Of a stretch of DNA of 64,000 nucleotides, positions 1 through 64,000 are shown piece by piece. Location: assembly GCA_963556145.1 (NCBI GenBank), contig OY744472.1, positions 3,162,001-3,226,000 of the forward strand. The letters are read 5' to 3'. How positions within the stretch are numbered: position 1 is the first letter of the stretch; every line of letters begins with the position of its first letter. This DNA is from Hygrocybe punicea (taxonomy: Eukaryota > Basidiomycota > Agaricomycetes > Agaricales > Hygrophoraceae). The translations under genes were made by a program, and so were the position numbers. Under the pieces are notes generated by a model that searched no databases, was not told the DNA's origin, and saw only the letters and a list, made by a program, of their open reading frames with translations.

Positions 1-500
1 AGTTCATTTGGTCCCCCTGAACCAGTCCCCAAGTGGTGTGGTGGTCCGACTTTGGGGGGTAGAGATCTGGTGTATGGGGCAGGAGGAGGAGGGGATCAGT
101 GTGGTTGAATGGGAGACATCGGACGATGTCTGGGGGTGTACTTACAGTCCATTGGGTCCCCCCCATCTGCTCCTCAAGTGGTGTGGTGGTCCGACTTCGG
201 GGGGTAGAGATCTGGTGTATGGGGGGGGCAGGAGGAGCCTCCTCCTCCTCCGAGGGGGTCAGTGTGGTTGAATGGGAGACATCGGACCACTTCTTGGAGT
301 GTACTTACAGTCCAGTGTGTCCCTCCTAACAGATCCTACAGTGGTTTGGCTGTCCGACTTCGGGGGGTAGAGATCTGGTTTGGGGGGGCATGAGGAGGAG
401 GGGGTCAGTACAACTCAACAGGACACATCGGACCACTTGTGGGGCTGTACTTACAGTCCATTTGGTCCTACATGACTGCTCCTCACTCAGTCTTGTGGGG
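1..500. repeat. G-rich tandem repeat, unit about 145-163 bp
   Basis: About three and a half degenerate units. The landmarks tccgactt and ggggggtagagatctggt recur near 45, 190 and 353, and cttacagtcca recurs near 142, 304 and 449. Units contain G runs and GGAGGA blocks, so the plus strand has quadruplex potential. Reading frames across the repeat are by-products of the repetition. No gene is seen from 1 to 751. Confidence 0.85.
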
Positions 501-751
501 CATGATCCGCAGGTAGCGATTTGAGACTGGGGGAATACTCAAGGGGAGCCCAGCATTCAAACCCCGCACCCGAGGTGGGGGGGGGGGTCACAGGCCACAC
601 AAAAAAACAAAAGGAATACTTTAATATGTAGCCTTATATAGTAATTTTTGACTTTCCTGCCACCCCTGAGTGCACGGAACACTTGCGCCATGGTGAAATC
701 AAATAAAACGGCACATAATGAATCATCCATAGATACAGGAAACTAATACAA

Positions 752-3700
752 ATGACAGGCAGCACCAAAATTCCAAGCTGGTGACAAGCTCGAGTGCCCA
801 GAATGCCATGAGATGATATTGGTGGGGACTGGTGGACAGGCAAGTCTGGGGCAACACATTGGCAAGTCCAAATGTCGTCAAACCATGAAGAGGAACCAGC
901 AAACAAAAGGACTACGTATGCTCTTCAATGTCAGTCTCACCCGCCGTATAGCGGGTCCAGTGCCACAGCCTCCGCAAACACACATCCCTCCTCTCGTTCA
1001 AGCCAACTTAATTCCTGAAGATGTAGAGCTGGATCTGTTGGATGAAGACATGAACACCATAGAGTCCAGAGAACTAGGGGATGCTCATACTATCACAGAT
1101 GCGACCGCTGTCCAAGAAACCTGTGATGATGCTGCCACTGCCCAAGCAACCTGTCCGTCAACTCGGAGCGCAATGTCATCGATGTTGATGCTGCCGGTGA
1201 TATTCACCCTGCAGAGCACAATGTCATTGACGATCTTCCTGTGAAACCAAATCAATCACTTGTCAGTACGCCATCGGCCCATCTCAAGCAGGTGTGCCAC
1301 GGAATATACATACCAATTCCATCCCAAATGTCCCCGTATACCGCCTATCCATTCGGACTGCATGAACGCAGCGCACTTCCATGGATTATCCATATCAACA
1401 ATAAGGGACTGCACTTGCAATCGACTGGGTGTCGTGGTTCCACTAATAGTGGTCAGCCGTGCTGCTTCATCTGTCAAAAATTACAATCGAACCAAACATT
1501 AGAAGGTATCCTCGATCGCATGGAGAATGGAATCCACAAAAACGCACCGTATGCGTACCAACCGATAGCGGGTCTCCGAAAGATCCTCGAGCGGAAAAAC
1601 AACAGCCTTGACCTGATGAGAGTGGGGAAGATGAATGCGGCTCGAAAATTGAAGGGGAAGCTGGGTGTCTTGGACGACCAGAAGAAGTTACTCATGGCAG
1701 TCGCATATGGAGGAGTCAACCGGATCGACGCTTTGCTGAGAGCAGGCTTAAGAAATAGAGCTGGGGCACAGGGGATGATGAAGTTAGTGGACAGGGCGAT
1801 GCTTGGGTTGTACAAGCCTAAGAACTTTACCGAGGAGGAGATGCTGCGAAATTTGTTGTTCCTCAAGCTCGGTGGTTCGCGTGTAGCTGAGATCGCCCAC
1901 CGTGCTCTGGGAGGTCCTGGAGTCAGCACACTCCGAAGACATTCCGTAAACCGACCGCTGCGCACTGTGTCTTCGTTCCCAATGACAGCCGATATCTGCT
2001 ACAATCTAGACGCCTCGTTCAGCGTCAGCATCAACAGCGGCAAAGAAGGCACAAGCAACAACGCAACAGGATACGTATTGATGTTTGATGAGATCACTGT
2101 TGAACGTTGTCCTCGATGGGATGACACGACGAATCAGTTCCTTGGGGTTTGTCGAGAACACGGCCAGAGTCTTGGTCTTGAGTTCTGTTCGCTGGAGGAG
2201 GTTGAGGCGTTGTGTGAGGCAGTTGGTCGCAACGAGGTACACCTCGCTTCAGAGGTACGTGGCATTCCGTTTTGAGCTTCTCTTTTCCCACCGTTCCGTT
2301 GCACCACTGTAGGCTACTGTTGCTGCTATCGGGACTTTATCGGATGCGTCAAGAGTCTACGGAGCACGACCAAGTATGATATCAGGGACTTGTAAACGTG
2401 AGAACACCGTTCGCCACGCCTCTTTAATCTCCACCGTCGTCGATGCTTGCACTTCGAGAGCTGCAATGATACCTGGGTCCCGCCTAATATCTCTTGCATC
2501 TGACGGCGAAACCTGACGTGGCGCTGCTCTCGCACAATTAACTCAGAAGCAATCGCTTCCCCAGTCGTCCAACATCTTTCATTTACTCGGCCATCTCAAA
2601 TTATTCAATACGCTCGTAGGCGACGACGATATTACGTGCGACAAAGACTACAAGCACGTTTTCAAGCAGCTGCACAATCTCTTACTTCGTGACAAGGGTA
2701 CTATGGTCAACGGTATCCACATCACTCCCTCCGTGCTTAGCTGGCACTTACGAGCTGATGGAATGCCAGCGCACAAGATCAATTACCTTCTCAATCCCAC
2801 TGACAAGCAAGATGTCACACTCGTTTTTACTCTCCTGCACGCCATCTGGTCTCTACGCTCTCCCGAACCCACAGATCGCCCAGGTTTTGCAGCCGCACGC
2901 GAAGCGCTGAAGACCCTCGGCTCACTTTTCCATCACCTCATGCTTCCGTATGTGCAAGTCACCATGTCCTTACACCATCAATTGGTCAACTTGAGTGCTG
3001 CCTCACATCTCGCCACCTTCCTTTATACCACGCATTCTGGCGGCAAACAATTCCTCCCAACGATCCTCTATGACGACATTCAAATTATGATCAAGAACGT
3101 CTATTTTTGTGTTGCGAAAACCAAGGTTGATCACCCAGATGCTCGATTTTGGACAATCTTACTAGGAACAGATCGACTTGAGATTTCGTTTGGAATCTAT
3201 CGGACGATGATCAGCAACGACACCAATGCCGATATTCTTCAGCTCGCTAACCGTATTTCTAGTGTTACAGAAGTCTCCAAGATTCTGAGTGAGCACCCGG
3301 AATGGGACCGTGGCCCTCGGCGGCTCAAGCTCCCTACGTTCAACGAGAAGGAAGAGGTTATAGCCAAGACTGATCACATCAATCCCGTGTCGTGGATGGG
3401 AGATGTTCGAGTCTCCCAAGTCCTTCCCGTCACCTGCTGGAACAATGGATGTCGTTTAATCGAGAACTGCCACAAGAATGCTCAGGATATGTTCATGAAA
3501 ATGGAAGAAAACGGTGTCGACGTACTCTTCCCATTTGCAGGCAGGCTTGAAGATGATCGGTCGGACGGAGTCAGCGAAGAAGGCAATGATGAGGAGAGCG
3601 AGATGCCTGCCCCGCCACAGGGGAGTGCTTCCCCAGAGGCTGCATCTGCAGAGGACCTTGATCTTGAAGACCAAGTGGCTATCGAGGAGAGTGGGGCAAA

Positions 3701-5566
3701 TCCGACTTCATTCGAGCCCTTTGTCGAGGTGCAGGGGAAACCAGTCTACAAAGCTCGTATTCTGCGAGAATACTTCAAGTTCAAGACAAATTCGGGCTCC
3801 ACTGATCGACTAAAACGGGTCGCCGGCCTCTCGCGTTACGCTATCTCACCAAACGCCTCTTCCGACATCCTCGATTTCAACTCGGTTTTTGGTGGACAAA
3901 CTCTGTTCATCAATGAACCAGTAGCAACGCTCATGAAATGCAACGACCTCATCTTTCTTGCACTCGGTCACATCACCAGTATTGCTGTAGATCATCGATC
4001 CGTACCACAAATTGCCCTCGAACTCGTAGCCGAGAAGACGGTCTCCCTCTCCATTCAGCTCCTGCGTCTTGCTTATCTCGATCCATCCTCCAACCCTGCC
4101 AGTGCGGATTGGGAGTAGACGCGCAAGTTGGACACCACCCACAAATTACCAGGCCATTTGGTTGAAACAATCAATCCCACCGTTTCCATGCAGACCACAG
4201 GAAATCCCACGTACCTGTTTCGTAGTGAGGAATTGAGGTTGCTGGCAGCAAGTATGTATGCTCGTTTATCTTCTGGTGATGCTCTCGTGCTGCCGGTGGT
4301 GAACCAATCAGAATATTTCCCATACCGAGCATCAGGTGTGTGTCATCTGTTGGATATATAGAACAGACCTAACCACAATACAGGACGTGCAGCATTTCTG
4401 TGCAAGTCTGATCACAGAGATTTGCAATTGCGTGATTCAGATATTTGTCCGACGTGTAGGCCTGCCTACGAGTGGGACAGGACACAAGCCCAGCGCGTCT
4501 TAGAGCATGTCAGCACCCATATCCTCTTCGACTCAACTGTCAGTCATCTCAGTGAGACCTGCGGATTCTGCTTGCAGTCAGGATCGACGTGTGTCTTCTA
4601 TTTGCGCAAGGGCAAAGGTTCGGGCAGTGGACCTCAAGTCGATCTGATGAGATCTCGTTGCCCAAACCTTGTCAAGTTTTCATACCAGTCTGCTTCGACA
4701 TCCACCAACTCAGCTCCCTGTAGCAACATTCCAATCCCATGCCCCCTCTGTCCCGCCAAAGACCCTGCAATCTGGCGATACAATATGAAGATGCACTTTC
4801 ACAACAACCACCCGATGGTGCCATTGGTGACCTATGAGGCACAATTCAAGATATCGGATGCTGAGAAGGCGGGAATGGAATTGCTTTGGCGGAAAAAGCC
4901 CAGGATGGGGAAGAAGAAGGCTCAGACACATCACACGGCCTTAGCCATCTCGGATGCACATAGTTCACGGCTCATCATCAGGTAATGCTCACATGGCCAT
5001 TGTCTTGAGATCTAGTCCTGAATGGCATTTGCAGCGACTCATCTGTTGATGGAACACCTCAAGATGATGTCCTCGATCAAGAAACCAGTTGCACAGAACC
5101 GCACATGTCTGAGGAAGGATCAGTTAGGAGTGAGTTAACAGACAATGACGAGGAGCTCCCTGAAGCTATCATTCCGACCGATTCCTCAACATTGCCAAGT
5201 GAGTGGTGTGTGATTTGAGCACTCCGGTCACTGATGATCCACAAGATGTCAGAACAAACCAGACAGAGTTCACAATTGCTGCTGAACCCACTCGCATTGG
5301 CCGAGTATGGAAGACTCGGGATATGGCAGACATATATGCCTGCTTGTGTGGCAATAAAGGGAGTCAGACTGATATTGAGGCCGACAAGGCTGCCAGGTGC
5401 ATTTATCCAGGCTGCGAGACTCAATGGGTAAGTAATTTCCCACTACATTTATGCTCAGACTGATTGGGTGTTGGTAAAGTTTCATTTGGATTGTCTCAAC
5501 CTTGACTTCGTGCCTCGCAACTGGCGGTGTGAGGTGCATGCAAACATCAAGAAGAGTCGGCGGTAG
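752..5566 (+). pseudogene. Decayed zinc-finger/PHD protein with a P-element-like transposase core
   Basis: This is a family of large basidiomycete orphans. Visible order: a C2-type finger (CPECHEM...GQHIGKSKC, about 795-880); a long core (1130-4335); a C2H2 finger (CPLCPAK...MHFHNNHP, about 4740-4812); and a PHD-like C-terminus (CLCG, ARCIYPGC, FHLDC, NWRCEVH). Introns with GT..AG are 2255-2312, 4336-4383, 4982-5034, 5199-5245 and 5428-5479; each keeps frame. The core has FDEIT (near 2090), SDGET (2497), a KDYKHVFK stretch (2643) and LGTDRLEISFG (3166). Their order and spacing recall the D, D and E regions of P-element transposases, which is my inference. Damage: in-frame TGA 2514-2516 where Arg is expected, TAG 4116-4118 where Trp is expected, a frame change between 1130 and 1244, and an extra A at 767-770 if ATG 752 is the true start. 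The product cannot be full length. Confidence 0.75.
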
Positions 5567-5942
5567 ATTGAATTGCCTTTTTTGTATATTACATAATTAA
5601 ATATACCCATATTAGGAAGGAGGGGGGGGAGGTCCCTGAAATTGTCGAAATGAAATTTTTCGACCCACGTTTAAGTTTTTGAATGCCAGGCCCCCCTTGG
5701 GAATACTGAGAAAGACTCCGTGACTGACTGTGACAATTTCCTTTTTGGATCAAATTCCACATCATACAAATTTTTTTGTCTGCTCCTTTGGAGAGGTTTT
5801 TGATTTTTTACAACCTTAAAATAAATTCTATATTCATGAAAATATTTGAGGATGAAATTTAAAAAATCTAGTTTATTCCTGAATTTTTCCAAAAAAAATG
5901 GGTCAGAAATGCAAAATTTGGCTCTATGGTTGATTTCAAACA
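5567..5942. other. Gene-free spacer
   Basis: AT-rich DNA with a G run near 5615-5630. No coding potential is seen. It may be the body of the short Helitron-like element whose 5' hairpin end lies at 5943-6032, but no matching 3' end is found to the left. Confidence 0.5.
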
Positions 5943-6032
5943 TTAATTAATCAATTAATTAATTAATTACTGACGAACTGCCATATATCCTGGACTCATA
6001 AGAACGAGTCTTCCATAAATGGAAGAACTCGT
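5943..6032 (-). mobile_element. 5' terminal hairpin of a short Helitron-like element (copy 4)
   Basis: A taat-repeat tract is followed by a hairpin with arms gaacgagtcttcc and ggaagaactcgt, ending exactly where helicase codons begin at 6033. The same terminal module (taat tract, about 40 bp, hairpin, ACTCGT end) occurs at 51266-51353, 51614-51695 and 52658-52731. Read on the minus strand the element starts ACGAGTTCTT. Confidence 0.65.
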
Positions 6033-8119
6033 AATTCTTAGAGAAAACATGAGACAGAAGACTCAAACTGCTGAAGATGCAAAGTTCAGAACTGCACTGG
6101 TCAATATGCGATATGGAAAGTGTACTCCAAATGATATTATATTTTTCAGAAGCCGAATTGCAGGAAAAAGACCTGATCAACCTAATGTTGCCTCAAAGAA
6201 TTTCAGAAATGTGCCAATCATCTGCGGCATTCACTCTCAAAAGGATCAGATCAATTTGCTTGGCTGTGAAAGATTTGCAAAAGACACAAACCAGAAATTA
6301 ATCAACTTTTATTTCATTGACAGATGGGGAAAAGAAAAGGATGCATCTATGAGAAATAAATCAAAAGGCAAATCAAAAGCACTTCATGAATCTGGTGAGA
6401 TAGACTTTGATACTCAAAGAGAAATATGGAAGGTGCACCACGGTGGAACAGAAAACTTTGCTGGTAAATTATCCTTGTGTGTTGGAATGCCAGTCATGCT
6501 TAGAAACAATGATGCAACTGAACTTTGCATTACCAAGGGACAAGAAGGATTTGTTGTTGGTTGGCAGTCTTCAAAAGCAGATCATGGAAAGCGTGTACTG
6601 GACACATTATTTGTGGAGCTTCAAAATCCACCAAAGCTTGTGCAGATTCCTTCACTGCCAGACAATGTTGTTCCGATTGTGAAAAGCACCAAGACAGTTC
6701 AGTGTGTATTTCCAAGTGATTTAAAAGAAAGAATAGAAAGACAACAGGTTTGGGTTTTGCCAAACTTTGCAATGACTGCACATGCCGCTCAAGGAAAGAC
6801 AAGACCATATAATGTTGTGCATTTAAACAGCTGCTTTTCACATATGGCATATTATTCATCTTTGTCGAGAAGCGCTACTGCTGCTGGTACTGTAATCATA
6901 CAAGGATTTGACAATAAGATGATCACCAGAGGATGCTCTGGATATCTCAGACAAGAATTTCGGGAACAAAAACTGCTTGATGACATCACAAGAATAAGAT
7001 ATGAAGGCACATTGCCAGAACATATTGCACAAGATGTTCGGTCATCAATGATTCAAAAGTTTCAACAAAGGAAAGGCACTGGATATGTTCCATCTAAAAC
7101 TGATGCAGCTTTGAAGTGGTCAGACAGTGATCCCCTGGTGATTGCTCCTATGGAAGTCAGTCCATGGCACATCATTGAGAAGAACAAAAATAAGCAAGCA
7201 ACCATGTCAATTTCTACTCCTTTTATCCCTGCCAAAGGATCTGTTCCACTTTTGTCCAGGAAGCATTTGATTGAACCTTGTGAACTGCCAGCAGCTAAGA
7301 GACAACGAACAGACATGTCAGCTTCCCCAGCAGGTTTGCCGTGGGATGAAAACAATTACAGTTGTGCATATGATTCTATCCTGGTTATATTGTTTGATCT
7401 CTGGAAGGAAAACCATATAGCATGGTCTGAAGTATTTCATGATATAAATGATTATCTGGCTACTTTATCTGATGGCTTCTCAGATATATTGAAAAGGCAA
7501 TATGACATTTGTGCAACTCAGAAATGAATTAAGGGCTATTTTGCATGATAAGCATCCTGAGACATATCTAATGGGACCTGTTGGGATTAGTGTTGCAACT
7601 CTAGCCATGGAGCTTTTACACATAGACACAGCAGTCACATCTTCTCAGCATCAATGTACAAGGTGTAAATTTGCTGAAAAACCAGTGGATAATCAACTTG
7701 GTTATGTTTTACATGGAGAAACTTCAGTTCAAGGGTCTACTATGAATTGGATGGAAACATTGTCCCAACAAACACATTGAAGGTGTTCTAAGTGTCAATC
7801 GGCTATGCAACAAATCTTATTCTACAATAAAGTGCCACCTGTGCTTGTTTTGGAATATCCACTCATGGACATTGAGACCAGTCATACACTTGAGTTTGAG
7901 ACTGACAAAGGCATCAAATTATTGAGGTTGAAAGGAATAGTTTATCATGGCCAATATCATTTCACCAGTAGAATCATAAGTGCAGACAAGAAGGTTTGGT
8001 TTCATGATGGTATGACTACTGGAAATACTTGTTCATATGATGGTATGCTTGATAAATTATCTGATGCTGATGTTAGACAATGCAGAGGCAAGAATCTTGT
8101 GCTGGCAATATATGCTTAA
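6033..8119 (+). pseudogene. Helitron family-1 helicase, C-terminal part
   Basis: Starts inside the Pif1 helicase at VILRENMRQ; everything upstream (Rep, Walker A) is missing, cut by the hairpin module. Contains the late helicase motif NFAMTAHAAQGKTR (about 6760-6800) and then a C-terminal cysteine-protease-like region. That region has YSCAYDS with Cys codon 7363-7365, paired Cys (QCTRCKF), HGQYHFTSR near 7945 and VWFHDGM near 7993. Breaks: a frame change near 7500 and in-frame TGA 7778-7780. The nearest relative in this window is the copy at 45210-51613. The TGA is shared with the inverted copy at 63360-64000. Confidence 0.9.
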
Positions 8120-8361
8120 AGTTATATGTGGGTGGGTGGGTGGCCAAAATTTTCTCTAAATTTGTATGAGATATGAAATAAAACAAGGTTGGGCTCATCA
8201 AGTCTACATCAACAACTTTTGCACTAGAATAATGGGTGGGTGTGGTGGGCTTAGTCTTGCTCAATATGATTTATGAGGTGGCAGTGTATCAACTCAGAGC
8301 AAAGATTGGAACTTTAGGAAGAACTCGTTCATGCCATGCGCAGCACTGGCCCTCTAAACAA
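8120..8361 (+). mobile_element. Helitron family-1 3' noncoding tail and terminus
   Basis: About 240 bp from the last codon to the end signal: aagaactcgt, then gccatgcgcagcactggc (a GCCA/TGGC stem), then CTAAACAA at 8354-8361. The same terminus is found at 8588, 52657, and inverted at 50094 and 63360, and after each the flank diverges. This does not match the canonical CTRR end and resembles non-canonical (Helentron-type) Helitrons. Confidence 0.75.
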
Positions 8362-8588
8362 GTAATATACTGATATTTTTACTTAAAACATAAAATTCAA
8401 TCTGATATAGCCATATATATACATTATCCTATATGCAACATGTATATTTCAAGTAACATCACTTATCAATGTTTATTGTCTTATACCATATGTAACATAT
8501 ATAATGTAATTGCTTATTTTATCATGAAAGTGGGGAGAGGGAAAAAAGAACTCGTTCATGCCATGCGCAGCACTGGCCCACTAAACAA
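8362..8588 (+). mobile_element. 5'-truncated non-autonomous Helitron-like element
   Basis: Almost identical to the last 227 bp of the element ending at 52657: same start taatatactgat, same gagagggaaaaaagaactcg, same terminus CTAAACAA at 8581-8588. Its 5' part is replaced by the Helitron tail ending at 8361. Confidence 0.8.
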
Positions 8589-8708
8589 GTTATTTATCTT
8601 CTCTGGATATATTTGACATACACATATTATTATCTAGTTTCTATTTTCAAAAAAACTATAAACCTGTTCACAAAAATGTTAAAACTGTCATCATTGTCAT
8701 AATGTCTT

Positions 8709-11544
8709 ATGATTTTTATCATTGCAATGTCTTGGGCACAATGTGCTGTTGCTGGGCTTGGCTTTATGCCTCCTGCAAGTGTCATACAAAATGTCCATGT
8801 CACACCAACTGTCTCTGTACTATCAAATGTCATTCTGTACCCTGTTACTCTGAATGTTTCTGAAGACACTCAGACAAAGTATGAAAATCCTACTTTTTTA
8901 GTGCTTATTCATCATATTAGTCACCATCCCACCTCTTCTTTCACATCACTAAAGCCTGAAAAAATCACAAATATCCACAACAGCACTGAATTTGTTCTGT
9001 CTAGTTGTCAATCAGCTCATACCTCTTTTCTAATTGAACTATATGCCAGAATCTTCTTGAACATGTTTGTTTTACTTTCTGAGTATCATTTTGCAACCAG
9101 CATTGCTAATAAATGCATGTATATTAAGTTAAAACTTCAACAGAATGTGTTCAGAAAACATGACTTCAGAGCTTACTTAAAATATGTAAACAAACTCCCT
9201 ATATTAGCCAATGGAGCAATCCTGCTGTTTGTCCTAGTTCTGTATCATTTTCTAGCTTTTCAAATGTCTGTTCACCATATTTGTAAAAAATCTTTGAAAT
9301 TATATGACATTTTCAAGTCTGAAAATATACCTTTCAGTGCTGACATTGATATTGAATGCATTGGTGGAGGCAAAGCAAATATATTCTCATTTCATGAACT
9401 AATGCCTGCTTCAACCAATAACAATGCAAGTATGGATGCAGCTAAATATAAATTCCACTCTTACATGCTAAAAAATGAAGCATGCTCATTGGAATCATCA
9501 GCTGAGAAGTCACTTGTAATTGTAAATCACCCATTTGAATTGTTGATTCCAAAGTTAACCATTGCCAACTTGAAGGTAATTGCAGCTTATCATAGCATTC
9601 TTGTCCAGTCAAAAATGAAGCAGGGATCAATTCAAACTGCAATACAGAATCATGTGTGCTCCAACTGTCCTGAATTTGTATCAATCTTTGAATTTATTGA
9701 TGAAGAAGCAATTGCAATTCACAAGAAAACCTCAAACACCCATGCAGTCAATAAATTTAATGCACAACATCCTGACAAATATGCACAATGAAATCTAACA
9801 GCTGTGCAGAAATTTCACAATAAACACCCTGATAAGCATGCCAAACAAAATCTAGCAGCTGTGCAAAAATTCCAGAGTGAAAATCCTGACAAGCATGCAA
9901 AGCAAAATCTGGCAGCTGTGCAAAATTTTCAGATTGAAAATTCTGACAAGCATGCCAAACAACATCTAGCAGCTGTTCAGAAATTTCAGAGTCAAAATCC
10001 TGACAAGCATGCAAAACAAAATCTGGCAGCTGTCCAGAAATTTCATCTGGAGCATCCTGAGAAGCATGCAACACAAAACCTTGCAGCTGTTACAAAATTC
10101 AAAGTTGATCATTATGACAATCATTTGCAACACACATTAAATGCAGTTAGAAGACATACCATGAACCACCCTGAGCAGCATACACAAATAAATCAGATTG
10201 CTGTGCAGACATACAGAGATAATATTCAATTCCCTCCTGATCCACCTTCAGCAAAATTGCAACACACTATTATTTCAGGATTTTGTGGTGATACCTCTCC
10301 CAACAAATTTATTGAATCTGGTTGTGCTGTCTGTGGAAGATTGACTCCAGTCTCTCAATTGCAAAGCTACACAGAGTTGAATTTAAGTTGTTTGAAACAA
10401 TGTGGTATAACTCAAACAGAGCGCTTCTCAATAAATGATCAAATTGAATCTTCAGATAGCCCTATAATAATTGAAGATCTTCCTGGCATTTGCAAGAAGT
10501 GTTACAAGTCTTTGATCAAAGGAAAATGCCCAACTATGTCTCTGGCATATGGTTTATGGCTTGGACACATTCCTCATGAATTGACTAATTTGTCTTATGC
10601 AGAACAACTGTTAATTGCTAGAGTGAGGCACAACAGATGCATAGTTCGAGTTTCTTCAGGAATGCATAAGATGAGAGCCAATGCTATTACTTTTGCCAAC
10701 CCAACTCCAAAGATATATGACATTTTACCCCCACCTCTTGATGAGTTGGACAAAGTACTTGCATTCATTTATACTGGACCATGTAAACCTACCAAGTCTG
10801 ATTTTGAGAGAACACCATTGCTTGTTAGAAGAAACAAAGTTGCCACTGCTTTGAATTGGTTGAAACTGAATCATTGTGACTACTTTGACTTGGAAATCTC
10901 ACAAGAGAATTTGAAGCAATGTCCTGAGAATGACATACCACTTGTGGTAGAGTACAGACAATCCTTTGTCAACAAAAACCCAGAAGCTACTGCTGTTAAT
11001 GACATGGAAGAAGAAGAAGGAACTGAGACTGGCATGTGTCCATTTGTAGTTCATGGTCTGACAGGTGAAGAGTACTCGACCAAAAGTATCAAAGCCATAA
11101 AAGCCATTGCATTAAAACATCTGATGGATAATAAAAAGATCTTGGCAATTGGACATGAGAGTGATCCACAATCCATCTACAATAATCCTCAGTTGTTCCC
11201 TCAAATGAGGCCATGGTTGTTTCCCTATGGACTTGGTGGAATTGGAAATTCTCTGATCCAAGGCAAGATTTCTGAAATCAAACACAAGAGACACTTGTTA
11301 ATGTACTATGACAAGAGGTTTCAGAAAGATCCCCACTTCCCTTTGATTGCATTCAACCATGAGCAAATAAAAGAGTCTACAACAGCTGGCTATTTATTAG
11401 CTGAAAAGGCAAAAATTGAACACATTTCACAAAGATTGATGGATGTTGATCTTGGAGTTTTGAATAACATTGCTAGGAAAATGGAAAATGGTGAACATGT
11501 CACTCCAGAGACAGATGAAGAGAAACTTTGTTTCCAATTAATTA
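8709..11544 (+). pseudogene. Helitron family-1 Rep-helicase, N-terminal third
   Basis: Encodes the region before the Rep nuclease: an N-terminal leader, about eight 19-residue repeats (9736-10200), a Cys pair (CAVCGR near 10325), then ARVRHNRCIVRVSSGMHKM and the FPYGLGG and HKRHLLMYYDKRFQ blocks typical of the Helitron N-terminal domain. In-frame TGA 9789-9791 lies in the first repeats. The frame runs to FQLI at 11544, where a TA-target MITE interrupts. Joining 11544 to 45212 gives FQLIKDIDHIGS in frame, so the other half is at 45212-51613. The plus-strand start is uncertain; 8709 is the first ATG. Confidence 0.9.
9736..10200 (+). repeat. 57-bp coding tandem repeat in Helitron protein
   Basis: About eight copies of a 19-codon unit with consensus close to NPDKHAKQNLAAVQKFQ. 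The central five copies are most alike and the edge copies are degenerate. The corresponding segment of the family-2 protein (38000-38100) does not have this array. Confidence 0.9.
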
Positions 11545-11949
11545 CAGCCGTTTGCATAATTCTTGGCAGTAAATGCACTTTTTTCAATCAATTGAGAAAT
11601 ATGGACTTAGTGGAATTTCCAATGCTGAATCTTGTATCTCATGAAATACTGCATGGATTGAGATGGGTATAGAGGGAAAGTTGTACTATTCTTGAAGGGC
11701 TATCTGCTCCTGTAATTATATTTGGACAATATTTAGTGGATGATGAGTTGTAGATGAAACAAGAGGTAAACCAGTACTTTTTAACACCCAAAATGATATT
11801 GTCAAATTATGGCATCAAATGAACTCCTATGAAGAAGATTGTAGGGAGAAAATTGTCCATTCTTTCAAGGGCTAGAAGTACATATACCGTGTTTTTCTTT
11901 ATTTTTGGTCTGTGAGTCCATATTTATGATTCTTGTGGTATTTCACTCC

Positions 11950-13600
11950 TGTTACGGATCGCTTCTGCAGCGGGCTCCGGCAACAATCAACTTAACAGGG
12001 GATCGGCTTCCAGAGGAGAGAACAGCAGCTTTCATTGTTGCTTACAGCTAAGACAACACTGCTAAGAAGGGGGGGTCAAGGTCTAATGTCATTGCGAGCC
12101 GTGGGGGTTACCCAAAACAAGATGAGTCTGCCCCAAGAACCAGACTAAACGTAAGGAAAGGAAAAGAAGAAAAAGTCCGAACCAACAACAAGAACAGTAC
12201 ATATAGTGGCTGGTCTTGAGGGGAGGTAAATAGGAATACAACCATGAAGCCACAACATGTCCAACTCTACCATGTGTTCACCATGAGGCATACATGAGGC
12301 GTCCTCATGTCGATGTTCTCGCGATCCAACTGGAGGCCTGGGTGTCGTTGAGGATAGAAGAGGTCCAGATGACTCGGATGATTTGTCATCGGATCATGTG
12401 ACATGCAGAATTGCCAATTCGGGGTCTACACTTGCTGTAATGGGCAAGTACGCAGTTTGGCAAGTGCATTGCATGGTCGGGTCGAAGATGGGTATCGTCC
12501 AGTGTAGGATTGGTGATGAGAGTGTCTTGAGGTAGCAGGGACATAGCGACAAGGTCGGTATAAAGGAAAACAAAGGAATGTATGGAGGGAAAACCAACTA
12601 GGATGGTGGGATAGTCGAGGTCAGACATGTGAACAGCATAAGCTGTACCGGATGACGATGTCTGTGTCAATGACGTATCGAGGGGTGATGTCTTGTCCTG
12701 TCTGTGGAACAATGCAGTCCACCTGATGTTGGTATTCATCCAAGAAAGGGTATTGTTGTAAACGAGTGTGGGAGATATCAAGGTTATAGATGGAAAAGGG
12801 TAAATGAATGTGGGTCCAGGTTTCGAGTCATGGCACAGGTGACAAGCTGTGGGAACAAGTCGTCGGGTACTGCAATGAAGCGATGTCGTGCGAACAATAT
12901 GCGATAGGGGTTGGTTCACTGTTTGGGAAGTCGTATGGTCTGTGGTCAAAGTCCAAAAGAATGTGCTTCGGCGATGGTCGGATTAGAGAGAACAGTGAAA
13001 TGTCTTGTGATCGGGGATTGTTCAGAGTTCGCATGCAGGTGAGGAATGTCGTCGGATCGTCAGGGAGGATAATGGTAGGCACAGGGTACGAAAGTGGAAA
13101 CCATATATCCAGGTATGGCAATTGTCAATTACGTGTCGATATATTGTCAAGGTGGAAGTCGGAAGTATCGATGGCAGAAGGGTTTCGGTACCGATGCCAA
13201 AGATAGAACATAACAAGGTAAAAACCGATCAGGAAGGTGATGGCGATGCTGCCAATGATGATTACGGTAATTAGCTGTGTTGGGAGTACAGCCATTGTAA
13301 ATCGGTTTGTTGTGGGATGAAGTCAACAATATGTCAGGGCAAGGGAAAAGACAATAGCAATGATGTCCGTCGGCAAGGAGACTATTCGGGTACAGCAAGG
13401 TCACGTGGGATATGTCCATGGTCGGTCTGGATTGTTCTAGAAGAAGAAAGGATGAAAAGAGAACAAGAACAAGAATAAACAATGATGTCCAAAAGAAGAC
13501 AAAAGGTAAAGGGGAACAAAAAAGGAAGGTATGGTAAAGTGGAATCGTCATCATGGGTAGCGGAGTCGGAATCGGAGTTGCGGAGTTGAAAAATGTAACA
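11950..13600. mobile_element. Solo LTR, 1.65 kb, in the MITE loop
   Basis: Begins TGTTACGG and ends TGTAACA (TG..CA with TGTTAC/GTAACA inverted ends), flanked by a 5-bp duplication ACTCC at 11945-11949 and 13601-13605. No internal retrotransposon gene, primer-binding site or second LTR is seen, so a solo LTR left by recombination is the simplest reading. Long frames on the minus strand (12386-12949, 13147-13644) lack recognisable domains and I do not call them genes. Confidence 0.8.
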
Positions 13601-13809
13601 ACTCCCATGCAGACCAACATAATATAGATGCAATATGGACTCAATGAACAAAAATAAAGAAAAACACGGTATATGCACTTCTAGCCCTTGAAAGAATGGA
13701 CAATTTTCTTCCTACAATCTTCTTCATAGGAGCTCATTTGCTGCCATAATTTGACAATATCATTTTGGGTGTTAAAAAGTACTGGTTTACCTCTTGTTTC
13801 ATCTACAAC

Positions 13810-14146
13810 CACCTGTGAAGCCCACCAAACCCCTCTAATTAGAGGTTACATCCTATCTGGGTGACACCTCTAACTAGAGGGTATTTATCGTGGCTAGGGC
13901 CTCCTTCAATAAATGTTCAATAGCTATAGGGTACTTGAAAAATTTTAACATCTGGCCTCGGACTATAGTGTGTTTCTGGCCCCGCCTCCCGCTCACTGTT
14001 GTCCCAATCTGGACATCCCAATGTGGATGTTCTGATTTTGTGCGCGCTGACCAATGTCCTCAATTTGGACTTGTCCTTGGCATGTCAGCGCCACGTCACA
14101 GACACATGCACTCAACATCCCGCCACCCCCGCTCAACATTTCTCAC
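13810..14146 (+). repeat. KDZ left terminal inverted repeat (337 bp)
   Basis: Intact TIR from CACCTGTGAAG to caacatttctcac. Its mirror is found in two pieces, 20880-20990 (inner 111 bp) and 44773-44999 (outer 227 bp), total 338 bp. The junction gttctga/ttttgtg on the left is mirrored as cacaaaa/tcagaac when the two right pieces are joined. Confidence 0.93.
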
Positions 14147-14263
14147 GGGACTCCATCATTTTAGATGCCCCACCCATCACTGTTCCTGTACACTACATAT
14201 TATACCTTACATACCACTGTCTGTTGTGTCAGCTGCCACAATCAATTAATAGTAGTACTGTAT

Positions 14264-17200
14264 CTAAAGATACAGAATCTCGTATATGGCCTGACCAATC
14301 TCCTCGTCATCTGTGTCGCCATCACCACATTTCTCCCCATCCCACTCATCATCACTATCTTCAATGTGCTCATCTGATATAATACTGGCGCCTGCGCCCA
14401 CCTCTGCAGTGGCCGTCTGCCCAGAGCAAATTTCCTCCCCTGTCTCACCCATGACCTCGACACTCTCCTCTGGCATGAGGCTACCAGTGAACCCTTTGAG
14501 GTGGGCAATCTTTTGGAGGCGGGTGTTATGGAGAGGTGTGAAGCGGCCACGTTCCATTCTGAAGATGGCGATCTGGTGAGCGAGGCCAGGATCATGTACC
14601 TGCACCTCAGCCTCCCTCTTCTGCAAGAAGGCATCCTCATCGCGAAGGTACGTAACGAAACGCATGATCTCCATATTCAAGCATGTGATCTCAGCTTGGG
14701 CACTTAGGATTTTGAAGTGAAGGTCAAGGGCGAGACGGCCCGTAGGTGTGGCCCAAGGACGCTGCTGCACATCCTGCCGAGTATCACGGAGGAGATCGAA
14801 GTCGGCAAGGAACGCATATTCCACCACATCATTCCATTGGAGCAATCGCCGCGGAGGAACCAGGGACTGCGCAGCCGTGTTATACCGCTCTAATGCCATT
14901 CGGATGGCTTGAGACCGAGATTGCAGCACCTTAGTGATGTGCTTGCGAAGCTTGTAACCTACAATAACGATAGCAGAGAATCAGTATGAATAACACATGT
15001 GAAAATGGCAAACTCACCTGTTTGCGACATATTCATCTTCGTGAGCTCAAACAGCCGAGCGACCACAAGCCCCTCCAGGGTATCAAGGGCTCGTTGATAC
15101 TTGCACATTGCAACTAACTTGGCTGTGGCCTCCCATTCCACACAGCCTGGTTCCCAGCGAATAGTGATCTCCAGCTGCCTCTCAAGGTCGTGTACTACCA
15201 CCAGGTCCTTATCCCATCCTTCAAGAGCGTGCCGTCGGGCAGTCTCTTTGGATTGCGTAGTGTCCCTTTTTGATGTCGCCATGACATCGGGGGTTGTGAT
15301 ATTCCATGCTAACCAGGTAGCATCCAGAGTTGCTCTAGCACCAACATATCAGCATAGAAATCAGGAAGGGTTGCCTAAGACTCACTCACTTGTGCGGAGA
15401 TTCACCAGCTTTTGGTAGTACTCCATCTGGAGTGTCTCCTCCGAAGGCTCTTTCATCAACGCCTTGAGGTAAGCGCATTCTTCCGCTAGCCAGTCATTGA
15501 AGACGGCAGTATCACTTACTCCAAGTTCCTCCATCACTTGAGTCAGGGCTGTGGGCCCAGTAGTGAGAATGTCGAGGGCTTGTGAATAGTTGTTGAGGAG
15601 GAAGGTACCTAACAGCCGAATGAGCAGTTGTTAGAACCACAGAAAATGAACTTACTTAGGCTGTGATACATGTCAAAGTTATCGGTATGCTTGAAGTAAG
15701 CAACGATGGCCTGCCAGCGGTGGAATGCGCTGGCATAACGAAGGGTGGGAGCTAGGTGGTTTGATTTGGAGAAGGCGTGTTTGCAGCCTTCCAAGTCGTT
15801 AAGGCCAGCATCCACATCATAGGACACTAGGTGCGAGAGTTGACAAATGCGATTGTGCGCATGGCCATGAAAGGCGCCGACAAGTGACTTGTACTCTGAC
15901 TGACGCGCGAGAGGACCTAGGGGGCTCTGGTTTAGTGTGGTCCCAAACTTACAACCAATGTCGTAGCCACCACAGAGCTTGATTTTCAATACAGTGATCA
16001 GCTCCTCGACAGTGTGACAACAAGTCATCAGGAGCTACTATGAATAAAAGGTTGATATCAGCCACCTACAGTTCACCACTCCGAACCATATCCGCAATGA
16101 GCAACATGAAACCATGTCGGCAGAGAGAGAGGAAGATCCCGGTCTCATCAAAAATCCCCCACATTCGCGCTGTGAATTCCGTCGCCATGTTTCGCCAACG
16201 ATCAGAGCAAGGGTTGATATCGGGGTCATCCGACTTGGCCAGTGTGAGTAGAAACAGTAGACTATGGTTAGAACCTCACCTGGCCATCCTCAGCCAGCAA
16301 CTCCTGCAGCACAGTTTTTTCCCATTTGTCAACCTTCGCTCATGGCAGATAATAGTCGCTATTGATGGTTCTTGTGTCAATCCGATCAATCGCCGGCCCA
16401 ACGATGGGCTGACCATCAGGACCATCGGTCGTTGGACCGCGAAGCAGAATGCGCTTCGGTGAGTCGTTACCATCCATCGTGAAAAGTATGTCGTATGTAA
16501 GCTGTGGCTCATCTTTGAGTTTGTAAGTACAGGGTGGGCAGCAATGCTTCAGCCGCCAATTGGGGGTGTCACGGCCCAGGGCATGTTGGACACGCCTGTC
16601 AACAGTGGAATGGATGGCCAGATAGACATCATATGCGATAGAAAATTGTCTGGAGAGATAGGGCTTGAAAGGCACCTAAAGTACACGACATTGGTGCAAG
16701 CAAACACTATAATGACGATGCACTTACGCAGTGGAGATCACACAGAGTTTTCACAAATCGTTGCACTGCGAGATGCGGACAACGCAAGTGTGCCGTCCGA
16801 TACAGTTCAAGAGCGTGGATAGTGATGGCCACAGAAGGTTTGGCAGGGGAACAGGGGATGAGACCGTGTCGAATGAAGGCAGTGGCGATGTAGGCATCCG
16901 TTGGGAGTAAGTGGAACTTGACAGGGTAAGATTCTTCGGGTGGATAAGCAGTTTGAAGACAAGACACAAGGAACAAGGGCTTACGGAAAACGTCAATGAT
17001 GTTGACTTGATACTTGCCCTCTGAGGTCGCATCACCTAGCTGCCTTCCCTGCAGCTCCCATCTCACATAGGCATCCGTCATCTTTTCCATCTGCTGAGCG
17101 AAGTGGGTGTGAATGTTTTCAGTGCGATCTCGTCGTGTATGATGGTCGGCACGTTTGCGACTTCTAGAAGGTCAGTGTCAATTGCAGAAAGGTTACTGCA

Positions 17201-17741
17201 AGCCTACCGTTTCTTGAAATTATCCACAAGCTCGTCTTCCATGGCCCGAGCCACCTCCGCAAACTCTCCACCAGCATGGCTGATGTCTATGCAATCGGCA
17301 CCAGTGAGCACATCCTCCATCATCATCCAGTCTTCATCCCTCTCATCCGGTTGGCCATTACGTTGTTCATCATAAGCACGACGCTCTGCTGCAGTCATCT
17401 CTGCAAAGCTCGTCAGGTAGAAGTCAGGCTGATATGAATAAAAAATACCTAGTAGGCGCTGGTGGTGCAATTCAGCTGTAGAAGCCTGGCATACTCTAAT
17501 CTGTCGTTGACCGAGGGATTCCTTGAAGGGTATGCACCGTCCTGTGGAATTTGTCTGGCTGCCTGAGTACAAGACTCTTCAAGACGAGGAGGTGGTGAGA
17601 TTGCGAGTCTTTGGGTGCTTCCCCATGTGGGAAGAACAAACAAACAAGTGGCCGTATACATGTACATTTACAAGTGGCACGTATACCACTACCGTGACCC
17701 AACGTCTTTCCACCACTCCAACCTTCCACATCTTCCCGTAG
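14264..17741 (-). CDS. KDZ transposase (Kyakuja-Dileera-Zisupton superfamily)
   Basis: Multi-exon gene read on the minus strand. Segments in order: LGIFYSYQPDFYL (about 17430); the start of the catalytic region with INIIDVF-like and CPHLAVQRFVKTLCDLH blocks (17090-16710); SRQFSIAYDVYLAI and GRDTPNWRLKHCCPPCTY (16660-16530); LCGGYDIGCKFGTTL, GAFHGHAHNRICQL and LNDLEGCKHAFSKSNHLAP (15990-15750); then the long helical C-terminus with RSQAIRMALERYN and WNDVVEYAFLADFDLLRD (14929-14264). The last intron is clear: MNMSQTG joins YKLRKH across 14960-15017. Borders of the earlier introns are approximate and the first exon (around 17600-17741) is uncertain. This family is widespread in Agaricomycetes. 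I cannot tell whether all exons are intact. Confidence 0.85.
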
Positions 17742-17997
17742 CACTACATCCTTGTCACCCTGTATACTTAGGTTAAAGTACATATATCTTGTATACTAAT
17801 TATTAGGGAGAATTTACTAAACTTTTGATGGGTTTTCATATCTTTGTGTAAACCACACAATTCACCATGCAGAGTGGGCGCAACAGAGTGATATTGAGAG
17901 GGGGGTAGGCATTACATCATACAGAACAAGGAGCAAACGGCGACACTACATTACAGGCGGAAGGATGTGATACCTTGAGTAGCAAACAGGACGCTTC

Positions 17998-18865
17998 CTA
18001 TTCAACTTTCGGTTCAGGTACCACGTCGCCCGCCATGTACCCAAGAACGAACAGGAGGTCAGCTTCTGTGAGATTGCGAGCACGCTCAACAATGGAAGTC
18101 GACAGAAAACCGAGGACAGCATTAGCCTTTAACCTGCAGGTATTGTTATACATGCAGATACAAGGCTCCGGGGGCTTACCTGCCATGGTAGATGCCTGGC
18201 AATGCGCCTCGCAATACCACCCAGAAGGATTCTTCATCTGACTGTCCACCCACACAAGTACTTGGCGAGGAGGGGCTGCTGGCCTGAGGGAAAGTGTCCC
18301 GGGGCTGCTGGGGGCTGGAGGGAGTTGTTGTAAGTCCAGTTGTTCTGTTCGCAACTGCAGTCTCCCATGCTTCATGAGCCGCTGCAGCACTGTAGAACCC
18401 ACGAAATCTGGCGTGTGGAAATCCACTGGTCATCGACGAACAAGTATTCCTATAAACATAGTTAGCGAGGTCTGCAGCACAAGATGGCGGTTCTTACCAA
18501 GTATCAAACACGCCCATTTTCCTGCCATTGAACACAACGTAGGCAACGTATTTGCCCGTCTTAGTAGGACTATCAACAGTGGTCAGTGGAACAGGAATGT
18601 GCCGAAGAGATTTCTGTGTGGCGACTTCGAAGGGGTCTTCAGGAACAGGAAGGTACTCCTCGGGCCGTTTCACAAAGGGATGGCGAGGTAGAGGAAAATA
18701 GAATAGAGGACACAGAGGATGGAGATGAGGGAGACGGCAGCCCTGATGGTGCTGGATAGTGAAACTGGGACATGCGGGTGTTGAGAGGTTCTGCAAAGAA
18801 GTCACACGGAATCTTGAAGCTTGAAATAACAAAACTCGCCTATTTTCATAGTTAGACGGCAACAC
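17998..18865 (-). CDS. Protein with two RNase H1 N-terminal (viroplasmin-like) segments
   Basis: Three exons on the minus strand: up to 18498, 18449-18180 and 18133-17998, with GT..AG introns of 48 and 46 nt that keep frame to a TAG at 17998. The first segment reads KYVAYVVFNGRKMGVFDTW and then MTSGFPHARFRGFYS...AHEAW. The second reads FWVVLRGALPGIYHGR. The pattern YVV..G...G(V/I)(F/Y) is the signature of the RNase H1 N-terminal hybrid-binding fold (PF01693 type). No RNase H catalytic domain follows. The start codon is uncertain (first ATG at 18865, a low-complexity proline region in between). It lies inside the KDZ element upstream of the transposase on the same strand, so it is probably KDZ cargo or an accessory gene. 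Confidence 0.6.
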
Positions 18866-19105
18866 ACGGAAAGTAGTGGTCTGGAGGATGGGGAATAAAT
18901 ATTCATATATTAATACTTATCACAATACATGTTTTGTTGCATGTGTGCGTTGTTGAACTCCATGTCAATTCGACAGGATTCCGGCACTTGGGCTGGGCGC
19001 AACTCCACCAAGGATGTCATTGTCGTCAGTGCGTGAACGAAATCTTCAACCACCTCGGCAACGCGTAAGATCACACGAGAGTGGACCAGGGCAAAATACG
19101 CAGCG

Positions 19106-20607
19106 ATGCAGACCGATATCAACACTTTGGTGGAGGAAGTCGATGCTAAAATTGAAGCGCTTGCACATGCTCACAGTCGAAAAGCAACCTATATCAAGCA
19201 GCTCGTCCTTGGCAACACGTTATACAAACAACGCAGGGCTCCTACCCTACACAACGCCATCTCCCATTTCAAAAGTGTAGAGTTGAATGAAGGTAACGTA
19301 TTGCTCCCTGTCTGCTCACTTATGCTTTGATGACACCTGCTTGTAGACTTGCCCCCTGGGGAGCAGCTACACCTAGCAGATCTCCAGAAGCTGGCCAAGG
19401 AAGACCCGGATCTTAACGACATGTCCCAGGAGAAGCAGGCCGAACTAATTAGAGGTCTTGAAGAGTACCATGCTACCAATAAATTGGGCGCTCGGAGATC
19501 AAACATCTCTGCTGCAAAGGATGTTAGGACTACAGTGGATCGAGTTAGCCTGGAGGTTTGTCATGCCATAGGTCATGTTGCCAGTGTTGTTGACCCGCTC
19601 GTCAGTTGGACAACCTTGCTTCACGCACCGGAATTCACGCCATTGCCTTCATTACCCGTGGTCATATCAATGATACGGTGGAGCTGGAATGGCTGGAGTC
19701 CAGAAACTCGATGGAGTTCCTCCGAGACACCTATGATATGGACCCTTGGGACGTCTCAAGATTGTTCGAGCAGTGGGCTTGCTCTCGTACAAAGAGTGAG
19801 TTGTTTGCCTGCCTGTACTACTGATCATCACCTGATTGTGCAACAGATGGTGAAGCCTGCGACACATTGCCCGCGGTTCGTGTACAATGCACCAAGATAA
19901 TACTCTCGGGTCTTAGTAAGTTCATCTATTAAGTTGTGATGCTACAGCGTACTCATACTCCGACAGAATTTGCCACAAAAGCCAAGGATATCGCTATGAA
20001 CTACACCAACTATGAGAGCTCCATCGTTGAGTGCTACAAGGTCAAATTAGTTGGTTGGACATACCCCAAGTTTGTCAGCCCCTCCGAAATTGGTGCTATG
20101 GGTGACGTCCAAAAACTTCGGGATGCATTGAAGTCAGGGTCATGCAAGTGGGTCCGGCTCTCTAAGCAACAGGTGAAGCAACATGTTGCAGATGTCGAGA
20201 GTCGGCGCTCTCAAGGTGAGGTCATAGGAAAGAAGTGCAAGGAGCGAAGTGACAAGGGCAAGAAACGCCCACACAAAATGACCCACGCACCTGATGGCGA
20301 GTCCCCGGCATCCAATGGTGATGAAGATGGTGACGTTGAGGAGGATGACGAGTGCCCACGGAAGAAGAAAAAGGTGGCGGTGAGCACAAGACCCCATGCC
20401 AACAGGAATGACGACAATGACAAAGAGGGTGACGAGCGCCCGCAGAAGAAACAAATGAAGGTTGCCACGAGCACAAAGTCCCGTACCATTGGGAAGAAAA
20501 CCCTCAAGGTTGCGCATCCCAGGAAAGCGAAGGAAGCCCCTGCGAGAAGCAAGTCCATCATCTCGGACACCAATGAAAGTTGGGAAGAGAGTGTGGATGA
20601 TGAGTAG
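19106..20607 (+). CDS. KDZ-associated basidiomycete orphan protein
   Basis: Five exons: 19106-19292, 19347-19555, 19606-19795, 19847-19915 and 19967-20607, all with GT..AG introns. The sum is 1296 nt, an open 431-residue product. The N-terminal half is helical (SRKATYIKQLVLGNTLY, KLGARRSN). The middle has LASRTGIHAIAFITRGH, DPWDVSRLFEQWAC and LVGWTYPKFVSPSEIG. The C-terminal 150 residues are alternating Lys-rich and Asp/Glu-rich, as in nuclear proteins. I recognise it as a repeated basidiomycete orphan family but know no function. Divergent to the transposase within the same KDZ ends. It appears intact. Confidence 0.75.
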
Positions 20608-20879
20608 GTCTGGCAACCACAGTACAGGCAAGCAAGCTGAGCTGTATCATCTGTGCTTGACTAACACCCACCCACTAGTGACCTGCTCCCTGCTTGAAAG
20701 AAGTCACCCTTGTTTGCTCCCCATCTTTTTAAGTTGAAACTGCCATTTTTTTTGGAAATTACACCACCCCTTACTACACATAGACACACAGCTCTCGGAA
20801 TAAAAATTGATGCTATTGGTACAATATCTACCTGGGTAAGCAACAAACTACAGGCTAAATGATAAATTCTGAGCTTGCT

Positions 20880-20990
20880 GTGAGAAATGTTGAGCGGGGG
20901 TGGCGGGACGTTGAGCGCATTTGTCTGTGACGTGGTGCTGACATGCCGAGGACAAGTCCAAATTGAGGACATTGGTCAGCGCGCACAAAA
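20880..20990 (-). repeat. KDZ right TIR, inner part
   Basis: Inverted match of 14036-14146. Stops at cacaaaa (20990), exactly at the 5' border of the large Helitron. The outer 227 bp are at 44773-44999. Confidence 0.92.
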
Positions 20991-21276
20991 TTATGAGTCC
21001 CTATAAGGGAATCGTTTTGTATATGGTCAGTTTTCAGTTCAGGGTTGAAAACGCCACAAACGCCAATTCGCCTTACCGTGGGAATAAATTTAACTAACTG
21101 TGGGAACAAATTCGAATCCCTGGGAATAATTATGAAACCATGTGACCTTCTCCCTCTTGTAACTGTGAGAACTTATTGTCCTAATCAGTGTGAACAATAA
21201 GGTTGGAGCCAAATTTGTAATGGTGAGAATGTCTGATCAGAGCTGCCGATCTTGGAATTGTGAATGAGCTCCACTC

Positions 21277-21650
21277 TCACAAGTTGTTTGGTAAAGAAGT
21301 GTATTCAGAAATATAAAATAGTAACAAAGTCTGACACTCACATGATGCTGATGTGCCCTGAATGAAGTTGAAGAATTTTTGTTTGTTATGATCTTGAATT
21401 GCAATCAAGCTTCGTCCAGCTTGGAAACATCTGTCTTCAACAGAATCCCCTGTGTTTTGAATCATCTTGGATAGCATGAGGTATTATTAAGATTCATGGT
21501 ATGAGGGCATGTGCACTTACCTCAAGTCATCCAAAATTGTTCTGACAATGTACAACATCCATGAGTTGTGTCCTGGTGGCAATATGTGTGGACATGTCTT
21601 TTCCACTCAGCAAAAAAGACGAGTGACTCAATGTCAGTCGGACCAAACCA
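21277..21650 (-). pseudogene. Duplicated fragment of the ATP-grasp-like gene
   Basis: Minus-strand homology to 22650-22960: the same QDHNKQKFFNF block, the same splice region and the same flanking exon end, with many changes. It lies beside an inverted repeat and is separated from the fuller copy by it. Not expected to be functional. Confidence 0.65.
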
Positions 21651-21679
21651 GACTATGGGCCTGACATTGGTTGTATTGA

Positions 21680-22290
21680 TTCTCTTGCGCACTGGCCATA
21701 ACTCAATTATACAATTATCTACAGTGTTTTTGACAGATGTTGAAGATATTTCTTGTATTTATTTCATTTTTTGTGACTGGGAAACCTCTGCCGAATGGCT
21801 GACGAACTGATCGAACGCCGTCTGTCAGGGGTCTGGGAGCTGTGACACATTTTATTTTCCTACAAACTACCATACAACAGTTGTATGATCGTTTACAGCA
21901 TATTTGACACATGGGCTTGATGTTGGTTGTGTTGATTCTCTTTACCCACTGCCCATAAACGAATTTCACAGCCATGGTGTAGATGGCTGTGGAATTTTAT
22001 TATGGCCAGTGGGCAAGATAATCAACCTAACCAATGTCATGGCCATGTGTCAAATATGCTGTAGTGGATCGTACAACTGTTGTACGGTAGTTTGTAGGAA
22101 AACAAAATGTGTCACAGCTCCCAGACCCCTGACGAACAGCGTTCGATCTGTTCGTCAACCATTCGGCAGAGGTTTCTCAGTCACAAAATTTAAATAAATA
22201 CAAGAAATGTCGTTGACATCTGTCGAATACGCTGTAGATAATTGTATAATTGAGTTATGGCCAGTGTGCAAGAAATCAATACAACCAATG
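21680..22290. repeat. Inverted repeat, arms about 260 bp
   Basis: 21680-21940 and 22030-22290 are reverse complements with scattered changes: gggcctgacattggttg mirrored by caaccaatgtcaggccc, and a central ccgaatggctgacgaac mirrored by gttcgtcaaccattcgg. The spacer is about 90 bp. The arms contain a diverged form of the hairpin repeat found between the other cargo genes. Non-coding. Confidence 0.8.
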
Positions 22291-22399
22291 TCAGGCCCAT
22301 GCATCAAATATGGTTGCGGAATTTCCTTACGGCCAGTGGACAAGACAATAAATACAACCAATGCAATAATGTTCGATTAAATCGTGGTTAGTGACATAT

Positions 22400-24185
22400 T
22401 TAAAGATACAGATATGGATTTGTAATGTCTACAAAGTACTTGTAGAATACACTCGAAAACGTGTCCACAAAAGATCCGAGTGGAGCACGAACAGACTTCG
22501 CACCTTGCTTCATGTTGGACCACAAGCTTGTGGTATGATACCTTTCAACCTCATTCACAAAATAGCAAACATGGTTGGTTTGTGAATCAACAATGAGTGA
22601 GATGTCTATCCGACAAAATACACTCATTGAAGGCTTTCCACCAATCATGCTTGACTCAATAGCATATAGGCCCTCGTATGTGCTTCGAACGAAGTCGAAG
22701 AATTGTTGTTTGCCTTGGTCTCGAATCGCAATGGAGCCTTGGTCCGGATTGCAGACATTTGTTTTCAACAAAATCCCTTGTGATTGGAACAATCTTAAAT
22801 GAGATGAGGGATTAAGGTTTATGGTGTGAGGGCGTTTGTACTGACCTCAATTCCTCCAACGTATAAAATGTTGTCACAATGTCCCACTTCCATGATTTCG
22901 TTTCCTTGTTGCAATGTGTGTGGACCGTATAGATGACCCTTCCACCCACCAAAAACACCCGCCATTCTCCAATTTTGGCTAGCGGCTCAACGTAGGTTTG
23001 ACCGAACCAACGTGAACCGGGCACCTCACTATTCTGATGCATATAATCCCAATTACGTCTTGGATCACCCGGGAATAAAACGTGGTGGCCGGTGTCGCTA
23101 TGCGTTCTTTTCAACACAATATTTGCCGGAAATGGTTCTCCATCCATCAACAACCTCGCTTGCGAACGTATTGTGTTTGTCTTCATAAGGGCTATGTGGA
23201 GCAGGTTCTGCATCTGCGTCCATTTCAGATGAACGGTATTCATTTGTTTCGGTGGTGGCCACACATGGACCGTTCGACAAAGCTCCTCGATTCCAGCCAA
23301 GAAGTTTGACACATTTTCCAGCGTTATACCATATTGATTACCGCTATAAATTCTTCCATCAATCAAAGACCGGATGGCAATTATTTAAACCCTCACATGT
23401 ATGACATTCCCATGTCGACACCACCAAAGACACAATCGGCTGATTTGAACTTTTCCCATGTTTCGTTTTTTCGATTGTATTGGAGCATCACACGATGAAA
23501 TTCTGGCCAAAACATGTATTTAACCTGGAATCATTGTGCTGGTGTACTGGGATCATCGCATTGCCAATGCTGCATTCACATGGCCACATAAACCTATTGA
23601 TTATGGATTGCATCACGTATAAACTTATGTAGATCACCAAGGCAGAGTACATACCCATTCCTGAATGCAAACCCCATAACGAGACTTGTGGTTCTTGATG
23701 CTATGTATAAACCCTTCAAGGTGTGAAACGGTATCGTATTCCTTCTTTGATATTGTGGTTGTAACAAACGCCAGGTCGTTTGTTGCGGCAGCTTTGCTAA
23801 CAACGCATGTCGTAGGATCAAGAACAAAGATAATTCGGAAGACTCGGTTGTCGTTTGCAGTTGGCACTATTGTATTCATTGGGGTATAATCCATTTCGAC
23901 ATCGGAGGGAGACGGTGAGCGGGATGGTGGCAATAGCGAACGCTCCTCATCCATAGGATTTTGGACGCCTTGAGAGTTCTCTATGAACCTCCGGCCAAGA
24001 CACACAGACTGTGGGCAGATTCCAGATGAGATACAATTCGGGTGTTTCAATGCTGATCCACAATGTCGCTGACAGGAGCTCCCTTCTTTGTTCCAAAGGA
24101 TGGTTTGTGTCTGTACTGATGTGCATTTTCGTCCTGGACAGATATGGGCGCAAACTTCATAGCCAAATTCCTGAGCTCTAGGCAT
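22400..24185 (-). CDS. ATP-grasp-like cargo protein
   Basis: Multi-exon minus-strand gene. The N-terminal exon (24185-23634) has a Cys-rich part (CAHICPGRKC, CQRHCG, CISSGICPQ) and a Ser/Pro linker. The central exon (to 22846) has FPANIVLKRTHSDTGHHV, RWFGQTYVEPLAKIGEWRVF and VGGRVIYTVHT. After an intron 22796-22845 the last exon has SVFCRIDISLI and YFVNEVER. The Lys of VLKR, the GEWRVF strand and the RxD...NEVE ending match the ATP-grasp nucleotide site in order; the assignment is by pattern. Related orphans are common in Agaricomycetes. The exon around 23370-23600 (YMFWPEFHRVM) has an unclear border, so integrity is uncertain. The substrate is unknown. Confidence 0.6.
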
Positions 24186-24975
24186 ATTTCAAAACTACAG
24201 AAATGAAGGTGTGTAAATGATTTGATAATGTGAACTATGAAAGGTACCAGATACGGGTATTTGTTGCTGGAGTTGGTCACGAGGAAGTGTGTTATGCAAG
24301 TTTAAGTTAAAGTTGCTGACTATATAATGATCGGAACCAGGTCACGTGACAATAACATAACAGGTAATGTGCTTATAATAGGTAAAGTATGGTGAATCAA
24401 GATTTAGCTTGACAAATGCATGTCGAGCGATATTTGGTAGGTTTGAAGTGTTTTCAACCATCTCAGTGAAATTTTTCTCAACTATCTCATGCAAGGGCAT
24501 GTCAAGAGAAATCCGTTGGATTTGCCGTAAATAAATATTATTATTCTGATCTTTGATATGTCATCTAGTGCCATCAATATGAATATCAAGAGGACTGCTA
24601 ATGTTGGAATTATACTTTATATGGGTTATAAATGATAGACATAACAATATTCACCTATTGTAGTTGATACACATGAATGAATGCCTATTGGACAAGCAGA
24701 ATATTGTTAAGTTAGCTATGTAGATGTTGTTTCAGGACTTAGCATTGTTATTCATATTGGATTGGCCCGCTGAAAACATCTTGAACAGTATTTTCTGGCA
24801 TTCACTGCAGAGACAGGCAAATAGTATGATCAGGAGAGCGTTCAAATGTAGTGTAACATCAGATGTAGCACGAATCCTGAGAGCCTGATCTTTTCTGTGT
24901 AATTACAATCGTTTCTGTGTAATTTCAATCTGTAGTCTATAGACGTTTTCTCGTATATCATCTCAACCCAGTATT
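24186..24975. other. Spacer between divergent cargo genes
   Basis: 790 bp, AT-rich, between the starts of the ATP-grasp-like gene (minus) and tail-anchored protein 1 (plus). It probably holds both promoters. No convincing TATA box or other motif is seen. Confidence 0.4.
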
Positions 24976-25320
24976 ATGTTCTTCGGGCAAGCCAAACGTT
25001 CTAAACTCACTCGGTGCAACCTGAACGACATTGCGGGTGATCAGATAAACATAAGTAAGTTTACTAACCATTTATGGCATCGTATTAACATATTTTTAGC
25101 AATCACCGAATTATCAAATGACCGTTCCGAGGCGAGGCGGGAAAGAAGATTGCGAAAGGTGGCGCAACGGCGTGAAAGGGCTTTGCAACAAGAGATCGAG
25201 AGGTATGTCGTAACAAATGTTCCAAGACCACGGTTGACGCTTCCCGATAGTGTTATCATGATGGTCCTGGCGTTTGTCTTGGGGTTCCTTGTTGCTGTAT
25301 GGAAATTGAAGCAGGAGTAA
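24976..25320 (+). CDS. Small tail-anchored membrane protein 1
   Basis: Three exons, 24976-25054 (79 nt), 25100-25202 (103 nt) and 25251-25320 (70 nt), giving 83 residues. Introns are 45 and 48 nt, GTAAGT..TAG and GTATGT..TAG. The product starts MFFGQAKRSKL, has an LNDIAGDQINI block, a highly basic helix (NDRSEARRERRLRKVAQRR) and a C-terminal hydrophobic segment (VIMMVLAFVLGFLVAVW) ending KLKQE. This is the layout of a tail-anchored protein with a basic cytosolic or nuclear-facing helix. A paralogue is on the minus strand at 32503-32848 with identical first- and third-exon lengths and intron phases. An unspliced reading through intron 2 also stays open but breaks the match with the paralogue. 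Function unknown. Confidence 0.75.
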   Translation: MFFGQAKRSKLTRCNLNDIAGDQINISKFTNHLWHRINIFLAITELSNDRSEARRERRLRKVAQRRERALQQEIERYVVTNVPRPRLTLPDSVIMMVLAFVLGFLVAVWKLKQE

Positions 25321-25389
25321 ACGACTGGAAATTCTATCACAATGTCAGCTTTACTCTTTATTGTACATAATTTTACAATAGCCTATAAA

Positions 25390-26140
25390 ACGATACTAAG
25401 CAACTATTGTAGCAATAACAAAGAAAACCGACAATGCCTTGTCAATCGGTCTGGATCGTTTGAAAGTTAAGTGTGTGTCAATCCATTCTGCATGGAATTT
25501 GGGCAGCAACATTTTTTTTACAGTTGTTGCGGCTTGCCGAACGGTTGACGAACGAATCGAATGCCGTTCGGCAAGTGCTTGTAAAGCCATCTAAGCAGTC
25601 ACAAATATATTAATGCCTAAGTCTTGTCTTACATGTCTGAGTAGATACTTGTCAAATGTGTATTGCTTAGTATACAGTACCATCGACACAATGATTGCTG
25701 TAAATCTTTGCCCAGGTGTGTGATAACCCATAAGACATGTAAGACAAGATTTTGGAATTAATACATATTTATATGACTTAACAAGCACTTGCTGAATGGC
25801 GTTCGATTCATTCGTCAACCGTTCGGCAAGCCACAACAACTTCAAAAAAAATGTTCCTGCCCAAATACCAGGCATAATACATTGGATTATATTATCCAGC
25901 AATGATTGCGCAATAGTACTGCATACGGAGCAATACCCATTTTGCAATCGTTCATCAAGCCATTTACCATGCATTAGTGTACTTGTGCTTAATGAGAATC
26001 TGCCAAATGGTGCTTCCATGACCTGTTCGTCAACCGTTCGGCAAACCACAACAATTCTCAAAAAGATGTTGCTGCCCAAATCCCATATAGAATACATTCT
26101 CATACAATTGGTGATAAGATTCAGCAACAAACAATTTTAA
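25390..26140. repeat. Hairpin repeat cluster (three copies)
   Basis: Copies of ttgccgaacgg...ccgttcggcaa (11-bp perfect stem, 17-20-nt loop) near 25545-25575 (minus orientation), 25787-25832 and 26010-26050 (plus). Each is followed by cacaacaa and a tgctgcccaaat block and then about 100 bp of shared flank. The first copy is inverted relative to the other two. Frames across it are not genes. Confidence 0.8.
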
Positions 26141-26689
26141 TAAGGATGTCGCTGCACTAACAGTTTTAAATATGGCTTGTCATATGTTTGGATGCTGGTA
26201 TGCATGTTCTGTGATCATTATACAACTCCCTACTTGACATATATCTGACAAGCCATGTACAATGGGATTTTCGGAATTTCGCCTGCCAACATCGTCTGTA
26301 TAATAGAATATTACAAATACCTGAAGGCATTATGTGTTAATGAGGAGTACCACAAAGGTTTTAAGTACTACTACACATTTATATAAGCTGCATAACAAAA
26401 ACCATGAACCTGTACAATTTTTGAAAACTGCTACAAATCTCTTGCGGTATTACAAATACCTGAAGGAGCACTCCAACAAATTCTTTCAAGTATATTCCGC
26501 GTTCCTTTGATGGACTTCTACAAATGTTTTAAACTACTGTGAGGAATACTTTGACATCCTATTACGAAAATCCTGGCACAGTAAGTATTACAAAAGTTTC
26601 GGTGGTAGTACAAAATATATTGTGAGATAGTCTTCATAGATACGAATACCAAAGGCCTGTGGATGTTGGAACAGAATCCATATACCCCA
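26141..26689. other. Spacer
   Basis: About 550 bp of AT-rich DNA with short imperfect repeats (ctacaaat...). No gene or known element is seen. Confidence 0.4.
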
Positions 26690-28142
26690 TTAATCCCTTT
26701 GCTCAATATTCATATTTTTGAGATGCCTCCTTGTCTCCACAATATCGTCCGCATTATCGTCTAGATAGTCGTAGCCTACTCTGCGTTTGATTGAAATTCT
26801 GGATAATGGAGTGGGCGCGTATACATTTGTGTTCTTTCAATTCATGGCCGCATCCTGAGAGAGTGTACAAATTAGTGGACATCTGAATTACAGCAAAGAT
26901 ATGAACGATACCTCTGTAAAGTCACTTTCAACCAACGCCAATGATCGCAGGCATAAAATCATCTTGAACTTGTCTCCCCTCACAGGAACTGCCAATACCG
27001 TGAATTGAACCTCAACGATATCACCAACTCTGAAGCAAATAGGATTTCCAGGCACAAAGCTAATATGTTTTTTCTTGTAATCCGGGTATTTGTATCATAA
27101 TGATCAAACACTCACTGAGATCGATTCCCACTTGACTCCAACTTGAAATAAAGAACCCGGTTGTCCATTCCATGGAAATATCGTGCATTGGCCATGGACG
27201 TTAGGATGCCTTTGGGATCAACATTGCGGTCGAATGGGATTTCACGGGACGTGTCATTGGATCGGCGATCAGTAAAATATCGGGTTCCCATTGCTAATGT
27301 GGTGTATTCCATGTAGGTAGCTGGCATAAAGTCCTGTATGGCACGTTCGGGGAAATAACGAGCTAGCTTCCGATGCAGAATATGAAGGTTATCGATAAAG
27401 GAATTGAAGCCTGTGGTATTAAGACCTGTAACGATAACGCTTTGACGGATAAATGGGATTTGGCATTCGGGTGGACTATTGGAGTTCTATAAAGTATTCT
27501 TGTCATATAAGATATATTACCCTTACATTGTTGTGATGGGTGGTAGATCCTTCTTTGCCAATATTGCTTGCAGGCTTAAGACCAATTCTTCTGGTTCCAT
27601 TGTATCTGTCGCCGGCAATGTAAATCTCCAGCAGTTTGGGCAATTGTTATGTATGACATTGACATTCGAAATCTGTGCATATGATCAACATGATAATCTT
27701 TTCAGTGTGATTACTGACATTTGCGGAATTCGCTAGTTGAGTATCATTGTCATTTAATCGTGTGGCTATGAGGCTTTCCAAGTATTTGGCTGTCAATGTC
27801 ATATCAGGGATGAGTGAATGTATGCGTATGTATGGCTCACATGCGTCTGCGAAATTATAATGGTCGTCCATCGTTGAATATGGAAGAAAAAGTTGATTGA
27901 TATAGAGAAATAATTTTCTCGGAATGTACGATTATATCCTGATCACATGCTTCAGCACAAAATACACATGTGACATTTTCATTCTCAATCTTCTGATTAT
28001 AGGTATTGTGTGGATGTCGTTTAGTGTTTCTGCATTTACGTTTGAAACAGAATACGTTTGCACAGCCAGCTACGGTGCCGCAATATCTTGATCCTTTTGT
28101 TGTTGTAGCCCCTGTACCGATTTGATTGTATTTGTCAGCCAA
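26690..28142 (-). CDS. Basidiomycete orphan protein of the cargo block
   Basis: Minus-strand, multi-exon. In order: NFADACEPYIRIHSLIPD (27860); IPFIRQ and GLNTTGFNSFIDNLHILH (27460-27380); DFMPATYMEYTTLAMGTRYF and VDPKGILTSMANARYFHG (27330-27165); an exon near 27080-26890 with CFRVGDIVEVQFTVLAVPVR and KMILCLRSLALVE; and a last exon with ISIKRRVGYDYL ending TAA at 26690. The YTT..YFH and FRVGDIVE blocks mark a repeated Agaricomycete orphan family with no known function. The first exon is unsure: 27871 is a natural start, while a Cys-rich frame (CANVFCFKRKC, CVFCAEAC) lies upstream at 27855-28142. The last exon is preceded by an in-frame stop unless spliced. Confidence 0.6.
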
Positions 28143-28189
28143 GCCGATATGTATCGAACTGGCAATATCTCCTTTTGGTTAGTGAATTT

Positions 28190-28560
28190 CTATTTATGAA
28201 CGAACTTAGTCATCCCAGCATTGATCGAGCTCATCCATCATTTCTTTCGCCAAAGAGGTTGCTGTTTCATCGAAGTCCGGTCATCCTGGCATTGGTTAAC
28301 AGCCTTTCCATCATTTCTCCCGCTCAGACTGTTTCCGGTTTATTGAGACCCGGTTATCCCGACATTGATTAGGAGCTAACGCACCCTCTGCCTGCTCAAG
28401 ATATTCCGCGTTTATTGAGACCCGGCCACCATGACATTGATCACATGTTAATCCTTCATTTCCTTTAGTCAACGATATCCGGTTTTCATGAATCCCGGTT
28501 ATCCCGGCTTTGATAACATGTCCGTCCATCATTTCTTCCACTCAAAAGGTTCCATATTTG
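28190..28560. repeat. Degenerate tandem repeat, about 80 bp unit, in a divergent promoter
   Basis: About four and a half units built on (a/g)cccggttatcccgrcattga followed by catcatttcttycrctca. They fill most of the gap between the divergent starts at 28142 (minus) and 28693 (plus). The position suggests a shared upstream regulatory region; the function is inferred only from place. Confidence 0.6.
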
Positions 28561-28692
28561 TGGTGTTGTAGCATACACCAGCATATCAGGTGATTGGTCA
28601 TCGGGATGTCATATGTTCTATTGTTCATCCTCCATACAGGTGGATTTAAAGTCGAGGAAACATTCGGCTATGCGTTAGTTCCTCTTGTTTCA

Positions 28693-29456
28693 ATGCCTCC
28701 CAAGAAGTCTGCGACCGCTAAACCGAATTCAAAGCTCAGATCGAGGGCTCCTATGTAACCTCATATGTTTCCTGTCTGTTCCGTCACTGATCCGTATAAA
28801 TAACAGGCGTGCGGCAGTGGGAAAAAAGGGGAAACATGCCGCTGCCAAATGGGTCGATGATGATGTGTATGTACTCACATACGAATTGTGTTACATTCTC
28901 CTAATGTTTGGACAGTGTCGCTCTATCAGAGGCAGAGGATGATATTATTAGCATTCGAAGCATTGGCAGTGTTGTAGTTTCCAAAGCGTCTAAAACGTTT
29001 GTAGAATTCTTCATTTCTACTTTGCTTTGTTAATATATTCCGTTAATTAGGCCTACCAAGAAATTGTCCGAAACCAAAGCGAAGTAAGTCATGTAATATG
29101 ACATGTATGTCTTATGATGCTAATTGCTTTTCTTTTTTTTCCAGAGGAAAACGACGCTATCTTTCACCATTGCCCAATATTATAGACATCGACAATGATA
29201 TGTAAATATCATGTTATTATCTATCTGTCTCGTTCATCATTCAGTTCTCATCGTTAGTGATACATATTCTCCCTCCAAGAAGCAGAAATCCAGTCATCAT
29301 AAATTGGACGACCTTGAAAACGCTGATGATGATGAAGGCGGCGATTCCAAGTGAGTTGACTTGTCCGCCTTTGATGACATCTACACCGCCGTTTGGCTCA
29401 CAGCGTCCCTGGGACCTAAAAAAGGCAGCGCTAGAAATAGATGATATTTATTTCTG
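28693..29456 (+). CDS. Lys-rich multi-exon cargo gene, N-terminal part
   Basis: Starts MPPKKSATAKPNSK. Short exons joined by GT..AG introns keep frame through KHAAAKWVDDD, SEAEDDIISIRSIG, PTKKLSETKAK, YLSPLPNIIDIDND and SPSKKQKSSHHKLDDLENAD. Basic and acidic low-complexity stretches suggest a nuclear protein. It may be a separate gene or the 5' end of the next locus. The border of the last exon near 29350-29456 is not certain. Function unknown. Confidence 0.5.
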
Positions 29457-29620
29457 ATCCCACTGCAAACCCAATCTAAATTCGGCAGTGGATAGAAGGT
29501 GATGAAAATGACATTGTATTCATGGTCATCACAGATCAACTTCTTTACTTATATAATTTTGATCAAATTTAAGTATGGCCCAGCGCCAAATCTTGGGCTG
29601 GACCGATCACTGACAGCTCA

Positions 29621-31531
29621 ATGTCGGGTCAACATCGATTCCATGTATATTTGATGTCACGGAAGGACTTAGCGAAAATTGTGAGGACTTGGCGAAACAA
29701 GGTGATATATTCAAACTCCGTCACAACTCCGAGCCCAATTTTTGAACCTTCGCCATGTTCAACTTATTCTCAACCACGTCGTCTCTCCGCCATTCCTCTA
29801 CACTACCAGGATAAAGAATGGCAATGGCAAGTACATCCCCTTTTACTATTTTCCTTCACTCTTCTACACTGATTGACTTCTTTTAACACAGAGGATGATG
29901 GGCTGAGTGCCGCCAGAGCAGGAGGAGATTTGGTGTAACTGGCCTGTATATAGTACCAGAAATTGTGCAATAATCACGTTTCCTGATTTGGTGGTCTATA
30001 AAGTTCTACATCAAATCTACATAGAACTTTCACGTCGATGCCGTGTGGCAAACCCTGGATATCGGACAGACGCTGCCTTTTTTGTATGGCAGCACGGCTG
30101 GATCTGGCCCGCTTCAGCCTCTCAGGTCACATGGCTGATTTGGGATGACCAATCGAACACCAGTGTAGCTTATGCTGGACATTCTAGGATTCGTACCAAG
30201 GTCAAATTCGGTTTGACCAAGAGGTCTGATGATGTGTTCTGGTATGTATTGTGAAATTATCTATGCATTGGTATGGGCGTTCCTTACACGTGAATGATGT
30301 CAGCACCTCCAAAGCTACGACATCTACCTTTACCAAGACTGCAGTGGTTGGTGACAGTGATGATAACAAAGAGTCTAGTAGCAATGATGGAGAGGCGAAT
30401 TATTTTCAGCACCGGATCACCAGGTGCGTTTGACCTAGTCTTAACATGATCTTTTCATGATGAATATCCTGTATTAAGTTTACCATCTCCGGATGTCGAT
30501 GAGTCCGATATTGGAAATTGAGATGCACAGCTTATCGATACCTATCAGGAGTGTGTAAACATCAAGTATGTATATGTACTTCATTCAATATATCCATGAT
30601 ATACTGAAGCGAATTCAGAGCGGCGGCAATGGTATCTTGGTCCAGTGCCATTGGAAATGGCAATCCGGAGTTTAGCCAAATCCTTTCCAACGTTTATAAG
30701 ATCAACAGAGAGTCAGTTGTTTCGATATCTTCAGAATGATTATAGTGATTAAATTTCGTATAATGCAGTTTGTTGTTTTCCGCCATCACTTTCGTTCGCT
30801 CTGGCAAATATTCGAATCTTTCTCGAGATGATCCAGTCCGAATCTCTACAGGTGGATTTGGGCGAAACTTCTTCCATGCTGTTGGAGGAGGCGATCCAAC
30901 TATCTTCAAATCTGTCATCATAGTGGAATCCTGTTACCTGGACGAACCAAAGGTGGGTAGTAACATGAAACCTGTCAAGGTTATCCAGGGCGCACTGTTC
31001 CAAGGTGAGTGGGAGCGATATATTGGTGCAATTGGAATGGTAATCGGTGAGGCGGAATTTCGAGCACAACTATTCAAGGACTTTGTGTCCTTCGCAACCA
31101 CTTCTGCAAGTGCCATGGACGTATCTCCGAGTAGTACGTCTAATATTAACTTTTGATGAATAACTTAAATCGGGTTGTACAGAGGCATCGCCTTCCAAAT
31201 CGGGGAAACTCAGCCCCTTCACTCATCGGGCAGCGCCATCCTATCAAAAGGCAGTGCTTTCTTTTCACGATATTGGTAAGTGCTCATGGATACAGAATAG
31301 CTGTGTTTTAAAGGAATGATAGTGCCCATGTTCGGTGGATGAAAGGTCAAAACGGACTTTGCTACAATGCTGAAGACTCTCCAACAGCTTCCACATTTCC
31401 CGCATGACATTCCAGCTGATTCCTGTGTCGTTGTTGGGCATACGATTAGTACTTTCAAGCGTGCGGAGGACTTGATAAAGAGCATCTCCCTCAATGTTCA
31501 ATGGGTCATGGTGTTGGGAGTGCCGAAATGA
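29621..31531 (+). pseudogene. Multi-exon cargo gene, probably the C-terminal part of the previous locus
   Basis: Exons carry CAIITFPDLVVYKVLHQIYI and FVWQHGWIWPASASQV (29950-30120), an FGLTKRSDDVFW block (30210), FGRNFFHAVGGGDP (30860), VIQGALFQGEWERYIGAIG (30980) and LPHFPHDIPADSCVVVGHT with LNVQWVMVLGVPK (31395-31531). The last two blocks recall an Agaricomycete orphan family of unknown function. The final exon has TGA 31340-31342 just before KVKTDFATML, in frame with it. Unless that stop is inside an intron, the gene is broken. Confidence 0.5.
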
Positions 31532-31734
31532 TGTCCTGGTGACATCAAATATCATCGCTTTGTAATCTGCAAACCTTGTCAACGTCGATATGTGCCCTAT
31601 GAATCGCCTGAAAGCCTAGAAAATTGTACCGAAGGCAACAACATATTATGACTGCTCAACCTAGTCAAGGTAGTGTTGATGTCATGTACAGTGGTGGTTA
31701 AGGATTAGCATGGTTGCCAATATATTGCTTAGGT

Positions 31735-32260
31735 GGCTCACCATGTACTTATTGCACGGCGTTCGGCCTGTTTACTGACTGTTCTGCAAGCCACGACAAT
31801 TGTGAAGAAAGCGCTGCTTCCCAACTATGAGACAGAATGGACTGTTCTATGTCCAGCAACAAATGTGGCCATAGTGCTGCCTACCGAGCAATACTTATTC
31901 AACAATTGTGTACTAGCACTGGATTATGTTTGAGTGCTTATATGGCTTACCAAACACTTGCCGAATGGCGTTCGATTCGTTCGTCAACCGTTCGGTAAGC
32001 CATAACAATTGTAACAAAAATGCTGCTGCCCAAATTCCAGCCAGAATGGATTGTCCTGTATTGAATGACAATGTCTAGCAAGCCATTGTACTGCATGCCG
32101 AGCAATACTTATATAACAATTATCTACTAGCACTGGATTATGTTTGAGTGTTTATATGGCTTACCAAACACTTGCCGAACGGCGTTCGATTCGTTCGTCA
32201 ACCGTTCGGCAAGCCACAACAATTGTAACAAACATGCTGCTGCCTAAATTTAGTAATTGT
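31735..32260 (+). repeat. Hairpin repeat array, three units of about 210 bp
   Basis: Three direct copies of the ccgaacgg/ccgttcgg hairpin unit at about 31740, 31955 and 32165. The latter two share over 200 bp, including gtttatatggcttaccaaac upstream and gtaacaaa.atgctgctgcc downstream; the first is more diverged. Same family as at 25390-26140 and 36180-36350. Confidence 0.85.
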
Positions 32261-32502
32261 TCAACTAAATTCCATATTTTCTACTACCTTTGTGATATCT
32301 GAATCACGTCAGCATCAATGTTCTACGCCTGAAGAGGATTTATCTATCACCATAACGTTGCCAGACGGCTTTGAATTGTAATGATAAATTTTAGTATTTT
32401 AGTAAGGTTCACATAAAGGTGACTGAAACTAGTACCCATGTTATGATACTGGTAAACGCCAAATATTTCTGAAGCATATGATGATCGGATATTCTTATTC
32501 GT

Positions 32503-32848
32503 TTACTCTAGCCTCATCCGCCACATCGCCAACGCAAACCCTAACGCAAAACCAACGACAACTAAAATAACCCTGTTTTGAATTATTAGCCATCGACCTA
32601 CAACAATTCTCTAGACCATACCGTTCGATTTCGTATCTGAAACGCGCCTCACGCCGTTCCACGGCCCGTCTCAACTGTCTCTCTCGCCTTGCCTCGGACC
32701 GGTCATTTGATCGGTCTACAATCACTACTAACATATTAATTTGAATTCATATCAAATAATAAAACTTACGTATATTGATTTGGTCTTCTCCGACGTCATT
32801 TAGTTGGCATTCATGCAACTTCGGGCGTTGAGCTTCGTTGAAGAACAT
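32503..32848 (-). CDS. Small tail-anchored membrane protein 2
   Basis: Minus strand, three exons: 32848-32770 (79 nt), 32715-32622 (94 nt) and 32572-32503 (70 nt). The total of 243 nt gives 80 residues. Starts MFFNEAQRPKL, has QLNDVGEDQINI, a basic helix (NDRSEARRERQLRRAVERR) and a C-terminal membrane segment (VILVVVGFALGFALAMW) ending RMRLE. It matches tail-anchored protein 1 along the whole length with identical intron phases. Nearly all differences are substitutions that keep charge or hydrophobicity, and there is one 3-codon gap at the second exon start, so selection for the protein is likely. Reading through intron 2 destroys the membrane segment. Confidence 0.78.
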
Positions 32849-33896
32849 AGTATATGTATAAGATATTATATGTTTACAATCGAGTAATAAGATGTAAATT
32901 AAGTAAGTGTATCAAACAACTATTTAGAACACAGCGGTGCAATGCTAATATTTCAGACAATTGGACTACATATCATCATTCAATAGTTTTATTCACTGAA
33001 AATCTGTCGGATATTGCTTAGAAGATATATTTACTCAGACAGACATCAAACCGCCCAAATACATTCGATAGGTGTAATTCTAAATTTGTACAACATCAGG
33101 AAAACACCTTTCCACTTAACGTGACTTAATGTGACTTAAACTGTGACTTAAGACATTGCCCAGTATTAATATCTGATGTCACTGACTCTCAAATACCTCT
33201 ATAATGATATTCTACCAATGTTAGACTGACAGAATGGATTGTCCTACATTGAATGACAATGTCCAGCAATGATTGCAATCTATACTACGATTAAGAAGAA
33301 CTCAAATTGTACTCTACATGACTTGCAATCTCCTTGAACAATAAACAGTAAGAAGTATACTAACCCTTACATTCCGAATAGATTAAAGAAAATCGAGATT
33401 GTCTAATGTTGGATGGAAACTAATTGCTACGGAGAGTCTGGAAGGAATGAACCAAAAAAAATTCAACTAACCTTTCAGTTGCGTTCAGATATATGAGATG
33501 AGAATACCGCGATACATAGATACATTGTCGATGTGTGTGAGCCTTCAGTTTATGTCAGACTGAAAATATCACGAACACAGGAAAATCTTTAAGACTGAGT
33601 ATCCATCCTGATATATTTCATAATGGTGTGTTCAACACCCCTTGTATATCCGTCTCGTGAGCAAAACCGTAATAAAAACAGATAGCAAAGTATGTTTGGG
33701 TATGTTTTCTTCTATGTACGGCTGTATTCTGCATGTCATCCACGACGCGGCGAACACGTGCCCTAAAACGTTGTCAAATTGGATCAGGTGATTCCGGTTG
33801 TTATTTATGTCTCCATTTGGCACACGAGGTTTGCCCTTTTCCACTTACCCGAAATTTTCTCTCCATTCTGCCCAAGCATTAAACTCTGCTCCTCCA
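32849..33896. other. Spacer without recognised gene
   Basis: About 1 kb, AT-rich. A short repeat gtgacttaa occurs near 33120-33150, and a fragment around 33230-33270 resembles the flank of the hairpin repeat (gaatggattgtcctacattg). Probably the upstream regions of the flanking divergent genes. Confidence 0.4.
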
Positions 33897-35774
33897 ATGG
33901 CTGTTCCTGTCATCAAAGTCTCCACCCCTGCCATAAACCCATCTGCCTTCAAATACTGGCCTGATACCACGCCAAAGAAGATGCAGGAACTCCACGCGAT
34001 TTTCCAGATTCAATATATGGTTCCTGATGAGATACCAGCGGAATACAAGACTTCTGGTACCGTTCCAGTCTTATCATGCAATCTGTATATGATCAAAGCT
34101 CATCCTCACGATGTCGCCGCTCGAGGTGAAGTATGGCGCGAACTGCCATCTCGATATGAGGAAGCACTACGACGCATCATATATCGCATGAACATGTATA
34201 TATATGTAACAATGGCCATCGCTGACAAGAAGGCACCTCAATATTCACCAGAATATGTTAAACGAGATCAAGAGGCTACCGATATTCTTCGATGTTATCT
34301 GAAATACACCGACGTCGTGATGGATGAAGTATGGGATGAGGTGCTGAAGGCAACAGAGGCAAAGGAGATGAATAGCGATTGGTGCAGTACAGTTTTCGAT
34401 GAGTGGCTTCTCAAAGAATATTATGTGAAGAAACATTCCCCTGTGGCGTTGATACAACATGGTGCGATCAATACAGACATAATGCCAGAGGATCTTGGTA
34501 TGTGTTCATCCGCATCACAACAGATAAATTAAATATAGCTTTTGATAGACTGGGGCGAATACGATGACTCCGTTCCATCATGGCACAATGGTACTGTTGT
34601 CGGATGGAAGTTCAATGGACAGGACGATGCCACCAAGCATGCAATTATCCCTCGGGTCATCACATGGTGTAGAGAACACGATATCTCCATTAAAAATGGT
34701 AGGATCCACAACAGAGATTGCATTTTAGCAGTACCTTCATATAACCTACAGAGGATTCGGTCCCATCTGGTAAGGGAAAAGGAAAAGCAAAGGCGGTTTC
34801 GGAGGACAAGAAGAAGGATCATGTAACTGGTCTGCATTACCATTTTCCACTTTATATATATATAATGACATTGATCTTTGCCCTGTCCAGATGAAATGAT
34901 GACAAAGGGGAAGGGCAAACCCAAACCCAAACCGAAGTCAAGTAAGCCATGTTTCTTTGACCCTGCTAATAATATCCAAGCTTCATCACTATAGAGCGCA
35001 CAAGAGCATCAGAGATCGCAGAGGACGATGGTGGTAAGTGATTGAACGCAATATATGAGATTTATAATTTACAATGTCCATTCATAGAGGACATAAAGAT
35101 GGAGAAAATCAAAACAGAGGTGGACGACCATGATTCCAAGTTTCGAAAACGTAAGTTCCATTATCCAACGTAATATATCCATTAAGGTATGGACAGCCAT
35201 TGTTGAAGTCCCGAAGGTCTCCAAGAAATTGAAGACCAAAAAGTCGAAGTTGGAAACCGTGACGCTGGACTCCTCAGAACAGGATATCAGGACATCTGGA
35301 CTACTGGATTCGAATGATAAGACCAAGGACTCCGAGAGTGAGGTGCGGGATGAGCTCATGTCTGATGAACGCCCGAAAACATCTCCAGGTGGTGGTGAGC
35401 AAATTGAGGATGTGTTTTGGAGACGGAAAGGCAAAGACTTGCCAAAGCCGCACATGCATTGGATCTTGACATCGACATGGAGGATCGCGATAAGCCGGCA
35501 AAAAAGAAGACGAAATTGTCAACTCTAGGTAACTTGTTCAGCATCACGTCATTATATACATTAATATATCTCCCATCTACGTCTAGCTTTGCGTCCTGGC
35601 ACGCGTGCGTCTTCGCGAAACACGTCAGCAACCCCGACGGAGCCAAGCGTCTCACCTATGGAGATGGATTGGGGCAATATTGTCCCGCCGCAAATTCACA
35701 CCTCGGCCGCTCCAGTGCAATCCGCGACGCCGCCCCCTAAGCCGTCCTCATCCAAATTGGATCCAGGATTGTAA
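33897..35774 (+). CDS. Unknown cargo protein with Lys-rich tail
   Basis: The first exon from ATG 33897 encodes MAVPVIKVSTPAINPSAF, then a helical region (ELPSRYEEALRRIIYRMNMY, KYTDVVMDEVWDEVLKATEA) to 34498. Later exons: DWGEYDDSVPSWHNG and VVGWKFNGQDDATKHAII (34555-34690), SGKGKGKAKAVSEDKKKDH (34765-34815), KGKGKPKPKPKS, KRTRASEIAEDD and VPKVSKKLKTKKSKLE, ending in Pro/Ser-rich exons near 35770. Introns are short with GTATGT/GTAAGT donors. Several downstream borders (35380-35420) are ambiguous, so the 3' end is approximate. No family is recognised. The tail suggests nucleic-acid or chromatin contact. Confidence 0.5.
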
Positions 35775-36179
35775 TTCGAAGTGAGTCCATAGGTTGATAC
35801 GATCTGTGTCATATTTTACTAATGGTTTCTTCCGTCAGATGTTGGTTGGTTGTGGCTTTAGGAACTGGGTCTTTCGTGCGCCTCTTCATATGTTTTTACC
35901 ATCGCGAAATTTGTATTTCTTGTTATATTCGTAAATCGATCAGTTCCCTGCTGTGATTAATGCATGAACTGAGATAAGAGAATATCCCAAGTCAAACAAC
36001 CGAGAATGACAGTCACTAGTGATTGGTAAGTTGATTCAAATATTCTGTATTCTATGTGACTATATGCATCATTGATCGAATGCTAGTTATGAAATCGACA
36101 GGCTAAGATTAACCTTACAGTTCATCTGTGGTGGCAATTGTCTAGCTATGTAGCATGTATCAGTATGTTTGTGACAGGT

Positions 36180-36350
36180 TAACAAGCACTTGCCGAACGG
36201 CGTTTATAAATAGTGCTTATATGGCTTACCAAACACTTGCCGAACGGCATTCAATTCGTTCGTCAACCGTTCGGCAAGCCACAACAACTTCAAAAAAAAA
36301 TGTTGCTGCCCAAATACCAGGCAGAATGGAATGTCCTACGTTGCATTACA
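36180..36350 (+). repeat. Hairpin repeat, one partial and one full copy
   Basis: A partial cttgccgaacggcg at 36190 and a full hairpin ttgccgaacgg...ccgttcggcaa at about 36237-36277, followed by cacaacaactt and the tgttgctgcccaaat block. It marks the 3' edge of the cargo region just before the Rep-helicase gene. Confidence 0.85.
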
Positions 36351-36857
36351 TTATCCAGCAACAATTATGCTCAAATTCTTTCATGCTCCTTTCTACATGC
36401 TTCTACCATCGCCTTTGAATTCAACATTTTTTGTACTTGTATTAAAACAAATTTATCTGTTGCTTTGAATGATGTATGACTAAAATAAGGAGAGAATTCG
36501 ACAATACAATAAATGTTATCAATTAAAACATATAATGTATGTTCAGGCTCAAATTCTTTCTTGTAGATTATTAATTATAATCTCAGTCAAACGTCACATA
36601 CAAAACACACCACTGCAGCCTAGACCAATGCTATCTTGGTAATTTGCTAATTTGCTAATGGTAAAGAATAGGCAATGACGAAATCATTGCATCACGGGAA
36701 GCAACCAAATGGGAATAAACACAGCCTTCGGGCACAATATACAGTTTCAGAGCCATACAAATGGAGCGATATCATATGATCAAACTCGGCATGTTAATTG
36801 TTGTGATGCATGATCCGAACCACTAAACAAGTTAAATAGATATCACCAGATTTACTC
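36351..36857. other. Upstream region of the Helitron family-2 gene
   Basis: About 500 bp, AT-rich. At 36823-36830 it contains CTAAACAA followed by gtta, in the same position relative to the start codon (about 30 bp) as an identical motif lies upstream of the family-1 gene (8581-8588, 120 bp). It is either an old Helitron terminus or a conserved upstream element. Confidence 0.45.
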
Positions 36858-39800
36858 TTGCTCTCACAAATCCACATGTATCTCGACAATATCATCTACA
36901 CATGCTTTCTTGTCACTTCTTTACACATTCTTGCCAATGTAATACAATTTCCACAACTATGCCCAGGCCAACTCACGTACATCTCTGCTGAATCAATCGT
37001 CTTGCCTTTGGTATCGAGTTTGGTCCAGGAACTGAACATATTTCAAGGTAAAGTCATAGGACATGAGCGCTCTACCCAAGAACTGGGTGATTTTAAAGAA
37101 GAACTCATAGAACATGAGTTTGCCCCAGATCAGGGCGGTTCAGCGATACCGATACAAATAAATGCTTCACGACTTCTAAAGTTCAATCAGACAACAAAAG
37201 ATAATTTGAAACTTGATCCATTACACTTTTCAACAACAGTTAAGAATTCCACTTTCGAAATACAGATATATTCTATTGAATATGCCACATCATACTACTT
37301 ACCTTCTAAATATCTTTTTGCTTTGTATTGTTTTATGAAACCTATCACTGTTCAATATCGTTGTTGGATTATCAAGGCGTTACTCATGCAATGTCTCCTG
37401 AGACGACATGACTTCAAATTATATTTATTTCAATGTAATGCTATTGCTATGTCACAAGCAACCTTGCTGTGGATCACACTACAATTTGCAATCGCATATA
37501 GAAGATCATGCATGACTACGTTCAATTTGAATTTATTCAGAAACATGATAACATGCTTATATACAAAGTCTTTTAATAGGTTCCACTACATTGGAGGTGG
37601 TAAACAACTGCCAACATTTAACTTTAATTTTCTCCAACCATTTATGCTGCCATTCAATAATATCAACCATGATTCTAGCTTATTATTCAAATACATCAGT
37701 CATATTGATCAACACACAGCCAGAATTTTGTACGGAAATAACGATGAATATATATGCGTTCAAATGCCTTTACATGAATATCTCCCACAATTGACAGCGA
37801 AGAATATTATAGAAATAGCAACAATACATAAGATATATTTGTCAAAAACAACGCAAAGGTTACATGGACAGGATCTACTTTCCATATTGACCGAGCATAC
37901 ATGTTCGGCTTGTAAAACACATGTTTCTATTTTCCATATTCATGATGTTAAATCGAGTACAGAGCGATACATAAAATGGGCCAACAAGATATCCTCACAT
38001 TTGGAAAAACAGCAAAGCAGATTAGACTTTTGCCATAAAGAACAGTGTTATACTAAACCAGAGCAAGGAGTAAAACAAAACAAGGAAACAAATTGTGACA
38101 AATATTCCTTTCCTCCTCCTCCACCATCTATTGAGTTGAAGGAAACAATAATCCGCAACTGGTGTAAAGATTCATCACCTGAATGCCTCCAGGAAAGTGG
38201 CTGTGCTGTGTGTGGTCAATTAGTTTTGTTGAAAAATATGTCTTTATTATCTACAACAAAGGTCAATCTGAAGATATTGATCAGAGAACATATGGGAATC
38301 ACAAGACAGGAACGATATCATTGTTCTGATCCAATACAGGATATCAAAGGTCCAGTACTGGATGACACATGTAAATGGATATGCAAGCAATGTGTGGTCA
38401 GCCTGAACAAAGGTAGAACTCCCAAATATGCTTTAGCAAATGGCCTTTGGATAGGCACTATTCCTGCACAACTTCGAAATCTGACATTTGCTGAACAACT
38501 GTTGATTGCTCGTGTTCGTCACAACAAATGTATTGTACGTGTGTCATCTGGGATGCATAAAATGAAAGCAAATGCCATCATGTTTCAGAATCCAACACCA
38601 AAGATATATCAACGATTACCTCAAACAGTTAAAGAACTTGATGAAGTGTTAGCTTTCATTTTCACTGGTCCTGCCCGACCAACTCCAGAAGACATGGAGC
38701 GAACGCCTTTATTAGTTCGCAGGAAGCGGGTTTCTGCAGCTTTAGAATGGCTGAAATTGAACCACATAGACTACTATGATTTAGACATCTCCTATGAAAA
38801 CCTAGAACAATATCCAGATCATGGAATTCCTGTTGTGGTTGCATATCGACCAGCAGACACAAATAAGGAACCGGAAGCTACTAGTGCATTTGACAATGAA
38901 GTGGAAGATGGTGTGGAAGATGGGCCTTGTCCTTTTGTTGTGAGTGGGGTAACTGGTAATAATCTAGATATTACAAGTCCAAAAGCATTAATAGCTAGAG
39001 CGACAAAACATTTGATAAATGATCATGGTGGTGTTCTTGCCATAAGCCATGCTAGAAATCCAGAATCCTTCTTCAATAATCCTCAGTTATATCCTATGAT
39101 GTTTCCTTGCCTCTTTCCATATGGCTTGGGTGGCATTGGTAGTGTTGACAAAGATGTTTTAATTATTAGTGATATGATGCACAAAAGACACCTCCTGATG
39201 TACCATGACAAAAGATTTCAAACTGATCCCTATTTTCCACTGATTGCATTCAATCAGGAACAGATTAAAGACAGTACAACAGGTGGATATTTGTTGACTA
39301 ACAAACATAATTTCAATGATATTGCAGATCGCTTGATGAATATCAATACTGCTGTTTTAGATGATCTCTCTAAAAGATTGTCCAGAGGTGATAGAGTAAA
39401 ACCGGAAACACCTGAGGAAAAAGCATGCTATAAGCTCATTTCAGACTTGGACCATGTAGCTGGTCAGGTAAAAGGTTCAATTACCAACAAGAAATACATG
39501 CGAAATGAGATTTGGTCTCTGATATCCTATATTGGTGCGCCAACTTGGTTTATCACTTTTGCACCTGCAGACATCAATCACCCACTATGCTTATATTATG
39601 CTGACAACAAAGAAAAGTTTTATCCTAAGCTACGTCTACCCCAGGATTGTTACAAACTAATTGCAAATAATCCAGTGGCTGGAGCCCACTTCTTTTACTT
39701 TACTACTGAAATGTTCATCAAACACATATTAGGAATAAATGAATCTCATCCTGGTCTGTATGGAAGTACATCAGGTTATTACGGAACGGTAGAGGAACAA

Positions 39801-42800
39801 GGACATCTTACCTTGCATCTTCACATGCTGCTATGGATAAAGGGATGCCTTACACCTCAGGAAATACGTGACAAAATTATGGATGAAAATTCTGATTTTC
39901 AGAAGAGATTAGTAGAGTACTTGGAATGTTTGTGTATAGGACAATTCTTGACAGGTTCTAAAGAAGAGGTATCCCAGAAAATGGAACAGATGATGGCAAT
40001 ACCTGAATATCAACCTCCAACATGTGTTCTCCCAGATCCACCTTCATATACATGTTCTATTAATTGTCAATATCATGACAAAAGATCAACATGGTGGCAA
40101 AAGTTCACAGAGGTTGTCGATTCTCTTTTATTGCAATTAAATTTACATAACAGACACGATGGAAAAAGAAAACCATACTGTCTTAACTCTAAAGGTGATC
40201 GTAAAAGACGATTTCCAAGAGATATCTTTCACCAAACCTTTGTAGAACCTAATACTGATGCTCTCAACCTCAAGCATGGTGAGCCTTGGATGAACACAGT
40301 AACACCTGAAGTAACTTATATGCTGCGATGTAATTCTGATGTGACTAGTTTGTTATCTGGTACTGCTATAAAGGCAATAGTTGCATATGTAACAGATTAT
40401 ATTACAAAGATGTCTTTGAAAACCTATAGCATTTTTGAAGTAATAAAAAGTGTTTTTGATAGGAATTCCGAAATGATTGGTGGAGATTTAAACAGGAAAA
40501 ACAAAGTCAGAAAATTATTTACACAAATAGTCAATTCTCTCACCTCCAAAATGGAGATTGGTGCTCCAATGGCTTCATTATACGTGCTCGGAAATCCTGA
40601 TCACTATGCCAGTCATAAATTTGTACCATTCTTTTGGAGATCTTATGTTAAAGAGGTCATCAGTGCATGGTCTGATGAAGAAATTGCTAATACATGTGAA
40701 GATGAAAATCACGCTCAAAAAGTTGTGATTGGTAAACAAAATGGATCATACATAGGACTTTCCAAAGTAAATGATTATATGTTCAGACCGACTTTGTATA
40801 ATAATGTATTACTGTATAACTGGATACGTCTTGCCACTATGGAACCAAATAAAAGTGGTACAAAAAGAAAAACCCAAATGACTAGCAAAGAATCAACACA
40901 AAGCCAACTTTTTGATGAGGTAGAATTTGATGATGTGTCTGACACCTTTATTGAACATACCAATATTGACTATTCTGATGATGATAGCTTGTCTGAGGTT
41001 AGTGATGATGATATGTTCATGCAAATCGATGAAATTCAGAAGCCTGACAGCTTAAATAAAAAGAACAAGAATGATAATACAAGCACAGACATAGGTGATG
41101 AATCAGATGAAGTTGGTGAAATAGAAATGGATATATCGACAAAAAATAAAAAAGATTATACTTTGCAATGCAATCATGCACAATATCTGACCCACCATGC
41201 AAAAATGAAAGGAAATGATCCCTTCATAGTTCCTAATTTCATTCCAAACAATTTACCAAGGGCTGACCGTGGTGATCGAGAATATTATTGTTGTACAATG
41301 TTAACTTTTTTCAAGCCATGGAGAAATGGCAAAGAAATCAAAAATAAATTACAAACATGGGACAATGCTTTCACAAATTATAAGTTTTCTAAAAGACAGC
41401 TTGAAATCATGAAATACTTTGGTCTGCGATATGAGTGTCTTGATGCAAGAGATGATTTCTCTGCTAAACGTCAAAAGAATAATACTGAAGATATCAAATA
41501 TTCATGGGCTACTTCAAACAATTTTGATGAAATGGATGACATGCACAATGCTGAACTAGCATGTAACGGAGATGATTTCAATGATACTCTTGATGAAAAT
41601 ACAGACACAGAATTACTTGTGACACTTGGTTATAAGGGAAAAAAAAGAAAGGATGAAATGCTAATAGCTGAAAGAACCATGAAAAGGGCAGGATGGCTTG
41701 ATAACTGTATTGATGGTATCCCAGATATAGGACCATTAATACCTGTAGAACCCTCTGTAACACAATCAGCAAAATTATGGAGAGCCACGGTCCTTGCCAA
41801 GAAAAAGGAAATCATTGAAGAACGAAATAAAAATTTGCCATCAAAGACAGGGACCATAACTAAATTGTCAAATTTTCAATATAATAATATAAAAATAGTC
41901 GATGCAGCATACATCCACCACATGTTTATTCCTGCCAACAAAGCTGATCTTCATCTAATTGATATAACTATCAATGATTTCAAGTTGAATACAGACCAAA
42001 AAAGAGCATTTCATATCATTGCCAATCACTCTACCTTGATTAACAGTTCAGAGAAGCTACGCATGTATCTTGGTGGTATGGCAGGCACGGGAAAATCACA
42101 AGTAATCAAAGCATTGATTTGTTTTTTTGGTAAACACAATCAGAGTCATCGGTTTTTGGTTCTTGCTCCAACTGGTGGTACTGCTGCCCTTGTAAATGGA
42201 TCTACATATCACTCCATTCTTGGAATTAATCACGGAGGATCATCTCGTTCCCTTGCACAAGTCCGTGCCAATCTTGATGGTTTGGATTACATTTTCATTG
42301 ATGAAGTATCAATGTTATCCTGCAGAGATATGTATAAAATCAGTGCTCAATGTGCAAAAGCACGTGCCATTTATGATGAACCCTTTGGTGGCATTAATAT
42401 GATATTTGCTGGGGATTTCGCCCAACTTCCACCAGCTATGAGTGGTGCTCCTTTGTATTCTGGATCCGTTGGAGTCCAAATCAATTCCAGTCAAACTATA
42501 GCAAATCAGGAAGCTGCCATAGACAAAGCTCTTTGGCATCAGATTACAACGGTTGTGATATTACGTGACAAACCAATCAGTCAAAAGAAGATGTCCAACT
42601 GAGACAGGCATTGGAAAACATGAGATACAAAGCATGTACTTCCGAAGATATTGCATTTCTTCGTACTCTTATTGCAGGAAAAGGTCCAAATGATCCAAAA
42701 TTAGCCCAAAAGAAGTTCAGGAATGTATCAGTTGTTACTGCATTGAATGCACAAAAAGACAAAATCAATGAACTTGGTGTCCAACGTTTTGCTGCTGAGA

Positions 42801-44662
42801 ATAAAAGACTATTAACATCATTTTATTCAATAGACAGATGGAATGATCATACTAATTTCAAGAACAAAAGAAAATCTGATTATGGATCAACAATTGCAGA
42901 TCCTGTTCGACACACAAGAATATTAGAACCTTCACTCCAGAAATTACTATGGAACCAACCACATGCATCATCCTCGGATCATATACCAGGAAAATTGGAG
43001 TTATGTATAGGCATGCCAGTGATGCTGAGAAACAATGATGCAACAGAGTGCTGCATTACCAAAGGAGCTGAGGCGGTTGTTGTAGGTTGGCAGAGTGCAA
43101 CAGGCCCAGAACAACAGATTGTACTGGACACTTTATTTGTCAGATTAATAAATCCTCCAAAAAACATATACATAGATGACCTTCCTGAAAATGTGGTGCC
43201 AATTACAAAACATATCACTTCCACTATGTATTCATTACCCAATGATGATGTGATATCCTTGTCAAGAGAACAAGTGTTGGTACTCCCTAATTTTGCCATG
43301 ACTGGTTATGCATGTCAAGGGCGTACCCATCCTAACAATGTAGTTGATCTCAGTAGTTGTAGAAACCACCAATCTTATTATACTTGCTTATCTAGAAGTG
43401 CAACTGCTGCAGGAACCATCATTGTTCAAGGCTTTGATCCTAAGGTAATTACTGGTGGTGCTTCTGGATATCTAAGACAAGAATTCAGAGAATTAGAAAT
43501 TTTAGATGAAATAACCAAACTCAAATATCAAGGACTTTTACCAAGCCATATTAATGGAGATCAACGAAATTCTATCATTGATCAATTTAGAAGATGGAAA
43601 GGAAAGTCATATGTTCCAAAACATGTTCATTCTGCTATTGCATGGAAAGCCACGGAGCAACTAAACCAATACACAGCACAGCCCTCTCCATGGCAATTAA
43701 TTAAACCTATGAACAAAAATCAAAAGGCAAATTTCAGAAACCTCAACTTTGTTCCTGCAAAAGGAACTGTTTCAGTCACTGTTGCTCATAAGAATTTCAC
43801 AGCCAATGTATTGCAAAATAAAAAACGAAAATTAGAACAAGTTGTAAGTTCATCTTCCATAGTGAAAAAAAGACAAAAAACAAGTACTATTGAATTAAAT
43901 GAACCAAAAGGGTTTATATGGGATGCGCAAGATTGGAGCTGTGCTTATGATTCACTCTTTACAATATTACTAGCAATATGGAATGACAATGCATCAAGTT
44001 GGAAAAAAAGATTCAACAGCATCAATGAAATATTAAAGATTTTGAGCTTAGGATTCAAACGATCAAAGAATAACACAACAGATTTAGAAACAGTTAGAAA
44101 TGCAATCAGACATTTATTGCATCAAGATAAACCCGAAATATTTCCTTATGGTCAAATTGGTATTGCCATAAGTGATTTAGCTCATTATATAATGAAGCCA
44201 AATAAAGCAATGACTTCATCTTATCTTAAATGTATAAATTGTGAAAACATAATCCTTCTGGAAAATGATAGATGTGATGCTACTTTTCATTGTCCATATT
44301 CATTTTCTGGAACAATCTCAGCATATCTTGCTCAAATCATAGTCAATAGACAACGACATAAATGTCAATTGTGTAAGGGAGAGGTTATAAAATTTATTAC
44401 ATTCAATAAAATTCCTCCTCTGATCATGTTTACAATTGACTCTATTGAAAATTTAATAGTGAGTCGAATTATAAACATGTCAATTGATGAGATATTCACC
44501 ACCTATACACTGAGAGGAATTGTGTACTTTGGTCATGCACATTTTACTGTTCGCTTATTTGTTAATGGTATGGTATGGTTGGATGATGGCATGTTAACAA
44601 AATCAATTTGTATTAATGAAGGAAACATGGATAACTTCTCCAAGATGGATTTATTGTCATGA
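36858..44662 (+). pseudogene. Helitron family-2 Rep-Pif1 helicase, one frameshift from intact
   Basis: Rolling-circle transposase of about 2600 residues. Domains: N-terminal region with Cys pairs (CAVCGQ, CKQC); Helitron N-terminal domain (RVRHNKCIVRVSSGMHKM, FPYGLGGIGS); Rep nuclease with HLHMLLW near 39820 and AYVTDYITK near 40390 (two-Tyr motif); acidic linker (40920-41150); Pif1-type helicase with GMAGTGKSQ near 42080, FIDEVSML near 42295, GDFAQLPP near 42412 and NFAMTGYACQGRT near 43290; and a C-terminal cysteine-protease-like region (DWSCAYDSL 43930, two CxxC, GHAHFTVR 44535, WLDDGM 44580). The frame runs 36858-42602, then shifts by one near 42590, within a stretch that matches ILRENMRQ in family 1, and continues to 44662. 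No other break is seen over 7.8 kb. A 24-nt gtgac..aaag stretch there is too short for an intron. Confidence 0.93.
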
Positions 44663-44772
44663 AATAGTAATAATGCTGTACTATTTGTGTATGCACAATT
44701 TTAATATTTGTTTTTATTGCGAAAAAGGGACGAGTAACATGCCATGCAAAGCAACGGCCCACACCCCACTAG
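44663..44772 (+). mobile_element. Giant Helitron 3' tail and CTAG terminus
   Basis: 110 bp from the stop codon to CTAG (44769-44772), followed by the T of the target. acgagt, atgccatgc and ggccca are shared in order with the family-1 terminus. The pre-terminal hairpin is weak (GCC/GGC around a 12-nt loop). Confidence 0.8.
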
Positions 44773-44999
44773 TCAGAACATCCACATTGGGATGTCCAGA
44801 TTGGGACAACAGTGAGCAGGAGGCGGGGCCGGAAACACACTATAGTCCGAGGCCAGATGTTAAAAATTTTCTAAGTACCCTATAGCTATTGAACATTTAT
44901 TGAAGGAGGCCCTAGCTACGATAAATATCCTCTAGTTAGAGGTGTCACCCAGATAGGATGTAACCTCTAATTAGAGGGGTTTGGTGGGCTTCACAGGTG
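44773..44999 (-). repeat. KDZ right TIR, outer part
   Basis: Inverted match of 13810-14036, ending CTTCACAGGTG, then target duplication TCTACAAC (45000-45007). Confidence 0.93.
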
Positions 45000-45209
45000 T
45001 CTACAACTCATCATCCACTAAATATTGTCCAAATATAATTACAGGAGCAGATAGCCCCTCAAGAATAGTACAACTTTCCCTCTATACCCATCTCAATCCA
45101 TGCAGTATTTCATGAGATACAAGATTCAGCATTGGAAATTCCACTAAGTCCATATTTCTCAATTGATTGAAAAAAGTGCATTTACTGCCAAGAATTACGC
45201 AAACGGCTG

Positions 45210-48200
45210 TAAAGATATTGATCATATAGGAAGTCATGTCAAAGGATCACTCACAAGCAAGAAATATATGAGAAATGAAGTATGGTCTCTGATGTCCTTT
45301 GTGGGTGCACCTTCATGGTTTATCACATTTTCACCTGCAGATAACATGCATCCACTGTCTTTATATTTTGCTGATACCAAAGAAACCTTTACACCTGAGC
45401 TTAGAGGATATGATGAGCGGTACAGACTTATTGCAGAAAATCCAGTGGCTGGTGCTAGATTCTTTCACTTTATGGTAGAACTATTTATCAAACATGTCCT
45501 GGGAGTTGGTTCAAACCATTCTGGCTTTTACGGTGACACCAAGGCATACTATGGCACAGTGGAGCAACAAGGTCGTCTCACTCTTCACATGCACATGCTA
45601 CTATGGCTCAAAGGATGTCTGTCACCTCAGGAAATCAGAGATAGAATAATGGATCCAAATTCAGATTTTCAACAAGCTTTTGTTCAGTATCTAGAAAGTG
45701 TGCACATTGGTGAATTTATGACTGGATCCATGGCTGAAGTCAAAGCTAACATCAACCAGAAATCTGAACAAGAAGACTCTAAGGATCCAACTCAAATGTT
45801 GCCTGAAGCACCCCCACCTATGTGTATAATTAGGCATGATGTGGATGGTGACAACAATTGTAATGATTGTAAACAAGTGAATTCTTGGTGGGATAGATAT
45901 GAAATTCTTGGTGGGATAGATATGAAAACACTGTTGATCATTTGATTTTATGCTCCAATGTTCATAATTGTGGTAGAAATAGTTCAAAGAATGAGAAAGT
46001 GCAGAGAAAAGATAGACCCAGTTGCATGAACAAACATGGTAAATGCAAAGCTAGATTTCCCAGACCTGTGTTTGAATCAACACAAGTAGACCCAAAAACT
46101 GGTGCATTGAACATGAAAAAGGGAGAAGCATGGATTAATACATTGACACTGCTTGTGACATTTTTACTGCGCTGCAATTCTGATATTACAAGTCTTCTTT
46201 CTGGTACTGCAATCAAAGCCATTGTAGCCTATATCTCTGACTATATTACAAAACCTGGATTGAAAACCTATAGCATATTTGATACCATCAGAAGTGTGTT
46301 TGATAGAAACTCAGAAATGCTTGGAGGATCCATGAAATGAAAAGACAAAGCTAGAAAACTCATCACCCAGATCATAAATGCTTTAACTTCAAAACTTGAA
46401 ATTGGTGGTCCAATGGTTTCAATGTATCTGCTTGGCAACCCTGACCATTATACCAGTCACAAATTCATCCCTGTCTACTGGAGAAACTATGTGAGAGAAG
46501 CCCAGCAAGCTTGGAATCCAGACGACAATGATGACATGCAAGTGGACTCTGAAAAAGTTGTATTGTACAATCAAAAGGGAAAATTCATAGGATTATCTGC
46601 TGTGTATGACTACATTTACAGACCAACTCATTATGAAGACATGAATTTATATGAATGGGTGCAGGGTGCAGAAAGAATCAAGAGAAACATTGAAAAACCT
46701 CATGATGAAATAAACAGTGATGATGAGTTAGATGTCCTGCAATCTGAGCCACAAACTGCAACTCATAAAAAAACTTGGAGATCTAATGTATCTACCAGTA
46801 ATGACTTGAGCATAGAATTTGATGATCTGAACATAAAAGATGATGACAATTTCATAGAATGTGATTCAGAAGACAATGAGTCTGATAGCACTGAGTCTGT
46901 CCAAGAAGATACCAAGCTTTTTCTAGAAGATCACCCATTATATGAATCACACTGTATAGAATTCAGTGAAAAGAAGAAGTATGTTGTTCCAAACTTTGTT
47001 GGTGGTTCAATGCCCAGACGTGATAGAGGAGACAGAGAATACTATTGCACCACAATGCTCACTGTGTTCAAACCATGGAGATCTGGTCATGACCTGAAAA
47101 GTAACCTGGAATCATGGGATGAAGCATTCACTGATCATGAATTCACTAATAGACAATTAGATATCATGGACAACTTTGATCTGAGATATGAATGCCTTGA
47201 TGCTAGAGATGACTATTCTGCTCAGCTTAGACAAGGAGCAGTGTTAGATGGTACTTGTCCTCAATTTATGACTTCAGACATGATTTCACACTTGGATGAT
47301 GACAACATTCAAAATGGTGGTGACTTTGGAGATGATAATTATGAGCAGGACAAAAACAATGCAGATTATGGCACTAACAAATACTCTGAACTTGGTCAAC
47401 ATGGTAGACTGATCAAAGCTCAAATGGATGCCACTGAATATATTGTCAGAAATATTGGTTGGCTTGATCCATGTCCAGATAGTTCAATTACAGTCAATTC
47501 TGCTCCACTTGAAGTTGAAATGAATCAACCTGGTAGTCAATGGAAACAACTTGTTCAAGAACAGAGCCAAGGAATACTAGATGAGCACAATCAACATATT
47601 CCTGCAAACTCAAAGTCTACTGCACACAAAACATATACTGATCCAAATGAAAATGATGTGATGATTGTAGACCAATCATACTTGATGCAAACTTTCAGAG
47701 CTGAAAATGCACACAGACAACAGCTAATTGATGCTACAGTTAGAAAATTCAGCCTGAACACTGAGCAAAAAAGAGCCTTTAGGATTATTGCAAATCATGC
47801 TTCCTCTCCTAACAGTGACCAGTTGAAAATGAATATTGCTGGAATGGCTGGCACTGGAAAATCACAAGTCATCAAAGCAGTTGTTGATTTCTTTGACAAT
47901 GCACATGAGTCTCACAGATTTGTTATTCTTGGTCCTACTGGTGCATCTGCAGCTCTGCAAAATGGTTCAACTTATCACTACTTCTTGGGCATCAATCCAA
48001 ACATGTCAAATAGAAATGAAACAATGGGCATTGCTCAGCTCAAAGGTAGACTAGAAGGAGTTGACTATATTTTCATTGATGAAGTCTCCATGTTGTCTTG
48101 TCATGATCTCTACAAAATCAGTGCCAGACTGGCTAAAGCTTGGAACATACATGAGATGCCATTTGGTGGAATCAACATGATATTTGCTGGAGACTTTGCA

Positions 48201-50093
48201 CAGTTACCACCAGTTGGAGGTGCACCATTGTACAGTGGAACAGTTGGCACTCAGACCACATCAGCCTTGACAACACACTCTCAGGAAACAGCCATTGGAA
48301 GAGCACTCTGGCATCAAGTGACCACAGTTGTGATTCTCAGAGAAAACATGAGACAGAGGACACAAACAACTGAGGATGCATTGTTCAGAACTGCCCTTGT
48401 CAACATGCGCTATGGCAAGTGTACTGCACATGACATTCAATTTTTGAGAACCATAATTGCAGGCAAATGTTCAGACCAGCCCAACATTGCCTCCAAAAAT
48501 TTTAGAAATGTTCCTATCATATGTGGTATTCACTCACAGAAGGATCAGATTAATCTTCTTGGATGTGAAAGATTTGCTTCAGACACCAACCAGAACTTGA
48601 CCAACCTCTATTCCATTGACAAGTGGGGAAAAGACAAGGATTCCGTGAGAAGCAAGTCCAAATCTAAAGCTATACATCAATCCAGTGACATAGACTTTGA
48701 TACACACAGAGATATGGAAAGTGCGACATGCGGCAACTGATAACTTTGCAGGAAAACTCTCATTGTATTTTGGTATGCCTGTGATGCTTCGCAATAATGA
48801 TGCCACTGAACTCTGCATGACAAATGGACAAGAAGGATTTGTTGTTGGCTGGCAGTCAATGAAAGCAAGTCATGGCAAAAGAGTACTTGACACTTTGTTT
48901 GTTGAACTGGACAAACCTCCAAAGCTGGTGCAGATTCCAGGACTTCCTAACAATGTAGTGCCTAATGTAAAAAACACCAAGACAATTCAGTGTGTATTTC
49001 CAAGTGACCTGAAGGAATCCATTGAGAGACAACAAGTTTGGGTGCTACCTAACTTTGCAATGACTGCTCATGCTGCTCAAGGAAAAACACGTCCATTCAA
49101 TGTTGTACATTTAAACAGTTGCTTCAACCACATGTCATATTATTCTTCATTGTCTAGGAGTGCCTCTGCTGCTGGAACTATAATAATTCAAGGCTTTGAC
49201 ACTAAAGTGATAACTAGAGGTTGTTCTGGATATCTTAGACAAGAATTTAGAGAACTAGAATTGCTTGATGAGATTACCAGGATCAGATATGAAGGTGCTT
49301 TACCTGAACACATTGATTCTGGTACACGCTCTGTTATGCTTCGAAGTTTTCAGCAGTGGAAGGGAATTCACTATGTTCCTGCCAAAACTGATACTGCTAT
49401 TAAATGGTCATCAACTGATCCACTCATATTGGCTTATAGAATCCCTGACAGCCCATGGCAATTGGTTGAAAAAGGCAAAGGCAAACAGAAAGCAGCTGTA
49501 GTTGCAACTTCATTTGTTCCAGCAAAAGGCTCAGTTACTATTGCTTCCACCCACAAACATTCACTTGACACAACCAATGAACCAGTAGCTAAAAGGCCTC
49601 GGATCACCAAAGACCATGTCAACAAAGGATCAACAAGCAAGCAACAGGTCATTAATTCTCCAGCTGGACTGATCTGGGATAGAAATAACTACAGCTGTGC
49701 ATATGACTCATTGTTAGTGATTCTGTTCAATCTGTGGAAAGACAATCATGCAGAGTGGTGCACAGTATTCAGAAGCATGAATGATCATTTGACCACATTG
49801 TCTCATGGTTTTCCTCAGGTGTTGCACAAAAGTGTGGCATTTGAACAGCTCAGAGATCATCTTAGAACTACACTGCATAACATGAATCCTACAGACTTTC
49901 CTAGAGGCACTGTGGGCGTCAGTGTTACAAATCTGGCTATCAATGACATTGTAGCCTCTTCTCAACATGAATGTTCTCAATGTGACTTTGCAGAAGAACC
50001 CATTGATGATAGACTAGGCTATGTGTTACATGCTGATGACACTATTAAACAGTCTACCATGAATTGGATTGATACCTTGGCACAGAAAACCAC
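45210..50093 (+). pseudogene. Helitron family-1 Rep-helicase, central and C-terminal parts
   Basis: Continuation of 8709-11544. Rep nuclease with HMHMLLW near 45590 and AYISDYITK near 46230; helicase with GMAGTGKSQ near 47845, FIDEVSML near 48075, GDFAQLPP near 48195 and NFAMTAHAAQGKTR near 49055; then YSCAYDSL near 49690 of the C-terminal protease-like region. Breaks: a 23-bp tandem duplication (two copies of ttcttggtgggatagatat, near 45890-45925) that shifts the frame, in-frame TGA 46338-46340, and a one-base loss near 48711. At 50093 an element is inserted in a Thr codon; the protein resumes at 51354. The product is not functional as it stands. Confidence 0.92.
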
Positions 50094-51353
50094 TTGTTTA
50101 GTGGGCCAGTGCTGTGCATGGCATGAACGAGTTCTTTTTTTCTCCTTCTCACTTTCATCATAGCAACCTCTCACTATAGCAACATAAAAAGTAGAAAAAA
50201 TCCAACTGCATAGCGTATCTCGACCTCCTCTCCCACTGTCATGTCTTCTTTGCTTCATCATTATGCAGCCAAAAAAGGAAGCAACATGTCAACTATCAAA
50301 TACAACTGCCTTTAAACAGTATGATAATAATTGACTTACATTTCCTCAACCCTACTTCTCCATAACCTTGCTGTACAACAGATGATAACATGAAGACAGC
50401 TGTGCTTGAGTAGGCCAATGTTGCATATGGCATGAACAAAGTCTTGTTTCTGTTATTGAATTTTTATTTGTATGATTATTACGAATATCGATAAGTGATT
50501 TTGCTTGAAATATATAATTAGCATATAATATATACAGCAATATCACTTTGAGTTATATGTTTTAAGTAAAAATATCATTATATCATCTGAATTACACTAA
50601 TTTCTGCTTATATGGCTGATATTTCCATATATAGTAACAGTAGACACATGTGACTATAACTCGTGTGATCACCTCAAAATTTAGCATGTATAGTGTAAAA
50701 TTGCCTTATATGGTTAGACTGGTCACATGTGACTATCACCATTGCGATCAGCAAAAAATTTGCTATACAATATCAGAAATTGTCTTATATGGTTAGACTG
50801 GTCGCGTCTGACTGTCACATCTGACACCCGAAATGATAATATTAGTCAGCAGTTCGATGTTCAGTGGAATCTGATAGGAATTGAGGCCAGGATAAATATT
50901 TTGAATATAATTATATTTGTGTAATGAATATGATGAGCAGTATGTGATTGAGCATATATTATGCAAAATTACCATATATGGTTAGACTGGTTACATGTGA
51001 CTGTCACACCTGGCCTGAAATGTTTATATTAGTGAGCAGTTCAATTTTCAGCTAATTCCGATGAGAACTGAAGGCAGTATGAATATTTTGAATATAATTG
51101 GGAGGTAATTTGTCTTGTGTGAGACATCCCATATTTGGATGCTTATGTAAGCCACTCCAAACATGGCCCAGATTTTATGTTACATTTCAGCATAAGAAGT
51201 AGAATCATATCTCTCGCCCAAAAAGAATTTCTCTATAGGCGATGCACAAACATTAATGAATGAATGAATGAATTAATTAATTAATTAATTAAGAACCTTC
51301 ACTGAACCAGGTCTGATAAAGAACGAGTCTTTTAATAAATTAAAAGAACTCGT
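50094..51353 (-). mobile_element. Non-autonomous Helitron-like element (copy 1)
   Basis: Inserted in the helicase gene: joining 50093 to 51354 restores KTTNRRCPDC in frame. On the minus strand it begins ACGAGTTCTT with the terminal hairpin and taat tract (51353-51266) and ends with aagaactcgt, the GCCA/TGGC stem and CTAAACAA (50094). The body has three or four subrepeats around ggttagactggtcacatgtgac (50700, 50790, 50980) and an older inverted Helitron terminus near 50405-50445. No coding capacity. It shares its 3' terminus with the autonomous family-1 Helitron at 8361, which probably mobilises it. Confidence 0.8.
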
Positions 51354-51613
51354 AAATAGAAGATGTCCTGATTGCAACAGCAGAATGAATCAACTTGTAT
51401 TTTATAATGAAGCACCACACATCCTTGTTCTAGAGTATCCATTCAAAAATATTGAAACCAGTCATAGACTAGAATTGGTTTCAGAGACTGGCACAAAGAC
51501 ATTAGAACTTAGAGGCATTGTATATCATGGTCAATATCATTTCACCTCACGTATTATTACTACACAGAAACATGTATGGTATCATGATGGAATGATTACA
51601 GGCAACTCTTGTT
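51354..51613 (+). pseudogene. Helitron family-1, last coding fragment
   Basis: 260 bp encoding the end of the protease-like region: CPDCNSRMNQLVFY, RGIVYHGQYHFTSRI and VWYHDGMITG. It lies between two non-autonomous elements in opposite orientation and breaks off where the second element starts. The last about 30 codons seen at 8040-8119 are missing. Confidence 0.88.
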
Positions 51614-52657
51614 ACGAGTTCTTTTAATTTATTAAAAGACTCGTTCTTTATCAGACCAGGCTCAGTGAGGATTCGTAATTAATTAATTAATTGATTAATA
51701 AAGTTGATTGCATGTAGAGGACTTTTTTTTTAGGCAAGAGATATGATTCTACTTGATGATCTGGAAAATCACATGTGATTGTGGCCATGTTTGGACAAGC
51801 TTACATAAGCATCCAAATATGGGTTGCTTCAAAAAAATCAAATTACCTTTCAATTATATTCAAAATATTCATACTGGCTTCAATTCTGATTAGAATCAGC
51901 TGAAAATTGAACTGCTGACTAATATAACCATTTCGGGCATTGTGTGACAGTCACATGTTACCAATCTAACCATATGAGGTAATTTTTGATATTATATACT
52001 AATTTTTGTGCTGATCACAATGGTGACAGTCACATCTGACCATTCTAACCATATGAGGTAACTTCACATATAATCATCCAAATATATCTTGCTAAGACAA
52101 ATTAGCTTTCAATTACATGCAAAATCTTCAGACTTCAATTCTTATCGGAATCAGCTGAAAATTGAACTACTGACTAATATAATCATTTCGGGTCAGGTGT
52201 GACAGTCACATGTGACCAATCTAACCATATAAGGTAAATTTTGATATTATATAGCAATTTCTTTGCTGATCACAATAGTGACAGTCACATATGACCAGTC
52301 CAACTATATAAGGCAACTTTATACGATATATGCTAAATTTTGAGCTGATCACAGGAGTCATAGTCACATGTGACCAAAGTTACTACATATGGACATATCA
52401 GCTATATAAGCAGAAATGAGCTCAACTTAAATAATATACTGATATTTTTACTTAAAACATAAAATTCAATCTGATATAGCCATATATATACATTATCCTA
52501 TATGCAACATGTATATTTCAAGTAACATCACTTATCGATGTTTATTGTCTTATACTATATGTAACATATATAATGTAATTGCTTATTTTATCATGAAAGT
52601 GGAGAGAGGGAAAAAAGAACTCGTTCATGCCATGCGCAGCACTGGCCCACTAAACAA
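51614..52657 (+). mobile_element. Non-autonomous Helitron-like element (copy 2)
   Basis: Begins ACGAGTTCTT with the terminal hairpin and taat tract. The body has subrepeats of gtgacagtcacatgtgacca (51945, 52025, 52200, 52280) and ends at CTAAACAA (52650-52657). It is homologous to copy 1 in inverted orientation, and its last 227 bp match 8362-8588. Confidence 0.82.
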
Positions 52658-52731
52658 GTTAATTAATTACGAACCCTCACTGAACCAGGTCTGATAAAGA
52701 ACGAGTCTTTTAATAAATTACAAGAACTCGT
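52658..52731 (-). mobile_element. Isolated 5' end of a third non-autonomous copy
   Basis: taat tract, ggtctgataaagaacgag and hairpin ending ACTCGT at 52731, directly joined to the 3' end of copy 2. The rest of this copy is missing. Together the two ends give the 51614-52731 block inverted termini of about 80 bp. Confidence 0.7.
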
Positions 52732-53519
52732 AATATCAGAGTATGTAGAATGAGACTGGGATAAATGAATGATCTGCACTTACCCTCTCTGCATACCTGT
52801 TATATAAGTGATAATGGATGGCACAAAAATTATATCCTTCCTTTCTCGAGTCATCCTCAAAGAATTCTCCCTTATAAAGTACAGATATCAGATGTGGGAG
52901 AAGAGCCCAGAAATCTGGAATAGTAGAGGGCATGTGTATCAGGAGTAGTGCTGCAAATTGATTGTCCTGATCTCTGAGATGGAGACATTTACTATAAATG
53001 ATCAGTAGTAGCGCAACTTCAGTCAAGTCCCAAAAACTCACTTTTCCATGATATCTGTGTCAAATTTGACATAACCTTAAATTTGACGTAACCTTTATGT
53101 CCTGACTGCAATAGAGCAGACACCTGTATATCTCATGTCAGTTTAGGCTTATCTATAGATTTTTTCTATCACTTTCCAGCTGTTGTACAGACGCCATTGA
53201 TGGAGCCCGAGTGGCTATCTCTCTCTGAGCCTCTGTCCAATCTACTATGTTCTCAGGTGTCACAGGACAGGGCTGACTGGTGGTGGTGATTGGTACTGTT
53301 ACCCTGACAGTAGACATTGCTAGATAATCCTTATCAGCCCTGTCAGCTCTAGCAGAGATAGCAGAGACATCTGGCGGCAGATACCATAAGGGTGATCTGG
53401 CAGGTGGCACTTCAGGCCACTCGATTTCCTAAACTTGTAGATGTAACTGAATGGGTCGTATGTCACTTCTACATGTTGAGAAACGACAGGTCTGGCCCAG
53501 GGCTAATATTCATGTCCAT

Positions 53520-53635
53520 GGGCTGTCCCTGGGCTGTCCCTGGGCTGTCCCTGGTCCAAAGCATTGGGACAATGGGATGTCCCAGGAACATGGGATGTCC
53601 CTGGTGCCAGGGGGTCTTTTGGGATGTCCCAAACT
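53520..53635 (+). repeat. TGTCCCTGG minisatellite, small block
   Basis: Short tandem copies of ggctgtccct and gggatgtccc. The mirror block is at 59320-59395 with two fewer 11-bp units. Confidence 0.8.
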
Positions 53636-54084
53636 AATTTTTGGATATTTTTTTGAGATTTTTTTTTTGCTGTGGCCACAATGATAGTGTGGTTATTGGT
53701 CAATGGAATGTTAGTAGCCATCATATACAACATATGATAGCTGTATAGCTACATGCATGTGACCACAGCCAATTCAGGTGGATGATGTTGGTTGTCAAGA
53801 TTGCAATCATATAGCTACTTAGTCTTCATGACAGAGCATATTTAATTATGATGGACAAGGAAAAGGAATTGAACTAGAAGAGAACAATTAATATTCTTTG
53901 ACATAATATTGAGAAGCTGCTTAAAGAACATTCTGCTCATGGAACTGACTGTATGATCTACTATTCAAACTAAATATTAGTAGATGTTAGCCAATCAAAA
54001 TGCAACATGTTGATTTGTCTCCAGAATGTTCTGAGATTCAAGAGAATGAACTGGGAGAGTGTAGAGATATCGTATGAAAGGACA

Positions 54085-54435
54085 GTGGGACATCCCATCA
54101 GAGTCCTGGAACATCCTATTACAATCCTGGGATGTCCCAGTGACATCCCTGGGACATCCCACTATAGACCTGGGACATCCCCATACAGACCTGGGACAGC
54201 CCATTAGAGACCTGGGACGTCCCTGGGACAGCCCTGGGATATCCCCATACAGACCTGGGACGTCCCTGGGACAGCCCTGGGACAGCCCAGTAGAGACCTG
54301 GGACATCCCTGGGACATCCCCATACAGACCTGGGACAGCCCATTAGAGTCCTGGGATGTCCCTGGGACAGCCCTGGGACAGCCTTGGAACAGCCCTGGGA
54401 CAGCCCTGGGACAGCCCAATAGAGACCTGAGACAT
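54085..54435 (+). repeat. CCTGGGACATCCC minisatellite
   Basis: About 20 units of cctgggaca(t/g)cccyatagaga/c with spacer variants. Mirrored at 58505-58855. All six frames stay open across it in places, so its frames (PGTSLGQPWD-like) are artefacts. Confidence 0.85.
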
Positions 54436-54504
54436 GCAACTACTTAAAATAGATATAGCAAATTAAATAATTATTTTACCTAAATACATGGTATTCTACT
54501 TCAT

Positions 54505-54750
54505 CAGGGGAGAGGCAGGGAGGTGGAGGTGGAGGAGAGGACAGGAGAGGGGGCAATGGCAGGGGGAATGGCAGGGGGTTGGCAGGGGGAGAAGGGGCAG
54601 GAGGTGGATGGGAGGTGGGGATGGTGGATGGTAGGCAGGAGGAGAAGGGGCAGGTTAGGAAGGGGGAGAAGGGGTAGGAGCCAGTCAGGGGGAGAAGAGA
54701 AAGGAGGGGGGAGGAGGGGAAGAGGAAAAGGGAGGGACCAACACAATTAC
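54505..54750 (+). repeat. Purine (G/A) tract
   Basis: About 240 bp that is almost all G and A on this strand (ggggagaaggggcagg type), mirrored as a C/T tract at 58190-58435. Able to form triplex or quadruplex DNA. Confidence 0.8.
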
Positions 54751-54779
54751 ATACCGGTGTTCCCCTGGTGTCCACGCCC

Positions 54780-55560
54780 CTCCGCGTCCTAGCCCTCATC
54801 CCCGTCCTCGTCGCCCTCGTCGTCCCCGTCGCCGTCCTCGTCCCGGTCCCGGTCCCGGTCCCCACCATTGTCCCGGTCATCATTGTTGTTGTTGTTGTTG
54901 TCCCCGTCCCCGTCCTCGTCCTCGTCCCGGTCCTGGTCCTAGTCTTCGTCCTCGTCCCCGTCATCCTCGTCCCCATCCCCGTCATTGTCGTTATCGTTGT
55001 CGTTGTTGTCCCCATCCCCATCCCCATCCTCGTCGTCCCCATCCCCATCCCCGTCATTGTCGTCCCCATCCCCATCCCCGTCCTGGTCGTCCTCGTCATC
55101 CTGGTCGTCCTCGTCATCCTCATCATCCTCATCGTCCTCGTCGTCCTCGTTGTCCCCGTCGTTGTCGTTGTCGTACCCGTCCTCATCGTTACCGCGTGGC
55201 CCTGTGCCGGTTTGTGTTGTCGTTGCCGTCCCGTTTGCCATCCCGTCCTCGCCGTTTCTGTCCTCATCGTCCCTGTTGCCGTCGTCCTTGGCTCCGTGTC
55301 CTCGTCGTCCCGTTCCCCCGTCCCGGTCGTCCTCGATTCTGTCGTCCGTCGTCCATTGTTCCCATCCCCGTCCCCATGCCCGCTGCCCTCCTCGTCATCC
55401 TCGCCTTCGTTGGCCCTGCCCGTTGTCGTCTTCCCGTTGTCGTAGTTCCCTGTCATCGTCCTCCCTGTTCTCGCCGTCATCGCATTCATCCTCGTTCGTG
55501 TCTTCATTTACGCCGTCGCCATCATTCCCGTCGTCCTCCTTGTTGTCGTGGCCCACCTGG
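54780..55560 (+). repeat. GTC/CCC triplet-like tract
   Basis: Long run of cgtcctcgtccccgtc-type units, mirrored at 57380-58155 as gacgaggacggggatg. It stays open on both strands (Asp/Glu-, Ser- or Val-rich), which is why long frames such as 54476-55507 appear. Not a gene. Confidence 0.8.
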
Positions 55561-56325
55561 GTTGTTCCCGTTCACGGCTGCGTCCTCCGTCTCCTTGTCG
55601 CCTGCACCATTGTTGTTGCCACGTTCGCGTTCGTTTGGCACGAGGGTGCGGGAAAAAAACCTACAAGTGTGTTTAAGTAGTCAGTGGAATGAAGAAAAAA
55701 GATAAAGAACACTTACCTAGGGTGCTCTAGCATCTGCACCCATTGTCGCGTCATTGTTGAAAACGACAAGTCATGTTGAACTCGCACACGAGAATTTCAA
55801 CCGGAATTTGCTGATATCCCAAATGGGGTCGAGTTGCCATATAGGGAAGGGTGGCTGGAATTTCTGATTATTATTACATGTACTACAACACCTCAATGGC
55901 CAGGGCAAGACCCTGAAGAGATGTAAGTATAATATACCTATCCCACAGGGAGTTTTTGTATTTTATTTTATTTTATATGGGGAGATATTCACAATGCATT
56001 CTATGCCTCTGCCAAAAATGGACCCTTAAACACCTAACTTTGCGACTACACATCTGAAAATCTAAAATTAATTCTAGGGGTACTAAGGAAGGTGTACATT
56101 GTGTTCCAGACAAATGCCTGGTAGTTGGTGGTACAGGGAATGTGTTAGGGCCAAAATGGTGTTGGATCTTTGCATTGTAGCTAGACAATCAAAAGTCCGT
56201 ATAAACAGATATAATCATGAATGGATTGTGAGTGACAAGTTCATCATATTTTGGCCCCAACACATTCCCTGCACCACCAACTACCAGGCACTTGTCTGGA
56301 ACACAATGTACACCTAACCTAGCAC

Positions 56326-56425
56326 NNNNNNNNNNNNNNNNNNNNNNNNNNNNNNNNNNNNNNNNNNNNNNNNNNNNNNNNNNNNNNNNNNNNNNNNNNN
56401 NNNNNNNNNNNNNNNNNNNNNNNNN
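56326..56425. other. Assembly gap of 100 N with a duplicated flank
   Basis: The 431 bp before the gap (55895-56325) and the 431 bp after it (56426-56856) appear identical in the same orientation. This is the usual mark of two contig ends that overlap but were not merged. Removing one copy and the Ns leaves a single palindrome with an 80-90-bp loop around 56162-56245. Confidence 0.85.
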
Positions 56426-59400
56426 AATGGCCAGGGCAAGACCCTGAAGAGATGTAAGTATAATATACCTATCCCACAGGGAGTTTTTGTATTTTATTTT
56501 ATTTTATATGGGGAGATATTCACAATGCATTCTATGCCTCTGCCAAAAATGGACCCTTAAACACCTAACTTTGCGACTACACATCTGAAAATCTAAAATT
56601 AATTCTAGGGGTACTAAGGAAGGTGTACATTGTGTTCCAGACAAATGCCTGGTAGTTGGTGGTACAGGGAATGTGTTAGGGCCAAAATGGTGTTGGATCT
56701 TTGCATTGTAGCTAGACAATCAAAAGTCCGTATAAACAGATATAATCATGAATGGATTGTGAGTGACAAGTTCATCATATTTTGGCCCCAACACATTCCC
56801 TGCACCACCAACTACCAGGCACTTGTCTGGAACACAATGTACACCTAACCTAGCACTCCTAGAATTAATTTTAGATTTTTCAGACGTGTACTCGCAAAGT
56901 TAGCTGTTCAAGGGTCCAATTTTGGCAGAGGCATAAAATGCATGGTGAATATCTCCACATATAAAATGAAATAAAATACACAAACTCCCCTCAGGGTAGG
57001 TATATCATACTTACATCTCTTCAGGGTCTTGCCCTGGCCATTGAGGTGTTGTAGTACATGTAATAATAATCAGAAATTCCAGCCACCCTTCCCTATATGG
57101 CAACTCGACCCCATTTGGGATATCAGCAAATTCCGGTTGAAATTCTCGTGTGCGAGTTCAACATGACTTGTCGTTTTCAACAATGACGCGACAATGGGTG
57201 CAGATGCTAGAGCACCCTAGGTAAGTGTTCTTTATCTTTTTTCTTCATTCCACTGACTACTTAAACACACTTGTAGGTTTTTTTCCCGCACCCTCGTGCC
57301 AAACGAACGCGAACGTGGCAACAACAATGGTGCAGGCGACAAGGAGACGGAGGACGCAGCCGTGAACGGGAACAACCCAGGTGGGCCACGACAACAAGGA
57401 GGACGACGGGAATGATGGCGACGGCGTAAATGAAGACACGAACGAGGATGAATGCGATGACGGCGAGAACAGGGAGGACGATGACAGGGAACTACGACAA
57501 CGGGAAGACGACAACGGGCAGGGCCAACGAAGGCGAGGATGACGAGGAGGGCAGCGGGCATGGGGACGGGGATGGGAACAATGGACGACGGACGACAGAA
57601 TCGAGGACGACCGGGACGGGGGAACGGGACGACGAGGACACGGAGCCAAGGACGACGGCAACAGGGACGATGAGGACAGAAACGGCGAGGACGGGATGGC
57701 AAACGGGACGGCAACGACAACACAAACCGGCACAGGGCCACGCGGTAACGATGAGGACGGGTACGACAACGACAACGACGGGGACAACGAGGACGACGAG
57801 GACGATGAGGATGATGAGGATGACGAGGACGACCAGGATGACGAGGACGACCAGGACGGGGATGGGGATGGGGACGACAATGACGGGGATGGGGATGGGG
57901 ACGACGAGGATGGGGATGGGGATGGGGACAACAACGACAACGATAACGACAATGACGGGGATGGGGACGAGGATGACGGGGACGAGGACGAAGACTAGGA
58001 CCAGGACCGGGACGAGGACGAGGACGGGGACGGGGACAACAACAACAACAACAATGATGACCGGGACAATGGTGGGGACCGGGACCGGGACCGGGACGAG
58101 GACGGCGACGGGGACGACGGGGGCGACGAGGACGGGGATGAGGGCTAGGACGCGGAGGGGCGTGGACACCAGGGGAACACCGGTATGTAATTGTGTTGGT
58201 CCCTCCCTTTTCCTCTTCCCCTCCTCCCCCCTCCTTTCTCTTCTCCCCCTGACTGGCTCCTACCCCTTCTCCCCCTTCCTAACCTGCCCCTTCTCCTCCT
58301 GCCTACCATCCACCATCCCCACCTCCCATCCACCTCCTGCCCCTTCTCCCCCTGCCAACCCCCTGCCATTCCCCCTGCCATTGCCCCCTCTCCTGTCCTC
58401 TCCTCCACCTCCACCTCCCTGCCTCTCCCCTGATGAAGTAGAATACCATGTATTTAGGTAAAATAATTATTTAATTTGCTATATCTATTTTAAGTAGTTG
58501 CATGTCTCAGGTCTCTATTGGGCTGTCCCAGGGCTGTCCCAGGGCTGTTCCAAGGCTGTCCCAGGGCTGTCCCAGGGACATCCCAGGACTCTAATGGGCT
58601 GTCCCAGGTCTGTATGGGGATGTCCCAGGGATGTCCCAGGTCTCTACTGGGCTGTCCCAGGGCTGTCCCAGGGACGTCCCAGGTCTGTATGGGGATATCC
58701 CAGGGCTGTCCCAGGGACGTCCCAGGTCTCTAATGGGCTGTCCCAGGTCTGTATGGGGATGTCCCAGGTCTATAGTGGGATGTCCCAGGGATGTCACTGG
58801 GACATCCCAGGATTGTAATAGGATGTTCCAGGACTCTGATGGGATGTCCCACTGTCCTTTCATACGATATCTCTACACTCTCCCAGTTCATTCTCTTGAA
58901 TCTCAGAACATTCTGGAGACAAATCAACATGTTGCATTTTGATTGGCTAACATCTACTAATATTTAGTTTGAATAGTAGATCATACAGTCAGTTCCATGA
59001 GCAGAATGTTCTTTAAGCAGCTTCTCAATATTATGTCAAAGAATATTAATTGTTCTCTTCTAGTTCAATTCCTTTTCCTTGTCCATCATAATTAAATATG
59101 CTCTGTCATGAAGACTAAGTAGCTATATGATTGCAATCTTGACAACCAACATCATCCACCTGAATTGGCTGTGGTCACATGCATGTAGCTATACAGCTAT
59201 CATATGTTGTATATGATGGCTACTAACATTCCATTGACCAATAACCACACTATCATTGTGGCCACAGCAAAAAAAAATCTCAAAAAAATATCCAAAAATT
59301 AGTTTGGGACATCCCAAAAGACCCCCTGGCACCAGGGACGTCCCATGTCCCTGGGACATCCCATTGTCCCAATGCTTTGGACCAGGGACAGCCCATGGAC

Positions 59401-61189
59401 ATGAATATTAGCCCTGGGCCAGACCTGTCGTTTCTCAACATGTAGAAGTGACATATGACCCATTCAGTTACATCTACAAGTTTAGGAAATCGGGTGGCCT
59501 GAAGTGCAGGTGGAATCCAAAACCTAGAAATAATACTTAGGGCATTCATGGCTCCTACACAAGATCAAAAGACTTACTTATAATCAACCTTTACAAGTTC
59601 TTCATCACACCTCTCAATATCCCAGAAGTTGAGCACACTTCCATCTCTTAACTGTATTCTAAAGTCTGTGGTGTGACAGTTTTCCCTCAGACGCTGCATG
59701 ACTGGCAGCAATCTGCTACAAAGGACAATGCCTTCACTATTGTCTGGCAATAGAGATTGCATCAGTTGCTCTATCTAATCTTGAAAATGAATTGGGTAGT
59801 TACCAGGTAATTCCCTTAAGTGCAACCCCAGAGATGATACCTCATCTGGACACATGTTTTTGCAAGTATTGTTCTTCTGAGTTAATACAGCCACCATCAC
59901 CAATATATATGGTGAGCCTGTAGTGGTTGTCAGCATGGAAAACTCAAGAATATCTGAACACTGACCACACAGAGCAAGGTAGGCCAATCTGGTGCCTGCC
60001 GTGTATAACTTGGACGTGACAGCAGCCGGAACCCCAAACAGTGTTCCTACTTGCTTGGCAGGCATTTGATTGTGTTCTCTCCTATAACTGTGATTCTGAT
60101 CAGTTGTTATCCGATGCCAAGTTGAACTGCTTGGATGAACTGCTCAATCCACATTGTAAACTCTAGAGCAGACTTCATGTACTTGAAGCTGTACTCTATG
60201 CTATCTCTCTCATTGTTGATGCACCAGTTTGCCAGCTGTGCCAATGGGAAAGGCTCTGACCCAATGGCAGGCGTAACAGGAGATGTAACAGCAAGCTCTG
60301 AAGATTCCAGTTTTTGGAGGAGTGTGTGGAGAAGGCATGTCTTGTCATCATTCTTGAGCAGGCCTAGCTTTGTGACAAAGTGCCGGGTCTCCTTTGGAGC
60401 ACCTCTGGGATCAGTTGTGACCTGCCAGGTAAGCCTTCGGCACTCAACACGCTTGGCCCTAGGAGCTGCAGCTGCAGGTGCATTAGACTCTGCATCATCC
60501 TCCAGTGCATTGTCGTCATTGGGCTGGGGGCCAGGGGTAGGAGTGCCAGTGGTGAATGGGGTGAGGGACGATGGGGCTGAACTCCCACAGCGTTGGGATA
60601 GAGGAATGACCAAGTCAGAGTCACCACCTTGCTCTGCCCCTGTAGGACCAAGCATGCAAATGAGGGGTGCCTCTAATCCACTCTGAAGCAGACTGCTACT
60701 TTCTCCTCTGCGTCGCCTAGTATCATTTCTGGCTGCCCTGACTTTTGCTGTCTTAGCTGTGTGCTTGGCCTTGGTTTTATTTCTGCTTCTAGGAGTGGCT
60801 GATTCAGTGATATAGGGAATAGTAGGCGATGACAGCTGGTGGTTGAGAGAGCTACACAAGTCCACAGCAGCAGGAAAGTCTGTTGTTAATGCTCCATGTT
60901 TCTTGGCGATATCAAGGAGACGTTGGATGTCAGCAAGAAGTGAGGGGCAGAGGTTGTAGGGGATGCTAAACTGTGAGTCCATTGTAGATAGGATGAGCTG
61001 GGTAGAGGAGGGCCATTGGAGCTGGTAAAGGGCCGTTAGCGATGGGAGGACATTGTGACTTTGTTTGAGCTGTGAAGCAGTCGTTCGAGCTCCGTTTCCC
61101 CTATTTTTCCAGTTAATGCACAGTAAAGAGGACCAATATATTTCGCTATGCAATACATGATGGTACAACTACTATTTCTACCATTGTAG

Positions 61190-61590
61190 CTGATGCCACC
61201 TGTGGTTGTTGCTGCCTCTGTGCTACTAGTGATGGTGGTGGTGTTGCCATTGCGTTACTGCTGCCCCCACCACTGCCGCTAATGGTGGTGATGCCACTGC
61301 CGATGCAGGACACTGCTGTTGGTGCTGCCACTGCTGCTGTGTTGCTGTGGTGATCGTGCCGCTGTTGCCGTCGCTGGTGGTTACGGTGTGATGGTGGTGC
61401 TACCCCTGCTGCCGTGCTGGTGGTGGTGCTGCCACTGCCATGCTGTTGCTGCTGCAGCAATGCAGTCGCTGCTGCAGCCGTTGCATCCCTACCCTCCTGC
61501 TGGTGCTGCTACTGAAGTCCCAACAGCCGCCGGTGGTGCTGACGCTGGGTCCCTGCCATGGCCACTTGCCGCTGGGATTGCAGTTGGAAC
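61190..61590. repeat. GCT/GGT/GCC triplet-rich block
   Basis: Interspersed gctgctgc, ggtggtg and gccactgc runs. Low complexity opens frames on both strands (poly-Gln/His on the minus strand); none is supported as a gene. Confidence 0.75.
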
Positions 61591-61713
61591 CTGTGTGTTG
61601 TTGCTGCCGTTTCGTTAGCACTGTCTCTCCTGAAGTTGCGCTATAGCTCACTAGTCTTCCCACACCACAAGCGCGCATATCCGGCGGATACACACGCTTG
61701 TGGCTGAAAAACA

Positions 61714-62270
61714 TTGCGCAAAAGATGGGAACATGAGACTTCGAGACCCCTTGACTTCTCGTTTCTGTTGTGAATGAGGTGCGGGGTCAATAGCGGCCGG
61801 GGGTGGTTGAAAACGGTGCGGGAGGAGCGGTCTTGGCTGTTGAAAAAGTGGAGGGGGTGGGTATTGCGCAAAAGATGGGAACACGAGGCGTCGAGACCCC
61901 TCGACTTCTTGTTTCCGTTGTGAACGAGGTGTGAACGAGGTGCGGTGGGTCGATAGGAGCCGGGGGTGGTCGAAAATGGGCAGGAAGGGGCATCCTTGGT
62001 GTGAACAAGTCAGGCTGGTGGTGGGAACAACACCGCGCGCTGGGACTGACCCATCCTTTCAATGAAAACAGGGTGGGGTGTACACGAGCCGTGGGTGGTC
62101 GAAAACAGACGGGGTGGGGCGTCCTGGTGGATGAAAAAGGGGGGGTCATTGGGCAGACAGCTGGAACATGAGGGCCTCAGATGCCCCCAACCGTGTGTAG
62201 ACTGGCTGGGGGTGGTCACAAACGGCCAGGGACTGAGTGTCCTGGTGGTAGAAAATGGGAGACTTTAGTT
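61714..62270. repeat. Tandem repeat, unit about 152 bp
   Basis: gcgcaaaagatgggaaca at 61714 and 61866 starts two clear units (shared cgagacccc, tcgtttc, gccgggggtggt). A third, degenerate part runs to about 62270 (ggaacatgagg, ctgggggtggtcac). Confidence 0.75.
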
Positions 62271-62904
62271 CTGCGAGGTGGGATCACGAGAACCTGCGAA
62301 ATACATACTTATATGTGCATCCCACTGGCAGATTGTGGGGCACGGTTGAAGTCAACTTGCTGAGGCGCTGAATAAGCACAAATTCGAACTTTCTGGCGTA
62401 TTTAATAAATATTTTATTCCCCAGATACAACCACATGCAATAAATTTAATATGTCTCTGAGGTTATTGCATGTCTGGTAGTTGAAATATATGTTGGATCC
62501 TCCTGGTCCTAAGAGGAACATTGTCAGGGATGTCCAGGAGAGTATTTGGAGCATTTTCCCAGGTCTTTGTGGGCATTGAGTCTTGTGATATTCCTCAGAA
62601 ATTGCAGAAAATGCCATTAAATAGGATTTCGGAGACATTTCTTGCCTAATAAAATACAGGCCTACATCAGCATTGATATAATGGAAAGTGGAACCACATT
62701 TTAGCCCAATCATTCATCTGATGCTCACCAAGCACCATTATTTAACATGCCCTGCCCATGTTATACATTCAGTCGGAGATTCAACTTTGCAGTAATGAAT
62801 GTGATAAGGGTGTATGCAGTACATCCTCTTCTGTCTTCTCTCTCCTGCAGAGTGACTCCTTTTATATATCTATCATTGGGATTTCATCTTGATGCACATC
62901 AGAA
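62271..62904. other. Spacer without clear gene
   Basis: About 630 bp. An open minus-strand frame at 62414-62713 (99 codons) has no recognisable feature and no supporting context. The region may hold 5' exons of the next gene. Confidence 0.4.
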
Positions 62905-63340
62905 ATGGCAAGAATCAAGTTTGGCACTTTCTTTCCAGGTATTTTGTTGTTTGTCACTCTTCTCTTGACTTTACATGGCAGAGCCTGGAGGTTTGGGAGG
63001 CATAAGAGGTTAGAATTCCTAAGGTCGTTTACCTGTATACTAACATCTCTAACTACTTGTTTCCATTATCAGCACCATCCTGAAGGAGATTGCAATAAGT
63101 TGTGATTGGGTTGTATTGACAAATGTACTTCCACCATCTGGTAAGCCAAACTCTCAACTATCCTTTATTGATGGGAAATCTCTTGTTATTATAGATCATA
63201 GTGAAATGTTCTGTATTACAACCCGTTTGTGGGTTCCCTGCTTGAGGGATGTTGACTTATATGATGTTACTCTTTGTCGCTTTGATGATAAAACAATCTG
63301 CAATACTGAGCATGGTTGTTTCCAAACAATATTAAGTTGA
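62905..63340 (+). CDS. Small two-exon protein of unknown function
   Basis: Exons 62905-63008 and 63073-63340 with a 64-nt GT..AG intron; 372 nt in total, 123 residues, in frame. The N-terminus is basic then hydrophobic (KFGTFFPGILLFVTLLLTLH), possibly a signal anchor. The rest includes AISCDWVVLTNVLPPSGKP and SLVIIDHSEMFCITTRLW. The 3' end abuts the Helitron terminus at 63360, so the stop codon region may be truncated relative to an ancestor. No family is recognised. Confidence 0.45.
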
Positions 63341-63359
63341 ACATTTCCAACAAACCTAT

Positions 63360-64000
63360 TTGTTTAGAGGGCCAGTGCTGCGCATGGCATGAACGAGTTC
63401 TTCCTAAAGTTCCAATCTTTGCTCTGAGTTGATATACTGCCACCTCGTAAACCATATTGAGCAAGACTAAGCCCACCACACCCACCCATTATTCTAGTGC
63501 AAAAGTTGTTGATGTAGACTTGATGAGCCCAACCTTGTTTTATTTCATATCTCATACAAATTTAGAGAAAATTTTGGCCACCCGCCCACCCACATATAAC
63601 TTTAAGCATATATTGCCAGCACAAGATTCTTGCCTCTGCATTGTCTAACATCAGCATCAGATAATTTATCAAGCATACCATCATATGAACAAGTATTTCC
63701 AGTAGTCATGCCATCATGAAACCGAACCTTCTTGTCTGCACTTATGATTCTACTGGTAAAATGATATTGGCCATGATAAACAATTCCTTTCAACCTCAAT
63801 AACTTGATGCCTTTGTCAGTCTCAAACTCAAGTGTATGACTGGTCTCAATGTCCATGAGTGGATATTCCAAAACAAGCACAGGTGGCACTTTATTGTAGA
63901 ATAAGATTTGTTGCATAGCCGATTGACACTTAGAACACCTTCAATGTGTTTGTTGGGACAAAGTTTCCATCCAATTCATAGTAGACCCTTGAACTGAAGT
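63360..64000 (-). pseudogene. Helitron family-1 tail, inverted copy (runs off the window)
   Basis: Reverse complement of 7721-8361 with only a few changes, e.g. one giving Arg for Trp at 63737-63739. It includes the TGA after the SQQTH block, the protease-like His and Asp motifs and the CTAAACAA terminus at 63360-63367. Continues beyond 64000. Confidence 0.93.

Follow-up and report, generated by a model that had tools for sequence, protein, structure and literature searches.

How did several transposable elements come to lie one inside another at a single spot of a fungal chromosome, and in which order did they arrive? The question is raised by a stretch of Hygrocybe punicea DNA (assembly GCA_963556145.1, contig OY744472.1, positions 3,162,001–3,226,000, forward strand), referred to here as the window (64,000 nt in all). 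In the window, a Helitron (Helitron 1) contains an 811-bp MITE, which carries, separately, a solo LTR and a KDZ transposon; the KDZ transposon contains a 23.8-kb Helitron (the large Helitron), which in turn contains a 782-bp insert (Table 1). The original prediction described a four-level nest; its nesting, element identities and target sites stand, and the depth is corrected to five layers, the extra one being the 782-bp insert. The observation is therefore confirmed, one layer deeper than first noted. The genome comprises 92.2 Mb in 42 contigs, and other copies of each element in this assembly serve as empty sites, so that intact copies of every target in one genome give the order of events without a second strain. 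Boundaries, target duplications and unoccupied sites are read directly from the DNA, and the nest almost certainly reflects independent transpositions that struck the same place on a repeat-rich chromosome one after another.

Layers of the nest and their unoccupied sites

Table 1. Positions of the nested elements and their parts in the window
Feature	Position	Strand	Basis
Helitron 1, left fragment (layer 1)	8590..11544	+	DUF6570 and start of Rep/helicase coding region
TA target duplication of MITE	11543..11544 (left), 45210..45211 (right)		sequence; single TA in unoccupied Helitron 1 copies
MITE, left part (layer 2), left arm and left ACTCC	11545..11949	+	arm alignment, copies
Solo LTR (layer 3a), TGTTAC...GTAACA, 1651 bp	11950..13600	+	copies, ends, flanking ACTCC
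MITE, middle part (layer 2), to left TCTACAAC copy (13802–13809)	13606..13809	+	arm alignment, copies
KDZ transposon (layer 3b): left TIR (13810–14146), interior, inner 111 bp of right TIR	13810..20990		TIR alignment, sister
KDZ transposase domain PF18758	15612..16034	-	E 7.7e-35 (Pfam)
Large Helitron (layer 4), 5′ TTATGAG, 3′ CACCCCACTAG then host T	20991..44772	+	23.8 kb; end loci, sister
Putative cargo gene region of large Helitron	22403..24188	-	relatives (best E 6.1e-87)
782-bp insert in large Helitron (layer 5), TA duplication	29384..30165		sister without it, with CATCTAGCTTATG at the site
Large Helitron coding region: DUF6570, Helitron_like_N, PIF1	36858..42602	+	E 1.9e-43, 1e-30, 1e-17 (Pfam)
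Large Helitron C-terminal coding region	42611..44662	+	ORF; no Pfam family at E 0.01
KDZ right TIR, outer 227 bp	44773..44999		TIR alignment, other TIR loci
TCTACAAC, right copy of KDZ 8-bp target duplication	45000..45007		left copy 13802–13809
MITE, right end (layer 2)	45008..45209	+	arm alignment, copies
Helitron 1, right fragment (layer 1)	45212..50092	+	rest of Helitron_like_N, PIF1 helicase

Helitron 1 encodes both Rep and helicase, with Helitron_like_N (E 6.3e-30), PIF1 (E 2e-22) and DUF6570 (E 3.6e-41, residues 239–370 of 9804–11544) domains in Pfam. Its two fragments were predicted to rejoin when the MITE is removed, and the flanks are indeed contiguous in all 19 other fetched places. 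Other copies start at the equivalent of window base 8590 (query base 291; 39 of 39 scored), a candidate 5′ end at which Helitron 1 abuts the 3′ end of another Helitron (8589/8590). At least one more small Helitron (50093–51355) sits within its 3′ coding part.

The MITE has the features of its class, being short, flanked by TA, built of two inverted arms of about 380 bp and present in many copies (at least 85 matches, from 40 of 907 candidates scored); that it is non-coding is judged from its length and palindromic make-up. With the LTR and KDZ removed, its arms rejoin as proposed: 11545–11930 aligns with the reverse complement of 13606–13809 plus 45008–45209 over 380 columns without a gap (local score 362, corresponding to 9 mismatches), and all 12 MITE copies compared are uninterrupted at both insertion points. 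TA stands on both sides of the window MITE and of the six other copies with two ends located, and on the left of all nine other plus-strand copies.

The solo LTR has TG...CA ends and a 5-bp target duplication, ACTCC (11945–11949 and 13601–13605). In comparison with a join one base shorter, excision of 11950–13600 removes one gap against each of the 12 MITE copies. By their coordinates, paired LTR copies on the same strand occur elsewhere, for example C34:575706–577368 and 580427–582089.

The KDZ transposon has the TIRs (337 bp) and 8-bp target duplication of Zisupton/Dileera-type elements, and a duplication of this length occurs in all three KDZ elements of which both ends were located. A scan of 12 ORFs of the window element showed no TET/JBP domain. 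A sister copy (C8:4662826–4670830) is 97.5% identical over 7046 columns. As the original prediction held, the interrupted right TIR (111 + 227 bp, 338 bases) matches the 337-base left TIR once 20991–44772 is removed, with 10 substitutions and one indel. The same removal brings together the two bases of an A-T dinucleotide, which stands unbroken in the left TIR of the window and in five of five other site-spanning TIR ends (six other TIR loci were cut out, of which one stops short of the site). Domains, and copies elsewhere in this genome, also agree with the identities first proposed for the Helitrons (Helitron_like_N, PIF1) and the KDZ transposon (KDZ domain).

The large Helitron and its cargo

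The large Helitron likewise encodes Rep and PIF1 helicase. All 12 3′ ends cut out, its own included, carry CACCCCACTAG (ending in CACTAG) followed by T, in keeping with a CTRR end next to a host T, and the empty KDZ site shows no target duplication; a T common to both ends leaves one base of the insertion ambiguous. At the 5′ side, TTAYGAG rather than the canonical TC is found in 11 of the 12 loci cut out, the twelfth aligning only from base 6. The preceding base is A in eight loci and G in four (one G placed by extrapolation). The last 60 bp form only a weak fold in a hairpin search (-4.5). The nest also fixes precisely where a 23-kb fungal cargo Helitron begins and ends. A sister (C8:2239395–2262401) is 98.6–98.7% identical over the 17 kb fetched; the 782-bp insert, whose ends are only weakly alike, is absent from this one sister compared. 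Judged by coordinates, the two ends also pair up in six further copies of the large Helitron, and doubtfully in one more.

At a threshold of E ≤ 1e-3, the cargo region 22403–24188 has 12 relatives, the best with an E-value of 6.1e-87, and the four that carry an organism name are from basidiomycetes; the three ORFs of the region have no Pfam match. Between the window and the C8 sister, 11 cargo ORFs differ by 61 nonsynonymous and 21 synonymous codon changes and no stops, which does not demonstrate purifying selection, since these reading frames were delimited mechanically, with overlaps among some of them, and CpG transitions make up most of the changes. The CpG observed/expected ratio is 0.38 in the Rep/helicase part and 0.84 in the cargo, a combination that would follow from recent acquisition of cargo by an old core decayed through methylation. 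We tentatively suggest, with somewhat less than even confidence, that this family moves a unit of about 23 kb, including about 15 kb of non-Helitron cargo with a gene that has relatives in other mushroom-forming fungi, and that such a core with recently acquired cargo has been copied to several sites.

Order of insertion and its clocks

The order Helitron 1, MITE, KDZ transposon, large Helitron, 782-bp insert follows from the nesting. The age order proposed at the outset is thereby borne out for the first four of these and for the arrival of the LTR after the MITE, but nesting does not fix the order of the LTR relative to the KDZ transposon or the large Helitron. Insertion order at the locus would differ from nest order if composites had moved together, such as a MITE already carrying the KDZ transposon. 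A cut-and-paste composite leaves no second copy, so that absence of one is not proof; however, exact searches of the 92.2 Mb for four left-hand junctions (Helitron 1/MITE, MITE/LTR, MITE/KDZ and KDZ/Helitron) found each at a single place, and the 20–25 bases beside fetched copies of each inner element differ, by eye, from those here, which makes joint movement very improbable. The sole run of N in the window (56326–56425) marks a scaffold gap, on either side of which the same 431 bp are found; an inverted repeat of 2.9 kb surrounds it. Although a gap so flanked might suggest a chimeric assembly of repeats, it lies outside the nest, and target duplications match across inserts of up to 31 kb and, once rejoined, agree with other copies to the exact base, as random joins would not, so that an assembly artefact can be practically dismissed.

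Under independent successive transposition, a Helitron of an abundant family would have settled first, and a TA-targeting foldback MITE would have landed in its Rep/helicase gene. An LTR retrotransposon and the KDZ transposon would have inserted separately into the MITE, the former later being cut down to a solo LTR, probably by LTR–LTR recombination. The 23-kb Helitron would then have entered the KDZ right TIR at an A-T dinucleotide, and the TA-flanked 782-bp element the large Helitron. For these steps we infer the enzymes responsible, and the outer elements have probably lost mobility. The locus provides a fixed point for the arrival of five transposon families relative to one another, and a known order allows clocks based on substitutions or CpG decay to be tested; agreement here is only rough.

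Private substitutions are more frequent in Helitron 1 (41/2988 columns) than in the large Helitron (25/3700, 0.68%; p 0.006) and lowest in the LTR (2/1651). The KDZ value (9/1491, 0.60%, from only two relatives) lies below that of the large Helitron, and the MITE (8/811) does not differ from the latter (p 0.36). On shorter stretches, Helitron 1 (8/1200 and 8/600) is no higher than the MITE. The counts thus fit the nest order only roughly: they do not follow it strictly, the Helitron 1 value depends on the stretch, and they give upper limits on age only. The CpG observed/expected ratio rises inward like an age series (Helitron 1, 0.07; MITE, 0.20; KDZ, 0.65; large Helitron, 0.71; 782-bp insert, 0.72; with the LTR at 0.81), but this clock was dropped because columns at which all fetched relatives agree lack CpG in Helitron 1 and the MITE, so that the depletion belongs to the families. 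The locus thereby exposes a weakness of composition clocks, the CpG deficit of the outer elements being common to copies at other sites and hence no measure of the time spent at this one. TIR divergence was also set aside as an age for the KDZ transposon: the TIRs in the window differ at 11 positions, and those of the C8 sister also differ, at 5, so that divergence is not unique to the history of this copy.

Comparison with known systems

The nest adds a new and clean case to a familiar type, nested transposons being already known in basidiomycetes. In Laccaria bicolor, transposable elements are described as tightly nested or clustered, with 382 nests or clusters (PMC3411680). The pattern is ordinary, yet unusually clean. 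Nested elements in L. bicolor are mostly incomplete (PMC3411680), whereas the nest described here has the insertion points and target sites of its five layers placed to the base.

The layer-3b element shares its transposase domain with the Kyakuja-Dileera-Zisupton (KDZ) DNA transposons of fungi (PMC12730594). Zisupton and Zisupton-1_PGr, the latter of a Dileera lineage, are both given there with 8-bp target duplications, matching the one here. In contrast, two Kyakuja families of Laccaria are described there with 7-bp duplications and no TIRs (PMC12730594), unlike the 337-bp TIRs found here.

The 23-kb cargo Helitron family is a more interesting piece than the nest itself. Its size alone is not new, maize Helitrons being quoted as reaching 35.9 kb (PMC4289320). 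In Pleurotus ostreatus, according to the same source, HELPO1 spans 1.5–13.7 kb and starts with T[C/G], whereas the present family is about 23 kb long and starts with TTACGAG. HELPO1 and HELPO2 nevertheless resemble it in encoding Rep/helicase, inserting at AT and carrying captured genes, and HELPO1 also shares the CTRR 3′ end (PMC4289320).

Empty sites of the nested elements

Further copies of every element in layers 1-4, the LTR included, are present in the 92.2-Mb, 42-contig genome (in which the window spans 3162001-3226000 on contig 40), which can therefore be used as its own comparison set. All comparison copies of these elements were taken from it, and copy numbers are lower bounds because each search scored no more than 40 candidates.

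When 11545-45211 is removed, 300 + 300 bases of Helitron 1, the outermost element, align over the join, gap-free near the junction, in all 20 spanning loci (19 separate places, as two loci overlap; 40 matches were scored, and 19 loci were cut out besides the window's own). Helitron 1 is thus rejoined as originally predicted. Unoccupied sites have one TA and the window has two, and the target duplication is therefore TA; in the six other copies with both ends located, the bases next to the MITE are TTA and TAA, i.e., TA within TTAA.

The MITE left arm aligns with its two-piece right arm over 380 gap-free columns, and the left TIR of the KDZ transposon (337 bp) aligns with its two-piece right TIR (111 + 227 bp) with 10 substitutions and one indel, in agreement with the coordinates predicted for both pairs. 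Without the LTR and KDZ, the MITE is 811 bp long and aligns over its full length at 96-98% in 11 of 12 fetched copies (702 bases in the twelfth). A join from which one ACTCC base was missing served as an accidental control, in that it produced a one-base gap in all 12 copies, and every copy had one gap fewer once the full ACTCC was used. The KDZ site is uninterrupted in all 12 (one with a substitution inside the 8-bp target), and likewise in a diverged 167-base MITE fragment (L051; 85%). The LTR is read as a solo LTR because the same LTR is found elsewhere as same-strand pairs (e.g., C34:575706-577368 and C34:580427-582089).

The 8-bp duplication is present at all three KDZ elements with both ends located: that of the window and those on contigs C8 (AGTTACAT) and C41 (TCATGAAT). 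Removal of the large Helitron restores the KDZ right TIR, as had been proposed, which is then continuous with the window's own left TIR and with all five other site-spanning TIR ends (one, L006, being 85% alike overall). The sister KDZ element on C8 (locus L079, C8:4662726-4670930) has its own TAC-flanked insert of ~570 bp at about 7147-7716 of the locus, and the window copy is without it.

Features of the window
Feature	Positions	Strand	Remarks
Helitron helicase fragment	5937-8589		With Helitron 3′ ends; immediately precedes Helitron 1
Inverted copies	7721-8364, 63357-64000		98%
Helitron 1	8590-11544, 45212-50092		Layer 1
LTR	11950-13600		Layer 3a
KDZ transposon	13810-20990, 44773-44999		Layer 3b
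KDZ domain	15612-16034	minus	E 7.7e-35
Large Helitron	20991-44772		Layer 4
Cargo gene	22403-24188		In large Helitron
TA-flanked insert	29384-30165		Layer 5; 782 bp
Small Helitron	50093-51355	minus	Within C-terminal coding part of Helitron 1
Second small Helitron-like insert	51612-52733		Same TTACGAGTTC hairpin end, repeated at 52659-52733
Inverted repeat	53407-56315, 56621-59507		96%
N run	56326-56425		100 N between identical 431-bp stretches (55895-56325, 56426-56856)

At the boundary of the small Helitron, 40 of 43 other matches start at query base 90-93. The N run with its repeats looks like an unmerged scaffold join.

The large Helitron and a fifth layer

The large Helitron encodes DUF6570, Helitron_like_N and PIF1. 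All 12 loci cut out (own included) share the 3′ end CACCCCACTAG with a T after it, and 11 have the 5′ end TTAYGAG, the twelfth match beginning at base 6. Besides those of the window copy, same-strand ends pair at about 20.6, 23.0, 25.0, 29.9, 42.0 and 42.8 kb, with one further possible pair 81 kb apart; these pairs were judged by coordinates alone, except for the C8 pair, the sequence of which was inspected. The first 17 kb of that sister copy (C8:2239395-2262401) aligns at 98.7% to 20989-29383 and at 98.6% to 30166-38675, and the stretch in between is absent from this one sister: the site reads ATCTA, 782 bp, TAGCTT in the window and ATCTAGCTT in the sister. The ends of the insert are weakly similar to each other, and it was assigned to no family. 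The predicted four-level nest holds against empty copies for every layer listed, but it undercounts by this fifth layer.

The cargo gene has 12 relatives, four of them with an organism name (Phlegmacium glaucopus, Flagelloscypha sp., Hericium alpestre and Epithele typhae), all of them Agaricomycetes, which marks the window as fungal. Parts of the gene are, in our view, reminiscent of ATP-grasp proteins; Pfam gave no supporting match.

Order of insertion and CpG decay

The left-hand junctions Helitron 1/MITE, MITE/LTR, MITE/KDZ and KDZ/Helitron were searched in the whole genome as 25-26-base patterns with up to three mismatches. Each has one exact place; further matches came from the MITE/KDZ pattern alone (six, three mismatches each), and the KDZ end CACCTGTG is absent from all six. 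As these four patterns revealed no copied composite of outer and inner elements in the genome, the insertion order is taken from the nesting, and it is supported by nesting and empty sites.

The predicted order stands in this respect, but private substitutions do not follow a strict clock. They were counted after removal of the window's own loci and duplicate places (11 in all) and exclusion of matches with <90% identity or less than half coverage, and amount to 41/2988 columns in Helitron 1 (17 relatives on one side, 13 on the other), 8/811 in the MITE (12 relatives), 9/1491 in KDZ (two relatives; CpG to TpG or CpA in eight of the nine), 25/3700 in the large Helitron (9 and 10 relatives) and 2/1651 in the LTR (11 relatives). 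KDZ is slightly below the large Helitron that sits inside it, the MITE does not differ from the large Helitron (p 0.36), and other Helitron 1 stretches gave 8/1200 and 8/600. The LTR is lowest (p 0.006 versus the large Helitron, p 0.03 versus KDZ); since all of these figures set only upper limits on how long an element has been at the site, this suggests no more than that the LTR may be the youngest.

The fetched part of the sister differs from the large Helitron by 231 substitutions, including 206 transitions and 172 at CpG in one copy; these were probably caused by methylation of cytosines and their subsequent deamination. The observed/expected ratio of CpG is as low as 0.07 for Helitron 1 and 0.20 for the MITE, and within the large Helitron it is 0.38 in the Rep/helicase part and 0.84 in the cargo. 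Copies of Helitron 1 and the MITE elsewhere are depleted as well, and the depletion of these two is therefore a family trait.

Comparison with known transposons

Nested transposons are an already known kind of arrangement in such genomes, since published fungal examples exist, as in Laccaria bicolor, where transposable elements are nested and clustered (PMC3411680); we do not claim that the arrangement described here is unreported. Unlike a textbook Helitron, the large Helitron does not begin with TC, and the base before its 5′ end is A in eight loci and G in four. The window copy is 23.8 kb long; lengths of 1.5-13.7 kb are given for Pleurotus Helitrons (PMC4289320) and of up to 35.9 kb for those of maize (quoted in PMC4289320). 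With regard to the 8-bp duplication of KDZ, Zisupton and Zisupton-1_PGr are described as having 8-bp TSDs, and two Laccaria Kyakuja families as having 7-bp TSDs and no TIRs (PMC12730594).
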